Shown piece by piece: positions 1 through 64,000 of a stretch of 64,000 nucleotides of DNA. The number at the start of each line of letters is the position of its first letter. The first letter of the stretch is position 1. A program made the translations under genes and the position numbers. The stretch is from Bolinopsis microptera (taxonomy: Eukaryota > Ctenophora > Tentaculata > Lobata > Bolinopsidae): the NCBI RefSeq assembly GCF_026151205.1, contig NC_087074.1:7068001-7132000 (forward strand), read 5' to 3'. The notes under the pieces are model-generated. The model was not told the origin of the DNA and made no database searches. It saw only the letters and a program-made list of their open reading frames with translations.

Positions 1-394
1 ACTGTTATGAGAAAACGAACTAATTGGACATTCCAATAGTATGTTTTATGTGTTTTTCCACTGCAGGGGCTAGTATGCTCACTACTAGTTGGAGTTGTCA
101 TGTACTCCCAGACCCGAGTGCTTTGGCCTCTTGACGTGAGATCGATTGTTTCTGCTCATTAATTTTATCCCTGTTACTTGTTATTATGTATTAGTACAAC
201 ACTAGGGTTATATTTTGTGGTCCGGTCTTTAAACATACCATAATATCACTAGTACACTGCACTGCACCTTAAATGTATAGTCAAGTACATTTGTATCGTA
301 ACACATGCTTGGCTGGGGGATCATGTTTTGTGTCCGTTCGGTACCCTGTATTTTCAAAACGGACAAAAAGTAGGGCGGACAAAAACAGACAAAA
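1..394. other. Unassigned flank before the pyrimidine tract
   Basis: AT-rich sequence. I see no exon, RNA gene or repeat family here. The open frame on the minus strand near 229-534 only reads the purine strand of the neighbouring TCC tract. Confidence 0.4.
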
Positions 395-2271
395 CATTTA
401 GATGTCCTCCTCCTCCTCCTCCTAAGTCTTCCTCCTCCTGAGTCCTTCTCCTCCTCAGTCCTCTTCAGTCCTCTTCCTGACTCCTCGTCCTCGTCCTCGT
501 CCTTCTCCTCAGTCCTCCTCACCCTCCTCCTCAATCCCCTTCTCCTCCTCAGTCCTACTCCCAGTCCTCCTCCTTCTCCTTCTCCTTCTCCTTCTCCTCC
601 TCCTCATCCTCATTTCTCCTCCTGATCCTCCTTCTCCTCCCCATCAGGCATCAGTTCTCCTTAGTCCTCCTCATAGTCGTCCTCCTCCTCCTGAGTCCTT
701 CTCATCCTCCTCCACCTCCTGAGTCCACCTCCTGAGTCCTCCTCCTGAGTCCTCATCCTCCTCCTCAGTCATCATCCTCTTCCTCCTGAGTCCTCCCCCA
801 GTCCTCCTCCTCATCCTCCTCCTCATCCTCCTCCTCCTCATCCTCCTCATCAGTCCTCATCCTCTGTCCTCCTCATAATCGTCCTCGTCCTCATCCTCGT
901 CCTTAGTCCTCCTCCTCCTTATCCTCCTCCTCAGTCCTCCCCCAGTCCTAATCCTCCTCCTTCTCCTCCTCCTCCTACTCCTCCTCCTCCTTCTCCTCTT
1001 TCTTCTCCTCCTAATCATTCCTCCTCCTCAGTCGTCCTCCGCCTCCTCCTCGTCCTTAGTCCTCGTCCTCTTCAGTATTCCTCCTCAGTCCTCCTCAGTC
1101 CTCATCCTCCTCCTCCTCCTCAGTCCTCCTCCTCCTTCTCCTCTTCCTTCTCCTCCTAATCAGTCCTCCTCCTCAGTCGTCCTCCTCCTCTTCATTAGCC
1201 CTTGTCCTCATCCTCCTAGTCCTCGTCCTTAGTCCTCGTCCTCATCCTCCTCAGTCTTCCTCCTCAGTCCTCATCAGTCTCATCGTCCTCATCCTCCTCC
1301 CCAAGTCCTCCTCTTCCTCAGTCCTCCCCCAGTCCTCCTTCTCATCCTCCTCATCCTCTTCAGTCGTCATCTTGTTCCTCCACAGTCCTCCTCTTCCTCC
1401 CACTCGTCAGTCCTCCTCCTCCTCCTTCTCCTCAGTCCTCCTCCTACTCCTAAGTCCTCCTCCTCCTCCTCAGTCCTCCTCCTCCCTCTCATCCTTTTCC
1501 TCCTTCTCCTCCTTCTCCTCCTACTCCTAAGTCATCCTCCTGCTCCTCAGTCCTCCCCCAGTCCTCCTCCTCATCAGTCCTCCCCCAGTCCTCCTTCTCC
1601 TCCTCCTCATCCTCAGTCCTCCTCCTCATCATCCTCCTCAGTCCTCCTCCTCCTCAGTCCTCCCTAAGTCCTCCTCTTCCTCAGTCCTCCCTAGTCCTCC
1701 TTCTCCTCCTCCTCATTCTCAGTCCTCCTCCTCATCCTCAGTCCTCCTCCTCAGTCCTCCTCGTCCTTAGTCCTCCCCCAGTCCTCCTTCTCCTCATCCT
1801 CAGTCCTCCTCCTCAGTCCTCGTCCTTCTCCTTTTTAACAGTCCTCCTCCTCAGTCTTCCTCCTCGTCCTCGCTCTCGTCCTCCTCCTTCTCGTCTTCCT
1901 CCACACCAATCCTGCTTCTCTTCCTCAGTCCTCCCTCTCCTCTTCAGTCCTCCTCCTCCTCAGTCCTCCTCGGTCCTCCTCTTTCTCCTCAGTCTTCCTC
2001 CTTTTCCTCCTCCTCCTCATTTCTCTTCCTCATCCTCCTCCTCCTTCTTCTCTTCCTTCTCCTCCTAATCAGTCCTCCTCCTAATCAGTCCTCCTCCTCA
2101 GTCGTCCTCCTCCTCGTCCTTAGTCCTCGTCCTCATCGTCCTTAGTCCTCGTCCTCATCCTCCTAGTCCTCGTCCTCATCCTCCTAGTGCTCGTCCTGGT
2201 CCTCCTCAGTCTTCCTCCTCTGTCCTCCTCAGTCCTCCTTCTCCTCAGTCCTCCTCCTCCTCCTCATCAGT
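395..2271. repeat. Degenerate (TCC)n polypyrimidine tract, about 1.9 kb
   Basis: The plus strand is almost entirely C and T, built from TCC triplets with recurring CAGTCCTCC, GTCCTCGTCCTC and CCCCCAGTCC variants. The minus strand is correspondingly GGA/GAGGA. The interruptions (CAGT, CATC, TAGT) recur, which suggests growth by unequal exchange of variant units and not a pure trinucleotide run. Open frames in it are low-complexity and not genes. Such mirror-like homopurine-homopyrimidine tracts can form triplex DNA, and it would be hard to assemble accurately. Confidence 0.95.
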
Positions 2272-3159
2272 TTACACAATTTATTGTTACTAAAATGTTT
2301 TTAAACGCATTTGAGTCTGTAACATATTGACATGTTACTGTTACTGACTCAAAATGTGCCCGAGAATTTTTTTGTTTAACAGAGTTTTACTCTCCAGTAC
2401 TATGGAAAAGTTGTTACATGATAAATAAAGATTTTGATAAATAAAGTGATTTTCATCCCTTTTAATGTTATTGAAAATTGTGTAGACTATTCTTTGTATC
2501 TAACTGAGGATTGGAAGTTTGAGAAAGGACCATAGTCATTAACCGTGCTACCCATTTCTGCAGATAGCCTGTTACAAATTGTGGAGACAATTTAAATCAA
2601 AAGTTACTAAAGCGTTCGCTATTTGTTACGATTTCTTATTACCAACCGTACCTCTTTCAATTGTGGACCGGGGTGGATGTTTCTGTCAAACAAGAGTTGG
2701 TACGACATTGTGTTGTTTTTCGGACGAAACGATTCTTGTTTGGAACAAGATACCATTTTGGGGTTCTGGGACCACCACCAATCGATTTCTTGTCATATTT
2801 AAGTACAGAAATAGCTACCTATATCGCCTAGAAACCTCAGAGGGAAGATTTAAATTTTCCCGATTTTTCCGATATGAGGGTTGATGAGGCCAAAATCGGG
2901 ATCGGAATGATCGGAATTGATCGGGTTGGACCCCCCCACAAGTGCAGTGTGCACGCTTTTCAGTATTGATATAATATCATGTGCCCTACCCTGCCCTGTT
3001 TATCCTGGGGTAAGGGGAGGGGAATTACATTTGATCATTCCTTAAAAGTTAAATCGGTTTTTTATTTTCGTACTAAAATATGATTTATCTATGTTAAGCA
3101 CTTCTATACTAATTCTCTAATTGTTTCCGGAAACAGACCCCTAAATAGTTTTTTTTCAG
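2272..3159. other. Probable intron or flank upstream of the coiled-coil gene
   Basis: This stretch lies between the TCC tract and the first exon I can support. It ends in a good acceptor (a run of T then CAG at 3150-3159). An open frame at 2579-2884 has no recognisable domain and no splice signals placing it in the gene. I see nothing else. Confidence 0.4.
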
Positions 3160-4549
3160 GAGTTATGGAGGAACGAAGAGATTTTATCCTTGGCAAGTAT
3201 TGATCAGATGGAAAGTAAGATAGCTGAACTAGAGAAATTAGTAGTCATGAAAAGAGACAAGAAGAGGCAACTAGAATCAATCAGTGAGTCATGTACAACT
3301 TGTACATTTTTAAGTGAAGACTTCTTAGTTTAATTCATTGGAAAACCTGGTCTACTTTTTGGAGCTCTGGTCTAAATTCTAGAATTTTTGACAAATATGA
3401 CTGTTCAACAATAAATTCTATTCTACAGAGAGGACAGCAGCTGAAAGCAATGACTACACGTTGGCAGAAGAAGAGGCAGTGGAGATAGAAGGGGTAGTGG
3501 ACACCACATCCCGTCTTATTGGAGACGATATATCGGAGCCAGCGGAGATTCTCACTGATGAATTAGTTAATAGGGGCGAGGGTAAGTGTGCAATCTCATC
3601 TCAATTCAATTCTACTGATTTCAAATTTTATCCTCAACATCGTGCTGAATTGTGTGCCCATTTTCCCTTATACTTCATCACATTACGTTTCAAAAAGTTA
3701 TTTGAAGTATAATTTGCCAGTATACACTATTTCCCATCAACAAATTACATTATTTTGATGTTTATCTCACTTCCCGTTATCCCAGGCTACGTATTAGAAG
3801 AAGTGTTGCCTGCCGACCTTTACGAACAGCTAGTCTGCCAACAAACTAGATCTGGACAGCAGACCCCAAGTGGGGACTTTAAGATGGATCCAGATGATGC
3901 CATATCAGAGGCAATGAAGATAGTTCAAGATACGTTCAAGGTAGAAGAAATAAACAATGATGATAAAAATGAGTCTAGTTTTAGTGGAGATATCAAGGCA
4001 CGGTCACCTGACGAGATAGTTGAAGTGGACAGTGAGGGTGGGTTTGAGAGGAGGTATTGTGGGACCCCCCACCAGGAGGGTGGGACCCCCCACCAGGAGT
4101 ACAAGATGGGGGAGACCTCACAGGAGTTTCAGCATTTCAGTCAGGGTAAAACAAGTAGTCCGCTACAGAACACGGACACTGTTAATTGTGAGAACTATGA
4201 TTATAATCTAAACGGAGCTGGCAGCGAAACCAGGACTCCAGATCAAGGCAATCCTTATTCTAAGTTCCCCTTAACGATGCCGCCGGCCCCCTATAACCAT
4301 TACTTCATGCCGTTTCAACTGTGGCCCGCTTTCGTCCAGCCAGATCAACAAATGGCGGGTTTCCCCGGGTTCCCCATGTCTCTAGTCCCTAACCCTAGTT
4401 GTGCCTACAATAGCCTACCAGTTCCTATAACTAGCCCGCCAGCACGATCCTCGCTCGATCTGCTAGTCTCACCTAACCACACTGGTCAGGTTATCATGAA
4501 CGATTACATGGTCTCTGAAGGGACAGCTAATGTTGATGTTGTCAACTGA
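3160..4549 (+). CDS. Unrecognised protein with coiled coil and Pro-rich C-terminus, last three exons (5' partial)
   Basis: Exons are 3160-3283, 3429-3581 and 3786-4549, joined by GT-AG introns in phase 1. The joined frame is 347 codons including the stop, open at the 5' side. The first exon reads as a charged heptad-like helix (starting near ELWRNEEILSLASIDQ), probably a coiled coil. The middle is acidic. The last exon contains a short in-frame duplication (GTPHQEGGTPHQEY, from a repeated GGGACCCCCCACCAGGAG unit at 4061-4099), then a Pro/Phe/Met-rich low-complexity region (MPPAPYNHYFMPF onward). The make-up resembles a transcription regulator or scaffold, but I do not recognise the family. 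The N-terminus is upstream, possibly beyond the TCC tract. The splice model is firm; the function is unknown. Confidence 0.65.
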
Positions 4550-5356
4550 AGGGTCATCTAATGTTGATATCTTCAACCAAAAGGACAACTTATGTTGATG
4601 TTTTCAACTGAAGATATCCATTGTTTTTTGTTAATTGTTTTTAGTCGTTTTTTATTTTATTGGTGATTATTATATTTCGTTAGTGTTACGCCAATATCTA
4701 AGTCATTTTAATGAGTACTTTCCGCTATGTTTTACTCTGTTCTAACGAGTTAAATTATTATTATTATTTGTGGTTTTTACTCGTTAAAATTATCTAAATA
4801 TACCATAACTCCCTCTTAAATTCGTACTGTAAAGTAATTATTGACTCATTAATTCTTTGATGGGAGTATTTTCAATAATAAGGTAGTTCTATAATTAACT
4901 TTATTAAGACATTTTTTTGTGTTTGATGTTATAGGACGTATAATTTAGGGTTATAGTTAGTTTTCCTTACTGTTTTTAATTATGGATAACGTCTTTTAAT
5001 GGAATTTTTCAAAACTAAAAGTAAACATCGTATATTATGTTGATATAGTTAAGTAGTTAATTTAACATTCATCGTTATTTGACATTTGTGTTTCAAGATT
5101 AGGTAAATGATAATTCTTAACCATGTCATAATTTCTGTAGACGATCGCGATAGTAATAATAAGATTACAAGGTATTATTTTCAATAAATTTATCAATATC
5201 TTTGTTACTTCATTCATCTAACAAATTGAACATAATGTCTCATTCTAAGCTTGTTCAATGAGCGTTTTCTGAATGTCATTTAGTGCTGACAGAGCTAGAG
5301 TCGAGTAATGCCATTTGCTTTCAGCAACTTCTCAGTTCTCTCACTTCCCTTAACAG
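4550..5356. other. AT-rich convergent intergenic region
   Basis: This is the 3' flank shared by the plus-strand coiled-coil gene and the minus-strand calmodulin-like gene. It begins with a short direct duplication of the coding tail (GTTGATGT...TCAACTGAAG around 4531-4612). It holds several A/T runs but no distinct polyadenylation signal that I would commit to. Confidence 0.4.
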
Positions 5357-5960
5357 TTACTTCTTCATCATCATCACAAACTCTTCACAGTCGACTTCAC
5401 CGTCCCCGTCAACGTCAATCTCTCTTATCATGTCGTCCACTTCGTCGTCAGTCAACGCCTCCCCAAGATTCAGCATCACGTGCCGTAATTCACGCGAGTC
5501 TATCGTACCATTACCGTCCTTGAGTTGATCAGTTTTTAACATATTCAAACGATTTCATAAATTCGACTATCATAAATTGTGCATTAACGCGAAAATTGAA
5601 ACATTCCATTAAACAGGTAGAAGAGTAAATATATTAAGTCGTCAGTACCTTGTCAAACATCCGGAAAGCTTGTCTAATGGACTCCTCGGAGCAGGAAGAA
5701 AACAACATAGCTATCACCGACAAGAGCATATTGAATGACACCTTGCTTTGCGAATATATGTGTAAATGTTTGAAAATCTTCTGCATCTCCTCTGGTGACG
5801 GATTGTGTCCCAAAGCCCGTAATAGAGTTTCAACACTATCTGCCCTGATACATTCCCTATCTTGTGGAAATAAATTGAACGCTTCCCTGATCTCTGAGAG
5901 CTGCTCCTCAGTGAATGATTCGTGAATCTTTTCAGTATCGTTGTCGGTCTTCTTGGACAT
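5357..5960 (-). CDS. Calmodulin-like EF-hand protein with a degenerate N-lobe
   Basis: Two exons on the minus strand: 5960-5649 (104 codons) and 5518-5357 (53 codons plus stop), joined in phase 0 across a GT-AG intron at 5519-5648. The product has 157 residues, the size of calmodulin or troponin C. The junction completes EF-hand 3 as [12 protein letters not shown] (residues 103-114); EF-hand 4 is [12 protein letters not shown] (139-150). Both are canonical Ca2+ loops. EF-hands 1 and 2 keep the helices ([25 protein letters not shown]) but have lost the acidic ligands ([24 protein letters not shown]), so only the C-lobe should bind calcium. The MSKK start is chosen because it sits a calmodulin-like distance before the first helix; an in-frame Met at 6038 is possible. 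The target is unknown. Confidence 0.88.
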
Positions 5961-6240
5961 AGCGAAATGAAAAAAGGGAACTAGAAAGCAGCGCCTGATC
6001 ATCGTGCAATTGCAAATTCGAAATCGCTCCTTCACCAAAATTACGGGCCTGTCACAGCAAAAGAAGTTATTGTGCGGAACGCGCGCATATGTTTCTCAAT
6101 GTAAAGTTAATATTTTACGCGTCGACCGTGACATAAAGTACAAATATAAATCTCGTTTTTTTGCTCTTAAATCATTCGTTGAACACAATTTGATATCTCA
6201 TAATTTTAACGAAACTGTATTCAAGGAATGGTTTTAAAGG
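5961..6240. promoter_or_regulatory. Possible bidirectional promoter between divergent genes
   Basis: This 280 bp gap separates the start codons of the minus-strand calmodulin-like gene and the plus-strand receptor gene. It must hold at least one 5' UTR or promoter if both first-exon calls are right. An AT-rich TATAAATC lies near 6145. Its promoter role is inferred from position only. Confidence 0.3.
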
Positions 6241-6307
6241 ATGGTTCTAAAGACGAACTGGTTTACTTCACTGATAGTCCTCAAGCTACTTTGTCGCTTT
6301 TCACACG
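6241..6307 (+). CDS. Receptor exon 1: candidate signal peptide
   Basis: The exon opens with ATG and encodes a basic start followed by a hydrophobic stretch ([12 protein letters not shown]), then RFSH. A donor (CACG|GTTGGT) leaves phase 1, exactly what the first SUEL exon at 6550 needs, and the hybrid codon reads Ala at a plausible cleavage site. The donor is weak compared with the GTAAGT sites elsewhere in the gene. The fit of frame, phase and hydrophobicity supports the call; a transcript would be needed to confirm it. Confidence 0.5.
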
Positions 6308-9300
6308 GTTGGTCAATGGTCAAGATATTACTACGAACTGTTATTGGCTATCGCTCCCAATTCTTTGCGGTACTATCCAAGCAGCCCGACCACGATAGTG
6401 GAATTCCTCGAAGTGGAATATGGTTAGGGATACGGTTATAGTTACGCCCGGTTAGGGTTACAGTTTAATGGTTAGTGATAGCGGGTATCTGTTGTGATGT
6501 CCAAGTATATACATTTTTGGAATTTCTAACCTTTTTTATTTTGTTTTAGCAATAACAAAGCAATTATGTGAAAAAGATACACTGCAAATCGATTGTGACT
6601 GGGGGGAACGAATCGAAATAAAACACGCTGCTTATGGTATTTACTCATCAAAAAACCCTTGTGGAATATCCTACAGGAAGAATTGTGTCGATGAATTGCA
6701 GCCATTGAAGGTGATGTTCGTTATTTCTGTTTCGATTTGATTTCGTGGGACAGTACTAGTTTCGAATATGAACTTAAGAACTCTCAAAAGCTAGACCAAA
6801 CTAATTAGTGCGTCCAAGTTAAGGTTAATTTTAATGGAATAAGAAATTTTAACAAATGCTTTAAAGATTAGAAGGAGGACATTTTAGGCGTGCTTTCTGA
6901 TTCTACAGTCAGAATTACAGGTGATGTCATCTGCATGCAATGGCAAACTGCATTGCACCGTGGAGGCAAAAAATGATGTATTCGGTGATCCTTGTAAAGG
7001 ACATAAAAACTACTTGACTGCAACTTGGATATGCAAAAAAGAAACAGCAGGTATCTGATGTGATGTTCAAGTAGGCAAATTTATAGAATTTCTAACGGGA
7101 TAGATTTTAAAACCGCATCGGTCGCGCGAACTGCAACCATTCTCGCTCAGATTTACATCGATGAACGACTGTATCATTATGGAACATCTAACCCAGGATT
7201 GGGATTTTCAGTTAAAGAATGTATTGAGGGAAGCGATCCCACCGGGAAGAGATACAGAGGAACAACTGCAGTCACCGAGTCAGGAAGGAAATGTCAGACC
7301 TGGAGTGTCCAACGTCCTAATAAACAAACAACATTTAAAGAGTAAGTATGTCCGTACATCATTAGATAGAGGAGTTTCTTTTTTTTTATTGACAAAACTG
7401 AACTATCCCGGTTTTAAAAAGTGTGAAGTTGAAGGACATAATCCCATCTGTAGCAAAGTCTACCCAAAGAAAAACCCGTCCGGGCAGAAGCTCACCTTAA
7501 CCCAAACTCTAACCCAAATTATGGTACTACCTGGAATCCTAATTCTCAACCCTAACTCTAGCATTAACCTTAACTACTGAAACCCTAACATGAATGCAAG
7601 CGACGAAGTTTATATTTTGCGAAGGCGGGGTGGGGAGAGAGATAGATGAATAATGATATCTTTCATGTTTTGTAGCTGACTGTCGATAGTAACAACTCTG
7701 TTTACGTACAGGTATCCTCAAGGTGGACTCGAAAAGAATTATTGCCGTAACCCGTAAGTGTTCAACTATAATGCTAGTTGTGACAATTGAGTATTCGGTT
7801 TGAATATAATATTTCTGATTTCTGACGATAGTTTACAATCAGCATATTGTTGTAAAAGACTGATGTAACGTACAAAATAAGTAAATATTAACCTTCAAGC
7901 TTGCAGTGTAGCGTAAAATCAAATGTATGCATTTTGTTGATCGTGTACATTACTTTGATCGAGATGTATCTATTAAGGACTTCTTCGGGTTTGCGTCCGT
8001 GGTGTTGGAATGGAGAAGGTACGGAACCGACGTGGGAATACTGTGATATAAAAATATGCTATGATAAAAGTAAAAGTAAGTTTGTCCATTACATACTATT
8101 ATATACTATGGTAGCTTCATTTTTTCCCTTTTCATCTCCCAGATTCCATGTATGTTTTGTCTCTACGGCGCTCTTCCTTAGAAAATGAAATAACCAGGAA
8201 GAGTTCTTTAATTACGATAACAAATGAAGCATTTTAAACTTCGCCATTTGCATTTAACCATTTTATTTTATTTTAGCGATTACAAAGAGAGTATGCGAAA
8301 AAGATGCACTGCAAATCGATTGTGACTGGGGGGAACGAATCGAAATGAAACACGCTGCTTATGGTATTTACTCATCAGAAAACCCTTGTGGAATATCCTA
8401 CAGGAAGAATTGTGTCGATGAATTGCAGTCGTTGAAGGTGATGTTCGTTATTTCTGTTTCGATTAGATTTCGTGGGCCAGTATATTAGTTTAGAATATGA
8501 ACTTGAGAACTCTCAAAACATGCACCAAAATAACTACCTCACAAGACTTTTTTGTGGCGGACCAATTTGCGACGACCGAAATTTTGGCGGTCCGAAAATA
8601 TGGCGAAATTGAACAAAAACCGTCACATTTCGGATGTCACAGAAAATAAGGGTATTTTTCATCATTTTGTTTTCTGACACAAAGGAAATTCAAAATTTTC
8701 TAAAAATCGGTAAAATCATGTTGAAACAAAATGAAACTTATAAATCGATTTCTTCATCTTCCTCTATACTTAAGGGGTCCGGCTCGACTCTTTCAGTTTC
8801 ACGCTGTTCTCCAGTGTACTCCCAGGAGTAAGATTCTCGGATAAGCGTATTACTTGACATTAAATTCATCATGGAATATTGTGTTTATTTGTCCCACCGT
8901 CATATCACTAACTTTTCAAGAACAAAATGAATCGATGAAGCCACAATTATTGGAATGAGCTAAAAATAATGCGACGGATTCTATTACGACGACCGAAATT
9001 TTGGCGGTCCGAAAATATGGCGAAATTTCGGGAAAACCGTCGCATTTCGTACGTTATGAAAAAGTCTTGTACTGGTATTCCTCTTAGCTGCTAACAAATT
9101 TTAACTCTTGCTTTAAAGATGAAAAGTAGGAAATGTTAGGCGTGTTTGCTGATTCTCAGTTCTATAGTCAGAATTACAGGTGATGACATCCGCATGCAAA
9201 GGAAAACAGCACTGTACCGTGGAGGCAAAAAATGATGTATTCGGTGATCCTTGTAAAGGACATAAAAATTACTTGACTGCAACGTGGATTTGCGAAAAAG

Positions 9301-12300
9301 AAATAGCAGGTATCCGTTGTGACATCAAAGTAAGCACATTTTTGGCATTTCTAACAGGTTAGATTTTAAAACTGCACCGGCCAAGCGAATTACAATTATT
9401 ATCGTTCATATTGACTGCAGTTAACCGCTGTCAGAAATATCTAACCCAGGATCGGGATTTTCAGTTAAAGACTGTATCGAGGAAAGCGATCCTACCGGGA
9501 AGAAGTACAGAGGAACAACTGCAGTCACCAAGTCGGGAAAGCAATGTCAGAACTGGAGTGTTCAGCGTCCTAATGAGCACACCACAACATCTGAAAAGTA
9601 AGCACATATTTTTAACCAAACCCAAAATTTGGTAGAGTGAACACTGAACCGTCGCCAGTGTCTCCTTTTTATTTTCCAAACAAATGGAAATTATGTCAAT
9701 TTAAATTACCGTTCAAATTGTGACAACTCAGTTTGAATGACATCCCTCACAAGTAGAGTTACGTAGTGTGGTCACCGGACGTGAGATATGTCCCACATCT
9801 CTCAAGTTCGCTCGCGCTGAACACGCTACCTGACTCTACTTGTGAGAGATGTCATGGACTGAGTTGCCACAGTCTGTTCGTACCCTTACGAATGCAAGCA
9901 AAGAAGTTTATATTTTGCGAAGGCGGGGTGGTATGAAGTGATATGAGGAAAGAGATAGATGAATAATGGTATCTTTCATGTTTTGTATCTGACTGTCGAT
10001 AGTAACAACTCTGTTCCCGGAACAGGTATCCTCAAGGTGGACTCGAAAAGAATTATTGCCGTAACCCGTAAGTGTTCCAGTATAAATTATAATGCTAGTT
10101 GTGACAATTGAGTATTTCTGATTTCTGACGATAGTTTACAATCATCCAACTGATCGTTTTGAGATACAAAGACTGATGGAACGTACAGATGTAAATATTA
10201 ACCTTTTAGCTCACAGTGTAAATGTAAGCATTTCGGCGATCGTGTACATTTCTTTGATCGAGATGTATCTATTTAGGGCTCCTACGGGCACAAGTCCCTG
10301 GTGTTACAATGGAGAAGGTAAAGAACCAAGATGGGAGTTCTGTGATATTAAAATATGCTATGATAAAAGTAAGTTTGCCATTTATTAATCTACAAGATAC
10401 CATGCCAGCTTCATTTCTTATCCTTTTCAACTCCTAGATTCCATGAATGTTTTTCTCGCTATTTATTGGAAAATTAGATAACCCGGAAGTTTCCTCAATT
10501 CAGCGATAACGAATGAAGCATGCGAGGATAAACTTTTGACTATAGAATGTGGATGGGGACAGGATATAAACATTCTGCACGCTGCATATGGTGTGTACTC
10601 AAATGGAAACTCTTGTGGATGCTCCCGCAAAAAAGGGAGTTGTCTCGCCAAGGACTCCGTTCAGGTAATGAAACAAATATTATATCTGATTTTCATGATA
10701 TTTGGATATGATGAACAGATATTATTATCCGATCAAGATGTTGTCATCATTGTTTACAAGAATTTCTTATTCGTTCGAATTAAACATCTCTTGAAAATAA
10801 GAAATAAACTCCTATCGCGTCGTTGGTGTATTTAGTATTATCATTGCTAAATCCTACATGCATATTATCTGGAAAGCATGACGTTAGAAGAGAGGAGACA
10901 AATTTGGAGCATGAGCTCTTCTGGGGTAACATTATTATTTTTCTAAGATACATTTTGAAGCATTTGAAAATCACAGTGCTGGAGAGCACAACCGTCGGGC
11001 GTCTGTCATTATACCCCCTTTACTATATACTATTATAATACCCCTTTACTATTTTTCCTTCATTTAGACTCATCAGAAGTCATTCAGCAGGTTTATTTTT
11101 AGTTCAAAATATTCTAATTCTGAATAAGAAATAGCTATATTTTTAAGAAATTTGCATAAAACTCGCGCCAGCACTGTTACACAAAAGTATAAGATAGCAG
11201 ACAGAAAACTTGTTAAGCACAGTTCTTAAGTCTCTACCACACCTTCAACCATTGAGATCACGCCGGGGTTGAGTCTGTTAGAGACCATTGCACTGGTCTT
11301 AGATTTGTGGCTGATTTGATAGTTCGTTCGGAATCTTAATGTTAAAAAGTAAAACAACGAATTTTATATTATATTTTTTGAAGCGATCAAATTATAGTGA
11401 TCTCACTAATCTATTATTAATAATAAGATACCTAATATCATATTTATACCCTCTTACACCTCTTACAGTGGTAAATGTAACTAATTTAATTGCCCTGCGT
11501 AGTGGGGAATAAGCAGTGCATAAAAACTTGACTACTAGTACACACAACAAACTGCACACTGCACAGACACATCTAAAAAATGTATCTCCAAGTTGGGCTA
11601 TGAGTTCCAACTTTAGGTACATATCTTATACGAATACAATAAGAATAGAAATAAAAAATGCTGATTTAACCGAATAGTTTATCTGGGTATCACTTAATCT
11701 AAAGAAGTCCTGCGATGATGGCGACAGTTCCTCCGAGCAGCTTAGCTGCTAGTCCCGTATGCACAGGTCCGTGCTGCAATAGGCTGCCTCGCATTCCCAA
11801 TTTTTCAAATCCGCTTCTTTGTAACTTTCTTTGACCGCGGCGCACGCAATATTATCCACTGCCTCATTCCTCATGGTACAGGTGTGACCCTGCACCTTCC
11901 ACCATTAGTATTTTTGAGAGTCCCGACGAAAATGGCCAAATTCTCATTCTCAAAAATTATTTTTGAGTATTTTTGAGACAAGTTTCCAGGAGAGGCGAAA
12001 AACGGGGGGGATGCAACGACCATTAATGTCAGTAGATGGAATTTTGTCAAAACTGACATTGTCATTAATGGTCATTAATGGTCATTAATGGTCATTAATG
12101 GTCATTAATGGTCATTAATGGTCATTAATGGTCATTAATGGTCATTAATAGTCATTAATGTCCAAGAAATTTACAATTATGATCACTTTGTATCACTTCT
12201 ATAAAGTTTCTCACAGCCCCCTACATCGATTGCCAGAGTCTCGTTTGAGAAAACGAATTAATATTCGCCTAATAGAGGCTCGGACCTCGGTTTCGGAATG

Positions 12301-15300
12301 AGTGCCAAGCACCATTCTGTTATACGTTGGTAACTTGTCTTGTCTGTTTGCTTGTTTGCATTTGACTTAGTATAAATGCTTGTTTGCAGTTGACTTAGTA
12401 TAAATGCTTGTTTACAGTTGACTTAGTATAAATGCTTGTTTGCAGTTGACTTAGTATACATGCTTGTTTGCACTTTGCGTGGATTTGAATTGTATTGATT
12501 TCCTTTATTTGTGTTGATTGCTTTTGATAATTTGGATTTTCAATACCTCCTCACAGTACCTTCTATGCCATCGTAAGACGATATTTGGAAATAAAAGTCG
12601 GAGATCGAAATTTTTTGATACCGGCTGTTTCGAGGGTTCTGTGCCATACCAACCGGGCTGCAAAAATTCTTCTAAGCCCTGTCAACGTCGAACAATTCGA
12701 AAGGGCGACTCATTAAGTGCTACCTTTGTTCCAAAAAATGCTAAACGTCCCCTTCGTTGCCTCGGTACCATCTTACTATATATAAAGCGAGACGATATAT
12801 TTATATTTATCTGTGCCATTTTACTGACACCACGGCATCAACTTTAACACGACTTTCCGCAAAAACCGTAAAAGATATACAACTGAAACTTTTTTGACTG
12901 GGTCAAATGCTTTAATGGCCTTCAAATCAGCATGAAAAAATAAAAAATTGGCCAAGAAATAGGAGTTTTAGAGCCCAAAATTTGGACCCCCAAGTGGTGT
13001 CAAAAACGCGAATTAAATAGGTAATAATTATTTTAGTCTCTTGATTCTTGACACCACTTTAGGGTTAGACGGGTTCCTGCTAGTCTTATCAATGAGTGTC
13101 TCTGCTTCAAAAAAGGGCAACTGCAGATCTAGACGAATTCCTGCCGCATCAATTTGTCCCTATCATGATGACAGTGCTCGATTTTGGGTCAAAACTTTAA
13201 ACTGCCAAAGGCAGAGTATTGAACTGTAAACGAATTGTTCTATCTAATCCTAGGAAAAGATCAGCTTTTTTGTTGTCCGATTCAGACTGATGACGATGTA
13301 TTTCATGAAGTGCTAAAGTTGAATAAGTTCATCTACTGTGTAATTACTATATAATCGACTAGCATAATGATTTGGCTAAAATATAAATCTTGATATGATA
13401 TAAGAACGGGAACGAAGTATTTAATTTTAATACCCGTGTTATTATTATTTTATTATTGATTGTTATTTTACTATTGATACGATCTGATACTCCTAAATTG
13501 CCCTTTGAATTATTATTATTGATAACTATAAGTCACCAACTGTTATCTGGTTTAAATCCCGTGGCCGCAAAATTTGTTCTTCATTACATTCGAACTTAAT
13601 AAATGTAATCCCTAACTCACTCTGGAATCCACTCAAGTGATATTCTGGAAGGTCTGCCTAACCACGGAAGATTCTATTCTAAGTTTTCTCTTTCGAATCT
13701 CTAATTGTAAATGTAAAATAATAACATATACTTGTAGTTAGTTAACTTAAGGTAGGGTCTAAGTGATGCAGTGAATTTTGACAAAACTGACATTGTCATT
13801 AATGGTCATTAATGGTCATTAATGGTCATTAATGGTCATTAATGGTCATTAATGGTCGTTGCATACCCCCCCCCCCCCCCCGAAAAACTCATTCTCAAAA
13901 ATTGATTTTGAGTATTTTTGGACCACATTGCACTGATATGAAGAATGAATGATTTAGTTTAAAGTACAGACAGATCCGTCTAAAAAATCGATCTGCCGAC
14001 ACACAAAGCTTATAAAGGATTTTTGACGTTTTTTAGTCCCATTAGGTGCCCTTTATGGCTGACTAACTTTTCCAAACTTTTCTACGTGTCTTAAGGCTAC
14101 TTTTTGCCACTTTACCACTTTTTACCACCTTTCTTGTTTGTCGAATATCTTTAGAGTTTAGTTGTGAACATCGTAAAAGGTTGCAGATTAATCAAGGGTG
14201 TTCATATTATCTATATCAGGAAGAAAATCTTTTGTACAGACAAGTTTTACGTCAGATAATCAGTTAATTGGATAATTATCAATTAGCTAATTAGCAAACA
14301 ATTTTTATTGGAATATTGTAGATTAAAACACGGAGAAAAGTAGTTTTCAGGAAAAAAAGTAGTTTTGACGAAAAACGTTAACCACAGGATATCAGAGTTT
14401 CATAATTAATTCATATTCACATTAATACGAGAATCTATGACAATGTTCCCAAAATGGTCGGCGTGGTCAAACCTTCTACTGTGACTTATGATTGCTTCAC
14501 ATTGCGTTTTAGCATGCTGCAAAACTAATAAGCGGTGCAGGTGTTACTGTTCCGACAGATAGATTCCAGTTAACCCCGAGGCAATCGAATAGTTCTCTTG
14601 CATGCGAAATATAGAATAATAGATTATAGAATTGTGAAAACGTGTTTCTTAAACTCACAATCTATGTTTACGGATAACTACATGCATTATCATAATAATC
14701 ACTATGAAGGTCTAGATATTAGGGGGGAGGGGCAACACCCTGCCACACTTATTCCCCAATTGTTGGTCGAATGGGTATCGATGGAGTTTCTTTTCTTTAT
14801 TTTTTTAGATCAAACAGCCTCGTCTCCTATGGCATTTTCATTCTTATCTGCCGCATTGTTGACTAAAGCCACTGGTTGTTTTTCACTTGAGGCACGCTTT
14901 TCAGGATCGAACGAGAGCTTTGAACTAAAGAACGTTTTTAAGAGATCTCCAAAGCATTTTAGGAAACACACTGTAATCTTTACAAGCACAACACAAATCA
15001 CAATCAAAACTACAGCGTTACGAATCAAATCTACAACGGCCGTTGTAACGGTATGAACGGTTGTAAAAACTGTGGAGCCAAAAACGCTAAGCTGGCAATC
15101 GCAAAATGCTTCAGAATTAACAAGGTCTAACTTGGTATATCCGCACTTGCAGTCTTGGAACACTGAACTAGGGCAGTAGACATCAGGATCTGTTAGTTCT
15201 TTCATTCTCTGTTTGTCCTCCATGTTTTTTGTTCCCCTAAATGAATAACAGTAGGTTTCCTGGTCATAGTATTCTTCGTTGTTCTTACTACAGAATGATA

Positions 15301-18300
15301 TACTAGGCCGTTGGCAGGGTTTTTTTTGCCCCCTTCGGAATTGCAATATTGGTTCCAGCAGGCAAGGGTTTCGGATGTAGCACCGACTAGCAAACATGCT
15401 GCCGATGAGAGTAGCAGACACCACGAGGTAGTTGATTTCATTCCCTAAAATATGTTCACGATTAGAAATGGGGAACAACTAGTTTCTCGCAGTGATCCGA
15501 GCCGCCACGCCGCTGCCGATAGCTTCTGGCAGCGTCAAAGGAATTCAGCTTTAGCGGTTAAGAACAAGACGGACCCGAGATAAAATCACGTTACTCTAAC
15601 AAGCATTCTTGACGTACGTGCAGTGCACAGAGAAGAACGTATCACGAAGACTTGTACAGACACGCGTAGCTGGCCGGATATCCGACCAATTCTTAAATTT
15701 GATCACTAGCAGAGTGAAATTGAGGGAATTAGAATTTTTAAATGATCAAATTGGTATTATTCTAGAGCGTGAAGATGAATATGTTTATGTACATGCTATC
15801 AATACAACGGACAAAGTGTCGCTGTCTACATAGCAGTTTCACCGAGCATCAGGGATATGGTGAAGCGGTTCAAAGTTATCTCTTTAACCAATCTATCAGA
15901 TCACAGACCTATCCTCTGTTAACTCTCGGTTAGAATCCCGATGATAGCCGCTGAACTTATTCAAGAGCTTCATCAAGATGTACCTAAAAGACCGGAATGG
16001 GATGTAGACTCTACGCGACGGCCCAACAGTTTACCGATAATCTTAACAAGGCCGAAATAACAAAACAGCTATTGGATATTTCGACCTCAACCCTTGCATT
16101 GGCCTTGATACTGCAGAAAACATTTACTCCACAAACAAGAAGTTCGTTCAGATTTTCGAAATTAAAGCGCCCTTGGTACCGATCAGCCCTCAAACTGTGT
16201 CAATAGTGAGAAAAAGATGAGGTGTTTCTCTAAAAAGAAACGACGCAGTAAACTCCGCCCAAAACAAAATTGGTTCGATGCTGAGTGCATTACAACTAAG
16301 CGAGAGCTCAATATTTTAACTAGGAAGTACGGAAAAACCCCCCTTGGACGACCTTCAACGAATCCGCTTTTGCTCGAGGAAGAAGGATTATAAAAAATTA
16401 ATGAAAAGAAAAAAGGCTGGTTTCTTCCAAGAATTGAACCAGGATATTCTACAGGAAAATAAGATTTCGTGTGAGAACTTAAAGAAGCTGAAGAAGTTTA
16501 ACGAAAAACCCTCAAAGCTCGACATATTCGACATGGCGAAGTTCTACCAATTCTTTCTGGATCTCTACAAAGAGAAGGATACAAACTTCCCACAGATTAG
16601 ATCAGTGACTCGGGCAAATGAACAAATACTGAGCATACTTTACGAAGATATATATATATCAAAATAGGTTGTACAGGCAGTGAAATCACTTAAGAACGGT
16701 GAGGCGGTTGGACTCTCTCAGTGTTAGTTAAGCTCTTTAATGGTTGCTTGGAGCTTGGCGTCTATCCATGGAACACCACGATCGTGAGCCCACTCCATAG
16801 GCATAAGAAAGGATGTATTTACGACCCTGATAATTACAGGGCCATTGCGATCGGGAGCAACCTTAGTATTTAACTGTTTTAGACAATATTATTAGATCGA
16901 TTGCTAAAATTCAGAAAGGAACATTGTCCAGACACAGTAAACCAGCTTGGCTTCTGTAACAACGCTAGAATTGTGGATCACCTGTTCACCTTTTCCACTT
17001 GTGTAGACAAATACGTGAATAACAAAGGACTTTATTATTGTTTCGTGGACTTTCGCAAAGTTTTCGACTCCATCAGTCGTGAAGCTCTTCTGTACAAGCT
17101 CTCAACCCTTGGCATAAATGGAAAATTCTTTAAATGTGTAGAAAATATGTACAAGAATTCCAAAGCAAAGTTCAAGCTGATCGCTAAAATATCAGACTCA
17201 TTCGATATTCTAGCAGGCACGGAGCAGGGCCACCCAATGAGCCCCGAACTATTCAAGACTTACATCTTTCGGAACGTCTGAACAGTATTCTAGACCTCTC
17301 ACGTCCATTGCTGAATAAAACTGTCCTGACCCACCTCTTGTGGGCAGATGATCTTGTCCTCCTCGCACTTTCGAAAGAAAAAAAAGTGGTAAAAGTGGCA
17401 AAAAGTGGCATCAGAAAGAGCGAGCAGTCTATGTGGGCACCATGTGGCCAAAGCTTCGAGTTCCACTTTTTATAACGGTAACATGTGACCAGAGCTGTGC
17501 TATCACGTGACACCACACGCTTTATCATTATAAACGTCGGAAATATAATCATTTACCTGGGGACCTTTGCAGGCAACAGGTGGTAGGAGTATAGAGTTCC
17601 ACTTGCAGTACCTTCTCGTGACCCCACTGTATCATTAACATGGTATCCATGGTAATGGTAACCATGGGGCTTCAGCAAGAAAGTAAAGCTTAACATTATT
17701 AAGTTTCTGTCCAACATCTATAGTGTTACAGGCTACTGTTATAGGAGGGGGGGTCCAAGGGGAACTTTGGGGAACTTTTTTTTGGGGAACTTCAGGAAAC
17801 CTGGGGGACTTTCCCAAAGTTCCCCAAAAAATTATCAATGAAACAAATAATTTTGGGGAATTTTGGGGAACTTTTTTTGGGGAACTTCAGAAAGTTCCCC
17901 AAAATTCCCCAAAGTTCCCCAAAAAAATTATCATGCCAAAAAAATTATCATGCTGCAAGTATCAACAAGTAAGTTAAGATTATACCTTACTAGAAACCCG
18001 CTAGTCGAAAGCTTTGTTCGAGGAAATTTTAAAAATCAGTTATGTTTTAATTTCTCTTCATCATACAGCTCTGTTATACAGTAGACATAATGGAATTTAT
18101 TTAACAATGGCGACAGCGTTGTTAGTATTCGGATTCCCAAAACGATACTTTTTACCGCATCAAAAAATACCAATCACAACCAAAGTTGTGAATATAAGTC
18201 ATAGCGTGAGCGTAAATGTGAGCTAGTTTTGAAATTATGACGTAGCATACAGCATAACAACGCGCGTAGTTAAGATGTTTTTGCTCGCGCACGTGCATTT

Positions 18301-21300
18301 TAACGTTGCTACGCAACAGCGCAGTAAACCTTTGCTAAAATAACGACATTATTCTAACGGTTATTTTACCTCACTTCCGACGTTAATTATAAAAAATCTA
18401 AAGCCTAAATCAAAATTCTAAGAATGCTATAGCCTATTCCTATCCTTTTTCTACAACCCTGCTAAAAATGGCGAGGTTTCAACTCCATTTGCGAGCTGGG
18501 TTTGATTTCACCAGAGGGTCATTTTGAGGTCGATTTTCGGTGTTTCTTCTTCTATGTCCCCGTTGCCGGGGAAATTTCGTCAAGTTTAAAATATAATATA
18601 GATAATAACATAAATGTTAACATTAATGGGTATTAATGTATATTAGAGAAATTTTGAATAATTTTGAATAATTTTGAATAATTTTGGGGAATTTTGGGGA
18701 ACTTTGGGGAGTTTTGGGGAACTTTTTTTTGGGGAACTTCAGAAATCTTGGGGGACTTTCCCAAAGTTCCCCAAAGTTCCCCTTGGACCCCCCCTATAGG
18801 CTAGGTACATAGGTAGTTGGCACTACTATACTGTTCTCCGGCCGTCCGCCGTAGCCCGGTGTCAATCTGAAAAATTAGCATGTTCAAGTCTCTGAGAAGA
18901 AAAAGTGGAATCTATTCTATATTTCCTCATAGATTGGAGGCAACTGCCGTCTTTCAGAAGAGCTGATTAGAGAATAGAGCTCTTATGTTTCACGATACTT
19001 CTGAACTGCTGCCTGAAGAGTTTACTTGTTTATGAAAGGGACTGAGCAGTAAAACCTCTTTACTCCTGAACTCCACACTTTTACTCTTTGTGTTTTGGTA
19101 TTCCATCTAAAAAGCTCATACGACATACTGATTACTGAACTACACCTTTTTAGATGATTCGAGATGTATTTTTAATTCATTCCATACTGTAGCTATTTGT
19201 ACTCGGTGAAAAAATGTTCACTGAAAAAACACTGTAATCTTACAGATAGTGGCGAAGAGATGTAACGGGTATCGTATCTGTACTGTTCCAGCGACTAACA
19301 AGATATTTGGTGAACCTTGTAAGGGGAAAAAGTACTTGGTTGCGACGTGGTCTTGTTACAAAGATACAAGTACGAGTTATATTAGTTACATGTTTATAGT
19401 AGAACATAATACCACAGTCACGAAAAATTGACCGCTCAATTTAAAGTTTAAGCGTACTTCTATTGTTATTTTCGAAGATTTAGCGTACACATTTTCGCGG
19501 CTGTGGTACTTGTAATGGTATAGCATACTTAGGCCATTCCAGTTCAAGAATAACGAATTTTCCTCTCTGAGTTTTGACACACTAATGGCGCAATGCGCAG
19601 GGTGTTTTGAAAAATACTTATAATGAATTATAACGAAATTAAAAGGTTTAATATTTCAGAGCAGTCTTGCCTCCAGGAAGATGATCCTATGGGAAGGAGC
19701 TACAGAGGAAAAACAAACAAGACCAAATCGGGAGAGATGTGTCAGAGATGGGACTCTCAGTACCCCAATAAACACGACTTTACCCCTGAAAAGTGAGGGA
19801 ATTTGATGACTAGTTTGAAGCTTCCTACTCAGTACTTCCGCTTGTGTTAATTTAAATTCAATGTGCAACATTTTGTGCTATACAGTATACACGCTTGTGA
19901 CTGGGAGGTTAACAGTGTGATACTATCAATGAGAGAATGAGTGTTGTTTAGTAGGGTTATAAGCTACCTTCCTCACAGTTGCAGTAGACTAGTCACATAC
20001 TTGCTCACTCTTGAACATGACAAGATGTTCATCATTGTATTTGTCACATTGATTAATTAAATAGCACAGTTTGTTGAATTATTGATTTAAATACGACACA
20101 TACTATTACTAGTAAAAGATATTGTATTCAGGTTTCCAACGTCAGGACTAGACAGTAACTATTGCCGAAATCCTCTGGGGTAAGCTGATTTCAAGAATCA
20201 AGATCCCAAGCATATCGATTATCGTTGAACTGCCAGTCTTTCAGTTGCTAAATTCGAAACATCACTTCTCATAATCAAGTGTTAAAGTGGTTGTATCGGT
20301 GATATGCTAGTCCCAAGTCCTAACCATGATAACCAACGGCAACGAATGACTTTTCCAGGAAAGATGTCTCCGTTCCATGGTGCTATTTTGCCAAGTCTAA
20401 GGGGAAAGAATGGTGTGATATTAGAAACTGCTCCAAATCCGGTGAGCTGGCCACCTGAATCACTCGATCGTTTAATTTGATCGCATTAAAAGCCAGGCTC
20501 CCTCAAATCCCACGTTTATACCATTACCGCGTTAGACTTATTTTCCAGATGCGGTCAAACGATAAGTTGAATTAAATTACAAGACTAATTCAACAGTGGA
20601 CTTTCATTGAGCAAAATCACTACCTTTTGGAAGGAAAGTATTTGTAATAATTGTATTCGTGAAAATAATGTACAAATTAATTTTCAGATTCTACCACCAC
20701 AACCGTGGAAACTTGTGAAGGGGGGACACTAAATATGAAATGTAAACCTCCGTATATTATGGAGATAAAGGACGCCTCTTATGGTGTTTGGAGTAACCAC
20801 AACAGTTGTGGTGCATCTTACAATGGAAAGTCAAAGTGTCATAATCCTGATTCCTTGAAGGTGAGATTTTTACAATGGCTGTATTTATATTGTAAAAGTC
20901 TGAATTATTTACAAACTCATTGATTTAAATGTTGATGAGATGTAAACAAATGCTCTCTTTTTCTGAGACTTCTTTTCTGGTGACTTGTATCGATTCGTTT
21001 GAATTGCAATACTAAAGACTATTACAAACAAATCTGTATCTGACTAAAAGTGTGCACTAACACAACATCTTTCCCAGATAGTGAGGAACACGTGTGCCAG
21101 ATACCATAAATCACGCAGGGAATGTACAACTTGGGCCTCTAAATTGAACCCCTGGAATATGCTCTATTTCAGGGATCCCTGTCCTGGGACGGAGAAATAT
21201 TTGAGGGTTTCTTGGGATTGTTACCGAGATCCAGGTTATTAATAGAATATTTAGCAGGTCACTGGTGTAATTAGTTGCAATTAACCGTAATGATCTGGTT

Positions 21301-24300
21301 TAATGAAATTGATATAATAATCGTGGTAGGGAAACGTTAAAATATTATTTTCAACTGTGGATATTATGTAAAAATATTAGTATGTTTTAGACATGCAATT
21401 TTCCGTACACACTCTGGTTCCGTACACACTCTGGTTCGTATTTCGGTCCGTATTTGTGTATATATATACTCAAATATACGGTGTATATATGGACACGTTC
21501 ATTTGAGTTTGAGGATATTGGTAAATATAAGTGACCCTATTAAAAGGCACAGTGTAGTTGACTTTGTCACACTATGAAATTACACAAACCCTTGATGGTT
21601 AGGATAATCGTCTCATCCTCTAGGCTAACTTTGTCACTTAACGATATCTTAATCAGCTGATAAGATATCGCTTAAATACGGCTGGCACGGAAATGGTTAC
21701 ATTGTCACACTATAAACATGTGACGGAGTAAATATGGACCCCTTGCTGCCGTTTTTGACCAAATTTTTGAGTGTCCAGTTGATTGGATGGGTACATATGA
21801 CCATTACCTACATATTTGACGAGTTTTTTCGTTAGATGGTGCACTCAGGTTTACTCTGTCACAAATTTAAGAAAACATGTGAAGAATGTTTAGGGCACCC
21901 TGATAAGCAATGCTGAGTAGTGTAGGTTTATTTGATGGCCTGGAAGTGCTAGGAATTGTTATTATATCATATAGTCGTAAGGAATTAAAACACAGAAGGC
22001 ACAAACAAGTTTACTTTGTCACATAATCTTGATGATATCTGAACATGTGTGAAATTGAACAAATAATGATATACCAGCTTAAACCCCTTATATTACGTAC
22101 TATGGATCAAACAACACTGCTAGTACCACGCACCAGTCACATAAATCATTATCGGGTGGTAATATGTTAGCAGTGTCACAATTAAACTACCGCAACATGG
22201 TCAAAAATAGGGTAATTTCGTCACAAATTATTATAACTCTGTTAGCTCCTTGCTGGCAAAATAACTAGTTCATTGATGATAAAGTTACATAGTATTCTAA
22301 TAGAGGTATAGCTCTTCAAAATAGGGGCAAGACATGTTTACTTTGTCACATCAGTTATTATAAGAGTTAAGTAATCGTCATCAGATTAACAGATCTTTTT
22401 CGTAGTTTGGATCGATTAATATAGGCAACAGAGCATCCTATGCCAATTTTAACACACTATCTTGATATTGTTGGGGCAGGGAAAGTAAATTTTGTCACAT
22501 TTTCAGCGTCTTTGACAAATTAATCTAAAATTGTTAAACTTGAGCTCTGATGTTCTGGACAATATTCTACCAATCGTTTCTGAAAGAATGTTGAATTCTA
22601 ATAGAGTTACAGATCTTCAAAATAGAGGCAAGACATGTTTACTTTGTCACATCAGTTATTATTAGAGTTAGGTAATCGTCATCAGATTAACAGATATTTT
22701 TCGTAGTTTGGATTGATTAATATAGGCAATTAAGCATCCTATGTCAATTGTTAATTTTAACACACTATCTTGATATTGTTGGGGCAGGGAAAGTCAATTT
22801 TGTTACATTTTCAGTGTCTTTGACAAATTAATCTAAAATTGTTAAACTTGAGCTCTGATGTTCTAGACAATATTCTACCAATCGTTTCTGAAAGAATGTT
22901 GAATTCTAATAGAGTTATAGATCTTCAAAATAGAGGCAAGACATGTTTACTTTGTCACATCAGTTATTATTAGAGTTAGGTAATCGTCATCAGATTAACA
23001 GATATTTTTCGTAGTTTGGATTGATTAATATAGGCAATTAAGCATCCTATGTCAATTGTCAATTTTAACACACTATCTTGATATTGTTGGGGCAGGGAAA
23101 GTTAATTTTGTTACATTTTCAGTGTCTTTGACAAATTAATCTAAAATTGTTAAACTTGAGCTCTGATGTTCTAGACAATATTCTACCAATCGTTTCTGAA
23201 AGAATGCTGAATTCTAATTGAGTTATAGATCTTCAAAATTGGGGCAAGACATGTTTACTTTGTCACATCAGTTATTATTAGAGTTAGGTAATCGTCATGA
23301 TCAGATTAACAGATCTTTTTCGTAGTTTGGATTGATTTATATAGGTAATAAGGCAGCCTATGCTAATTTTTACACACTATCTTGAAATTTTTGGGGCAGG
23401 AAAAGTTAATTTTGTCACATTTTTGGTGACTTTGACAAATTTAACCTAAAATTGTTAAACTTGAGCTCTGATGTTCTGGACAATATTCTACCGATTTTTT
23501 TCTGAAATAATGTTGAATTCTAATAGAGTCATAGAATATATAGATCTTTAAAATAGGGGCAAGACATGTTTACTTTGTCACATCAGTTATTATAAGAGTT
23601 ATTATAAGAGACTATTTCATGCTATAATCATTGTTTTTAACCTATTTACGATTTCGTATCATTTTTTGTGACAATGTAAACATCAACTGATCTTAACTTG
23701 CATCAACTACATTGTCATCATGTAAAGTTTTCCCGCCTTTCAAACCAAAAACAGATAAATAATTCGCCCAAAATTTAAAATTCCATATATTGTGACAGAA
23801 TTAACCTCATTTCCCAATAACCAAGTTCCTGTATTAGCTAACTATTCGAAACAACATATTTTAGGGCTATGATTGGTAGATCAACCATCAAATAATGAGT
23901 TAAAAGGTTTTTGAGGACACCTCACAGTAGAATAGAGGTTTGGTATTCTGAGTGTGACAAAGTTACCCAAATATTGCCTTGTAACCGTTCGATCCGTGCC
24001 CTTTAACCAATGTTGTATCATAATTGTTAGATTGACCTAATCTACTATATTTTAGACCAAGGAATGATAATTAGACAACTGCAGTTAACTAAGTCACACA
24101 AAATGTGACATTTGAACCATTATAGTGCCTAACAACAATAGATTTTCTTTCTGAGCAGTGCATATGGGAGTATGGGTTACGTGGCTAATGTTCAGAACTT
24201 CTGAACGTGCTAGGTTAATAGATGTCAAAATTAAGCCACTATCGTCGAAAACGCTATCATTTTTGTTTACCAATATCCTCAAACTCAAATTAACGTGTCC

Positions 24301-27300
24301 ATATATATACCGTCTACATCGCTTAAATTTCTCAGAGTGCCACGAGGAGAAAGATCGTATAGGAGCTAAATACAGAGGGACAAAATCCGAGACTAGAGGA
24401 GGATTTAGCTGCCAAAGATGGGACCTACAATCTCCGCATAAACATAACACAACTCCTGAAAAGTTAGTCCACCTTTAAAAGAGCTGTGTTTTTATCAAGC
24501 GCTTAAAATCTGAGGAAATTAATGCATGTCTCCAAGATTTGGAATATATTTTGACATCTAGACAGGTACAGAATGTTAAAAAGCTTTCAGTAATATACTA
24601 CTACTACTACTATGTCGGAACTAAGTCCGATCTACGCCAGGTAACCCCCTCCATATATCCCTGTCCCGCATCAGGGTTCGCAGTTCCTCTATAGAGTTTG
24701 TCCCAACTTCCTTCAGTAACAGATATAGTAGTTTATAATGAGCCTCTTGGCATTTAACAAGTGAGTCTGATTTGTGATTGTTCGTAATTTCAACACACTG
24801 GCAACTATCCATTTATTTCAGTTACCCAGATGCAGGTCTATTGGTGAACTATTGCAGAAACCCCAACAAGTATGCGTTCCTCAATCCTCATATAGCCTTG
24901 TCTAACCCAAAAAATAGGCTGACTTCTCATTTTCCAGTGTTGAATCACTTTCATCAATTCGTTTATATTATAAAATGGAGTGGTAAATTTGAATGCCCTC
25001 ATTTTGAAAGTGTTAAGATTTGATCTTCTCAGAGCTGGGTTTCCCTGGTGCTACATTGGTAATGGAACGGATAATGACCCAGTGTGGGATTATTGTGACA
25101 TACCCGAGTGTTCCTCTGGCCGTGAGTTCTTCTACCTTATCAGACTTTATTTGAAAGGACATTTATTGGACGCGAGAGGCCCGAGCGTTCATTTTAATGT
25201 CCGTTCAAAATTATGTTCGTTCATGCAATGTCCGGTCAAATAACGTCCGATAAGGTACTTCTAATCAATCAATCATCTATCATTCAAATGTTTCAAAAGA
25301 AAGTTTTATCAGTCTATGATACAAGAATTTTTTAAATCACTTCATTTGTAATATAAATAACTCCATCCATTTGTCAGGTGCGAGCTATGAAAAGATAACA
25401 GAGGTAGATACGGAGCCCCAGAAGTCCTTCTACCCATACCACCTTTCTGTTTTAGTTAAGGTAGTTGAGAAAACCTCTCTTCGCGATTTTGACAAATTAG
25501 AGAGTTGTAAAATCTACTCCGAAGAGCACAGGTGTTCTGACGGTGATTACTTTCTTATGGAGTTCTCTTACGACATCAAGTCAGGCAGAGTCTTGTGAGT
25601 AATAAAACATTTAATTAATTTAATTATTTAATTATTTATTTTAATTACTTTAATTACTTTAATTAATTCAATTATTTTAATTACTTTAATTACTTTAATT
25701 ACTTTAATTACTTTAATTACTTTAACTAATTAAATTACTTTTAGTAATTCCAAAATTGACGTATGTATTTATTATTATATTCAACTCGGATTGATTCATT
25801 GATAGTATAATTACAATAAATTACACTTTTTTAAAATAATAATATCAAGATAATTCCTTAATTTACCATAAATTGTTGAAAGGAATACTTCCTCAGATTC
25901 CACTGGGAAATAAGATACGGCCCTCTAGTTACTGAGGACATGACAGAGGACTGGACAGACTCTGGAACCGACTTTATTAACGATGTAACAAACTTGGATA
26001 TACCTTACAAACCTCACGAAATAAAGAGTCTATCTGTTGAGATAAACTTTCATTCAATGTTGGTGCTAGTAGATTACAAGCCTGTTAAAGAATACATCCT
26101 AAACGGAGACTACTTCCCGTTTAGACGGGGCCGAATACAGCCACGTGGACATTTGAATCTGGAACGGTGTCGGACTATAAATGTTAAAGGAAACTGTCTC
26201 GCAAATCCGTGCAGGTTCTATACTGCACACAAGTTCCATCGCTACTTGAAAACAGATAAATGGCACACATTAGATGATGATGAAGAACATAAATATGCGG
26301 ATAATAATAACATCACGCGTTGCATGGCTATAGACAGGTTTGAGTGTAACACGGGCTTCTGTCTCCAGGGTCGGTGTAAGGCCACTGACTTCGATCACGA
26401 CGTTTGTGATTGTGATGATGATGATACCTGGTGGGTTAATGAGAAGAACATGATGGGAGAGTACTGCTCCATTAAGAAGAAAGAGGAGGTGGAGCAGATT
26501 GTCCGCTGGACTCAGGGCTACGAGATAGAGGTTAATTTCCATGAGAATAAGATTGAAGTCGATCTGGTCCCCAACTTTAAAGATTGGTCCTGGAGATATT
26601 ACTTTGTTAGATTCTACGAGATTGATTACAGCGCTGATGGAATTTCCCAATCTTTAGTGCACGCTGCTAAGAGTCCTACGGAAGGACTGCCGGCAGGAAT
26701 CGGTTACTCGTTTATATTTAAGGGAGCACTCTCTAACACTACCTATCTCATCGGTACTTACGGCAGGAAGGATCTCGACGCTAAAAACACGAAAGAGCGT
26801 TCCTTCCTGCACACTGTGGAGGTTCACACACCAGGATACTCGTATCTACCTGCACCCACTGACTTGATCATAGAACCACTACCTGGTAACCTGTTCAAAC
26901 TGTCGTGGACATACCAGCACGATCTACCTGCCTCAGAGTTCCTCATTAATATCACCTCACCAAATGGGGTGGTGGAACAGGAAGTTGCCACTAAAAACCA
27001 CGAGGTGCTGGCTTTGAGGAGTAGTACCTCTTACACTATCATTGTTGTGAGTTTGAACCTTATTGGAGATTACAAGTTTGTGTCAGCCCCTCTTCAATAC
27101 ACCACTCCGTTCTTCAAGTATGATGAGAAGATCGTCGGATACTATGATTTCGCCAAATGGTTTTTCAAAGTTAACACGATCACCCTTGATGGTCGTTTTG
27201 TGTACTTCAAGAATCCTGTGAGAAGAGATACTCGTGTTGACCGAGTTGTACTCATGTGTTCTTACACTAACGAATCAATCGAACAAGACTCTAGTCAAAA

Positions 27301-27961
27301 TGGTAACTCCACGGAATTGTACTCCTCCGTTTACCACGCTGCTCGCTTCAACAAGTCGTACTTCGACCATCCTCCTCTGAGCCCCTACGTCACTGCATCC
27401 TTCACAACCACACCCCTACCTCGACGTTTACAAATAGGAGATCGGTACATCTACGAGACCTATTTGAACGGGGAGATAGATAAGGAGTTTATTTACCAGG
27501 TTTATGTTATAGTGTGGTACACCTCTGGGCAAACAGCTGATGTTTCCGTACAGTATCTCGGGGAGATAGAGCTGTCCAAGATACCCTGGGTTATTATATT
27601 CGTGAGTGTTGCAGTGGGAGCACTGGTTCTCACAATCCTCACCGCCATCTTCAACTGCTGTTTTTATCAGCTCATGCTGGCCCACCGCCAGAAACAGGTT
27701 GAAATGTTGAAAGGTAAAATGTCTGTTAGATCCCTGTTAGTTGAGGATATCTACATGAACGCTATTCTGCCGGATCCTGATTACGATATGACCAAATCTA
27801 CTCAAGATCTGGGGAGTGATACTGATAGTGCCGTGAATTCCGAAGCTGCGGGTAGGGATAGCCAAAGTGATCGATCTCAGCCTGAACAGAGTAACTCCAG
27901 TGTATTTGTAAGAAAAGTATCATTACCAAAGAGAAGGCACACTTTTACGAGGGTTAATTAA
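6241..27961 (+). CDS. SUEL lectin-kringle single-pass receptor, 23 exons
   Basis: The gene predicts a type I cell-surface protein of 1536 residues. In order: signal peptide (about 1-22); SUEL1 23-119; kringle1 119-209; SUEL2 210-306; kringle2 307-395; SUEL3 396-490; kringle3 491-578; SUEL4 579-688; kringle4 689-776; LamG-like 780-915; EGF-like 960-1045; FN3 1168-1253; helix 1411-1438; cytoplasmic tail 1439-1536. All 23 exons join with GT-AG borders and compatible phases, and their 4611 nt equal 1537 codons exactly. Every module border is a phase-1 intron, the class suited to domain duplication. SUEL domains bind sugars such as galactose or rhamnose in known lectins and kringles bind proteins; a recognition or adhesion role here is inference. 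The tail has no kinase or phosphatase domain. The signal exon is the weakest part. Confidence 0.85.
6550..8075 (+). CDS. Receptor module 1: SUEL1 + kringle1 exons
   Basis: Exons are 6550-6710, 6921-7050 (SUEL halves), then 7212-7341, 7712-7753 and 7978-8075 (kringle in three pieces, the middle one 42 nt). The SUEL carries the family hallmarks AAYGIY and [16 protein letters not shown]. The kringle has all six cysteines, with hallmarks [21 protein letters not shown] and PWCW. The lysine-binding Asp-x-Asp that usually follows RNP is replaced by TSSG, so lysine binding is unlikely. Phases run 1-0-1-2-2-1. The last acceptor is AAG, where module 2 has TAG. Confidence 0.85.
7494..7590 (+). repeat. 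Degenerate CTAACC-type repeat in kringle1 intron
   Basis: Several copies of CCCTAAC/CCAAACTCTAAC variants lie in the intron between kringle1 exons. They resemble interstitial telomere-like repeats but are too degenerate to call telomeric. Confidence 0.4.
8277..10368 (+). CDS. Receptor module 2: SUEL2 + kringle2 exons
   Basis: Exons are 8277-8437, 9180-9309, 9465-9597, 10026-10067 and 10277-10368. The protein and much of the intron sequence are nearly identical to module 1 (the 42 nt kringle exon is the same base for base), so this is a recent tandem duplicate. Its first intron carries an inserted MITE and its kringle intron a foldback, neither present in module 1. All six kringle cysteines remain. 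The site after RNP reads APTG, again without the lysine-binding acids. Confidence 0.85.
8541..9070. mobile_element. MITE in SUEL2 intron, TIR ACAAGACTTTTT
   Basis: The 530 bp element starts ACAAGACTTTTTTG and ends with the inverse (AAAAAGTCTTGT). Just inside each end is a direct copy of a roughly 42 bp block (CGACGACCGAAATTTTGGCG at 8569 and again near 8988). The equivalent intron of module 1 (6711-6920) is otherwise alignable and lacks it, so it entered after the duplication. It contains no transposase frame. I could not define a target-site duplication, so the superfamily is unassigned. Confidence 0.75.
9719..9872. mobile_element. Foldback element, about 50 bp arms, in kringle2 intron
   Basis: The left arm (TGTGACAACTCAG...ATGACATCCCTCACAAGTAGAG) is the near reverse complement of the right arm (CTCTACTTGTGAGAGATGTCAT...CTGAGTTGCCACAG). 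The two enclose a loop of about 55 bp. The matching intron of module 1 lacks it. It could be a short MITE or a solo foldback. Confidence 0.7.
10504..20441 (+). CDS. Receptor module 3: SUEL3 + kringle3 exons, split by an 8.6 kb intron
   Basis: Exons are 10504-10664, 19246-19369 (SUEL halves), 19660-19792, 20132-20179 and 20359-20441 (kringle). SUEL3 reads [13 protein letters not shown] in its first half and [15 protein letters not shown] in its second. The kringle keeps [25 protein letters not shown] and WCDIRNC. This module is clearly diverged from modules 1 and 2. The phases match (0 inside SUEL, 1 at the borders), which supports joining the two SUEL halves across 8.6 kb of repeat-rich intron. 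Confidence 0.78.
10665..11698. other. Start of the 8.6 kb receptor intron, no feature recognised
   Basis: AT-rich intron sequence. A short T/C-rich direct duplication (TATACCCCCTTTACTATA then AATACCCCTTTACTAT) lies near 11010-11055. I see no exon or repeat family otherwise. Confidence 0.4.
11699..11889 (-). pseudogene. Ly6/uPAR-like C-terminal exon relic, 1-base frameshift
   Basis: On the minus strand, after an acceptor at 11890-11892, one frame reads a cysteine series (HTC, IAC, WEC, YC, DLC) that ends YCSTDLC, very like the last finger of Ly6/uPAR domains. An adjacent frame then continues as a small hydrophobic tail ([18 protein letters not shown]) and a stop, which looks like a GPI-anchor signal. 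Between them one base appears to be missing, near 11760, right where the family's invariant Asn would follow the last Cys. This fits a decayed GPI-anchored Ly6-like protein nested antisense in the receptor intron. A base-calling error could also explain it. Confidence 0.4.
12051..12160 (+). repeat. 10 bp minisatellite GGTCATTAAT, first array
   Basis: About ten near-perfect copies of GGTCATTAAT follow the unique leader GTCAAAACTGACATT. The leader recurs before the second array near 13770. An inverted fragment of the unit with a G-run (CGGGGGGGATGCAACGACCATTAATG) sits just upstream at 12004-12030. Confidence 0.9.
12350..12475 (+). repeat. 28 bp tandem repeat, about 4 copies
   Basis: Four direct copies of a unit containing GCTTGTTTGCAGTTGACTTA followed by GTATAAAT, with single-base differences (GTTTAC; ATACAT). 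It lies in intronic DNA with no open frame through it. Confidence 0.85.
12771..13083 (+). mobile_element. Non-autonomous Helitron-like element, copy 1
   Basis: The 313 bp element begins TCTTACTATATATAAAGCGA and ends GGGTTCCTGCTAG. It is flanked by A on the left and T on the right, matching the Helitron rule (5' TC, 3' CTRR, insertion between A and T). A second copy at 46517-47569 shares both ends and most of the interior. I did not find a strong 3' hairpin and there is no RepHel coding, so it would be a non-autonomous member. This copy shows the uninterrupted interior. Confidence 0.75.
13774..13885 (+). repeat. 10 bp minisatellite, second array, with C-run
   Basis: It has the same leader (ACAAAACTGACATT) and the same GGTCATTAAT unit as the array at 12051, here about seven copies. 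It ends in GGTCGTTGCATA and a run of about 15 C. The following AACTCATTCTCAAAAATT also occurs near the first array, so a larger repeat carries the minisatellite. Confidence 0.88.
13886..14809. other. Receptor intron, no gene recognised
   Basis: AT-rich sequence with no exon signals matching the receptor phases. Apart from the tail of the minisatellite-carrying repeat at its start I see nothing definable. Confidence 0.35.
14810..15441 (-). pseudogene. Nested cysteine-rich membrane protein gene, broken by one frameshift
   Basis: Antisense inside the receptor intron. It starts at 15441 with a clear signal peptide ([20 protein letters not shown]), then Cys-rich sequence ([13 protein letters not shown]). 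At 15320-15333 an A8 run next to G5 (minus strand) shifts the frame. The downstream frame continues with [35 protein letters not shown] and FCDCQLSVF, a membrane helix ([14 protein letters not shown]) and a charged tail ending at 14810. One change in the homopolymer would make a single secreted/type I protein, so this is either a young pseudogene or a sequencing slip in an intact gene. The first Cys motif is loosely Ly6-like; the family is not recognised. Confidence 0.55.
15600..17395 (+). mobile_element. Degenerate LINE (non-LTR retrotransposon) relic
   Basis: Pieces in changing frames keep the order of a LINE ORF2. An endonuclease end reads [12 protein letters not shown] (near 15875). A linker with WFDAEC (16272) follows, then [13 protein letters not shown] (16671). 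The reverse transcriptase blocks are [28 protein letters not shown] (17029-17070) and [13 protein letters not shown] (17217), then [13 protein letters not shown] (17337), where ADD is part of the catalytic motif. Stops and frameshifts break it several times, so it is inactive. The pattern suits the CR1/L2/Jockey side of non-LTR elements; the clade is not resolved. Confidence 0.85.
17737..18799. mobile_element. Foldback/MITE element with G-rich TIRs, TA-flanked
   Basis: Both ends are TATAGG-G-run-TCCAAGGGGAACTT in inverted orientation (about 17737 and 18799). The TA at each border could be the target duplication of a Tc1/mariner-type element. The subterminal zones (17755-17935 and 18650-18785) are dense in GGGGAACTT/AAGTTCCCC repeats on both strands, so the element can fold on itself at several points. 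There is no transposase. Its low-complexity open frames are not genes. Confidence 0.75.
20688..25121 (+). CDS. Receptor module 4: SUEL4 + kringle4 exons
   Basis: Exons are 20688-20860, 21078-21234 (SUEL halves), 24336-24462, 24822-24869 and 25033-25121 (kringle). A Thr-rich linker (DSTTTTVE) precedes SUEL4, whose second half is longer and more basic than the others but ends with the family pattern [16 protein letters not shown]. Kringle4 has [25 protein letters not shown] and YCDIPEC, with the six cysteines in place. A 2.8 kb TIR element fills the intron before the kringle and stops 22 bp short of its acceptor. Confidence 0.82.
21478..24313. mobile_element. 2.8 kb TIR element rich in TGTCAC motifs, in kringle4 intron
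   Basis: The left end at 21478 (ACGGTGTATATATGGACACG, then TTCATTTGAGTTTGAGGATATTGG) is matched in inverse at the right end (24268-24313) with few mismatches over about 45 bp. The interior has no open frame but carries some twenty TTTGTCACA-like motifs and a 308 bp tandem repeat. The TIR plus subterminal motifs point to a non-autonomous DNA transposon. I could not find a target-site duplication. The right end lies 22 bp from the kringle4 acceptor. Confidence 0.7.
22310..23590 (+). repeat. 308 bp tandem repeat, about 4 copies, inside the TIR element
   Basis: The phrase GGCAAGACATGTTTACTTTG recurs at intervals of about 301, 308, 308 and 315 bp (positions near 22326, 22627, 22935, 23243 and 23558). 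The spacers are closely similar and each carries GAGCTCTGATGTTCT and two TGTCACA or TGTTACA motifs. The inner copies are the most alike, as expected for recent expansion. Confidence 0.9.
25135..25255. mobile_element. 121 bp foldback element with CCTTATC ends
   Basis: It begins CCTTATCAGACTTTATTTG and ends CAAATAACGTCCGATAAGG, flanked by TA. Inside are repeated (A)TGTCCGTTCA words and GAGGCCCGAGCGTTCA. The same ends and words form the TIRs of the element at 46546-47287, so this is a short relative, lying in the intron just after kringle4. Confidence 0.7.
25378..27961 (+). CDS. Receptor stalk, membrane helix and tail exons
   Basis: Exons are 25378-25594 and 25897-27961. The first part ([20 protein letters not shown]) has the strand pattern of a LamG-like sandwich. 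A Cys-rich segment with [11 protein letters not shown] and CDCDDDD...YC follows and looks EGF-like. A clear FN3 domain starts at APTDLIIEP (from 26852), probably preceded by a second, weaker FN3. A membrane-proximal region with NxS/T sites leads to a helix ([17 protein letters not shown], from 27581). The 98-residue tail contains YMNA (Tyr1468; a pYxN Grb2-type SH2 consensus), an acidic Ser/Asp stretch, RKVSLP (fits R-x-x-S-x-P, 14-3-3-like) and RRHTF (basophilic kinase site). The motif roles are consensus matches only. Confidence 0.85.
25600..25745 (+). repeat. (TTAATTACTT)n AT microsatellite
   Basis: Runs of TTAATTA and TTAATTACTT in the last intron of the receptor gene. It is simple-sequence DNA with no coding signal. 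Confidence 0.9.
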
Positions 27962-29909
27962 CTGGATAGGCCTCCCAAGTAAGTGGCATTTTATTGAAAC
28001 TTTACAAATACATAGGAGTGAGAAACAAGACACTTGGTAATGCATAATGGTATGAAACATTACTACTGGTCACGAGCGCAATAACTTTTTGTTTATTTAT
28101 TTCTTTCAAATTATTAAAATCTTGATAACTATCTTAACTATCCCCTGTTTAGAACTTTTATTTAATAATTATTATGTATTATTTTAAATTATTTTTTGCC
28201 AAGATTGTTCCATTTGAGGTCCATGATAGTAACTGCATATTGTGATAGTTGATTATGAGGTAAATTATGACGATAATTTAATTTATTCACAAATCACAAT
28301 AGCTATACACAAATTTGCAGACGGAGTGATTTGTATTCTGGCTGTAAACACTGTGTCCCCATGTATATGGTGTGGGATCTCGTTGGTAAATGCTTGCCAC
28401 ACGTGAGCGAGCGTGCTAAATCACTCTACTGCTACACTCCGACAGCTGAAACCAACTTGGATCATTGTATTTTCGGACGCTGATTCCGAATCACCCCCCT
28501 GACATAGGGTTAAAATGCTCCCCTGGCGAGATATTGGCGAAAAATCATCTCGATCACGTGATATGACCGACCGTATAAGGCAGTTGGTATAATTTCTCGT
28601 TTGGGTTAGGGTTTCAGCATATACCTTTGCTAGGGATTGGGCCTGGGTTAGGGTTAGGATCATATTAGAGGGTTAGGATTTCGAATAGTCGTTCAGGGCC
28701 ATCTAGAAAACGGGTTGAAAAAGTTACGTGACAGTCGAGTGTAGAGTGAGACTGAGAGGTGGGATAAGTGGTAACAAGAGCTGAGCTAAGACTATCCAGA
28801 CGCACGTCACTACGCAGAACGATATGTTGGGATATAACATGGGATCGTATTGCGTCAGCCAGATTTGAGATTTCGGCCATTTTTAACCACCCTCTTCATG
28901 ATCATGAGGCATTTCAAACAAAATAGCTTTTGCTTGATTTCAACTTCCCCGGCCGGCGGCCCCCCTCCCCCCCCCCCCCCCCCCTTCCATCAACTTCAAT
29001 ATCAGGTTACTGGAATTTCAAGATGCAGCACTTTTTCTCATTAGGCTTAGGATCTTCGTATGATATGTGGTCGATCCGTCATCACACATCACTCATCTAG
29101 TAACCGATAGTTACAAAGATAGCGGAATCATAAATTGCTGTTCGACAAGTCAATATAACCGCAACTATTAATTGATATTATTATTAAAATGGATATTTAG
29201 CGGTATTCAAATACCACTGGGTATTATATTAAAATATTAAGGGGACTTAACTTAGTTGTTAATATATATTATTGGCTGATCTGTTTTAAATTTTGAATCT
29301 TAATATATTTATTGGCTGATCTGTTTTGAATTTTGAATTTTGAATCTTTATAACGTATCACATTACGTGAAATCACTGTCTGTACTGTCGGCATTGCAAT
29401 TTAATATCCATATTACTCATGTTCCAATTTAATATTTGTTACAATTAAGTATTTATTGCAATTTTATATTCGTTATAATTTAATATTTGCAATTTAATAT
29501 TCGTTTTCCTGCTTTTCATTCCGACACACGAATATGACACGACATTTTGCAGCAGTAATTTATTTAATAAATTATCAAAACGGTAAATCAAATCAAAATA
29601 TCCTCGTAGGATCACAAAATTCTAATCTAGTTGCAGTCATTGTCGCTTCATAATAATGCTTCAATTAAAATGATCACAAAACCACACAAAAATTGTCAAA
29701 ACTATTCAGTCTTATCATTATCGCTGTCCAAAACGAATTTCCTCGCCCTTGAGTTCAATCCTTGCGGTTAATGGCACTCCATCTGTACGATCTGACAGCA
29801 TTGCGCTCGATATTGCTCTTCATTTGCTGGATATGACAACGTTGCACTGAATTACAAACTGAAAACTCCGAAAATGGCAGGCTGATCCCCACACACCCGG
29901 GTTTCAAGT
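27962..29909. other. Region between receptor and Tribbles-like gene
   Basis: This convergent region holds the 3' ends of both genes. It contains telomere-like GGTTAGGG words at 28605-28675, a C-run of about 18 at 28967, an exactly repeated TATTGGCTGATCTGTTTT at 29271 and 29311, and a degenerate AATTTAATATT repeat at 29395-29510. I see no gene. Confidence 0.5.
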
Positions 29910-32518
29910 TCACTTGTCAGCGTCCATTGGCTGATCTGACGTGGATCTGGTGTACTGTTGCTCTGATGAGGATCTCAAGTTGAGTTTGTGTCTCACTTCC
30001 ATTGCCTCACACAGACGGAACCAGGGGTGTCTGAGGATCTGGGTCGCTGATAGTCGTCTGCTGGGCTGGACGGACAGCATGCAGTGGAATAGGTGTCTCA
30101 GTTCGTAGGACCACTGAAATTTAACATGGTTAGCTCCGAGCTCTTAGGAAAAATGTTAATAGTCAACATGCAATACAAAATTGAATAATTTGAAGAAGAG
30201 GTAGGTTTCCTTCGTTATAATACGAGGAGGATTATTAAAATTCTCAAAAACATATGTATTCGAAGTAAATCTGATAATAAAACTTACGCAAGGATGTACG
30301 AAGTATTGGCCGGAGAATATAGACTGAATGAGCTCCTCCTTGGTGTTTCCGAAGAAAGGCCAATGCTGTGAGAGTAGGACGTACAACATGACTCCTGCTG
30401 ACCAAACATTGCTGGTGGTCGTGTGCTGAGAACTCATCATTACCTGTAGAAGCAAATTCCAGTTAGTCATCGGTTTCAAGTTAATATATTCTTGAAAAGT
30501 ATTTAATAAATGTAATCAGTGATCAGTGATGTTTATTTCGTTTTGATTTGGATCAATCTAGTAACTAAAAGTTTCAGTTATCGTTTGAAAACCCAAAACA
30601 TATTATAAAGAGTATGTACAACAATTAAAATTGTAAGTTAATTAAATGTTAATTAGTTATTTACCTCAGGAGCGGTGAAGGGGTTGATAGGAGCGTCGTG
30701 ATCAGCATCAGGATGATAAATATCACAGTCAACTACGTCGTGTAAGTAGATCTTGTCACTGAAATAATTGATCCGTTAGTCACTTTGTTAACTTTTTGTT
30801 AATTTTTGGTTGGTATAACTATGTATCAATATATAGAGTCAGAGATAGAATTCCGAGAAGCACCATATCGACCCTCGGAAATATGCCTTGTTTTAGAACT
30901 GCTGGTACCGCTGTCTGATCCTTTATTATCTTAGACTGTGTGAAAGTTTTAAGATCTCTGCTCAATACTCTCAGACTTCACACAGATTTTAGCTGGACGA
31001 TTTGTGATTCTCATGGAAGCAGCATACCCGAGATTAATCACTTGTAAGTTTAAATTTGCCCCTGACGACTACGCAGCGGTAGACATGAATGATAGACAAC
31101 TAGACAGGGATCCAGGCAAATTCACGTCATCGTGCCAAGCGTCACCATGCACCCTACAGTTACAGACTCAACACAATTGAATGATCATTATTCAGAATAT
31201 ACAGCTCGGGGACCTAACATGCTATTTTGGTGTTATGTTTGTTGTGCAGGGGATTGTAATGCTTGTAAAAACTACCAAATTAGACATTCCACGCGTAGGC
31301 ATGGAGCAAGGTCGTGACCTTGGGCTCCGTCTAGCTCGCAATTCAGACTGGGAATCTTGGCGATTTTGTCAAGGTACCCTCTAATTTATCGTCATTGCTT
31401 CATTGCTAATGCTTCAAAGCGCATACTTTTACAATCGTGGTGATTTAGATATGCATGTGTTGGGATCTCTCCAAGTTTGCTTGCTTTTGAACGTCTGTGG
31501 CGTGATGCTTCCAAATAAGATAATGAAAAGGTCATTCCAGCGGTTGGTGCTTATCAAAACACAAATTTAACACGTGCATCGTATAAGGCTCACATATTTG
31601 CTACTTTCAAAGTCGGAGACCCCCGTCGTTTCAACACCGACACGTTTTGGCAGCAACATAAGTTTCACACTGCTTCAGAAACAAAATTTAAACTTGAACA
31701 AGAAATGCTAAAACTTACTCTGATGAGCTGGTGATGACAAAATGGTCTAGCTCCAAATCTTGAATGACGACACCTTTCGAATGGCAGTCGTTCAGGCACT
31801 GAAGCACTTGTCTGATTATTCTGGCAGCTAGCATTTCAGGGAGGGGTCCTTTCCTAGCCACGAGGTCAGCGAGTGAGCCTGGAAGAGAGGGACATGTTAG
31901 CACTTATTGTGTTATCTTCGTTCCTGTCCTTATCGTGGAACAATCGGATACTTTCAATAGTGACTGATGAGTTGACTTTCAGGAATAAGCACAAGTTACC
32001 ACTCGGTTGGGTCACAGGAAATATTAAATGAAAGTTTATAAGATTTAAAACAAACCTCTGATTTGATCCTGGAAGGTGAAGCTTTCTGTCAAGATACTGC
32101 CGGTATTCACAACGTTCATTATTGGTAGTACTCGTGAGCATTTTCCTAGAGCAAGCTGCACCTTTCTGATGTGGTTTAGTTCGGCTCCTGAACAAAAAAG
32201 GTTTGGTTAGAACTGACAGGAGCTTATTTGGAAAATTTTATGAAATCCGATAAGTCATTATGTAATCGTTTCCTTGTTCCAAAACTTAAACTTTGTTTCG
32301 TAATCTTACTGATGTATCAATCGCAAAATGTAGCAATTTAGCAGCAGACAAACTGAATATTAACAACAAGTGCACGTACCAGTCCTGCGTTTACACGTAT
32401 AAGTTTTGCTCTGATCGTCTCTGGCTAGACAGATATGTCGTCCTTGGAAGGTCCCCTGATGTGACAGCGTGTAGTTTCCCATTCTGGTACATTCGGTTGA
32501 TTTCTGATCTGTTTTCAT
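29910..32518 (-). CDS. Tribbles-like pseudokinase
   Basis: Six minus-strand exons: 32518-32380, 32187-32056, 31878-31719, 30758-30665, 30443-30288 and 30113-29910. They join in matching phases to 294 residues with an in-frame TGA upstream of the ATG. The Tribbles pattern is clear: an N-lobe with no glycine loop (MGNYTLSHQGTF...TYTCK); LADLVARKGPLPE; HSKGVVIQDLELDHF, where HRDLK has become IQDLE (residues 129-133); LHDVV where DFG would be (150-153); FTAPE (171-175); NVWSAGVMLYVLLSQHWPFF; and ILRHPWF (253-259), the MEK-binding-type motif. The last residues SDQPMDADK sit where Tribbles carries its COP1-binding DQxVPx, here altered. Known Tribbles proteins are substrate adaptors for COP1 ubiquitin ligase. 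Loss of the catalytic Lys and DFG makes activity very unlikely. Confidence 0.85.
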
Positions 32519-35500
32519 GATTGCTAGATTCTGAACAAACGAAGATTTAGGATAGAAATTAGGTCATCAAGTTAAACAAACGTTAATAGAGAAATACGGT
32601 TAAAAAGCAAAAAATAAAAGTCAGAATTGGCAATCTACACTCAGAAATTCGATGAAAGTCTATGATAAGTTTACCACGAACGCAATTTGTGGCAAAGCTT
32701 AGACCGGCCCGATACAAAACTAAGTTAGAATGCGTTAAAAGCTGCCGGAATAATATTTGTTGAACGGCAATTATACCGGTATCGCAGAATAAAAATTAAT
32801 GGAAAGGGTTGTGGAAGCAATCTATGGCGCATTTTTATATAATGCAAAACCGTTACATAAAACTAAAAACGGTCTTGTCGTCACCGCAACACCAGGTTAG
32901 GACGTTAGCACGCCTGCTCCGAAAAATTCAAAGAGAAGCGATGCAAGGCTGGAAAATATTTTAAACGGAAGCAATCGTTAGCACAGCGTGAACTAAATGA
33001 CTTCTATAGAAATGTACCAGACGTGACCAAGTTAATTAAACTGGGCAGCATACCACATACACTTATGCTGATAGGGCCATGTGACAACCAACAGGGCGTG
33101 ATTAACCGCAATCAATCCTAAACTGAGGGGAACTGACACTGAATTGGATGCCCTGAGGTTGATAGATGTCTTCATATATGTATCAGTTAGGTGCATGTTA
33201 TGTGTCAATGTAGTCATGGGAGATTCCCACCGACCTAATCAATTAGGTGGATCCAGTCACGTGATTACGTCTTGTTACCCTAGCTTCACACGTGTGATAC
33301 AGTCTGCACTGCTGCCGGGACACTTGATCAGCTGCACTAAGGCTCGTGTGATTAACGAGATGCTTGCATGTCAAGGGCATGGGAATTTTCATTCGAGAGG
33401 CTAAGTCGTCCATCAACAAGCTTGTCTAGTCAATCAGTCGTGAGATAACAACAACCTAGTTAAACTGTTAAATGGTGAGTAGACAACATGAAGATAAGTA
33501 GCTACTTGTTTCTACTTGATAGGGTAGGCAGTTAGTGCTTTACAAATAGCTACGAAAGGAGACGAATTTACCTCCGTTGATTATCTGATCACATTAGGGG
33601 TAGAATTGATTGGTGAACTTTATTCATTATAAAGACCTGTATGCAAACGATTGCAAACCACGGTTATCTCAGGATTTTATTTATCTCGAGACGGGCAGTT
33701 ACAAATAAGCCAGATGGGTAAAGTTGTGTTAGTTGATAGTTTACTCAAAGGATAGTTTATGTGAAGGATGTGTTACTCCTTTATCAAAACAAGAGCTGTG
33801 GCAGCTGTTTTTCAGTTGATACACACCCGAACAACTTGCAGATACTTGTAAATATCATTTAAACTTGCGACTACTAACAACAATTATGTTTATAACGAAA
33901 TATGATAGATTGCCGACCAAAAACTAAGTTATTTGGAGGATTTGTAAGGATGCTTTAGCATAGGTGTGGTTAACATGTTAAAACAAGAAATTCTCGCAAT
34001 AATAAGTTACAACGTAGCATTGTTACTAAAAGACGGTTAGATTTTGCGATTAATTTCTGTAGGGTGTTCATAAAATAGTGTCACGGTTTTGAGCGGTCTG
34101 CATTATAGAAGCCATATGTTAACAGAAACAAGTCTCAATTTATTCACAATATTCAGGTATGCCTGATGATTTAAAACTTGCTTCAACCTTTAGGCAGTTG
34201 TTTACTGCAATCAGAACAATTTGTCCATATCTGTGTATTGGAGAAATGTAACAATTGAACATCGTATTTCTTGATCACCTTGTAAGCGTAGGAACGTCAT
34301 TTTTAATTCCAGTAAATAAATTTCCTAATGTACATGTTGCCTCATGTTCATAATCATGTTCCCTCAGTATAATAGATCTTAGCGACGCTTGAACTTGATT
34401 CTGATTCGATTACGAACATTCTACAACATTGGTTTTACTAAATCGGTTCGCAATTAAGGTGGCATATTGGATAGCAAGGTGCGTGTTAAGGGCATGAGAA
34501 CGAAGGATTCGTTCTGTTTAGGGCGGGATTATGACCCAATTAGACAGACTTGGCGCAGCTTGTGAACATTGCGCTGATTGACTCAAAGAAAAGATTCTAT
34601 GGGAGAGAACTTAAGCAACATAAAAAATTCGATCAAGACCCGAACAACTAAGAGATAAATGAGAAAACATCCTGTTCGCTAATTGAGCTCATTGTACCTA
34701 GATCCCCGACGTCATTCTTTACGTCAATCTTTTTGTTCGTTAAACTGGGCACTGCTTCGTAGCTGACGACTAAACACAAAACTATGGTTATACGATCAAG
34801 TTTAAGACAACTACAAATTTTCCGACAATAGCTCACAATGTACAGACCGCAGTGCAATGCTCACTTGGTGCCGAGCTCTACCAAATAACTTAATGAATGG
34901 GATGTGGTGAGGGCCGTATAAGGTCAAAACACCCCACAATTGCGAGCTGATTTCGAGAGGCCGGGACATATGCTCTCGAGCTCTCAGAGTTAATCTGCTA
35001 AGTGGGCTGCCAATCGCTCGCCAGATAGCTCTGGCGAATTAAAGTTGGTTATTAAACTTAAAGTAAGCTCCGTCACAAATTTGACAGTAATAGGGCTGCG
35101 AGGTAATTTTGAATAAATGTGCGACTTGGGAAAAGTCAAATTGTATTGTTAAACTGAAAAGTATCGAGCTGCTGCTAGAATCCACAGAAAGCTAAGAACC
35201 TGCATCTTTATGCGAATTCTGTCAAGGAGAAAGAGCGACTTGATCTGGGTTTGACAGACTCGACGATAATGTGTGCGAAATTATGCAACTATCTGCTCAC
35301 GTAGTAAGCAGTGGTTTAAGTGGTGTGTGTGTGGAAACCGGCTGCGAGTTTGGCAGTGAATTCAATCCTCGTATAAAATCTAACGTTAAAAACAAGCTTC
35401 TTCTAGGTCCACTTAGCCTGACCATCTGGAGTCTGCTGACGGTTGAGGCAGTCACAGGACTTTTAAAACACTGCCGTGATAGTTACAGAATGAACCTTTC

Positions 35501-37610
35501 TACACGCAACGCTTTGTAAGGTCATGTGCGAGTAGGTCAGCTAGTATTACGGTTAAAAGTTATATCACTAATTTTGCTTGTTTAAATATCCAGTACCCAC
35601 CCTATCAAGTAGTTTGCTCCGTTCCCACGACCAACACTTATGGAATTAGTGAACTACTGAAAGGATTATTAAAACCAGAAGTATGATATTAATAGAGTTT
35701 GACTCGAAGTATAAAACTTGCCAAGAGTCAAGAAAGCAGAGTTAAACAATAAAACGACTTGCGACTACCTCACCATAAGTTATGAAACCATAAGAGCTTA
35801 GCAATAAAACGACACACGAACTAGGAGACCGTAGCTACAACTGTGTTGGATTTCTGACTGCATCTTAAAAGTTATCAGTCCATTAGGATCGCCCAGTAAC
35901 CCAAAACCGCGAATTTGAAATTAATATCGGAAGCCTGTAAGTTTACTCAATTTAGTAGCTCGTTATTGTCCTACGTTTCTGATCTAATTTCCTGGTCTTA
36001 CGACGTCGGTAGGTGTGGGCTGATCCTTTCCAAAACAATGCCGAGAAACTAATCAATACTGCTGCGTCATCGCCCCTTATCGGAGTTAAGGTTAATTGGT
36101 CAGATTCTGTCACCAGCTTACTTCGTAAATCAGAGGCTCTGAATGGAGGGCAGCACCCAAACAATCTACATTCACAGATTTGATGAATGGATTCATCGCT
36201 GAGCGGCTCATCTCACCGCCTGGTTACATTGAACGGAGAATCGGAAACGGCAAAAACGTAACTAATCAATTTATCAATCACAACGCGGCTCTTTAAAATA
36301 TAATCCGGCCCGAATGAAATACGCATAAAATTACCTTCACAGACTCGACATTATCCTTGTTAAAGACGGATAAATTTACCGTCATCAATCAAACTACCCT
36401 GAGCGCTGTTGTAACTGCAGACTAACGAGCGTTTTCTAACGATAACTAGATACGGATATGAACGGGAAGTACAGGTACCATGCTACCCTACTCCTCCTCC
36501 TCCTTGGCAAAACAACACACGCACGTAGTAGTACTACACGAATCAACCTAACTGTCCTCTGAAACATGATACTCTGTTACTAACGCTAAGTAAAGAGGGA
36601 TGGTGTCGACACTATGATCTGAAGTCCTGCTGGTCCGAAGATAGCAGGTGCATTATGAAGAGACAGAGGCGAGGATGGTCGGTCGTTGATAAGGAGGGGA
36701 GTTTACGATCAGCCGACCATCATCGCGATCGCACTGTCTCGCCTCCGGTTTTCATCGGGTTGAGATCTAATTTGGGGCTCTTGTTTCTGGTTATCATGTT
36801 GTTGAAGGAGTGCCGAGCTCGTATTACTATTAGCGGAGTGAACCAGCAAAACAATATAAAATGAAGGCAACAGCATCGCGGATTCGCGAGCAGTGCATCT
36901 CGCCATTATCTTGATCCGTGCTATGATAGTGTGCAATACATGATAGCATAATCATTACAAGTTGAGCGTTGTGCTGGCTACTTGGTAAAAACCAAGCATA
37001 CAATCATGCAATTTTAGTCTAAAACCAGAGATGCATATTTGAGCTGTTTTACTTCGTTCAAAGATGTGTAGCACACAGTAGGCCACGTCCTAAGACACAT
37101 GCACGTGCACAAGGAAATGATGGACCTTAACCACACAGCTAACATCTAACGATAAAGAACCAAGCACCAGGCCTTCAAAGCACATCTCAGTGATTCACGA
37201 ATAATAACAGCGAGTCTTCTAGAAATGTAGTATCAGTACAGCTTAGTGCAGAAAACAAAGGACTCAAAGCATCAACCTGACGACTTATCACAATTCAACG
37301 TGCGTCTCTTCTCAATGCTCTATTAGAACAAACATAAGCAAAGCTATCACCCACCCTCCATACAAGCAAGGAGGGGTAAGGGTCGATTGTAAACCAAAAT
37401 AGATCCCCTGTAATAATGCCAGGTACAATACTTATGTAATCTGCATAGCCTATTGGTTGCCTTACATGCTAATGGCCGGGACAGCCTTGGCTCTAACAAG
37501 CGCGGGGAGTCCCTGAGGGGCAGAAGCGTCGAACCTGCATCTCAAACAATCCCAGATCTCTCTAACCCAAACATGGTATGATTGGAGGGGGTAGGGTGAA
37601 CGGTGGTATT
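32519..37610. other. Upstream flank of the Tribbles-like gene, no gene recognised
   Basis: About 5 kb with only short unsupported open frames. It may contain 5' UTR exons or enhancers of the Tribbles-like gene, but no sequence signal shows this. A small (CTC)n run lies at 36490-36503. I see no tRNA or other RNA gene by eye. Confidence 0.4.
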
Positions 37611-37616
37611 GTCATG

Positions 37617-37860
37617 CAGCAAGACGGGTGCTAGCTACTATTGACGGTAGATCAACCATGTAACCAATCTGAAGCAAGACGAGTGCTAGCCAGCATAACA
37701 CTAGCAGAAGGATCAACGATATAACTAATCTGAGACTGAAGCAAGACGAGTGCTAGCCAGCATAGCAGAAGGATCAACGATATAACATTAACCATCATGA
37801 AGCAAGATGGGTGCAAGAATTAGCATTGAAAGATGGATAAACGATATAATCGTCATGCAT
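37617..37860 (+). repeat. Degenerate 53-68 bp tandem repeat, 4 copies
   Basis: The units start AAGCAAGACGAGTGCTAGCC and end near GGATCAACGATATAAC, at about 37619, 37672, 37740 and 37799. The copies differ by short insertions. Confidence 0.75.
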
Positions 37861-39540
37861 TTAGATGGGCATTGGGCACTGCACTGTCCATTACGCAACT
37901 AATAAAACTAAGAATCTTCTAAGGTAAGAAATAAACGAATCCGTGACCGCGTTCTAAAGAGCTAAAGATCAATTTAATATGATTGAAATTTCATTCGACC
38001 GCGCTTCAATATTTACTTAACTATAGAGCATTCCCAGAAAACCCACTTATTTCTCCACAAGTTATCTAAAACTTCGAACCAGACAAATGAGCAGTAACGA
38101 ACAACAGAAAACATAGAAGTATGTGATGTGGCTCAGAATATAAAGGACTAGGTAGTGAGTATTGCTGCAGGTGAGTCTACTGTGTCATTACACCAGCGGT
38201 GCAGGAAGTGTGCCCTCATTGCTTACTAGAGCAGGATATGAGCCGTGTGCCACATGTGTCAGCTGAGATACCATATCAGTCACAATATCTCGTGTCAAAT
38301 CACCCTGGAGGTGGGAACTAATCCTCCGCTCTGACACTAAATCCCTGCTCTCTGTGCAATTAGCCTCACAGCTTTCGCCGCTTTGTAACGTTAACTACAT
38401 TCAGGCTTTGTCACAGAACAAGGGTAATTAGTCGTAATTACAGTAATCTTATTTTCGGAGCTTTGAGTCGATAATAATGACCAACAAAAACGAATCTTAA
38501 CTCCCACAAGTAAAACTTATATTTGTGCATACAAATCGATATGATAAAAGGGCTTGCGGGCCTCAAAAAAGTCAAAGTCTGGGAACAAAACACAAATGAA
38601 CAGCTGGATATGTTTATTTTGACACAGCATGTAAAGCATAACACAATTATAACTGCCTGCCTAGGTCGATCAATTATAACTAGGCAGGTTTAAATGTTTT
38701 GGTGGAGGGTCTTTAACCCCTAACTGGATACATTAGACCGAAATAGAACCCAAAGGTACCTCCTCTCAGCAACAAGCTATTAGCTAAACTAACAATCAAC
38801 TCCAGGCAGGGCTACTTGTTACCATTACCAACAAGGTATTTAAATGTATCAACAAGTTTTAAGGGACCTAATTACGACGAGCTTCCTAATTAGGGCCGGG
38901 TAAATTGCTGATTATAACCGTAAATATGATCCGATCATGCTTATTGATAATTGAGCGGAGGAGTGATTTTGGTTTATTTGCAGAGGTAATTGGGTCAGTT
39001 AAGTAATAGAGAGCTCGTGAATCGTGATAACCAGGTGCAGCCTCCGATTGAGTTGGTATCAAAAATTAGAAAAAAGTTGCGGTAGAATCCGCTATTTTGA
39101 AACAAATGAGAATTGACCGATTCGCAATGAAAAATTCCATCCTTCGCCTCAAACGTTTCCTTCCAGATTCGCAAAGCAAAGGAAATGTTCCGTTAGACGG
39201 TAGCACTAGCAGCATCAAAGTCAAACTCGAGCTCTTTATGTATAACTCAAAGCACAAAAGACGGGTAAAATGAGCGTTGAATTAGTACGTGGCCTAAACA
39301 CTTGAAACCCGGTCTGAGAATCTCAACCTAACAACGGAGTCAGCTGGCGCCTCCTCGAGATTACATTCGCAACTAGTGGTGGATCTTTAGCACTACTGTT
39401 CTCGCGGAGCTACTGTTCTCGGAACAAGTAAAGCTAGAGTAGAGCTCCGAGAGCTATAACATAGAGCTCAAACATTGACATTGAGTTGCTGCTGAGCGGA
39501 GTGTCACTTGACACCGCAGTGTAGGATTCTGCCTAAAGTG
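37861..39540. other. Intergenic, small hairpin only
   Basis: I see no gene. A short perfect hairpin (CCTGCCTAG ... CTAGGCAGG, loop about 18 bases) lies at 38656-38690. Confidence 0.4.
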
Positions 39541-39555
39541 TGATGATGTCCGTTA

Positions 39556-39925
39556 CTCTTAGCTATGTAATGTCTTAACTCTTAACTAGTCTGTTACTCT
39601 TAGCTATGTAATGTCTTAACTCTTAACTAGTCTGTTACTCTAAGCTATGTAATGTCTTAACTCTTAACTAGTCCGTTACTCTTAGCTATGTAATGTCTTA
39701 ACTCTTAACTAGTCCGTTAATCTAAGCTATGTAATGTCTTAACTCTTAACTAGTCTGTTACTCTAAGCTATGTAATGTCTTAACTCTTAACTAGTCCGTT
39801 ACTCTAAACTATGTAATGTCTTAACTCTTAACTAGTCTGTTACTCTTAGCTATGTAATGTCTTAACTCTTAACTAGTCTGTTACTCTAAGCTATGTAATG
39901 TCTTAACTTTTAACTCTTAACTATA
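39556..39925 (+). repeat. 41 bp tandem repeat, 9 copies
   Basis: The unit is CTAGTCTGTTACTCTTAGCT followed by ATGTAATGTCTTAACTCTTAA. Nine copies differ by a few bases (CTGTTACTC versus CCGTTACTC; CTTAGC versus CTAAGC). It is a satellite-type array with no open frame. Confidence 0.95.
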
Positions 39926-42900
39926 AGATTTCTCAGAACATTAACAAATGAAACTTGCTGCTAGGGACTACGAACCCTCTTCAGCTAGTTTCACGATTGT
40001 CGCCTTGATTACATAGTGAGGTGTAAAGTAAATTAATTAAGAAATATCGTTAACTACGCTTATACATTATATTATGCAACTACTACTACTATGTAAATCG
40101 TAATTGTTACGTCTACCAGCAGCTTTAGAGCATTGAGGAGATAAATTATCTTAATTAAATATTAGAATTTACTGCGGCTATTCTGTGTATATTCTATATG
40201 TAGGCATAGCAATTAAATTTCTACTTTTTATTTCAAAACAAGAAAACAGGCTGTAGTAACAGAAATACGAGGAGACTTCTCAAGCGAAAATGTAACATTA
40301 CCCGAAATTCTAGGCAAGGATATATAAATGCCCGTTTGTCACGATGGAAATAGAAACAAGCCAAAACATCCTCGTGAGAAAGTTAGAACACTAAGAAGCT
40401 GTAGGCAGGTGTACAGTATTAAACCTGTACTACACAGTATAACCTGTACTACACAAAGGGTCTGGCAGGCCGCTTGATACGGAAATTACATAACTACATT
40501 GACTAAGGGTCGTCTGTCACCCCGCTTACAAATTTAAGCGGACTGTACAATTATACCTCATGGATTATACACATGGAGTCGGACCACTTGACCTGATGTC
40601 CGAGTCTCAACATTCTCAGCAGTCTCAACAGTGGTTTCAGTCTCGATTATTGTGGCACATCAACTTCCCTCATACTCTAACATTCGATGTGGACCTTTAT
40701 TGGGAGATGGCCACTTTGTCAGGTCCGTTACAGCTGCAGTATCTGAACGTCTAGGAAGAGCCGCGGTGTGCTCGGTAATTGACACCTAATGTCACCACCG
40801 TCTGGCTGTGGACCAGTGTACCAGTGTAGCTGTGGAAGTTGCACTTCACAGCTCAAATTTTCATAGTTTATTATAGAGGTCCTAACTCCTAAATGTGTTG
40901 AGGCAGAAACTGCTATTGATAAGTTGATTAGTATGGGACGGAGGTGTTTCCTTGTTTGATATGGATTCCAGTGGAGAAAAGATGGACATTTTGTAATAGT
41001 ACCTGGCACCATCCACCTTTCAATCAATCATCACAGTAAATATTAAAGAGTTCAATGGAAAACTTAACGGCGGTACGACAAAGTTAATAATTGAAAATAC
41101 ACAACTGGAAATGGCCGGATAGTGTTATCAGTTAATGAACATTTTATTATTTCAGGTTATTTGGCAGACGTATCACTAGTACTACGATTTAAATAAACAA
41201 TCACCTACATTGGAATGCTGATAACACTTCAACACTTCATCCGCTGTGGAAATGTAAGTTTTTCTTAACTTTGTTATTGAACATTTTAACGACTTTGGTG
41301 GCTATTACATTCGGTGAAATTAACCTATAACGCAATTCAAAGTTATATGCTGCAAGTTTACCGTGTGACTCTATCTATATTTTATATTTATTATGGAAAA
41401 TAAACCGTTATCAGCTGGATTAGACCAGTACCCCAACACAACATATCATACTCCTTGGCCATAGCCAAAATGTTTCCCACATGGATATGGCTTCAAATCG
41501 TGTGCATTCTTTTTATCCTTACTGTAAATGATTTACAAAACTACAAACCGCCGCAAAAAAGCATGAAATTACAATAAAGTTCCAAGTTTAGGGGCCAGCT
41601 TTTCGCGGCCAGCGTTCATCAGGGTCGTTACATTGCTGTAAATGCCGGGTTCCGGTTTATCTCAACTCTAAGGAATTCCGATGGAATGGAGTCAACATAT
41701 TTTATATTTATTCTTATACCATTTTAACAAGCCAAATGTTAAGAAGCAATATGAAATACGTAAAGCCCTATCAAGTTTTCAAAGTTTTGAAACGGAAAGT
41801 AAGCAGTTTTGAAGTTAACGAACGCAATTTAAAATAAGTCTAGTAAATCAGGTCAAAATCCGGGATCTGTCATGCCCAAATACGGTCACAAAACTCAACC
41901 CCAAGCAAAAGGATCATGAGAAACCACCTAAACTCCACAATACCCAGCCGTGAAGCCTTTTACTCAGAGTCACTCGTGAGAAAGGAGAAATTATCATACT
42001 TGCCAAAGGATGTCGAATAGTTGAGTTAGCGGACTGCTCGCTACTGCTAGTGAGCCGAGGGTTAGATTTGCTTGATGCGTCTTTGATTAATGCTTGATTG
42101 GTCATCTCCTTATATATACTTGTATTTCACATGTTAGCTATAACTACTTAGCAGCTTAGCTACTCACACATACATATATATATATATCTAGCTAAACAAG
42201 CAGACCGCTATTTCTCATATGTTATGCACGTCATGTGGGCATCCTCGGGGGAGGGCAGACTTGCTTGGAGAGAGAGAGAGAGAGAGCTCTGGCGACACAT
42301 ACCCATCAGTCAATACTACTGCTAATACTAGAGACTGGCTATCAAGAAGTAAGGACCGGACTGTTTAGCAAGAAGCAAGTAAATATGGATAAGTTCCGTT
42401 TAAAATCTGGTAAAACTGTTCAGAGCTGCTGCACGACACTGAGTCGTGATATAGGTTAATGATCAGTATGATTTGTGTTGACTGGTGCAGTGTATCTCGT
42501 AACTAGGTATCACCATGACAACCAGGCGTCTCCACACATCAGCACTGTTCCCCCACCCTCAGGGTACTGACACGAGCTGATACACTAACTACTTACCTAG
42601 ATAGTAGATAGCGCACCGTAAGTAGGACCGCTACTCTTATCATACCAACCACCTAGTTTAAATCCAGATATAGACGTGTCGGGCTTCTCTGAGTGCAGGT
42701 CTGGAGGAGGGCTCTTGTTTATAATTAAGTTTAGAGAAACACCACCTTGTTAGGGTGTTGACAGAGGTTTAACTGCTCTGAGAAAAGGAACCAATGTGCC
42801 GGGACTAAGAGTCTCTAGCTTACTGTAACCTCGAGGTAACGAGATATACTATCGGAGATTATAGGTAACAACTGGTTTAAAACAACGTTCAAACTATTAA

Positions 42901-45900
42901 AACACGCAGCTATTAAATACAGGCCCTGTACAAGTATTACAGGGACAGCCGGCAGGGGTCCGGGGTGACTGGCGAATGAACAACAGAACAGATAGGCAAT
43001 GTGTGGGGGGGGAATGCACGTAGCACAAACAGTAATTCAGGCAATGGAGCTGGCTAAACAAACAAGGACTCTGAGGAGCTCACAGTAGCACATCTCCAGA
43101 TATAACCTCTGCTTGTTTTAATTGCATATCATATTCGATGTCTCTTACCCCGGTCCCGTTCCTAGCTCTTACGAATGCATGATATGATCGTCGCTCAGAC
43201 TACATGCCGGATCACGTGTTCGTTGGCATGGTGATGTGTGATGACGTCACATGACGCGCACACTCCTGCACGTGCTGCTTCTTAACCGTGCTTCTCCGAT
43301 ATCAACAAGGGGCTATTCGAGACGTCCTAATCAAATATTCCTCTGTTCCGGCATTGTGTGATGATTTGATGTTGTAAAATCGAGTGTAACTCAATTACAT
43401 AAATCGTGGAGTCATAACTTATTTCCAAAAAACCGGCTTCAGTTTAACCTTTTCCATTAGCTCACCTGAGTTACAAGTCTGTTATGCTTGTTTCGTTTTG
43501 TACGGAAACGGCCTCCTCCATAGTTGCGTCTGTTGCAGGGGGACTAGTGTCTGGAGACAGTATTTGTCATGTTGTGTTTTTACTGTGAGATTCATTGTAC
43601 ATTCCGGAAATCCTTTCCGTTGGAATTTTAACGGAAAACGAGTAAAGTTACGTAATTTACTTCATATCGATTTTTGGAATCAAGACATACCTTTAATTCC
43701 AACGTAAATAATTTTTAACACTAAATACCTTTGCCTAAATTAGTCATTCAATACCTTGAAAATACTCCAAAACAGTTAACCGTAAAGTACCTTATACTCA
43801 ACGTTCAGATACGATCAACCGGGATTCCGGCCACATAATAGCTTGATCCCACCCAGAATTTCTAAATATTCAAACCCTTTACCTCTCCCTCTCTATTTCT
43901 CTTAACAATTTCAGTTATATCAAAATCGCATTTTTAGCTACCTAAAAGCCTAAACTTCTGTTTCTATCTTTCTTCCACATTCTTTGGTTTAACGTAGTTT
44001 AGGAAGATGTTAGTAAACAACTTTTAGACAATTAGCGCACCAACATCTATAATATATATCGTCGAATGGGTACGCTTACAGAATAAGCATGCATGCTCTG
44101 AATCGTGTTACGGAAATCATGGCGAGACTAATCCCAAAATACGATTTGACGTAGAAGAATATAATATTAATGCAAGAGAATATGTATTATTACAATTTGT
44201 TCAATTTAAGTTTATTCAAACTAATCTTTCCACAAAAGGTATTTAAATATTGAATACTAACAATGAAAACACTTACTGTAAGTTACGACTTATTATGCTA
44301 GTAGTCAGTAACTACACTGTAGTTATTATAATAACATAAGGAAAGATACATAAAGAAGCCATTATAATACAGGAAGTGAAGGTCGATGGGAGTAGGGATT
44401 GGGACCCATTCATAACACCTTACACAATATGTACCCTCAGTAATCAACCAACTTGTTACTTAAATAAGGTACCGTAATTAACCTTGGTAACGTGATTATA
44501 AAAATTACGATTTAAACAAGTCATTCGAAGGGTTATCTTTATATCCATAACAAGGTATATAACTTCTTTTTATAATGAAGTAAAATGAAAGGTGCTATCA
44601 AACTCATCAACCCGAAAACGAAACTAATGGACATAGGAAAAGTAGAATCGCGTTCTTCCTCTCTCGATGGTAAATGTCATAGGTAAAGTTTATCATAAAA
44701 CTGTCAAAATGTTTGTCGACGAATTTTCAGACCGGCAATTTGGTGCCCAGGCTAAAGCGACAAGAATCCGGCAGAAAGTTCTTGAAATTAGGTTAGTCTC
44801 TCCATCAATACTTTGAAGTACCCTGTAGGACGAATCGGAAAACCGCAATCCAATTTTTTCTATTTGTCTACATGTTTTCCAAGGCAAGGTGCTGCTTTAT
44901 GCCTGTGAATATGGATTCGCTAGTCTTATTTAAATTTTAGGGGCCAGCAAGCTTGCATCAATATTTTGGGAGGTTGATTTTCAGGTCCACACGAAATTAA
45001 TTTATACACTTAAAATCCTAATAGTGACTTAATCGGAAACAAATTAGAAATAATCAAACAAGTTGTGAGATGTTCCTGTTGTTTATTTTAACTTTTCTCA
45101 GTCGAGGTTATGCCGGATCTACTAGTACTATAATGCTTGTCAATTTAATTGTTGATCGGTTTTCATACTTTCGTGTTACTTTCAAACTGTTAATAAAGTT
45201 AAAACAATAAGATGAAATTCCAAAGCGGAGCGGGTTAGTACTGTAGTCACAATCGTGCTGAACTCGTGCTGAACTACTGAAGTTTGTCACGGACGGAACT
45301 TAAACAATCCCCTGAGGGGGAGGGGATCATTCCCCTCTGTCGAACTGCCGTACGCTTATACTGCGGAACTGTAGATTAGGGTTTCCGAATGGAACGGATA
45401 ATATTCGGATTGCCGGTTTAGCGTTCATTTAAGTGATTCGGTGATTGTGCTATTCGTTCCATAAAGATTGGTGTGTACGAAACAACACTGTGAGAATACA
45501 AGTGAAGATGCACGGGATGGACGGGATGGACGGGATCTCATCCCGTTGATATTTAAATAATTGGTCGTCCACTAATTCAGTCGCCTTAATTTGAACAATC
45601 GGAATCATATTATACATATGATTTATTAATTGTAGATAGACAGTACATGATATTGATAAAAAATCACAAAATACATTTGACAAGCATATAAATTATACCT
45701 ACAATTCAAGTACATAGATCCTACACAGTTGCATGGATCCAATTTGATGGAGGTCAATGGACGGTCGTAACTCGTAGTTTAGCCACTTCTTCTGGTGAGA
45801 CCGGGACTTTCTTTTGTGATGGAATAACATAATAACGCCAAAATCTGTCAGCATCAGACATAGTTCCTGATGTGGCCTTAGATTGGAGTTTTGGGATTGT

Positions 45901-46516
45901 CCGCACATTCGAACGTGTGGACAACACGGCGCGCTCTGGAATTCAGAGCCATTTTTGTAATACTAATAACACAAAAACATAAAAACCTGTGCAAGTGTTT
46001 ATACCAACGTCGTTCTGAACAATTACCGCCTGGGTTGTCCGGCTTGTATATACCGTAATACTGGATATGGAATGCTTCTGGAACCCATCGCCAGCTCCAG
46101 AGCTACCATGAATAGGATTAGAACGAAAAAAAAACCAATCGTATTCAACTCTCAAAACGTGAAAAAACAAAGTTTAGTACTAAATTATAAATGATATGGT
46201 TTTAGTATAGCTATGGTCAGTTTACTAACGCCCTCATCATATTTATATAAAGATATCGCGTGTGGCAGTGCAATTGTTTCATATTCTAGCTCAAAACATG
46301 GCTCTCCTTCAAAGTTTTGTACCGGTAAACTCTTTATTGTTTACATGTTTACATGTTTACATGTTTTACGTCTTTGTGTGGAGTCAGTCGAGACTTACCC
46401 TCATCGTATCATGACCAATACCATCAACAACTAAGGTCTATAGGCTTACTAGTACTAAGGCGGAATTTTGTACATACCACCACTTGTGTGCCAACACTAA
46501 TGGGCCACGCCGCGAA
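39926..46516. other. Intergenic region, no gene recognised
   Basis: About 6.6 kb with only short isolated open frames lacking domains or splice context. Small simple repeats occur: (TA)n near 42172-42187, (GA)n at 42269-42287 and a GGGATGGAC triplication at 45515-45533. Sequence near 45895-45935 (GTGGACAACACGGCGCGCTC) has a relative at 48185, so dispersed repeats are present. Confidence 0.45.
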
Positions 46517-47569
46517 TCTTTCTATATATAAAGCGAGATGATATACCTTATCGGATCGGACCTTATTTGGACGGACATTACTTGAACGCTGGAGGCCCTA
46601 GCGTTCACCTTAATGTCCGTTCAAATAAAGTCCGTTCAATAAATGTCCGTCCAAGTTAAAGTCCGTTCAATTTTTTTTATATAAAATTTTAACAATCTGA
46701 ATTGTAAATATTACATTATTGCATGATCACTATCTTGAAGTTGATCTTCGGCTTCTTCTACCTCCACCTTTTCTTTTACAACTGGTTGTCTGTCCAACTC
46801 GTAGTTGTAGTTGTACCGGGCAACGAAATGATCCCAACTGCTCTACTAGAGGGATACTTGAATGCCTAAGGTACAGCTTAAACTTTATCTCTAGCCCCCC
46901 ACTCGGTATAGGTGACCTTCGGTGGCTTACATGTCAGCTACGATACCTTCTACCATACCACCCATCTCGATAAAGTAGAAGACAAACCGGGATATCTCCC
47001 TGCACGAAAACCTATTTTATGAAGATGATATTATGTGATATTACTATTAGATAATGATCATATGTACACATATTTTAACATTTTTACTGATTAAAGACTG
47101 CTTTTCTTGCTTACTGTATGAAAACGGATTTAAAAATCATTTGCTAAAATTAAAAAAACGTCAAAAAAAAGATGAAAAAAATTCGGATTTTTGATGGTTT
47201 TGATTGCCTTCTATAAGCGTTCATATTAATGTCCGTTCATAATTATGTCCGTTCAAGTAATGTCCGTCCAAATAAGGTCCGATAAGGTATATGGATCCGT
47301 ACCATTTTAATGACACCACGGCATCAACTTTAACGCGACTTTTCGCAAAAACCGTAAAAGATATACAACTGAAACTTTTTTGACTGGACCAAATGCTTTA
47401 ATGGCCTTCAAATCAGCATGAAAAAATAAAAAATTGGCCAAGAAATAGAAGTTTTAGAGCCCAAAATTTGGACCACCAAGTGGTGTCAAAAACGCAAATT
47501 AAATAGGTATTAATTATTTTAGTCTCTTGAGTCTTGACACCCTTTTAGGGTTATACGGGTTCCTGCTAG
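46517..47569 (+). mobile_element. Non-autonomous Helitron-like element, copy 2, split by a nested TIR element
   Basis: It has the same 5' end (TCTTTCTATATATAAAGCGA, preceded by A) and 3' end (GGGTTCCTGCTAG, followed by T) as the copy at 12771-13083. From 47290 on it follows that copy closely (GACACCACGGCATCAACTTT onward). After 29 bp at the left, a 742 bp TIR element interrupts it. Copy 1 is thus a natural empty site. Confidence 0.75.
46546..47287. mobile_element. TIR element nested in Helitron copy 2
   Basis: The left end CCTTATCGG(ATCGG)ACCTTATTTGGACGGACATT is the inverse of the right end AATGTCCGTCCAAATAAGGTCCGATAAGG. It is flanked by TATA on both sides, where the uninterrupted Helitron has GATATATTTATA, so TA or TATA is the likely target duplication. 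The arms contain tandem (A)TGTCCGTTCA words. I see no intact transposase. The short element at 25135 is a relative. Confidence 0.8.
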
Positions 47570-50500
47570 TAAAAATAATGCTCATCCCCTTCAGAAAGAT
47601 CATAAATTCACTCACAGAGATAAATACGTATACGTTTTGCAATTTAATTCGCACAGGCCTTTATCATGGTTATTCGTTCATATAGTGAAAATTCTTTAAG
47701 TTTAACCAATCTCATGTAATATTTTTTGAGCAGCTCCCAACAAAAAGAAACCTATCCAATTGAACTTGAAGAAAAGTCCCTGCACGTTTGTCATACATTT
47801 CGCACACTAGCCGCACAGTGCATACATTAAGCAATGTCAGGCAAGTGCGGGTCGCGGGATCGCACTTTTTGCAAATTTTTCCGCACTTAAAGTTAAATGT
47901 TGCCTCAGGCCGGATCATGTAAGAACTTGAAAATTGTTCCTCATTTATATTTATAACCAGTGATGGGTTTCCAACGCGAATTGCGAGCCATTCGATCACT
48001 AGAGTAGTTACCCTAGTCTGTAGTCACTGTTAGTGTTAGACTTAGATATTAAGGAAAACCTGGTGTCGAACTACCGTGCGGAACGCCGGAAGCTGGACTT
48101 CAGACCGAGAGTAATATTGAGCGAACTAAAAGTGAAGGTGTCGATCTAGGGTGTGTGTCGAACTGTATGGCTTGTGAATATTGGATGTGCGGACAACCCG
48201 GCCCGCTCTGGATTTCAATTTCATGGTTCCAAAAGCATTTTGAAAGTAAGTAGTACTAGTAACAGGAAAAGGTGGTCGCAATATTTATTGGCAGCACTAT
48301 ATTATTCTGTATACACTATACAGTATAGTAGTGGTATATTGGTATAGTGAAAAACACTTTTCAGTGACAGCTGATGTGTAGGCAAACCCGGGCAATTCAC
48401 TTAATTACACAGTACCAGTCACTTTAATTGATCAGTTTTTATACTTTCGTGTTACTAGTAATTAATCTCAAAATTTTATTGGCTAAGAAATATGATACAA
48501 GATTTTAAAACAGTAATTAATTTCATACGTTTTTGTATTGAATTTGAAATCAAACCATATATGAACATCGGCATGACGTCAAATTTCATCGAAAAAAGCC
48601 AAGTTGTACTTGTCCAACCATCCATATATTAGCCTATATCATTACGTTTGGCTTCACAATAGCGTATATATCGGTATACCGATATGTAAATACTAATATG
48701 CCCTCTACGTAGTCGTACAACACGGATGCATAGTCAGTTATTTGGTCAGTTACGTCAATTTCAAACATGACCAAATAAACAATAACGGTAGCCTGGCCGG
48801 CAGTGGTATCCGCTCGGACTACCCAAATTACTGACAGGCTAACTATATTGACTTGAGTGCGTCACTAAGTGCATCCTGGAATGCTATCTAGATTGTCCGG
48901 CAACCCGGCAAGCTTAGTTTAAGACGGAAAATCAAGAAGATCGTCAAAGAAAAACGGAGTTTAGTATATTAAATAAAACGGTCTTTGAGTGTCCGAGCGT
49001 TTGCTGAACATTACTCCAGGAAATATGAGACAGATTCCTTTTAATAATTCTATTCATAGGAAGATGTCAGTGGGAACTGATGGTTTAGCCGAACATTCTG
49101 CCGGAACCAGATTCATCCGAACATTTAATCGATTTCTAAAACGGACTTCAACGTAACTGGGGCCAAATATTGTGCTCTGAGGTCTCAGCCCACAGTGCAT
49201 AGGGCATGAAATCACTGAGTCTTATTGTAACTTGAGATCGAACTAGATGTCTTGGGCTGGAGCCCATGATTCCGCGACACACGGTAATCGGGTAAGGGGT
49301 TCTGGCGAACAAACTTTACAGCACGAGGCCAGGTACCGGGACACAACGTCGTGGTGCGCGACGCTATGGGCCCAACGACGGTTCAATGACAATATATCTG
49401 TTCAAATATGACCAAAATTTTAAAAATCCGCAGTTTCTCCGTTAGCGATTATTGCTTGAAATTAAATTCGTCCACGCCTTAACGCTTTTTTACAGTTACA
49501 TCTCATTACTTTGTCAGTACACTTCACCATACACCATGTTCACTAAAATTGCGCTCATAATCATATTCCTCCAAGGAGCGTATATTTATAATAATAATGA
49601 ATAAGAAGTGATTGTCCTGGTCTTGTTTGACTACAAGTGATTACAAGTGACTACAAGTGACTGCAAGTGACTTCAAGTGTCCCCACGAATCACACGCACT
49701 CTATAGATGAAACGCGACCATTTCTCCTCGTTAAAAACACTAGACCTTCACTCACAATAACTTTCCATTCTGTATGTAACATCCTTTTTGTATGTCCCCG
49801 CTGTAACTGGCTTACCACATTACAGATTTACACTACCAATGATAAAAGTATATGCTTTCTTGACTACTCAAAGTTTTAGGTTGAGTAGGTGCCAGCACGT
49901 TCAGTGGACCTCCAACGATATTGGCAATACAATACTTTCAGTACATTTAAAATAGTAAGGAGTTTACAAATGATACAACTTTTTAATAATCAGTAAAAAA
50001 TAAATTGCTTGTATCAATACATAGGTAAAATCTCCCGCCAAATGCGTTATATCTTGGGAATTGATGAGGGCAAATCATCTTTCAATAGCCCAAGACACCG
50101 TAATCATCATAACATTTCCTGTAGATCTGAAAGTCTCCAAATTCTGCGCGTTTGGCAGCGTCGTGGTATAAAACGATTCAACAATTCAATTCAGTCGAAG
50201 CAAAAATCACGAGCATCTCAAAATGCAAGATAGCTTCTACACAATATGTGCTGTTAATTTTACAATTTCTAAACCCTTTCAAAGTTCCAAGCTATAAGTC
50301 CACAGTTATTCTTAATTATTTATCTGGTGTCCAGAACTTAAAGTTAAGGTCCTTTCTTTTTGAACTGTCCCTATTAGTACATTATAGATTTAGAAACCTA
50401 CGTTAACTGTGAGCTATTTTCCTCCGCTCCAATCTTCCGCTAATTAAATTGAGCAAAGAAGCTATTCCTTAATTGTCGAGCCCAACTTATAAATCCAACA

Positions 50501-50709
50501 GAGCACAGCCATATATACCTATCTAGGAAATAAATTACATAAATCTTAACCACATGTATAAAAGCTACTGAGAGAGGGTATTTGGTTAATGTTATCTGGA
50601 AGGCTGAATAAAGTTCGTTCTATAAATCTTGGAACCCAAATTCGAGAGACAAACTCTTGCCCTCGCAAGTTTTTTTCAGTCAGCTGCATAGTGCGCCAGT
50701 TCTTTTTAT
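47570..50709. other. Intergenic, small repeats only
   Basis: A 10 bp tandem array (TGACTACAAG type, 5 copies) lies at 49627-49679. GTGCGGACAACCCGGCCCGC at 48186 and its flank resemble 45900. Short open frames lack support. This is also the 3' flank of the minus-strand Kv gene. Confidence 0.45.
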
Positions 50710-52549
50710 TTAAGTTTCTATCGCTTTAGCTTCCTCTGGATCCGTCCCATTGTTGATGTTATTGTACTTCCCGTGGATGATGGATCGAGTATATTCCTTC
50801 TGTTGATCTGAAACCACTTCGTCTTCTTTGAACTTTTCGAAAGCTTTGTTAAACTTACTGACGATAACAGTCATTGGGAGAGCCAGGTACACCATAGAGA
50901 TGAAGAGGAGACAGGAGCCGACTATTTTACCCAGGGCGGTGGAGGGATACATGTCTCCGTACCCGACTGTTGATATGGACACCACTGCCCACCTGAGAGG
51001 ATGATAGTAGGATCATGTCACATAATTCAAGATCGCGTTCGAAATTTAACAACAAGGCTGGCAGCTTGTTCGCCGTTCTACAAAACTAAAAGAACACTGT
51101 ATCGGAATAGTTAGCAGTGTTTATGAAAACTATCACTCACCAGCAGGCGTGGAGGATAGAGTCGAAGCCATTATTCTTCTCGCCCTCGATGTAGTACATG
51201 ACAGTCCCGAAGGTTAGGACCCCCATCAGCCATATTATCAGCAGTAAGGTCAGTTCACTAAGACAATCCTGTATCACCTGATATTTGGAAATTTAGTATG
51301 TGGGGATAGCAACAACTCCCATAGGATCAGACTTATAGAATATACTGGTTTAATTGTGTAAATAATCTTTTAACTATTACCATGTGTTATCATGTACAGT
51401 GTACCCGCATTCTATGCAGCTAATAAACAATAACCCAATCAATACCCTGCCCACGTCATTTTATACTCCGCAAACTTACTCTTCCCATGAGAATGAGCCG
51501 TTTGCTGTGCCGAATAAGTTTCATCACCCGCATTATACGGAATATCCTCAATACTTTGAATGCGGTCATGGCACTGCCCTGAATCAGCCGTCCGACAGCC
51601 AACTCAAGATAGAAAGGCATGATCGCTAAGAAATCTAAAATGTTCAATGGTGTCTTGAGAAAATCACAAAAGCTGGGGCATATAAAGAGTCTTATGAGAA
51701 AGTCGAAGGTGAAGAAGGCCACGCAAATAGTGTCTACGACCGAAAACGCCTTCAGATTTTCAGGTCCTTTCAGTTCTGGCATGCTTTCAAGGATCACTGT
51801 CAATATCGAGACCAAGATTATGAGCACATCCAACAGCGCCCATATCCTCGAATAAATACTGGAGTCGGGGCTTTCCAAAAACTCCCAAACCCTCCACCTT
51901 ATTTGTTGAAATCTCGACTGATCCTCCATGTTTAAATCCTCTGCTATTTTAGCGAGGGTTAACGAAGGTGCGGCCGGAGCTCGCCATTGTATCTTGTAGA
52001 AGTCTAGCTCCTCCAGGTGAATCTCTCTGGGCACTGAGTTGGGCACGTAGATCACACCTCCGCTTTGATAGTAATACAAGATGGCCGGAAAGGACATTTG
52101 GTTGCGGTCTAGAAAGTACTCTTCCTTCTTGCTGTTCCAGTACCGAGCGAACAGTGCCTTGTTACCCATCATGGTGTTTGGGAACTGGTCTAGTGTCTCC
52201 CTGTACGTCTGAAACAAGAAAATATTCAGTAATGTGGCATCTTCAGTTAATACAACAGACATTGCGAAACGCTCACAATTTAAAACTGATTTTTTTTCGT
52301 TCGTGAAAATAATTAAAAATGACGATTCAAGATTAAAAAGCAAGCAAAAAGCAACAAATTGCGGATCAATACCTCGAATCGTTTTCCAGCGACATTAATA
52401 ACGATAACCTCGCCGCTTGGTGGTGGTCCATCTAGTGGGATGTGGTTGGAGTAACTGTTCTCCGGTGTCCCACGTGGCCCTATTAATGTAGTCCGGTCTC
52501 GATCATGGTCAATAGTTGTGGCAGAAATAATGGTAAAATTGGCAGCCAT
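50710..52549 (-). CDS. Shaker-type (Kv1-like) voltage-gated K+ channel subunit with PMT in S6
   Basis: Four minus-strand exons: 52549-52373, 52208-51480, 51277-51141 and 50992-50710. They join in phase to 441 residues. The T1 domain is Kv1-like (VINVAGKRFETYRETLDQFP; FLDRNQMSFPAILYYYQSGG) and lacks the zinc-binding Cys pair of Kv2-4. S1-S3 follow, and S4 is FKVLRIFRIMRVMKLIRHSK with regular basic residues. The selectivity filter TVGYGD spans residues 356-361. In S6 the usual Pro-Val-Pro hinge is Pro387-Met-Thr (LALPMTVIVSKF), as in regulatory Kv subunits that do not form channels alone. The C-terminal tail is short, with no PDZ ligand. A possible poly(A) signal (AATAAA, inverse of 50704-50709) lies directly at the stop. 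It should sit in the plasma membrane as part of a tetramer. Confidence 0.92.
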
Positions 52550-55075
52550 CTCGACAATATATCATCCTCTGCCGAGGACACCCTATAATTGTGAGTAAGG
52601 GTTAAAGAGTATATCGCTGAAAGGTGTCCTGTGGAAAGTGGTTTGCTGAATAATCATTAGCTATATCGGTGCATAAATTCATAGCGGCTCACACAACCTG
52701 GTCACAACTGTAGCTCTATACAACGGAGGAGAAGAGAGGAGAGGAGAGGGCTCTCGAGTCCCCAAAAAACACACAAAGAGGACAATCAGCCCTAACTTAC
52801 AGCGTGTTCACCGTGATCTGTAGACCCCGGCTATAATTACAAGACCATGAACACTTACAGCTATACAATACCTACTTCCTCTCCATACTGCTCCAAGTAT
52901 ATATTATATATATGTACAAGCAAATTCGAGCTACCCGTCCAAATTATGTTGTTAGGGATGTGGATTTGCCAGGCTCTAATGACCATTGAACCCCTTTACT
53001 GGAAAGACTCGGGTACCTACACACCAATCGGAGGTAGAGAGAGAGAGCGGAATTACAGAATTACTAAGTCTCTTTGCAGTGCAATTCAACTGGCAAATGG
53101 GATTGTGATTTCAGCGTAAGTTGGTAAGTGCCGTGGTCCAGGCTAAACGACATTGGAAGTTCAGTGAGAGCTGTATTTTAGGAAAAAAGGTCAGATAAAC
53201 GATGGAAGTTTGTGGTAAACGAAAGAGAAAATGTAGCAATAGTAAAGCTATATTACAGAGCTATGAAGTCTACATTTAAAAGAGCAGTAAGTTGGAGGTC
53301 ACGTTTAGTTAGAAACCGGTACTGTGTAGCTATGTAAAACGTAGCCATAGTAAAGCTATTGAATAGCTGCAGAGTCTACCAAATACCAAATACCTATAAA
53401 ATCCCTATGAAGTATGAAATATGGCTGGAAATTTGTTACCAATACTTGTTGGTCTTGTAAAAATAGAAGGCTGTTTAGGTATGGCTGTTAAATGTAGCCA
53501 TAGTAATGCCACTAAAGAACTACAAAACATACGTGTAAGAAACGTCGCTACAAATATAGCTATAAAATTTGCTTATTAGATAGAAATTCGGTACCGATAC
53601 TTTTTGGCTGTGTGTCGACGGTACACAAGTCAGAAAAACGAATTAAGAGTAGCACTGAAAAAAGACATTGTCCCTGCTGCGGACATACTGTATGTGTCTG
53701 TGACAACGTACTGTTTAATCAAATAATGTCAATTACAGGGAATTTATTGTTTGGATGGATAAGCACTAAGGAGGATATACTAGTACAATAATATGTTAGA
53801 AATAGTTTTGGTATCTGAGCTTTTTTTCTTTAAAATCAGGAGATATTGAGAAACCAGAAAAATATCATAATAGTTTTAATTAGTTTCTGCCCAAATTGAC
53901 GGGAGTAAAGCTAGCTGGCAGGATTTTATAACATCTTTTACATAAATCTAAAGAAATAAACATGCCCCGATAATAGCGATATTAACACCACAAATCTCTT
54001 ACATTTATTGTGGACTTCTTTGAAGGCTTTTGCCGAAGTTCACTGGTTCCTCAGTCTGCTTTACTTGTTGTCATAAATAAATAAGGTATTCCGATATTGT
54101 TTGGCTTCAAAGCGGCTCAGGAGCCCTTCCGAGTTTTTAATTAGCTCTATTATATCACCGTATAAAGAAAACCGAAAGTACATGTTAATTTGTATTTAAT
54201 AAGTTAAAACAAGTGTACTTATTGTTGCCTGGGAAATTTTTACGTCATGTCAACAGACGGTAAATTTCCTGGTCGTAACAATGCAGAGAATACAATTATT
54301 AACAAATCATAATCATTCTGTGGGAAGAATTATGGAACATACAAAAACATACTCGATTATTTATTCAGCCCAAAATACTATAATTTATAGTATTTTAGGT
54401 TAATTAATCGTTGATTATGGCAGGGAAATATGGATTTAAATTGTTTAGCGCAAGCAATGGATGGTAACGAGGAGTATTGGCATAATATGATTCGGTCAAA
54501 TATAATTGCAGAATAATGAAGAAAGTATTTTTGATCCGTGAGATTTAAAGATAGACGGAAACTACAAATTGCGACTGGTACGAATCAACTAGAATCTTTA
54601 TTGAATCAAAAGCACAGAAAGTCTGGGTAAGAAGCAAGAATAATCGGCCGTATGCCAATTCCAGAGTGCATTTAAGCTAAAATATCCTCCCGTTTCTATT
54701 CATTAAATGTAAGATTCAGCCGAGCTAATAACCGTGGAAACAATGAGGCTAATACTACTTTACATGCTACTAGTTATGTAACAAACTCAGGATCTCACTA
54801 TGACACTATCACATAAGACAGAGTATATAGAGGGAGAGAGAGGGATTCAATGTCGATCAAGTGATCAGCTGAATACTGATAGATCTGCCTCATGGAGCTG
54901 GTTGTGCGAATAACTTGACGGTCAGGTTGCTATAGTTACCCTCTACACTTTATATTAGACATCATGGTAGACAGAAAAGCAGACATGAAAGTGACATACA
55001 GACCTGACAACAGTAACCATGGCAACATTGAACAAGAAAGTGGCCAGCATTTTACATGGTAGGACAGGGTGGTAA
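52550..55075. other. Upstream flank of the Kv gene
   Basis: No gene seen. Between about 53220 and 53580 phrases such as GTAGCCATAGTAAAGCTAT and AGTCTACAT recur three times at roughly 100-170 bp spacing, a badly decayed tandem repeat. A purine run (GAGAGGAGAGGAGAG) lies at 52731-52750. Confidence 0.4.
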
Positions 55076-55089
55076 ACACTGGACAGTAC

Positions 55090-55215
55090 TGGAAACATTG
55101 CTGTAGACTGAATTGTAGACAGCATTGTAGCTAGTACTGTAGTCAGTGCTGTAACTAATCATGTAGCCAGTACTGTAGCTAATGCTGTAACCAGTATTGT
55201 AGACAGTACTTGACT
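55090..55215 (+). repeat. Degenerate 12/24 bp repeat (TGTAGYCAGTAC)
   Basis: About ten degenerate copies of TGTAGCCAGTAC/TGTAGCTAATGC in tandem. An open frame crossing it on the minus strand gives only Tyr/Ser repeats and is not a gene. Confidence 0.75.
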
Positions 55216-55304
55216 CATGCTCAAGGTTCAGCGCCACCGCTTGGACCCGAACGTGAAATACTGCGACACAGGTTTTATAGTGGGACTCAGCAGCACACTT
55301 ATAA

Positions 55305-55378
55305 GTGCGACCACCAGGTTTGCGGTCACGCGTGACCAGGTTTGTGGTCACGCGTGACCAGGTTTGTGGTCATGCGTG
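55305..55378 (+). repeat. 22 bp tandem repeat, 3 copies
   Basis: Three copies of ACCAGGTTTGTGGTCACGCG followed by TG, differing at one or two bases. Confidence 0.85.
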
Positions 55379-56214
55379 TCTGCACAAACCACCAAGTTGT
55401 ATGTCCCTGTGGTTGTCAGCTTCTTCACGATGTAACACAAAAAAACTTTAGTGTTTAACTCGCACACTAAAACTTAAGGATAAACCGACCGCATTTTCTT
55501 CTTAAAAACCTTATATTTTATAGTAGCGTGTCTGCAACATTAAGGTGTTACCAAACGTGTTAGTTCTTTCGAGTTTTTGCTTAGCACCCAACAACTTTAA
55601 AATGATCCTCTGTTAAAACTTAAGTCGACACTTTTTGAGAACAACCGAAATTCTGACAGCAGGGCGGCGCCTAGTGTTTTTTTGATTATAATTTAAGACT
55701 GAGCATGGTCAGCTTTTTTCAACTCTTTTTCATTTTAACATGAGGAAGATCTAAGTTTTTTGCCTTTTTTATGTAGAAAGTTGGAATTTCTGGGTATATT
55801 CGTATGACCTATTGTGGCCCATGAAGATTTAACATGAATACCTACAAAACGGCAAAGATAGAACTATTATTCAAGACTGCCTTGAAATTTCAGCACCTGC
55901 CACATAATTGATGTAATGATAAGTTAATTATACATATTATGATTAAACAAGTATCTTAATTAAATCTGTGTTTAGTCTATAATTAGTAATTACGTATGGT
56001 CATATCTAAAATTGGATAAATAATCATAATTAATCAAGCCACTCCTATTTATCCAATCAAAAGTTTTAAACAATTGGCAGAATTGCTGAGGCTTACTTAG
56101 CCTTGTGGGCGTTCTGAAAAACTGAATATGCTTTAAAACCTCCTAAAATCCCCAAATAAGGGTAACGAGTAGAGCGCTTTAGGGAACTTAGTGCTCGAGT
56201 AGGGAACTTAGTAG
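55379..56214. other. Intergenic, nothing recognised
   Basis: AT-rich sequence between two tandem arrays. No coding signal or repeat family seen. Confidence 0.35.
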
Positions 56215-56215
56215 A

Positions 56216-57028
56216 GCTTTAGGACGAGTTACAGAACATGGTTCGCTTACTGAGAGCCTGGGTTTCTTTTGGGACTTTAGGACAAGTTACAGAACATTGT
56301 TCGCTTGTTGAGAGCCTGGGTTACTTGTGGGACTTTAGGACAAGTTACAGAACATGGTTCGCTTGCTGAGAGCCTGGGTTACTTGTGGGACTTTAGGACA
56401 ATTTACAGAACATGGTTCGCTTGCTGAGAGCCTGGGTTACTTGTGGGACTTTAGGACAAGTTACAGAACATGGTTCGCTTGCTGAGAGCCTGGGTTACTT
56501 GTGGGACTTTAGGACAAGTTACAGAACATGGTTCGCTTGCTGAGAGCCTGGGTTACTTGTGGGACTTTAGGACAAGTTACAGAACATTGTTCGCTTGCTG
56601 AGAGCTTGGGTTACTTGTGGGACTTTAGGACAATTTACAGAACATGGTTCGCTTGCTGAGAGCCTGGGTTACTTGTGGGACTTTAGGACAAGTTACAGAA
56701 CATGGTTCGCTTGCTGAGAGCCTGGGTTACTTGTGGGACTTTAGGGACAATTTACAGAACATGGTTCGCTTGCTGAGAGCCTGGGTTACTTGTGGGACTT
56801 TAGGACAAGTTACAGAACATGGTTCGCTTGCTGAGAGCCTGGGTTACTTGTGGGACTTTAGGACAAGTTGCAGAACATGGTTCGCTTGCTGAGAGCTTGG
56901 GTTACTTGTGGGACTTTAGGACAATTTACAGAACATGGTTCGCTTTTTGAGAGCCTGGGTTACTTGTGGGACTTTAGGACAAGTTACAGAACATGGTTCG
57001 CTTGCTGAGAGCCTGGGTTACTTGTGGG
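56216..57028 (+). repeat. 58 bp satellite array, 14 copies
   Basis: The unit contains TTACAGAACATGGTTCGCTT, then GCTGAGAGCCTGGGTTACTT and GTGGGACTTTAGGACAAG. Fourteen copies are nearly identical. Variants ACAAGTT/ACAATTT and GAGCCTGG/GAGCTTGG recur at intervals of several units, suggesting a higher-order pattern. Since 58 is not a multiple of 3, the frame that runs through part of it only reads the repeat in rotating frames and is not a protein gene. Confidence 0.97.
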
Positions 57029-57555
57029 CGATGACAGACCCAGAACTCACTAACCCCATGTTTAACTTTATTCCTACCACTAAAACCTGACGTGTGAGTC
57101 CTGGCAAAGAAGGCAGATCGGACGTAACACAACAAGTACGGTCTCCTAGACTACTCTAGAGTCTAGACAGGTGTCACAGTGTATCGGAGTGAAATCAGTC
57201 TACTTGGCAATGGTGTGGAAGTGTGGGGAGGTGAGAGTGTGTGAGACTGGAGCTATCATATCCAGGATTGGGGACTGTCCGTAATCAGGTAATTGGTTCT
57301 CGCTGATAATAAGCAGCTACAATCCTGCTACAGTATTGCTACAATCCTGCTACAATTCTGTTAGTACATGAGTGTACCGAGACCTCAATCTGGGGTCTTT
57401 GCTTCTAGTTATTCATTAGCTCAAATTTACAGTCCTTAGCAATTGCGTTTCTAATGACTTGATGGCGCTTGAGTTAATGCAAACCCCGATTTATTGCGGT
57501 CATTTCCTTCTCCCTAATAGGGCTTAACAATTAACATGCTTATTGCATAATGTTA
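57029..57555. other. Intergenic, no gene
   Basis: No gene seen. A short direct repeat GCTACAATCCTGCTACA lies near 57318-57350. Confidence 0.35.
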
Positions 57556-57557
57556 GA

Positions 57558-57622
57558 AAACAAAACCCTGGTTTACCGCGGAAGGCTCCACTCCCCCAAA
57601 CTCCGCGGTAAATCAGGGTTTT
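57558..57622. repeat. Near-perfect hairpin, about 20 bp stem
   Basis: AAAACCCTGGTTTACCGCGG is followed about 25 bases later by CCGCGGTAAATCAGGGTTTT, its inverse with one mismatch. This looks like a minimal foldback element or the collapsed TIRs of a larger one. Confidence 0.8.
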
Positions 57623-57690
57623 ACTGTACTACTACCAACTACTACTACCAGTACCAACTACTACTACCAACTATTACTACCAACTACTAC
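57620..57690 (+). repeat. (ACTACTACCA)n / (TAC)n microsatellite
   Basis: Imperfect TACTACCAACTAC repeats immediately after the hairpin. Confidence 0.85.
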
Positions 57691-59485
57691 CAAATGCAAA
57701 TGACCACGACATTAGCAGCTGTAATGACGGTGTAGTGATGATTGGGTGTTTTTACATTTACAATCGGAATAAAATTAAAGACAAAAATTGCACCGTATAC
57801 AGTCATTGGATGAATCACGAACACTAATTCTCAGTTTATTAAAACTGCTGAATCGGAATGCAAAGAGTCGATACCGCCCGCCTGTTGTCATGAGCTACAA
57901 AAATAGCTCTGTTCTAAAATTCATAAAGAGTTTAATGATCGGTAAGCTGGATCGTTACTGAAACTCAGATACCGAAAAATGGTTACTAATAACCACGGCT
58001 AGGCCAAGTTAACCGCTGTTCTGTCTATATAAAGCGTGCGATATCACGTTATCCCCTAATAACTTAAAAAACTAGATGCTGTACATGAACAGTTGTTAAT
58101 GAAAATCATCAAGTTGACCATGACAGTTTTATATTATAAATCGTGCGGTTCTGTTGACTGTTCGTGTAATCCTCGAATTGTCGAGAATTCCTTACATTTT
58201 AAAGCAGTTAAATATTTATAGGCGCTGTTCTGTAGGCACTGGTTATATAATAAAGTTAATAATATGACACAGTGAAACTATCGGACTACGATGTATGGAG
58301 ACTTTCCACCCAATGGCAACATTAAAATGTATTGACTCTATTACATAGTTTTCTGTTAATATAAAACTCCGCTACAAATTGAACTGGGATCTGGCAATAC
58401 TACACCTTAGATCAATAAAATATGATAAAGTAATGTAAAACTAGACTTAAAGTTAAGTAAAAGTTTTTCAGATATCAAGTTTTAAGTTAATGTAAAGTTT
58501 TAATACTTTCAACACTACTTAACTATAATATAACAAATAATTTTGGCTCTCATGATGCAGTTTTACGAAGAATTCAAGCCTCATATTGTGTGTTTCCCTT
58601 CGTGTCCAAATTCAACATAATAAAGTTATGTTGTATAATAAAGATAATATGTTATATGATAATAAAGTTATATTGTATAATAGAATACTAAGATTGAGTC
58701 ACTATTGCAAGCATGTGTGGAAGCCAGGTGTGTGAATAAACTGCTGCCTGAAGGCCCACTAACGATATGGTATAGGGAAAGTACGAAGAAGCAACTTATA
58801 TTCATTATTCCTTGATTAATCATTCATGACTCTCAGCTCTGACTATCGCCACGTTCTGCCAATATGCTTCAACTCCATTTTGCCTAGTACCGACCGATAC
58901 GTATACTTTATAGATATACCGACCTCTACTTTGGAGCCATTGTTTGGGAATAGTGAATACCCGTGGTCGAGGCCAGCAATTATGGTTGCCTTGCTTGCAA
59001 TCTTATCGTCTTCAGATGAAGATGAAGTTATTATGACAAATTGTTCAGGCATCATGTCGAATAATACAAAAAAGTTTGATCAATTCTTATAGGCTTGGAA
59101 CGATTAAAACATAAGGTCGGGCAAAAACAATTCTTGCGAATGAGTTATGATACTCAATGATCAATAATCCTCTAGAATATAGTTTTTTCCGAGAATTTCT
59201 AGAAGATAGAGATAAGGTAAAGTAATAGTAATCCGATTACAGAATAACTGTAAATTTCTACGAATGTGATACTGCTTATTTGTATATCTGAAGGATTATC
59301 CATTAACGATGGCTTAAAGCGTTCAACTGTAATATTACACGTGTAATACTACAGGTACAGGATGGTAATTATTGAAAAAGAAAAGGCTGAAGAATTGAAG
59401 TATGGTTGGGGTAACTAAGATTGGCCGAGCTTGGTTAAGGGCAGGAGCAAGTAACTTAACTTAGGATACTTAGGAGATGCTTGTG
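57691..59485. other. Intergenic, one possible Helitron 5' end
   Basis: No gene seen. TCTATATAAAGCGTGCGATA at 58023 resembles the 5' ends of the two Helitron-like copies, but no matching 3' end is visible. An AT-rich repeat of AATAAAGTTAT words lies at 58615-58685. Confidence 0.35.
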
Positions 59486-59930
59486 CTAGGTCATGGAATT
59501 GTTCGACCACCCTTGCAGCCTCGCTGCTGCCTTGTTCATACTCAAGTCCAGCATAGAATTTCTATTAAGGCAGCTGGAGTTACTCACAGATGGGTTATCC
59601 GGAAACAATTTAAGAAATGATGATAGCTTTGCTTGGAACATCAGTTGGTCTTCAATGAGGTGAAGATCTGATGGAATAGTTTTCCATAAACGTGGCATCA
59701 TAACTGCAAATGAACCATCCTACAATGACCTTTGATGTTGAGTACTGGTTTTACTAAGGTTAGGGAGGGTGGGGGTGGCTATTATACCTGTCCGCAGCTG
59801 AGGAATCCTCCGTAGCTCCTTAGCAAAACTAAACAATAGTAAAAAGTAGAACTGAACGCCAGTTAAAAAGGAGGCGGAGGAGCTAATGAACAGAGCTAAT
59901 GCCCTGTTCTTCCCCTCGGGTGACAAGATA
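59486..59930 (-). mobile_element. LINE ORF2 3'-terminal relic
   Basis: The minus strand reads DGSFAVMMPRLWKTIPSDLH and then FQAKLSSFLKLF. This is the conserved ending of many CR1/L2/RTE-like ORF2 proteins (…P-R-L-W-N-x-L-P… F-K-x-x-L-K). The frame upstream is separated by one stop (near 59720) and has no clear homology. It is a 5'-truncated, dead insertion. Confidence 0.6.
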
Positions 59931-61242
59931 AATTACTAATTGGAGTATCCCACGCCTCTCACGACTACGTCAATTAGTAATTAGGGAAGATCCTGTCAAG
60001 GACTCGATATTGTCCTACCGGCATGTCGGGCACCCCAAAGTTTTGGTGTCTTATTGAATAAGGGATCATCAGAAGACTAAGAACTCAAGAACCTTTTTAA
60101 GTGCTCCTGTCCCAGCCTCGCATGAACAGCAGCAAACCAACAATAATTATAAAGTATATGAAATTCCAGCTGGTGGTAAGGCGAAAAAGGGACGCGTCAT
60201 TCAGTCCACACCCTGTGTCCCTGTCACGTCCGCCTTATAGGTGTCGACTAAATAGTTTGTTAGAATTCGTTTGGTGGTTTTTCATCAGTCTTTATTAAAT
60301 CACCATTATAAAAATAATCGCCAGTATTTTAAAGTACCCCTGAAGTAATATAATGATTTCAATGATGCACGTTAGAAGATATTCCGGGTGGTCGCCGGTT
60401 TGAACATTTTGAATTATTAATGACCCTCGAATTTTAAAAATGGGTGCCCCTGGGATATAACAAATGATCTGCTCATTTGGGCGAATGATTTCAGACAGGA
60501 ATATTTATGATTGAATTATTCAATGTATAATTAGATAGAAGTTGAGAATATGTCATGTTGGGTGTTGTAGGCAAAAATATTTCCGACAAAGCAAACGTCC
60601 AGAAATAGAGGTGTGCTCAATCAGTGAGGGGATAAGATATTAATGTTGGGGTTTTAATTTCATGAAAATAAAGGTGCGTATTGGATAAAACGTATGGGAC
60701 CTTGGAGTGACAGCCCTAAGTCCTGTAAACAATTTGATGGCAATTCAGTGGAGTTGTGTTTCATGCCTTCGCCTTGTGCCAACCCTTATTCACTTACTAA
60801 ACAATTCAACGATGTTGTTAATTGCTTTGGTAAAAGTATGGGACACTCGCCACTGCGGAACTTATATGACTCTGAAGTTTGTATGATATTACGCTACAGT
60901 CTGCAGTGAAATTGCTTGCAAGTTCAGCTGTATGTAGCACTAGTATAGGTACTGTACTGGTAGTATAGGTATTAGGTAGTCAAACTATATATAGGTAGTC
61001 AAACTATGTGAAAGTTGGAAGCAGGGCAAATGCACAATAAAGGAAGTACGAGGATTATGTCCGTCCACTTCAACATTGGCTTTACCCCCAGCTCCGTTTA
61101 ACATGTATATGTAATTGACTTATACGGCAGATAATTGTCTATTCGCACCAAAGTTCACGTTTTATCAGCAGCATATTACATATGCAGTGAGGTAAAAATG
61201 TAGGCTAGTTGGTCGGAATAGCTCACATCACTAAGCGGACGG
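59931..61242. other. Intergenic, one unsupported open frame
   Basis: A 71-residue open frame at 60694-60909 has five cysteines but no signal peptide, splice support or known motif, so I do not call it. Short tandem words (GGTAGTCAAACTAT) lie at 60976-61008. Confidence 0.35.
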
Positions 61243-61250
61243 CCTATTTG

Positions 61251-61925
61251 CTAAGATGGTAAGTTCGTACGGTACGTACCTTTAAATAAGCTGTACGGTA
61301 CGTACTTAATAAAGTAGGCTGAAAGGTTGAATCCAGTTGATAGCAATGGAAACAAAACTAGACGGTACGTGCGACAGAGAAAGGGTAAAACCCTACACTG
61401 ATGCGGAATCAGAACCTATGAAGCTTATTAATCCGTCAATATACTGGAAATATTTTTGAGGAGAACTTTTTCTGCTTAAACAGTTGGCCCAAATAGTATT
61501 CAGTGTTTTCGTCAATTTGTGAGACCAATTTTAGAGATTACGAGTATATTATGGACAAGCGTAGATTAAGGTTGCGACCTGAGCTAGCTGAAAAGCTGGT
61601 GTTCGTATACTGCAACAAAAGGATGAAGCTTTGAGTTTAACGATAATTACAAGTAGTAGACTTAGTGTAGTACCGGTTAAGAGCGATCCAGTACACAAAT
61701 TTTCCTCTTAAATCTTTTATTGTTTTAACCACTGTGTTAATTTTCGACTTCTATCTCAAAAATTATGATGATAATACTAATCAGAAATTGCAAGTAATTC
61801 ACTGAAGTTGATTCTAAAAATTTGAAAAAAAATTGTACCTTACAGTGCCTGTACGGTACGTACCTTTAAAAGTAGCTGTACCGTACGTACTTAAAGCCCT
61901 GTACCGTACGTACTTGCCATCTAAG
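61251..61925. mobile_element. 675 bp TIR element with 8 bp target duplication (hAT- or P-like MITE)
   Basis: The left end CTAAGATGGTAAGTTCGTAC is the near inverse of the right end (GTACGTACTTGCCATCTAAG). It is flanked on both sides by CCTATTTG (61243-61250 and 61926-61933), an 8 bp target-site duplication. Just inside the ends are repeated GTACGGTACGTAC words: two at the left in one orientation, three at the right mostly inverted. There is no transposase frame. An 8 bp duplication fits hAT or P superfamilies. Confidence 0.85.
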
Positions 61926-61933
61926 CCTATTTG

Positions 61934-64000
61934 TTGTTATCAAGAAAGAGATAAATAGCTTCAAGATTGAATAATACTTACTTTTGTTTCAACTTCTGTC
62001 TAGCCTGGAGTTGTTGAAATGCGTATGATAAAGTCATAGCTCTGGCTGACAGACATTCTCGGTTTTAAGTTCAAGTTAAAATTGTGGTTCACAAAACGAC
62101 GTATCTGGTATTGAGTGTTAAATCGCATACTACAACTTGCACATGTTCTTAACAGCACCCTTTTAACTGAATTGCAGACGAGAATTAGGAAACGTTTTGA
62201 AACGCAAATAGTGTAAGTTGAAACATATACTTAATACTATAGTGCTTCCTTTAATAAGCTAATACTTAATACTTATACTCCCGCGTAATGGTGATTAAAA
62301 ACTCAGACAGGTACTACAGCTGCTGCGATGTATTTGTCTTTACGTCCGACTCTACTACTTCCACTACTATAAATAATATTACGCGATATTAAGTTATCGG
62401 GGTTGTCGTGAATCGTGTTAGGTTCTCAGCATTTCATAGCCTTTTATAAGTATTCGAAAATGAATATTAATACCCTCGTTGAACGGTAAACCTAAAAAAG
62501 TACGCCAAAATTATGGTGTTAAAAAGTCTTATAATAAGATTTTTACCTTTTTAAAAAAACTTAGGTGTTATAACTATAAGTACCCGGAAATAAGTAAACA
62601 AAAATGTTTCTATTGATACCTTGGGAGCCGAAAAATCTGTGAAATTGTTGAATGTTCTGAAGTCAAGACTTTCCACAACCTAAACTTTTACCATCATGAG
62701 GGATGGTGGTCATTCATCAAGGGACCAGAAATAACTGCTTAGTAAGGTTAGACTGGTGATTTGTGGTTCCGCTCTGTACTTTCGAGGACTAACTGCTTGG
62801 TTGCTATAGTTGGATTGAAGACTCTTTTAGCTACTATCACTGGAATAACGAGTAACTAATGGTTGCCCAAATTAAAAGAAGGAAACCTGTGTTCGAGGAG
62901 CTAGCTCACCAGTTATTTGTCATTCATGAACTCTATTGTGATCTTTATTGACAATTACCATACCAGCCGAGCAATTAGTCTGTAACTAAATGTTCTCCAG
63001 GTCTTATATAATATATATAGTCAAGTTTTATTTATCCCGCACATTTACATTTGTTTTGAGGTTATACTATGTGAATTGCTGTATGGTAACCAAGTTTTTG
63101 CCTACCCCACACCAATTATACACTCTCATCTTAGATCGTACAATCATAAGAATAGAAGAATATCAGAATGTACAAGAATTTAATTACATTATATAATAGT
63201 GCGGTTTAACAAGCATCAAGTACCTTCGTAGTTTTGTAAACCACCATTTTAAATGGAAACCTTGTATAACGTTTAAGCCTCGAGTTATGGCTTCATATGC
63301 TACTAAGGTTGTAAATTGGTATGTATAGACGTTAAGTAAAATTATATTCGGCTTTCAATGGGTGTTTTACGTTAATTGACGTTCACTGGCAATAAAAATG
63401 GGTAACGAAGTGCGTAAAAACGGAAGTATTAAATACTATTAATATTATCAAAACGGCAGATTCTATCAATTTACCATCAAAGGTTCAAGCGGTTCATAAA
63501 AAAAATAAAAACAGCTTCTAGGATCAACAAATCAAGCGCTATTTATCGCAAAATTGACGGTCAACAAACGGAAAAGAGTAGAATTATTGATTGAATCATC
63601 CCACTAAGAGAAAGGACTGAAATACTCTGGGTAAAATTAGTTTCAACTGACGACGTATCATTTCCATGTCTCCAGCCCACAGCTTACACGACCAATTTCA
63701 TTGTTCTGCTTTGAAATAAATGCTGGGAGTGCACTGACCACGTCACACAAAACAATATTGCTATAAAACATTAACTTTAGAGTACAGGACAAAGAGAGCT
63801 CCTTCTTTAGCGAGGGAGCAGGGGGACGCAGGAACAAGGCTCTGGCAGGGAAGTGGCAACTGTTATACCTCCTTCTTTACAACACATTCCAGACAAAAGG
63901 AGGGAGTTAATATTTTCCTGTAGTATCGAGAAAAGCTGTGAGAAATGGGATAAACTGCAGGAAGTCAGCCTAGGTCAGCTCGTAAGAATAGAAGCATAGG
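61934..64000. other. Right-hand end of window, nothing recognised
   Basis: AT-rich sequence with short unsupported open frames only. No repeat family, RNA gene or exon series was found by eye. Confidence 0.4.

Follow-up and report, generated by a model that had tools for sequence, protein, structure and literature searches.

Does the stretch of the genome of the ctenophore Bolinopsis microptera analysed here, a window of 64,000 nucleotides (contig NC_087074.1, positions 7,068,001 to 7,132,000), hold one gene in which SUEL lectin and kringle domains alternate ahead of a membrane helix, and what kind of protein might such an array serve? A preliminary description, made by reading the letters, had proposed a cell-surface receptor of this layout.

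A single frame over 23 exons

With splice sites chosen independently from the sequence, we recovered the single 1537-codon frame that had been described. It consists of 23 exons spanning 6241 to 27961 on the + strand, with a coding length of 4611 bases (1536 amino acids and a stop) and no internal stops, so that none separates the SUEL/kringle exons from the FN3/helix exons. All 22 introns are GT-AG and the exon phases match throughout; donors read GTRAG at 12 of the 22 and acceptors YAG at 21. The least secure joints are those of exon 1 (donor GTTGGT) and the donor of exon 13, for which two in-phase options lie 6 bases apart. The exons are listed below; exons 2 to 23 come from the splice model, with further evidence in brackets.

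6241..6307, +, exon 1: start codon and signal-peptide-like segment, the least certain exon (phase 0 to 1, donor GTTGGT, hydropathy)
6550..6710, +, exon 2: SUEL1, first half (Pfam, own-domain profile)
6921..7050, +, exon 3: SUEL1, second half (Pfam, own-domain profile)
7212..7341, +, exon 4: kringle 1, part 1 (Pfam, own-domain profile)
7712..7753, +, exon 5: kringle 1, part 2 (own-domain profile)
7978..8075, +, exon 6: kringle 1, part 3 (own-domain profile)
8277..8437, +, exon 7: SUEL2, first half (Pfam, own-domain profile)
9180..9309, +, exon 8: SUEL2, second half (Pfam, own-domain profile)
9465..9597, +, exon 9: kringle 2, part 1 (Pfam, own-domain profile)
10026..10067, +, exon 10: kringle 2, part 2, identical to exon 5 (alignment, own-domain profile)
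10277..10368, +, exon 11: kringle 2, part 3 (own-domain profile)
10504..10664, +, exon 12: SUEL3, first half (Pfam, own-domain profile)
19246..19369, +, exon 13: SUEL3, second half, 3' of the 8581-base intron, alternative in-phase donor at +6 bases (Pfam, own-domain profile)
19660..19792, +, exon 14: kringle 3, part 1 (Pfam, own-domain profile)
20132..20179, +, exon 15: kringle 3, part 2 (own-domain profile)
20359..20441, +, exon 16: kringle 3, part 3 (own-domain profile)
20688..20860, +, exon 17: SUEL4, first half (Pfam, own-domain profile)
21078..21234, +, exon 18: SUEL4, second half (Pfam, own-domain profile)
24336..24462, +, exon 19: kringle 4, part 1 (Pfam, own-domain profile)
24822..24869, +, exon 20: kringle 4, part 2 (own-domain profile)
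25033..25121, +, exon 21: kringle 4, part 3 (own-domain profile)
25378..25594, +, exon 22: first part of an ectodomain region of no recognised family, the "LamG-like" piece of the preliminary description (without Pfam LamG match)
25897..27961, +, exon 23: remaining ectodomain, Cys-rich stretch, borderline FN3, transmembrane helix, tail and stop (hydropathy, Pfam)

The putative signal peptide in exon 1 was called from hydropathy and by eye; its 11-residue hydrophobic core, at residue 8, has a mean of 2.16 and includes a lysine. Intron 12 (8581 bases) splits SUEL3, and the complementarity of the two SUEL3 halves on either side argues for one gene. This intron also contains a reverse-transcriptase fragment.

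The exons might nevertheless belong to two genes joined by eye, a secreted SUEL-kringle lectin (exons 1 to 21) and a separate membrane protein (exons 22 and 23). If the frame is read on beyond exon 21, a stop follows 40 codons later, which would make a soluble form possible, and exon 23 sits within its own open frame of 693 codons. However, intron 21 is only 256 bases long, with a GTGAGT donor and a CAG acceptor, phases agree across introns 21 and 22, and an informal look 5' of exon 22 revealed no independent start that leads into a signal peptide. We consider two genes unlikely.

Four SUEL-kringle pairs

The domain order of the preliminary description was also borne out. Pfam recognises SUEL_Lectin (PF02140; 159.8 bits against a cut-off of 31.4, E 2.1e-47) and Kringle (PF00051; 263.7 bits against 34.3, E 8e-80) in the whole protein, each in four stretches, and splice model and profile search agree that the two domains alternate in four pairs. 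The profile search of the window found 12 kringle pieces and eight SUEL half-exons; every one lies on the + strand, and the order S-S-K-K-K recurs four times, although the profiles were made from the gene's own domains (plus three other kringles for the kringle profile) and are circular for the window. It gave no further modules there, the remaining matches having E values of only 0.24 and 0.54.

The five-exon phase pattern 1-0-1-2-2-1 is repeated in all four pairs. A recent duplication links pairs 1 and 2, between which purifying selection is evident (dN 0.090, dS 0.325, dN/dS 0.28 over 185 codons). In a SUEL tree of 15 rows, four from the window and 11 from nine loci of the same genome (no locus supplied more than two split domains, and C2, C4:8.55 Mb, C8, C11 and C12:1.11 Mb supplied no SUEL), only the grouping of SUEL1 with SUEL2 was firmly supported (99/99). 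The kringle tree of 12 rows, four from the window and eight others drawn from 154 kringle matches, contained no firm branches. Because the domain trees are weakly resolved, a common origin of all four pairs from one unit is neither proven nor excluded. We propose that the outer half of the protein may have been built from a phase-1-flanked five-exon cassette, with pairs 1 and 2 arising by recent duplication.

The SUEL domains contain 8, 8, 9 and 8 cysteines, and among solved structures SUEL1 is closest to the rhamnose-binding lectin 5h4s (6.4e-38) and CSL3 (2zx0, 6.8e-21), followed by CSL2 (9vwi, 7.5e-14) and then latrophilin-1 (2jx9, 3.6e-8). The available part of one study gives Glu7, Tyr27, Gly83 and Lys86 (CSL3 numbering) as the contacts common to CSL3 and LPHN-1, and describes the YGR and DPC motifs as conserved in almost all such domains (PMC3269628). 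In our alignment the core Glu, Tyr and Gly are retained in all four SUELs and the Lys in SUEL3 and SUEL4, while SUEL1 and SUEL2 have Asn at the Lys86 position. SUEL3 has Glu at Asp79, and its Lys contact depends on gap placement. DPC is kept in three of the four (SUEL3 has EPC), but YGR in none (YGI, YGI, YGV and YGV); the loss of so nearly universal a motif makes sugar binding uncertain, while the SUEL domain call itself stands. The "sugar-binding units" described earlier are thus backed in part, through the four core contacts of SUEL3 and SUEL4, while SUEL1 and SUEL2 are without the Lys. We infer that the SUEL domains, foremost 3 and 4, would be weak binders of terminal rhamnose- or galactose-like sugars.

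It could be argued that the gene is degenerate or silent, an array left over from exon shuffling with dead lectin sites. The missing Lys in SUEL1 and SUEL2 would fit, as would the 8.6 kb of intron, reverse-transcriptase fragment included, that interrupt SUEL3, but 1536 stop-free codons and the dN/dS of 0.28 between pairs 1 and 2 make this very improbable.

All four kringles have six cysteines, and kringle 1 matched plasminogen (4.6e-76) and HGF (2.6e-48) among solved structures, as well as the ROR1 kringle. The accessible text of a docking study places Asp55, Asp57 and Arg71 in the lysine site of plasminogen (PMC8036777). In the alignment, Asp55 and Asp57 are found in none of the four kringles and Arg71 only in kringle 2. 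Plasminogen-like lysine binding was set aside, since the anionic pair is absent from all four. Judging by these residues, the kringles are probably spacers or protein binders; they would space the lectins or bind protein partners, and not free lysines.

The membrane-proximal half and the tail

Of the three ectodomain pieces named in the preliminary description, the "LamG-like" and "EGF-like" ones found no corresponding Pfam match up to E 10 (few matches being retained above E ~0.1), and FN3, at about residues 1167-1247, is borderline, with 25.0 bits against a cut-off of 25 in a 96-residue piece and 20.7 bits in a larger one. Against solved structures, the C-terminal half gave weak matches only, mostly to FN3 proteins (best E 0.1), and a search of the same genome for its paralogues recovered the window gene alone. 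The single membrane helix held up, at about residues 1411-1434: hydropathy exceeds 1.6 in one peak only (19-residue windows starting at 1406-1426). It is followed by a tail of 99 residues with Tyr1468 (YMNA), Tyr1478 and serine-rich stretches, in which no Pfam domain was recognised. By sequence, then, the receptor-like layout is supported by the signal-like start, the pairs, the helix and the YMNA motif. The inner half would comprise an orphan ectodomain that includes a single FN3-like domain, followed by the helix and the short tail.

The same genome offers other mosaics for comparison. In the stretches read at 15 SUEL loci, a kringle was also present at three, and alternation was found only in the window gene. 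Two arrays on chromosome 12 consist mostly of SUEL alternating with TSP1 and are very repetitive, and there are further SUEL mosaics and kringle mosaics elsewhere. Viral contigs, scanned twice, yielded nothing that could be confirmed.

These repetitive SUEL-TSP1 arrays and other mosaics would be in keeping with a component of matrix or mucus, not a signalling receptor, in which the cassettes adhere or cross-link and the helix only anchors the protein or is shed. The lack of a recognised Pfam domain in the tail points the same way; however, 99 residues with two tyrosines and serine-rich stretches exceed the length needed for an anchor. We hold this alternative to be possible, though rather doubtful. 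We favour, with a probability of about 0.55, a type I receptor for recognition or adhesion that would be multivalent for glycans. The lectin array would add avidity for glycan-rich surfaces, be they microbes, egg coats, neighbouring cells or mucus, and the tail might relay a signal through tyrosine or serine phosphorylation.

Relation to known families

EVA-1 and EVA1C (C21orf63) have two SUEL domains, a single helix, a short tail of the FAM176 type and no kringles. The window protein resembles them in its SUEL ectodomain, single helix and short tail, but it has kringles and no FAM176 match, and does not belong with them. A genome-wide FAM176 search found none, with 0/14 control genomes giving a match either. 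ROR1/2, KREMEN and PIK3IP1 are single-pass membrane proteins with one kringle each, accompanied by Fz, kinase, WSC or CUB domains. The kringle in a single-pass protein is shared, but without Pfam matches to Fz, kinase, WSC or CUB the window protein is not a ROR or KREMEN. With plasminogen, apolipoprotein(a) and HGF, among the closest solved sequences, it has tandem kringles in common; unlike them, it has no protease match, carries lectins between its kringles and lacks Asp55/Asp57. Latrophilins (ADGRL) are also membrane receptors with a SUEL domain, but no OLF, HormR, GAIN/GPS or 7TM Pfam match was found up to E 1, and there is only one helix.

CSL3, 5h4s and other rhamnose-binding lectins are similar in SUEL sequence, and every SUEL domain here has at least three of the four core contacts, but they are SUEL-only proteins, mostly with the YGR that all four domains here lack (PMC3269628, available part). 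The same source describes the Hydractinia rhamnospondins as secreted proteins with a serine-rich region, eight TSP1 repeats and a C-terminal SUEL, predicted to act in immune recognition. They too are invertebrate mosaics combining SUEL with a repeated small extracellular domain. In the window gene, kringle replaces TSP1, the alternation is 1:1 instead of eight TSP1 to one SUEL, and there is a membrane helix; with no TSP1 match and one helix it is not a rhamnospondin, and the chromosome-12 SUEL-TSP1 arrays come nearer to them.

SUEL mosaics are therefore a known theme, with latrophilin, EVA-1 and rhamnospondin as examples (PMC3269628, in part), and to speak of an "undescribed system", as was done before, is too strong. 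What survives of that claim is that no SUEL-kringle protein was found described: in the accessible portions of the literature, papers naming both domains are unrelated co-mentions, and the main text of PMC12549020, as far as available, mentions neither kringle nor SUEL nor rhamnose. The novelty of the SUEL-kringle alternation lies in how the domains are combined and does not extend to the kind of system.

The alternation of two familiar domains illustrates how phase-1 exon cassettes can make new recognition surfaces, and it does so in a single gene that is open to testing. Should the lectin units recognise sugars of microbes or gametes, early-animal recognition would gain a further receptor class.

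Gene model and domains of the predicted receptor

The predicted receptor gene, rebuilt with splice sites picked from the raw sequence, has 23 exons (window 6241-27961, forward strand) and 4611 coding bases. These make 1537 codons, the terminal stop counted, and the frame is open throughout. The preliminary description had arrived at exactly the same exon and codon counts. All 22 introns are of the GT...AG type, with 12 donors of the form GTRAG and 21 acceptors of the form YAG. Since the exon boundaries were selected so as to hold the frame, its openness cannot by itself count as separate proof of the model. Independent support comes from three sources: Pfam scores, the exon pattern that recurs along the array, and the way substitutions are distributed. 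The weakest exon is the first (donor GTTGGT), and its putative signal peptide comes from hydropathy and inspection by eye.

The first 777 residues gave Kringle (263.7 bits, E 8e-80) and SUEL_Lectin (159.8 bits, E 2.1e-47) in hmmscan, four stretches of each, bearing out the four SUEL-kringle pairs first described; the alternating order comes from our own profiles. Cysteines number 8, 8, 9 and 8 in SUEL1 to SUEL4 (counted from the N-terminus) and six in each kringle. Over the six frames of the window, our profiles found 8 halves of SUEL domains and 12 pieces of kringles, every one of them on the forward strand and inside the gene, ordered S-S-K-K-K four times over, and no further modules (two leftover matches, E 0.24 and 0.54); being built mainly from the window's own domains, they show order and the lack of extra modules, not identity.

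The C-terminal half comprises exons 22 and 23. The sole Pfam match in the last 759 residues was fn3, with 20.7 bits in the whole piece and 25.0 bits (E 2.3e-5), exactly the cut-off, on a 96-residue piece, so that the FN3 domain proposed earlier is present as a borderline match. The pieces previously called LamG-like and EGF-like matched no LamG or EGF family up to E 10 (matches above ca. 0.1 being mostly filtered out). The only family listed for the first of them was CYLD_phos_site (E 0.24, chance-like), with none for the second and third pieces, and both labels should be dropped for now. A search of solved structures with this half gave weak matches, mostly FN3 (best E 0.1). Hydropathy recovered the single membrane helix of the preliminary description (ca. 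residues 1411-1434), followed by a 99-residue tail with Tyr1439, Tyr1468 and Tyr1478. The YxN motif reported there, a Grb2-type SH2 motif, is present as YMNA at Tyr1468.

Do both halves belong to one gene? In the rebuilt frame no stops separate the SUEL/kringle exons from those of FN3 and the helix. The 8581-base intron 12 splits SUEL3, and since the exons on either side of it complete each other, they link the early part of the gene to the later one. The intron between kringle 4 and exon 22 is short (256 bases, donor GTGAGT), and that between exons 22 and 23 has 302 bases, with the phase kept. Because read-through past the exon-21 donor reaches a stop after 40 residues, a soluble splice form would also be possible.

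Other features in and around the gene:
5637-6095, reverse strand: weak EF-hand-like frame (18.1 bits; cut-off, 30)
14810-15478, reverse strand: cysteine-rich open frame of 222 codons that includes a hydrophobic stretch, nested in intron 12
16883-17278, forward strand: reverse-transcriptase fragment (RVT_1, 34.2 bits), inside intron 12
22144-23601: about five direct-order copies of a repeat of ca. 300-308 bases, in intron 18
30159-30515, reverse strand: fragment resembling a protein kinase (Pkinase, 24.2 bits, under the 31.7 cut-off), downstream of the gene

For the 222-codon frame, Pfam gave nothing at E 0.01 or below. The retroelement remnant may partly account for the size of intron 12. The EF-hand-like frame runs away from the receptor gene, their starts lying ca. 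280 bases apart by eye, and the two perhaps have a common promoter.

Origin of the SUEL-kringle array

Each pair, a SUEL with its kringle, occupies five exons, and all pairs begin and end in phase 1, with exon phases 1-0, 0-1, 1-2, 2-2 and 2-1 in all four. This shared pattern is what allows a cassette to be duplicated with the reading frame intact. Pairs 1 and 2 arose by a recent duplication, with 88% identity in the SUEL and 77% in the kringle; at the DNA level, their five exon pairs are 79-100% identical versus 60-88.5% for the four intron pairs compared. Over 185 codons dS was 0.325 and dN 0.090, and the ratio of 0.28 indicates that the amino-acid sequence is under constraint. Identity varies along the two pairs: exon 5 matches exon 10 at every base and the introns that follow them agree at 88.5%, but between exons 6 and 11 identity drops to 79%, lower than in those introns. 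Gene conversion may lie behind this pattern. The remaining pairs, with 35-51% identity and dS above 1 or saturated, are old. In the tree, SUEL1 with SUEL2 was the only firm join (99/99), the others being weak and some branches long.

Within intron 7 there is an 80-base direct repeat pair (window 8567-9063; 417 bases apart, 84% identical). This intron is ca. 530 bases longer than intron 2 and the repeat pair sits in the extra part, perhaps an insertion postdating the duplication.

SUEL and kringle loci elsewhere in the genome

The genome searched comprises 264,652,675 bases in 232 contigs; published figures are 13 chromosome-scale scaffolds for Bolinopsis microptera, with its genome size estimated at 254 Mb (PMC10232365), and 13 chromosomes and 247.97 Mb for Mnemiopsis (PMC11797021). 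PF02140 had 45 matches, grouped as 15 loci, all of which were read: the 64-kb window, 23 kb on contig C2, 21.5 kb on C1 and 9-10 kb at each of the other twelve. By our own profile (E <0.001) a kringle lies beside a SUEL at three of the 15, the window gene, C1:20.76 Mb (one of each) and C2:14.24 Mb (two SUELs, one kringle), given flanks of ca. 2-7 kb and two chromosome-12 arrays read in part, so that kringles farther away would escape. The latter two resemble other mosaics; at C2, stretches similar to LDLa, MAM and WSC can also be made out, by eye alone. Among the stretches read, SUEL and kringle alternate in the window gene only.

On chromosome 12 the partner is TSP1 (TSP_1, 54.5 bits), by profile matches in two 10-kb pieces:
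L017, 1232-9998 (C12:8.24 Mb), one strand: array of six TSP1 and six SUELs
L025, 64-9877 (C12:8.59 Mb), one strand: array of seven TSP1 and eight SUELs

The units are near-identical and mostly spaced by ca. 1 kb, and the alternation is loose, with one SUEL-SUEL neighbour pair per piece and a gap of ca. 3 kb in L017. They are possibly giant rhamnospondin-like genes. Taken with the kringle array of the window, they show that arrays of SUEL-partner cassettes recur in this genome, at more than one place and with two partners. SUELs are split near profile position 50 of 92 in the window, the chromosome-12 arrays, C4:4.82 Mb, C5:10.04 Mb, C6 and C7, and unsplit on C1, C5:6.99 Mb, C9 and C11.

Kringles had at least 154 matches in the genome (150 of 327 candidates scored). 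Among the best outside the window, at 47-52% identity to a window module, were those of C8:14.419-14.431 Mb (L009 and L018), where three open frames along 12 kb have two kringle matches apiece. No second copy of the C-terminal half was found with residues 778-1046 and 1251-1536 at E 1 or exon 23 at E 0.001, thresholds that weak matches may escape. As a separate observation, the ionotropic glutamate receptor channel family had 32 genome matches, several of them clustered (C3:15.86-15.94 Mb, C12:11.78-11.81 Mb). For one such receptor here the best solved match was ML032222a (PDB 5cmc, 5cmb, 4yki), a protein of the ctenophore Mnemiopsis, and a 118-residue piece of that protein has an 80% identical copy in the genome, which we take to be a ctenophore's, probably that of Bolinopsis.

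Binding sites and likely function

SUEL domains are known from latrophilins, EVA-1, PKD1-like proteins and rhamnospondins (PMC3269628). We considered the window protein as a latrophilin, EVA-1 or rhamnospondin, and for each a defining feature is missing. In the largely non-subscription literature searched, we found no description of a protein joining a SUEL-type lectin to a kringle. The earlier word 'undescribed' applies to this combination within that literature, although SUEL mosaics as such are already known.

The sugar contacts shared by CSL3 and latrophilin-1 are Glu7, Tyr27, Gly83 and Lys86, to which CSL3 adds Asn74 and Asp79 (CSL3 numbering; PMC3269628). Aligned to this numbering, all four SUELs keep the Glu, Tyr and Gly. 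Lys86 is Asn in SUEL1 and SUEL2 and Lys in SUEL4, as well as in SUEL3 depending on gap placement. The Asp79 position is Glu in SUEL3. Asn74 is kept in SUEL1 to SUEL3, whereas SUEL4 carries an insertion at this point and lacks it. This pattern of contact residues makes SUEL3 and SUEL4 the likelier lectins. Sugar-binding units, as originally proposed, are partly supported by the core contacts of these two, but SUEL1 and SUEL2 are without the Lys and the YGR motif is absent from all four.

The lysine site of plasminogen kringle 1 consists of Asp55, Asp57 and Arg71 in a docking study (PMC8036777). Here positions 55/57 are Thr/Ser, Ala/Thr, Leu/Lys and Asn/Ala in kringles 1 to 4, and Arg71 is found in kringle 2 only. 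The kringles therefore probably do not bind lysine and would act as spacers or as units that bind proteins. For the predicted product, the reading with the best support is a multivalent glycan-recognition or adhesion receptor.
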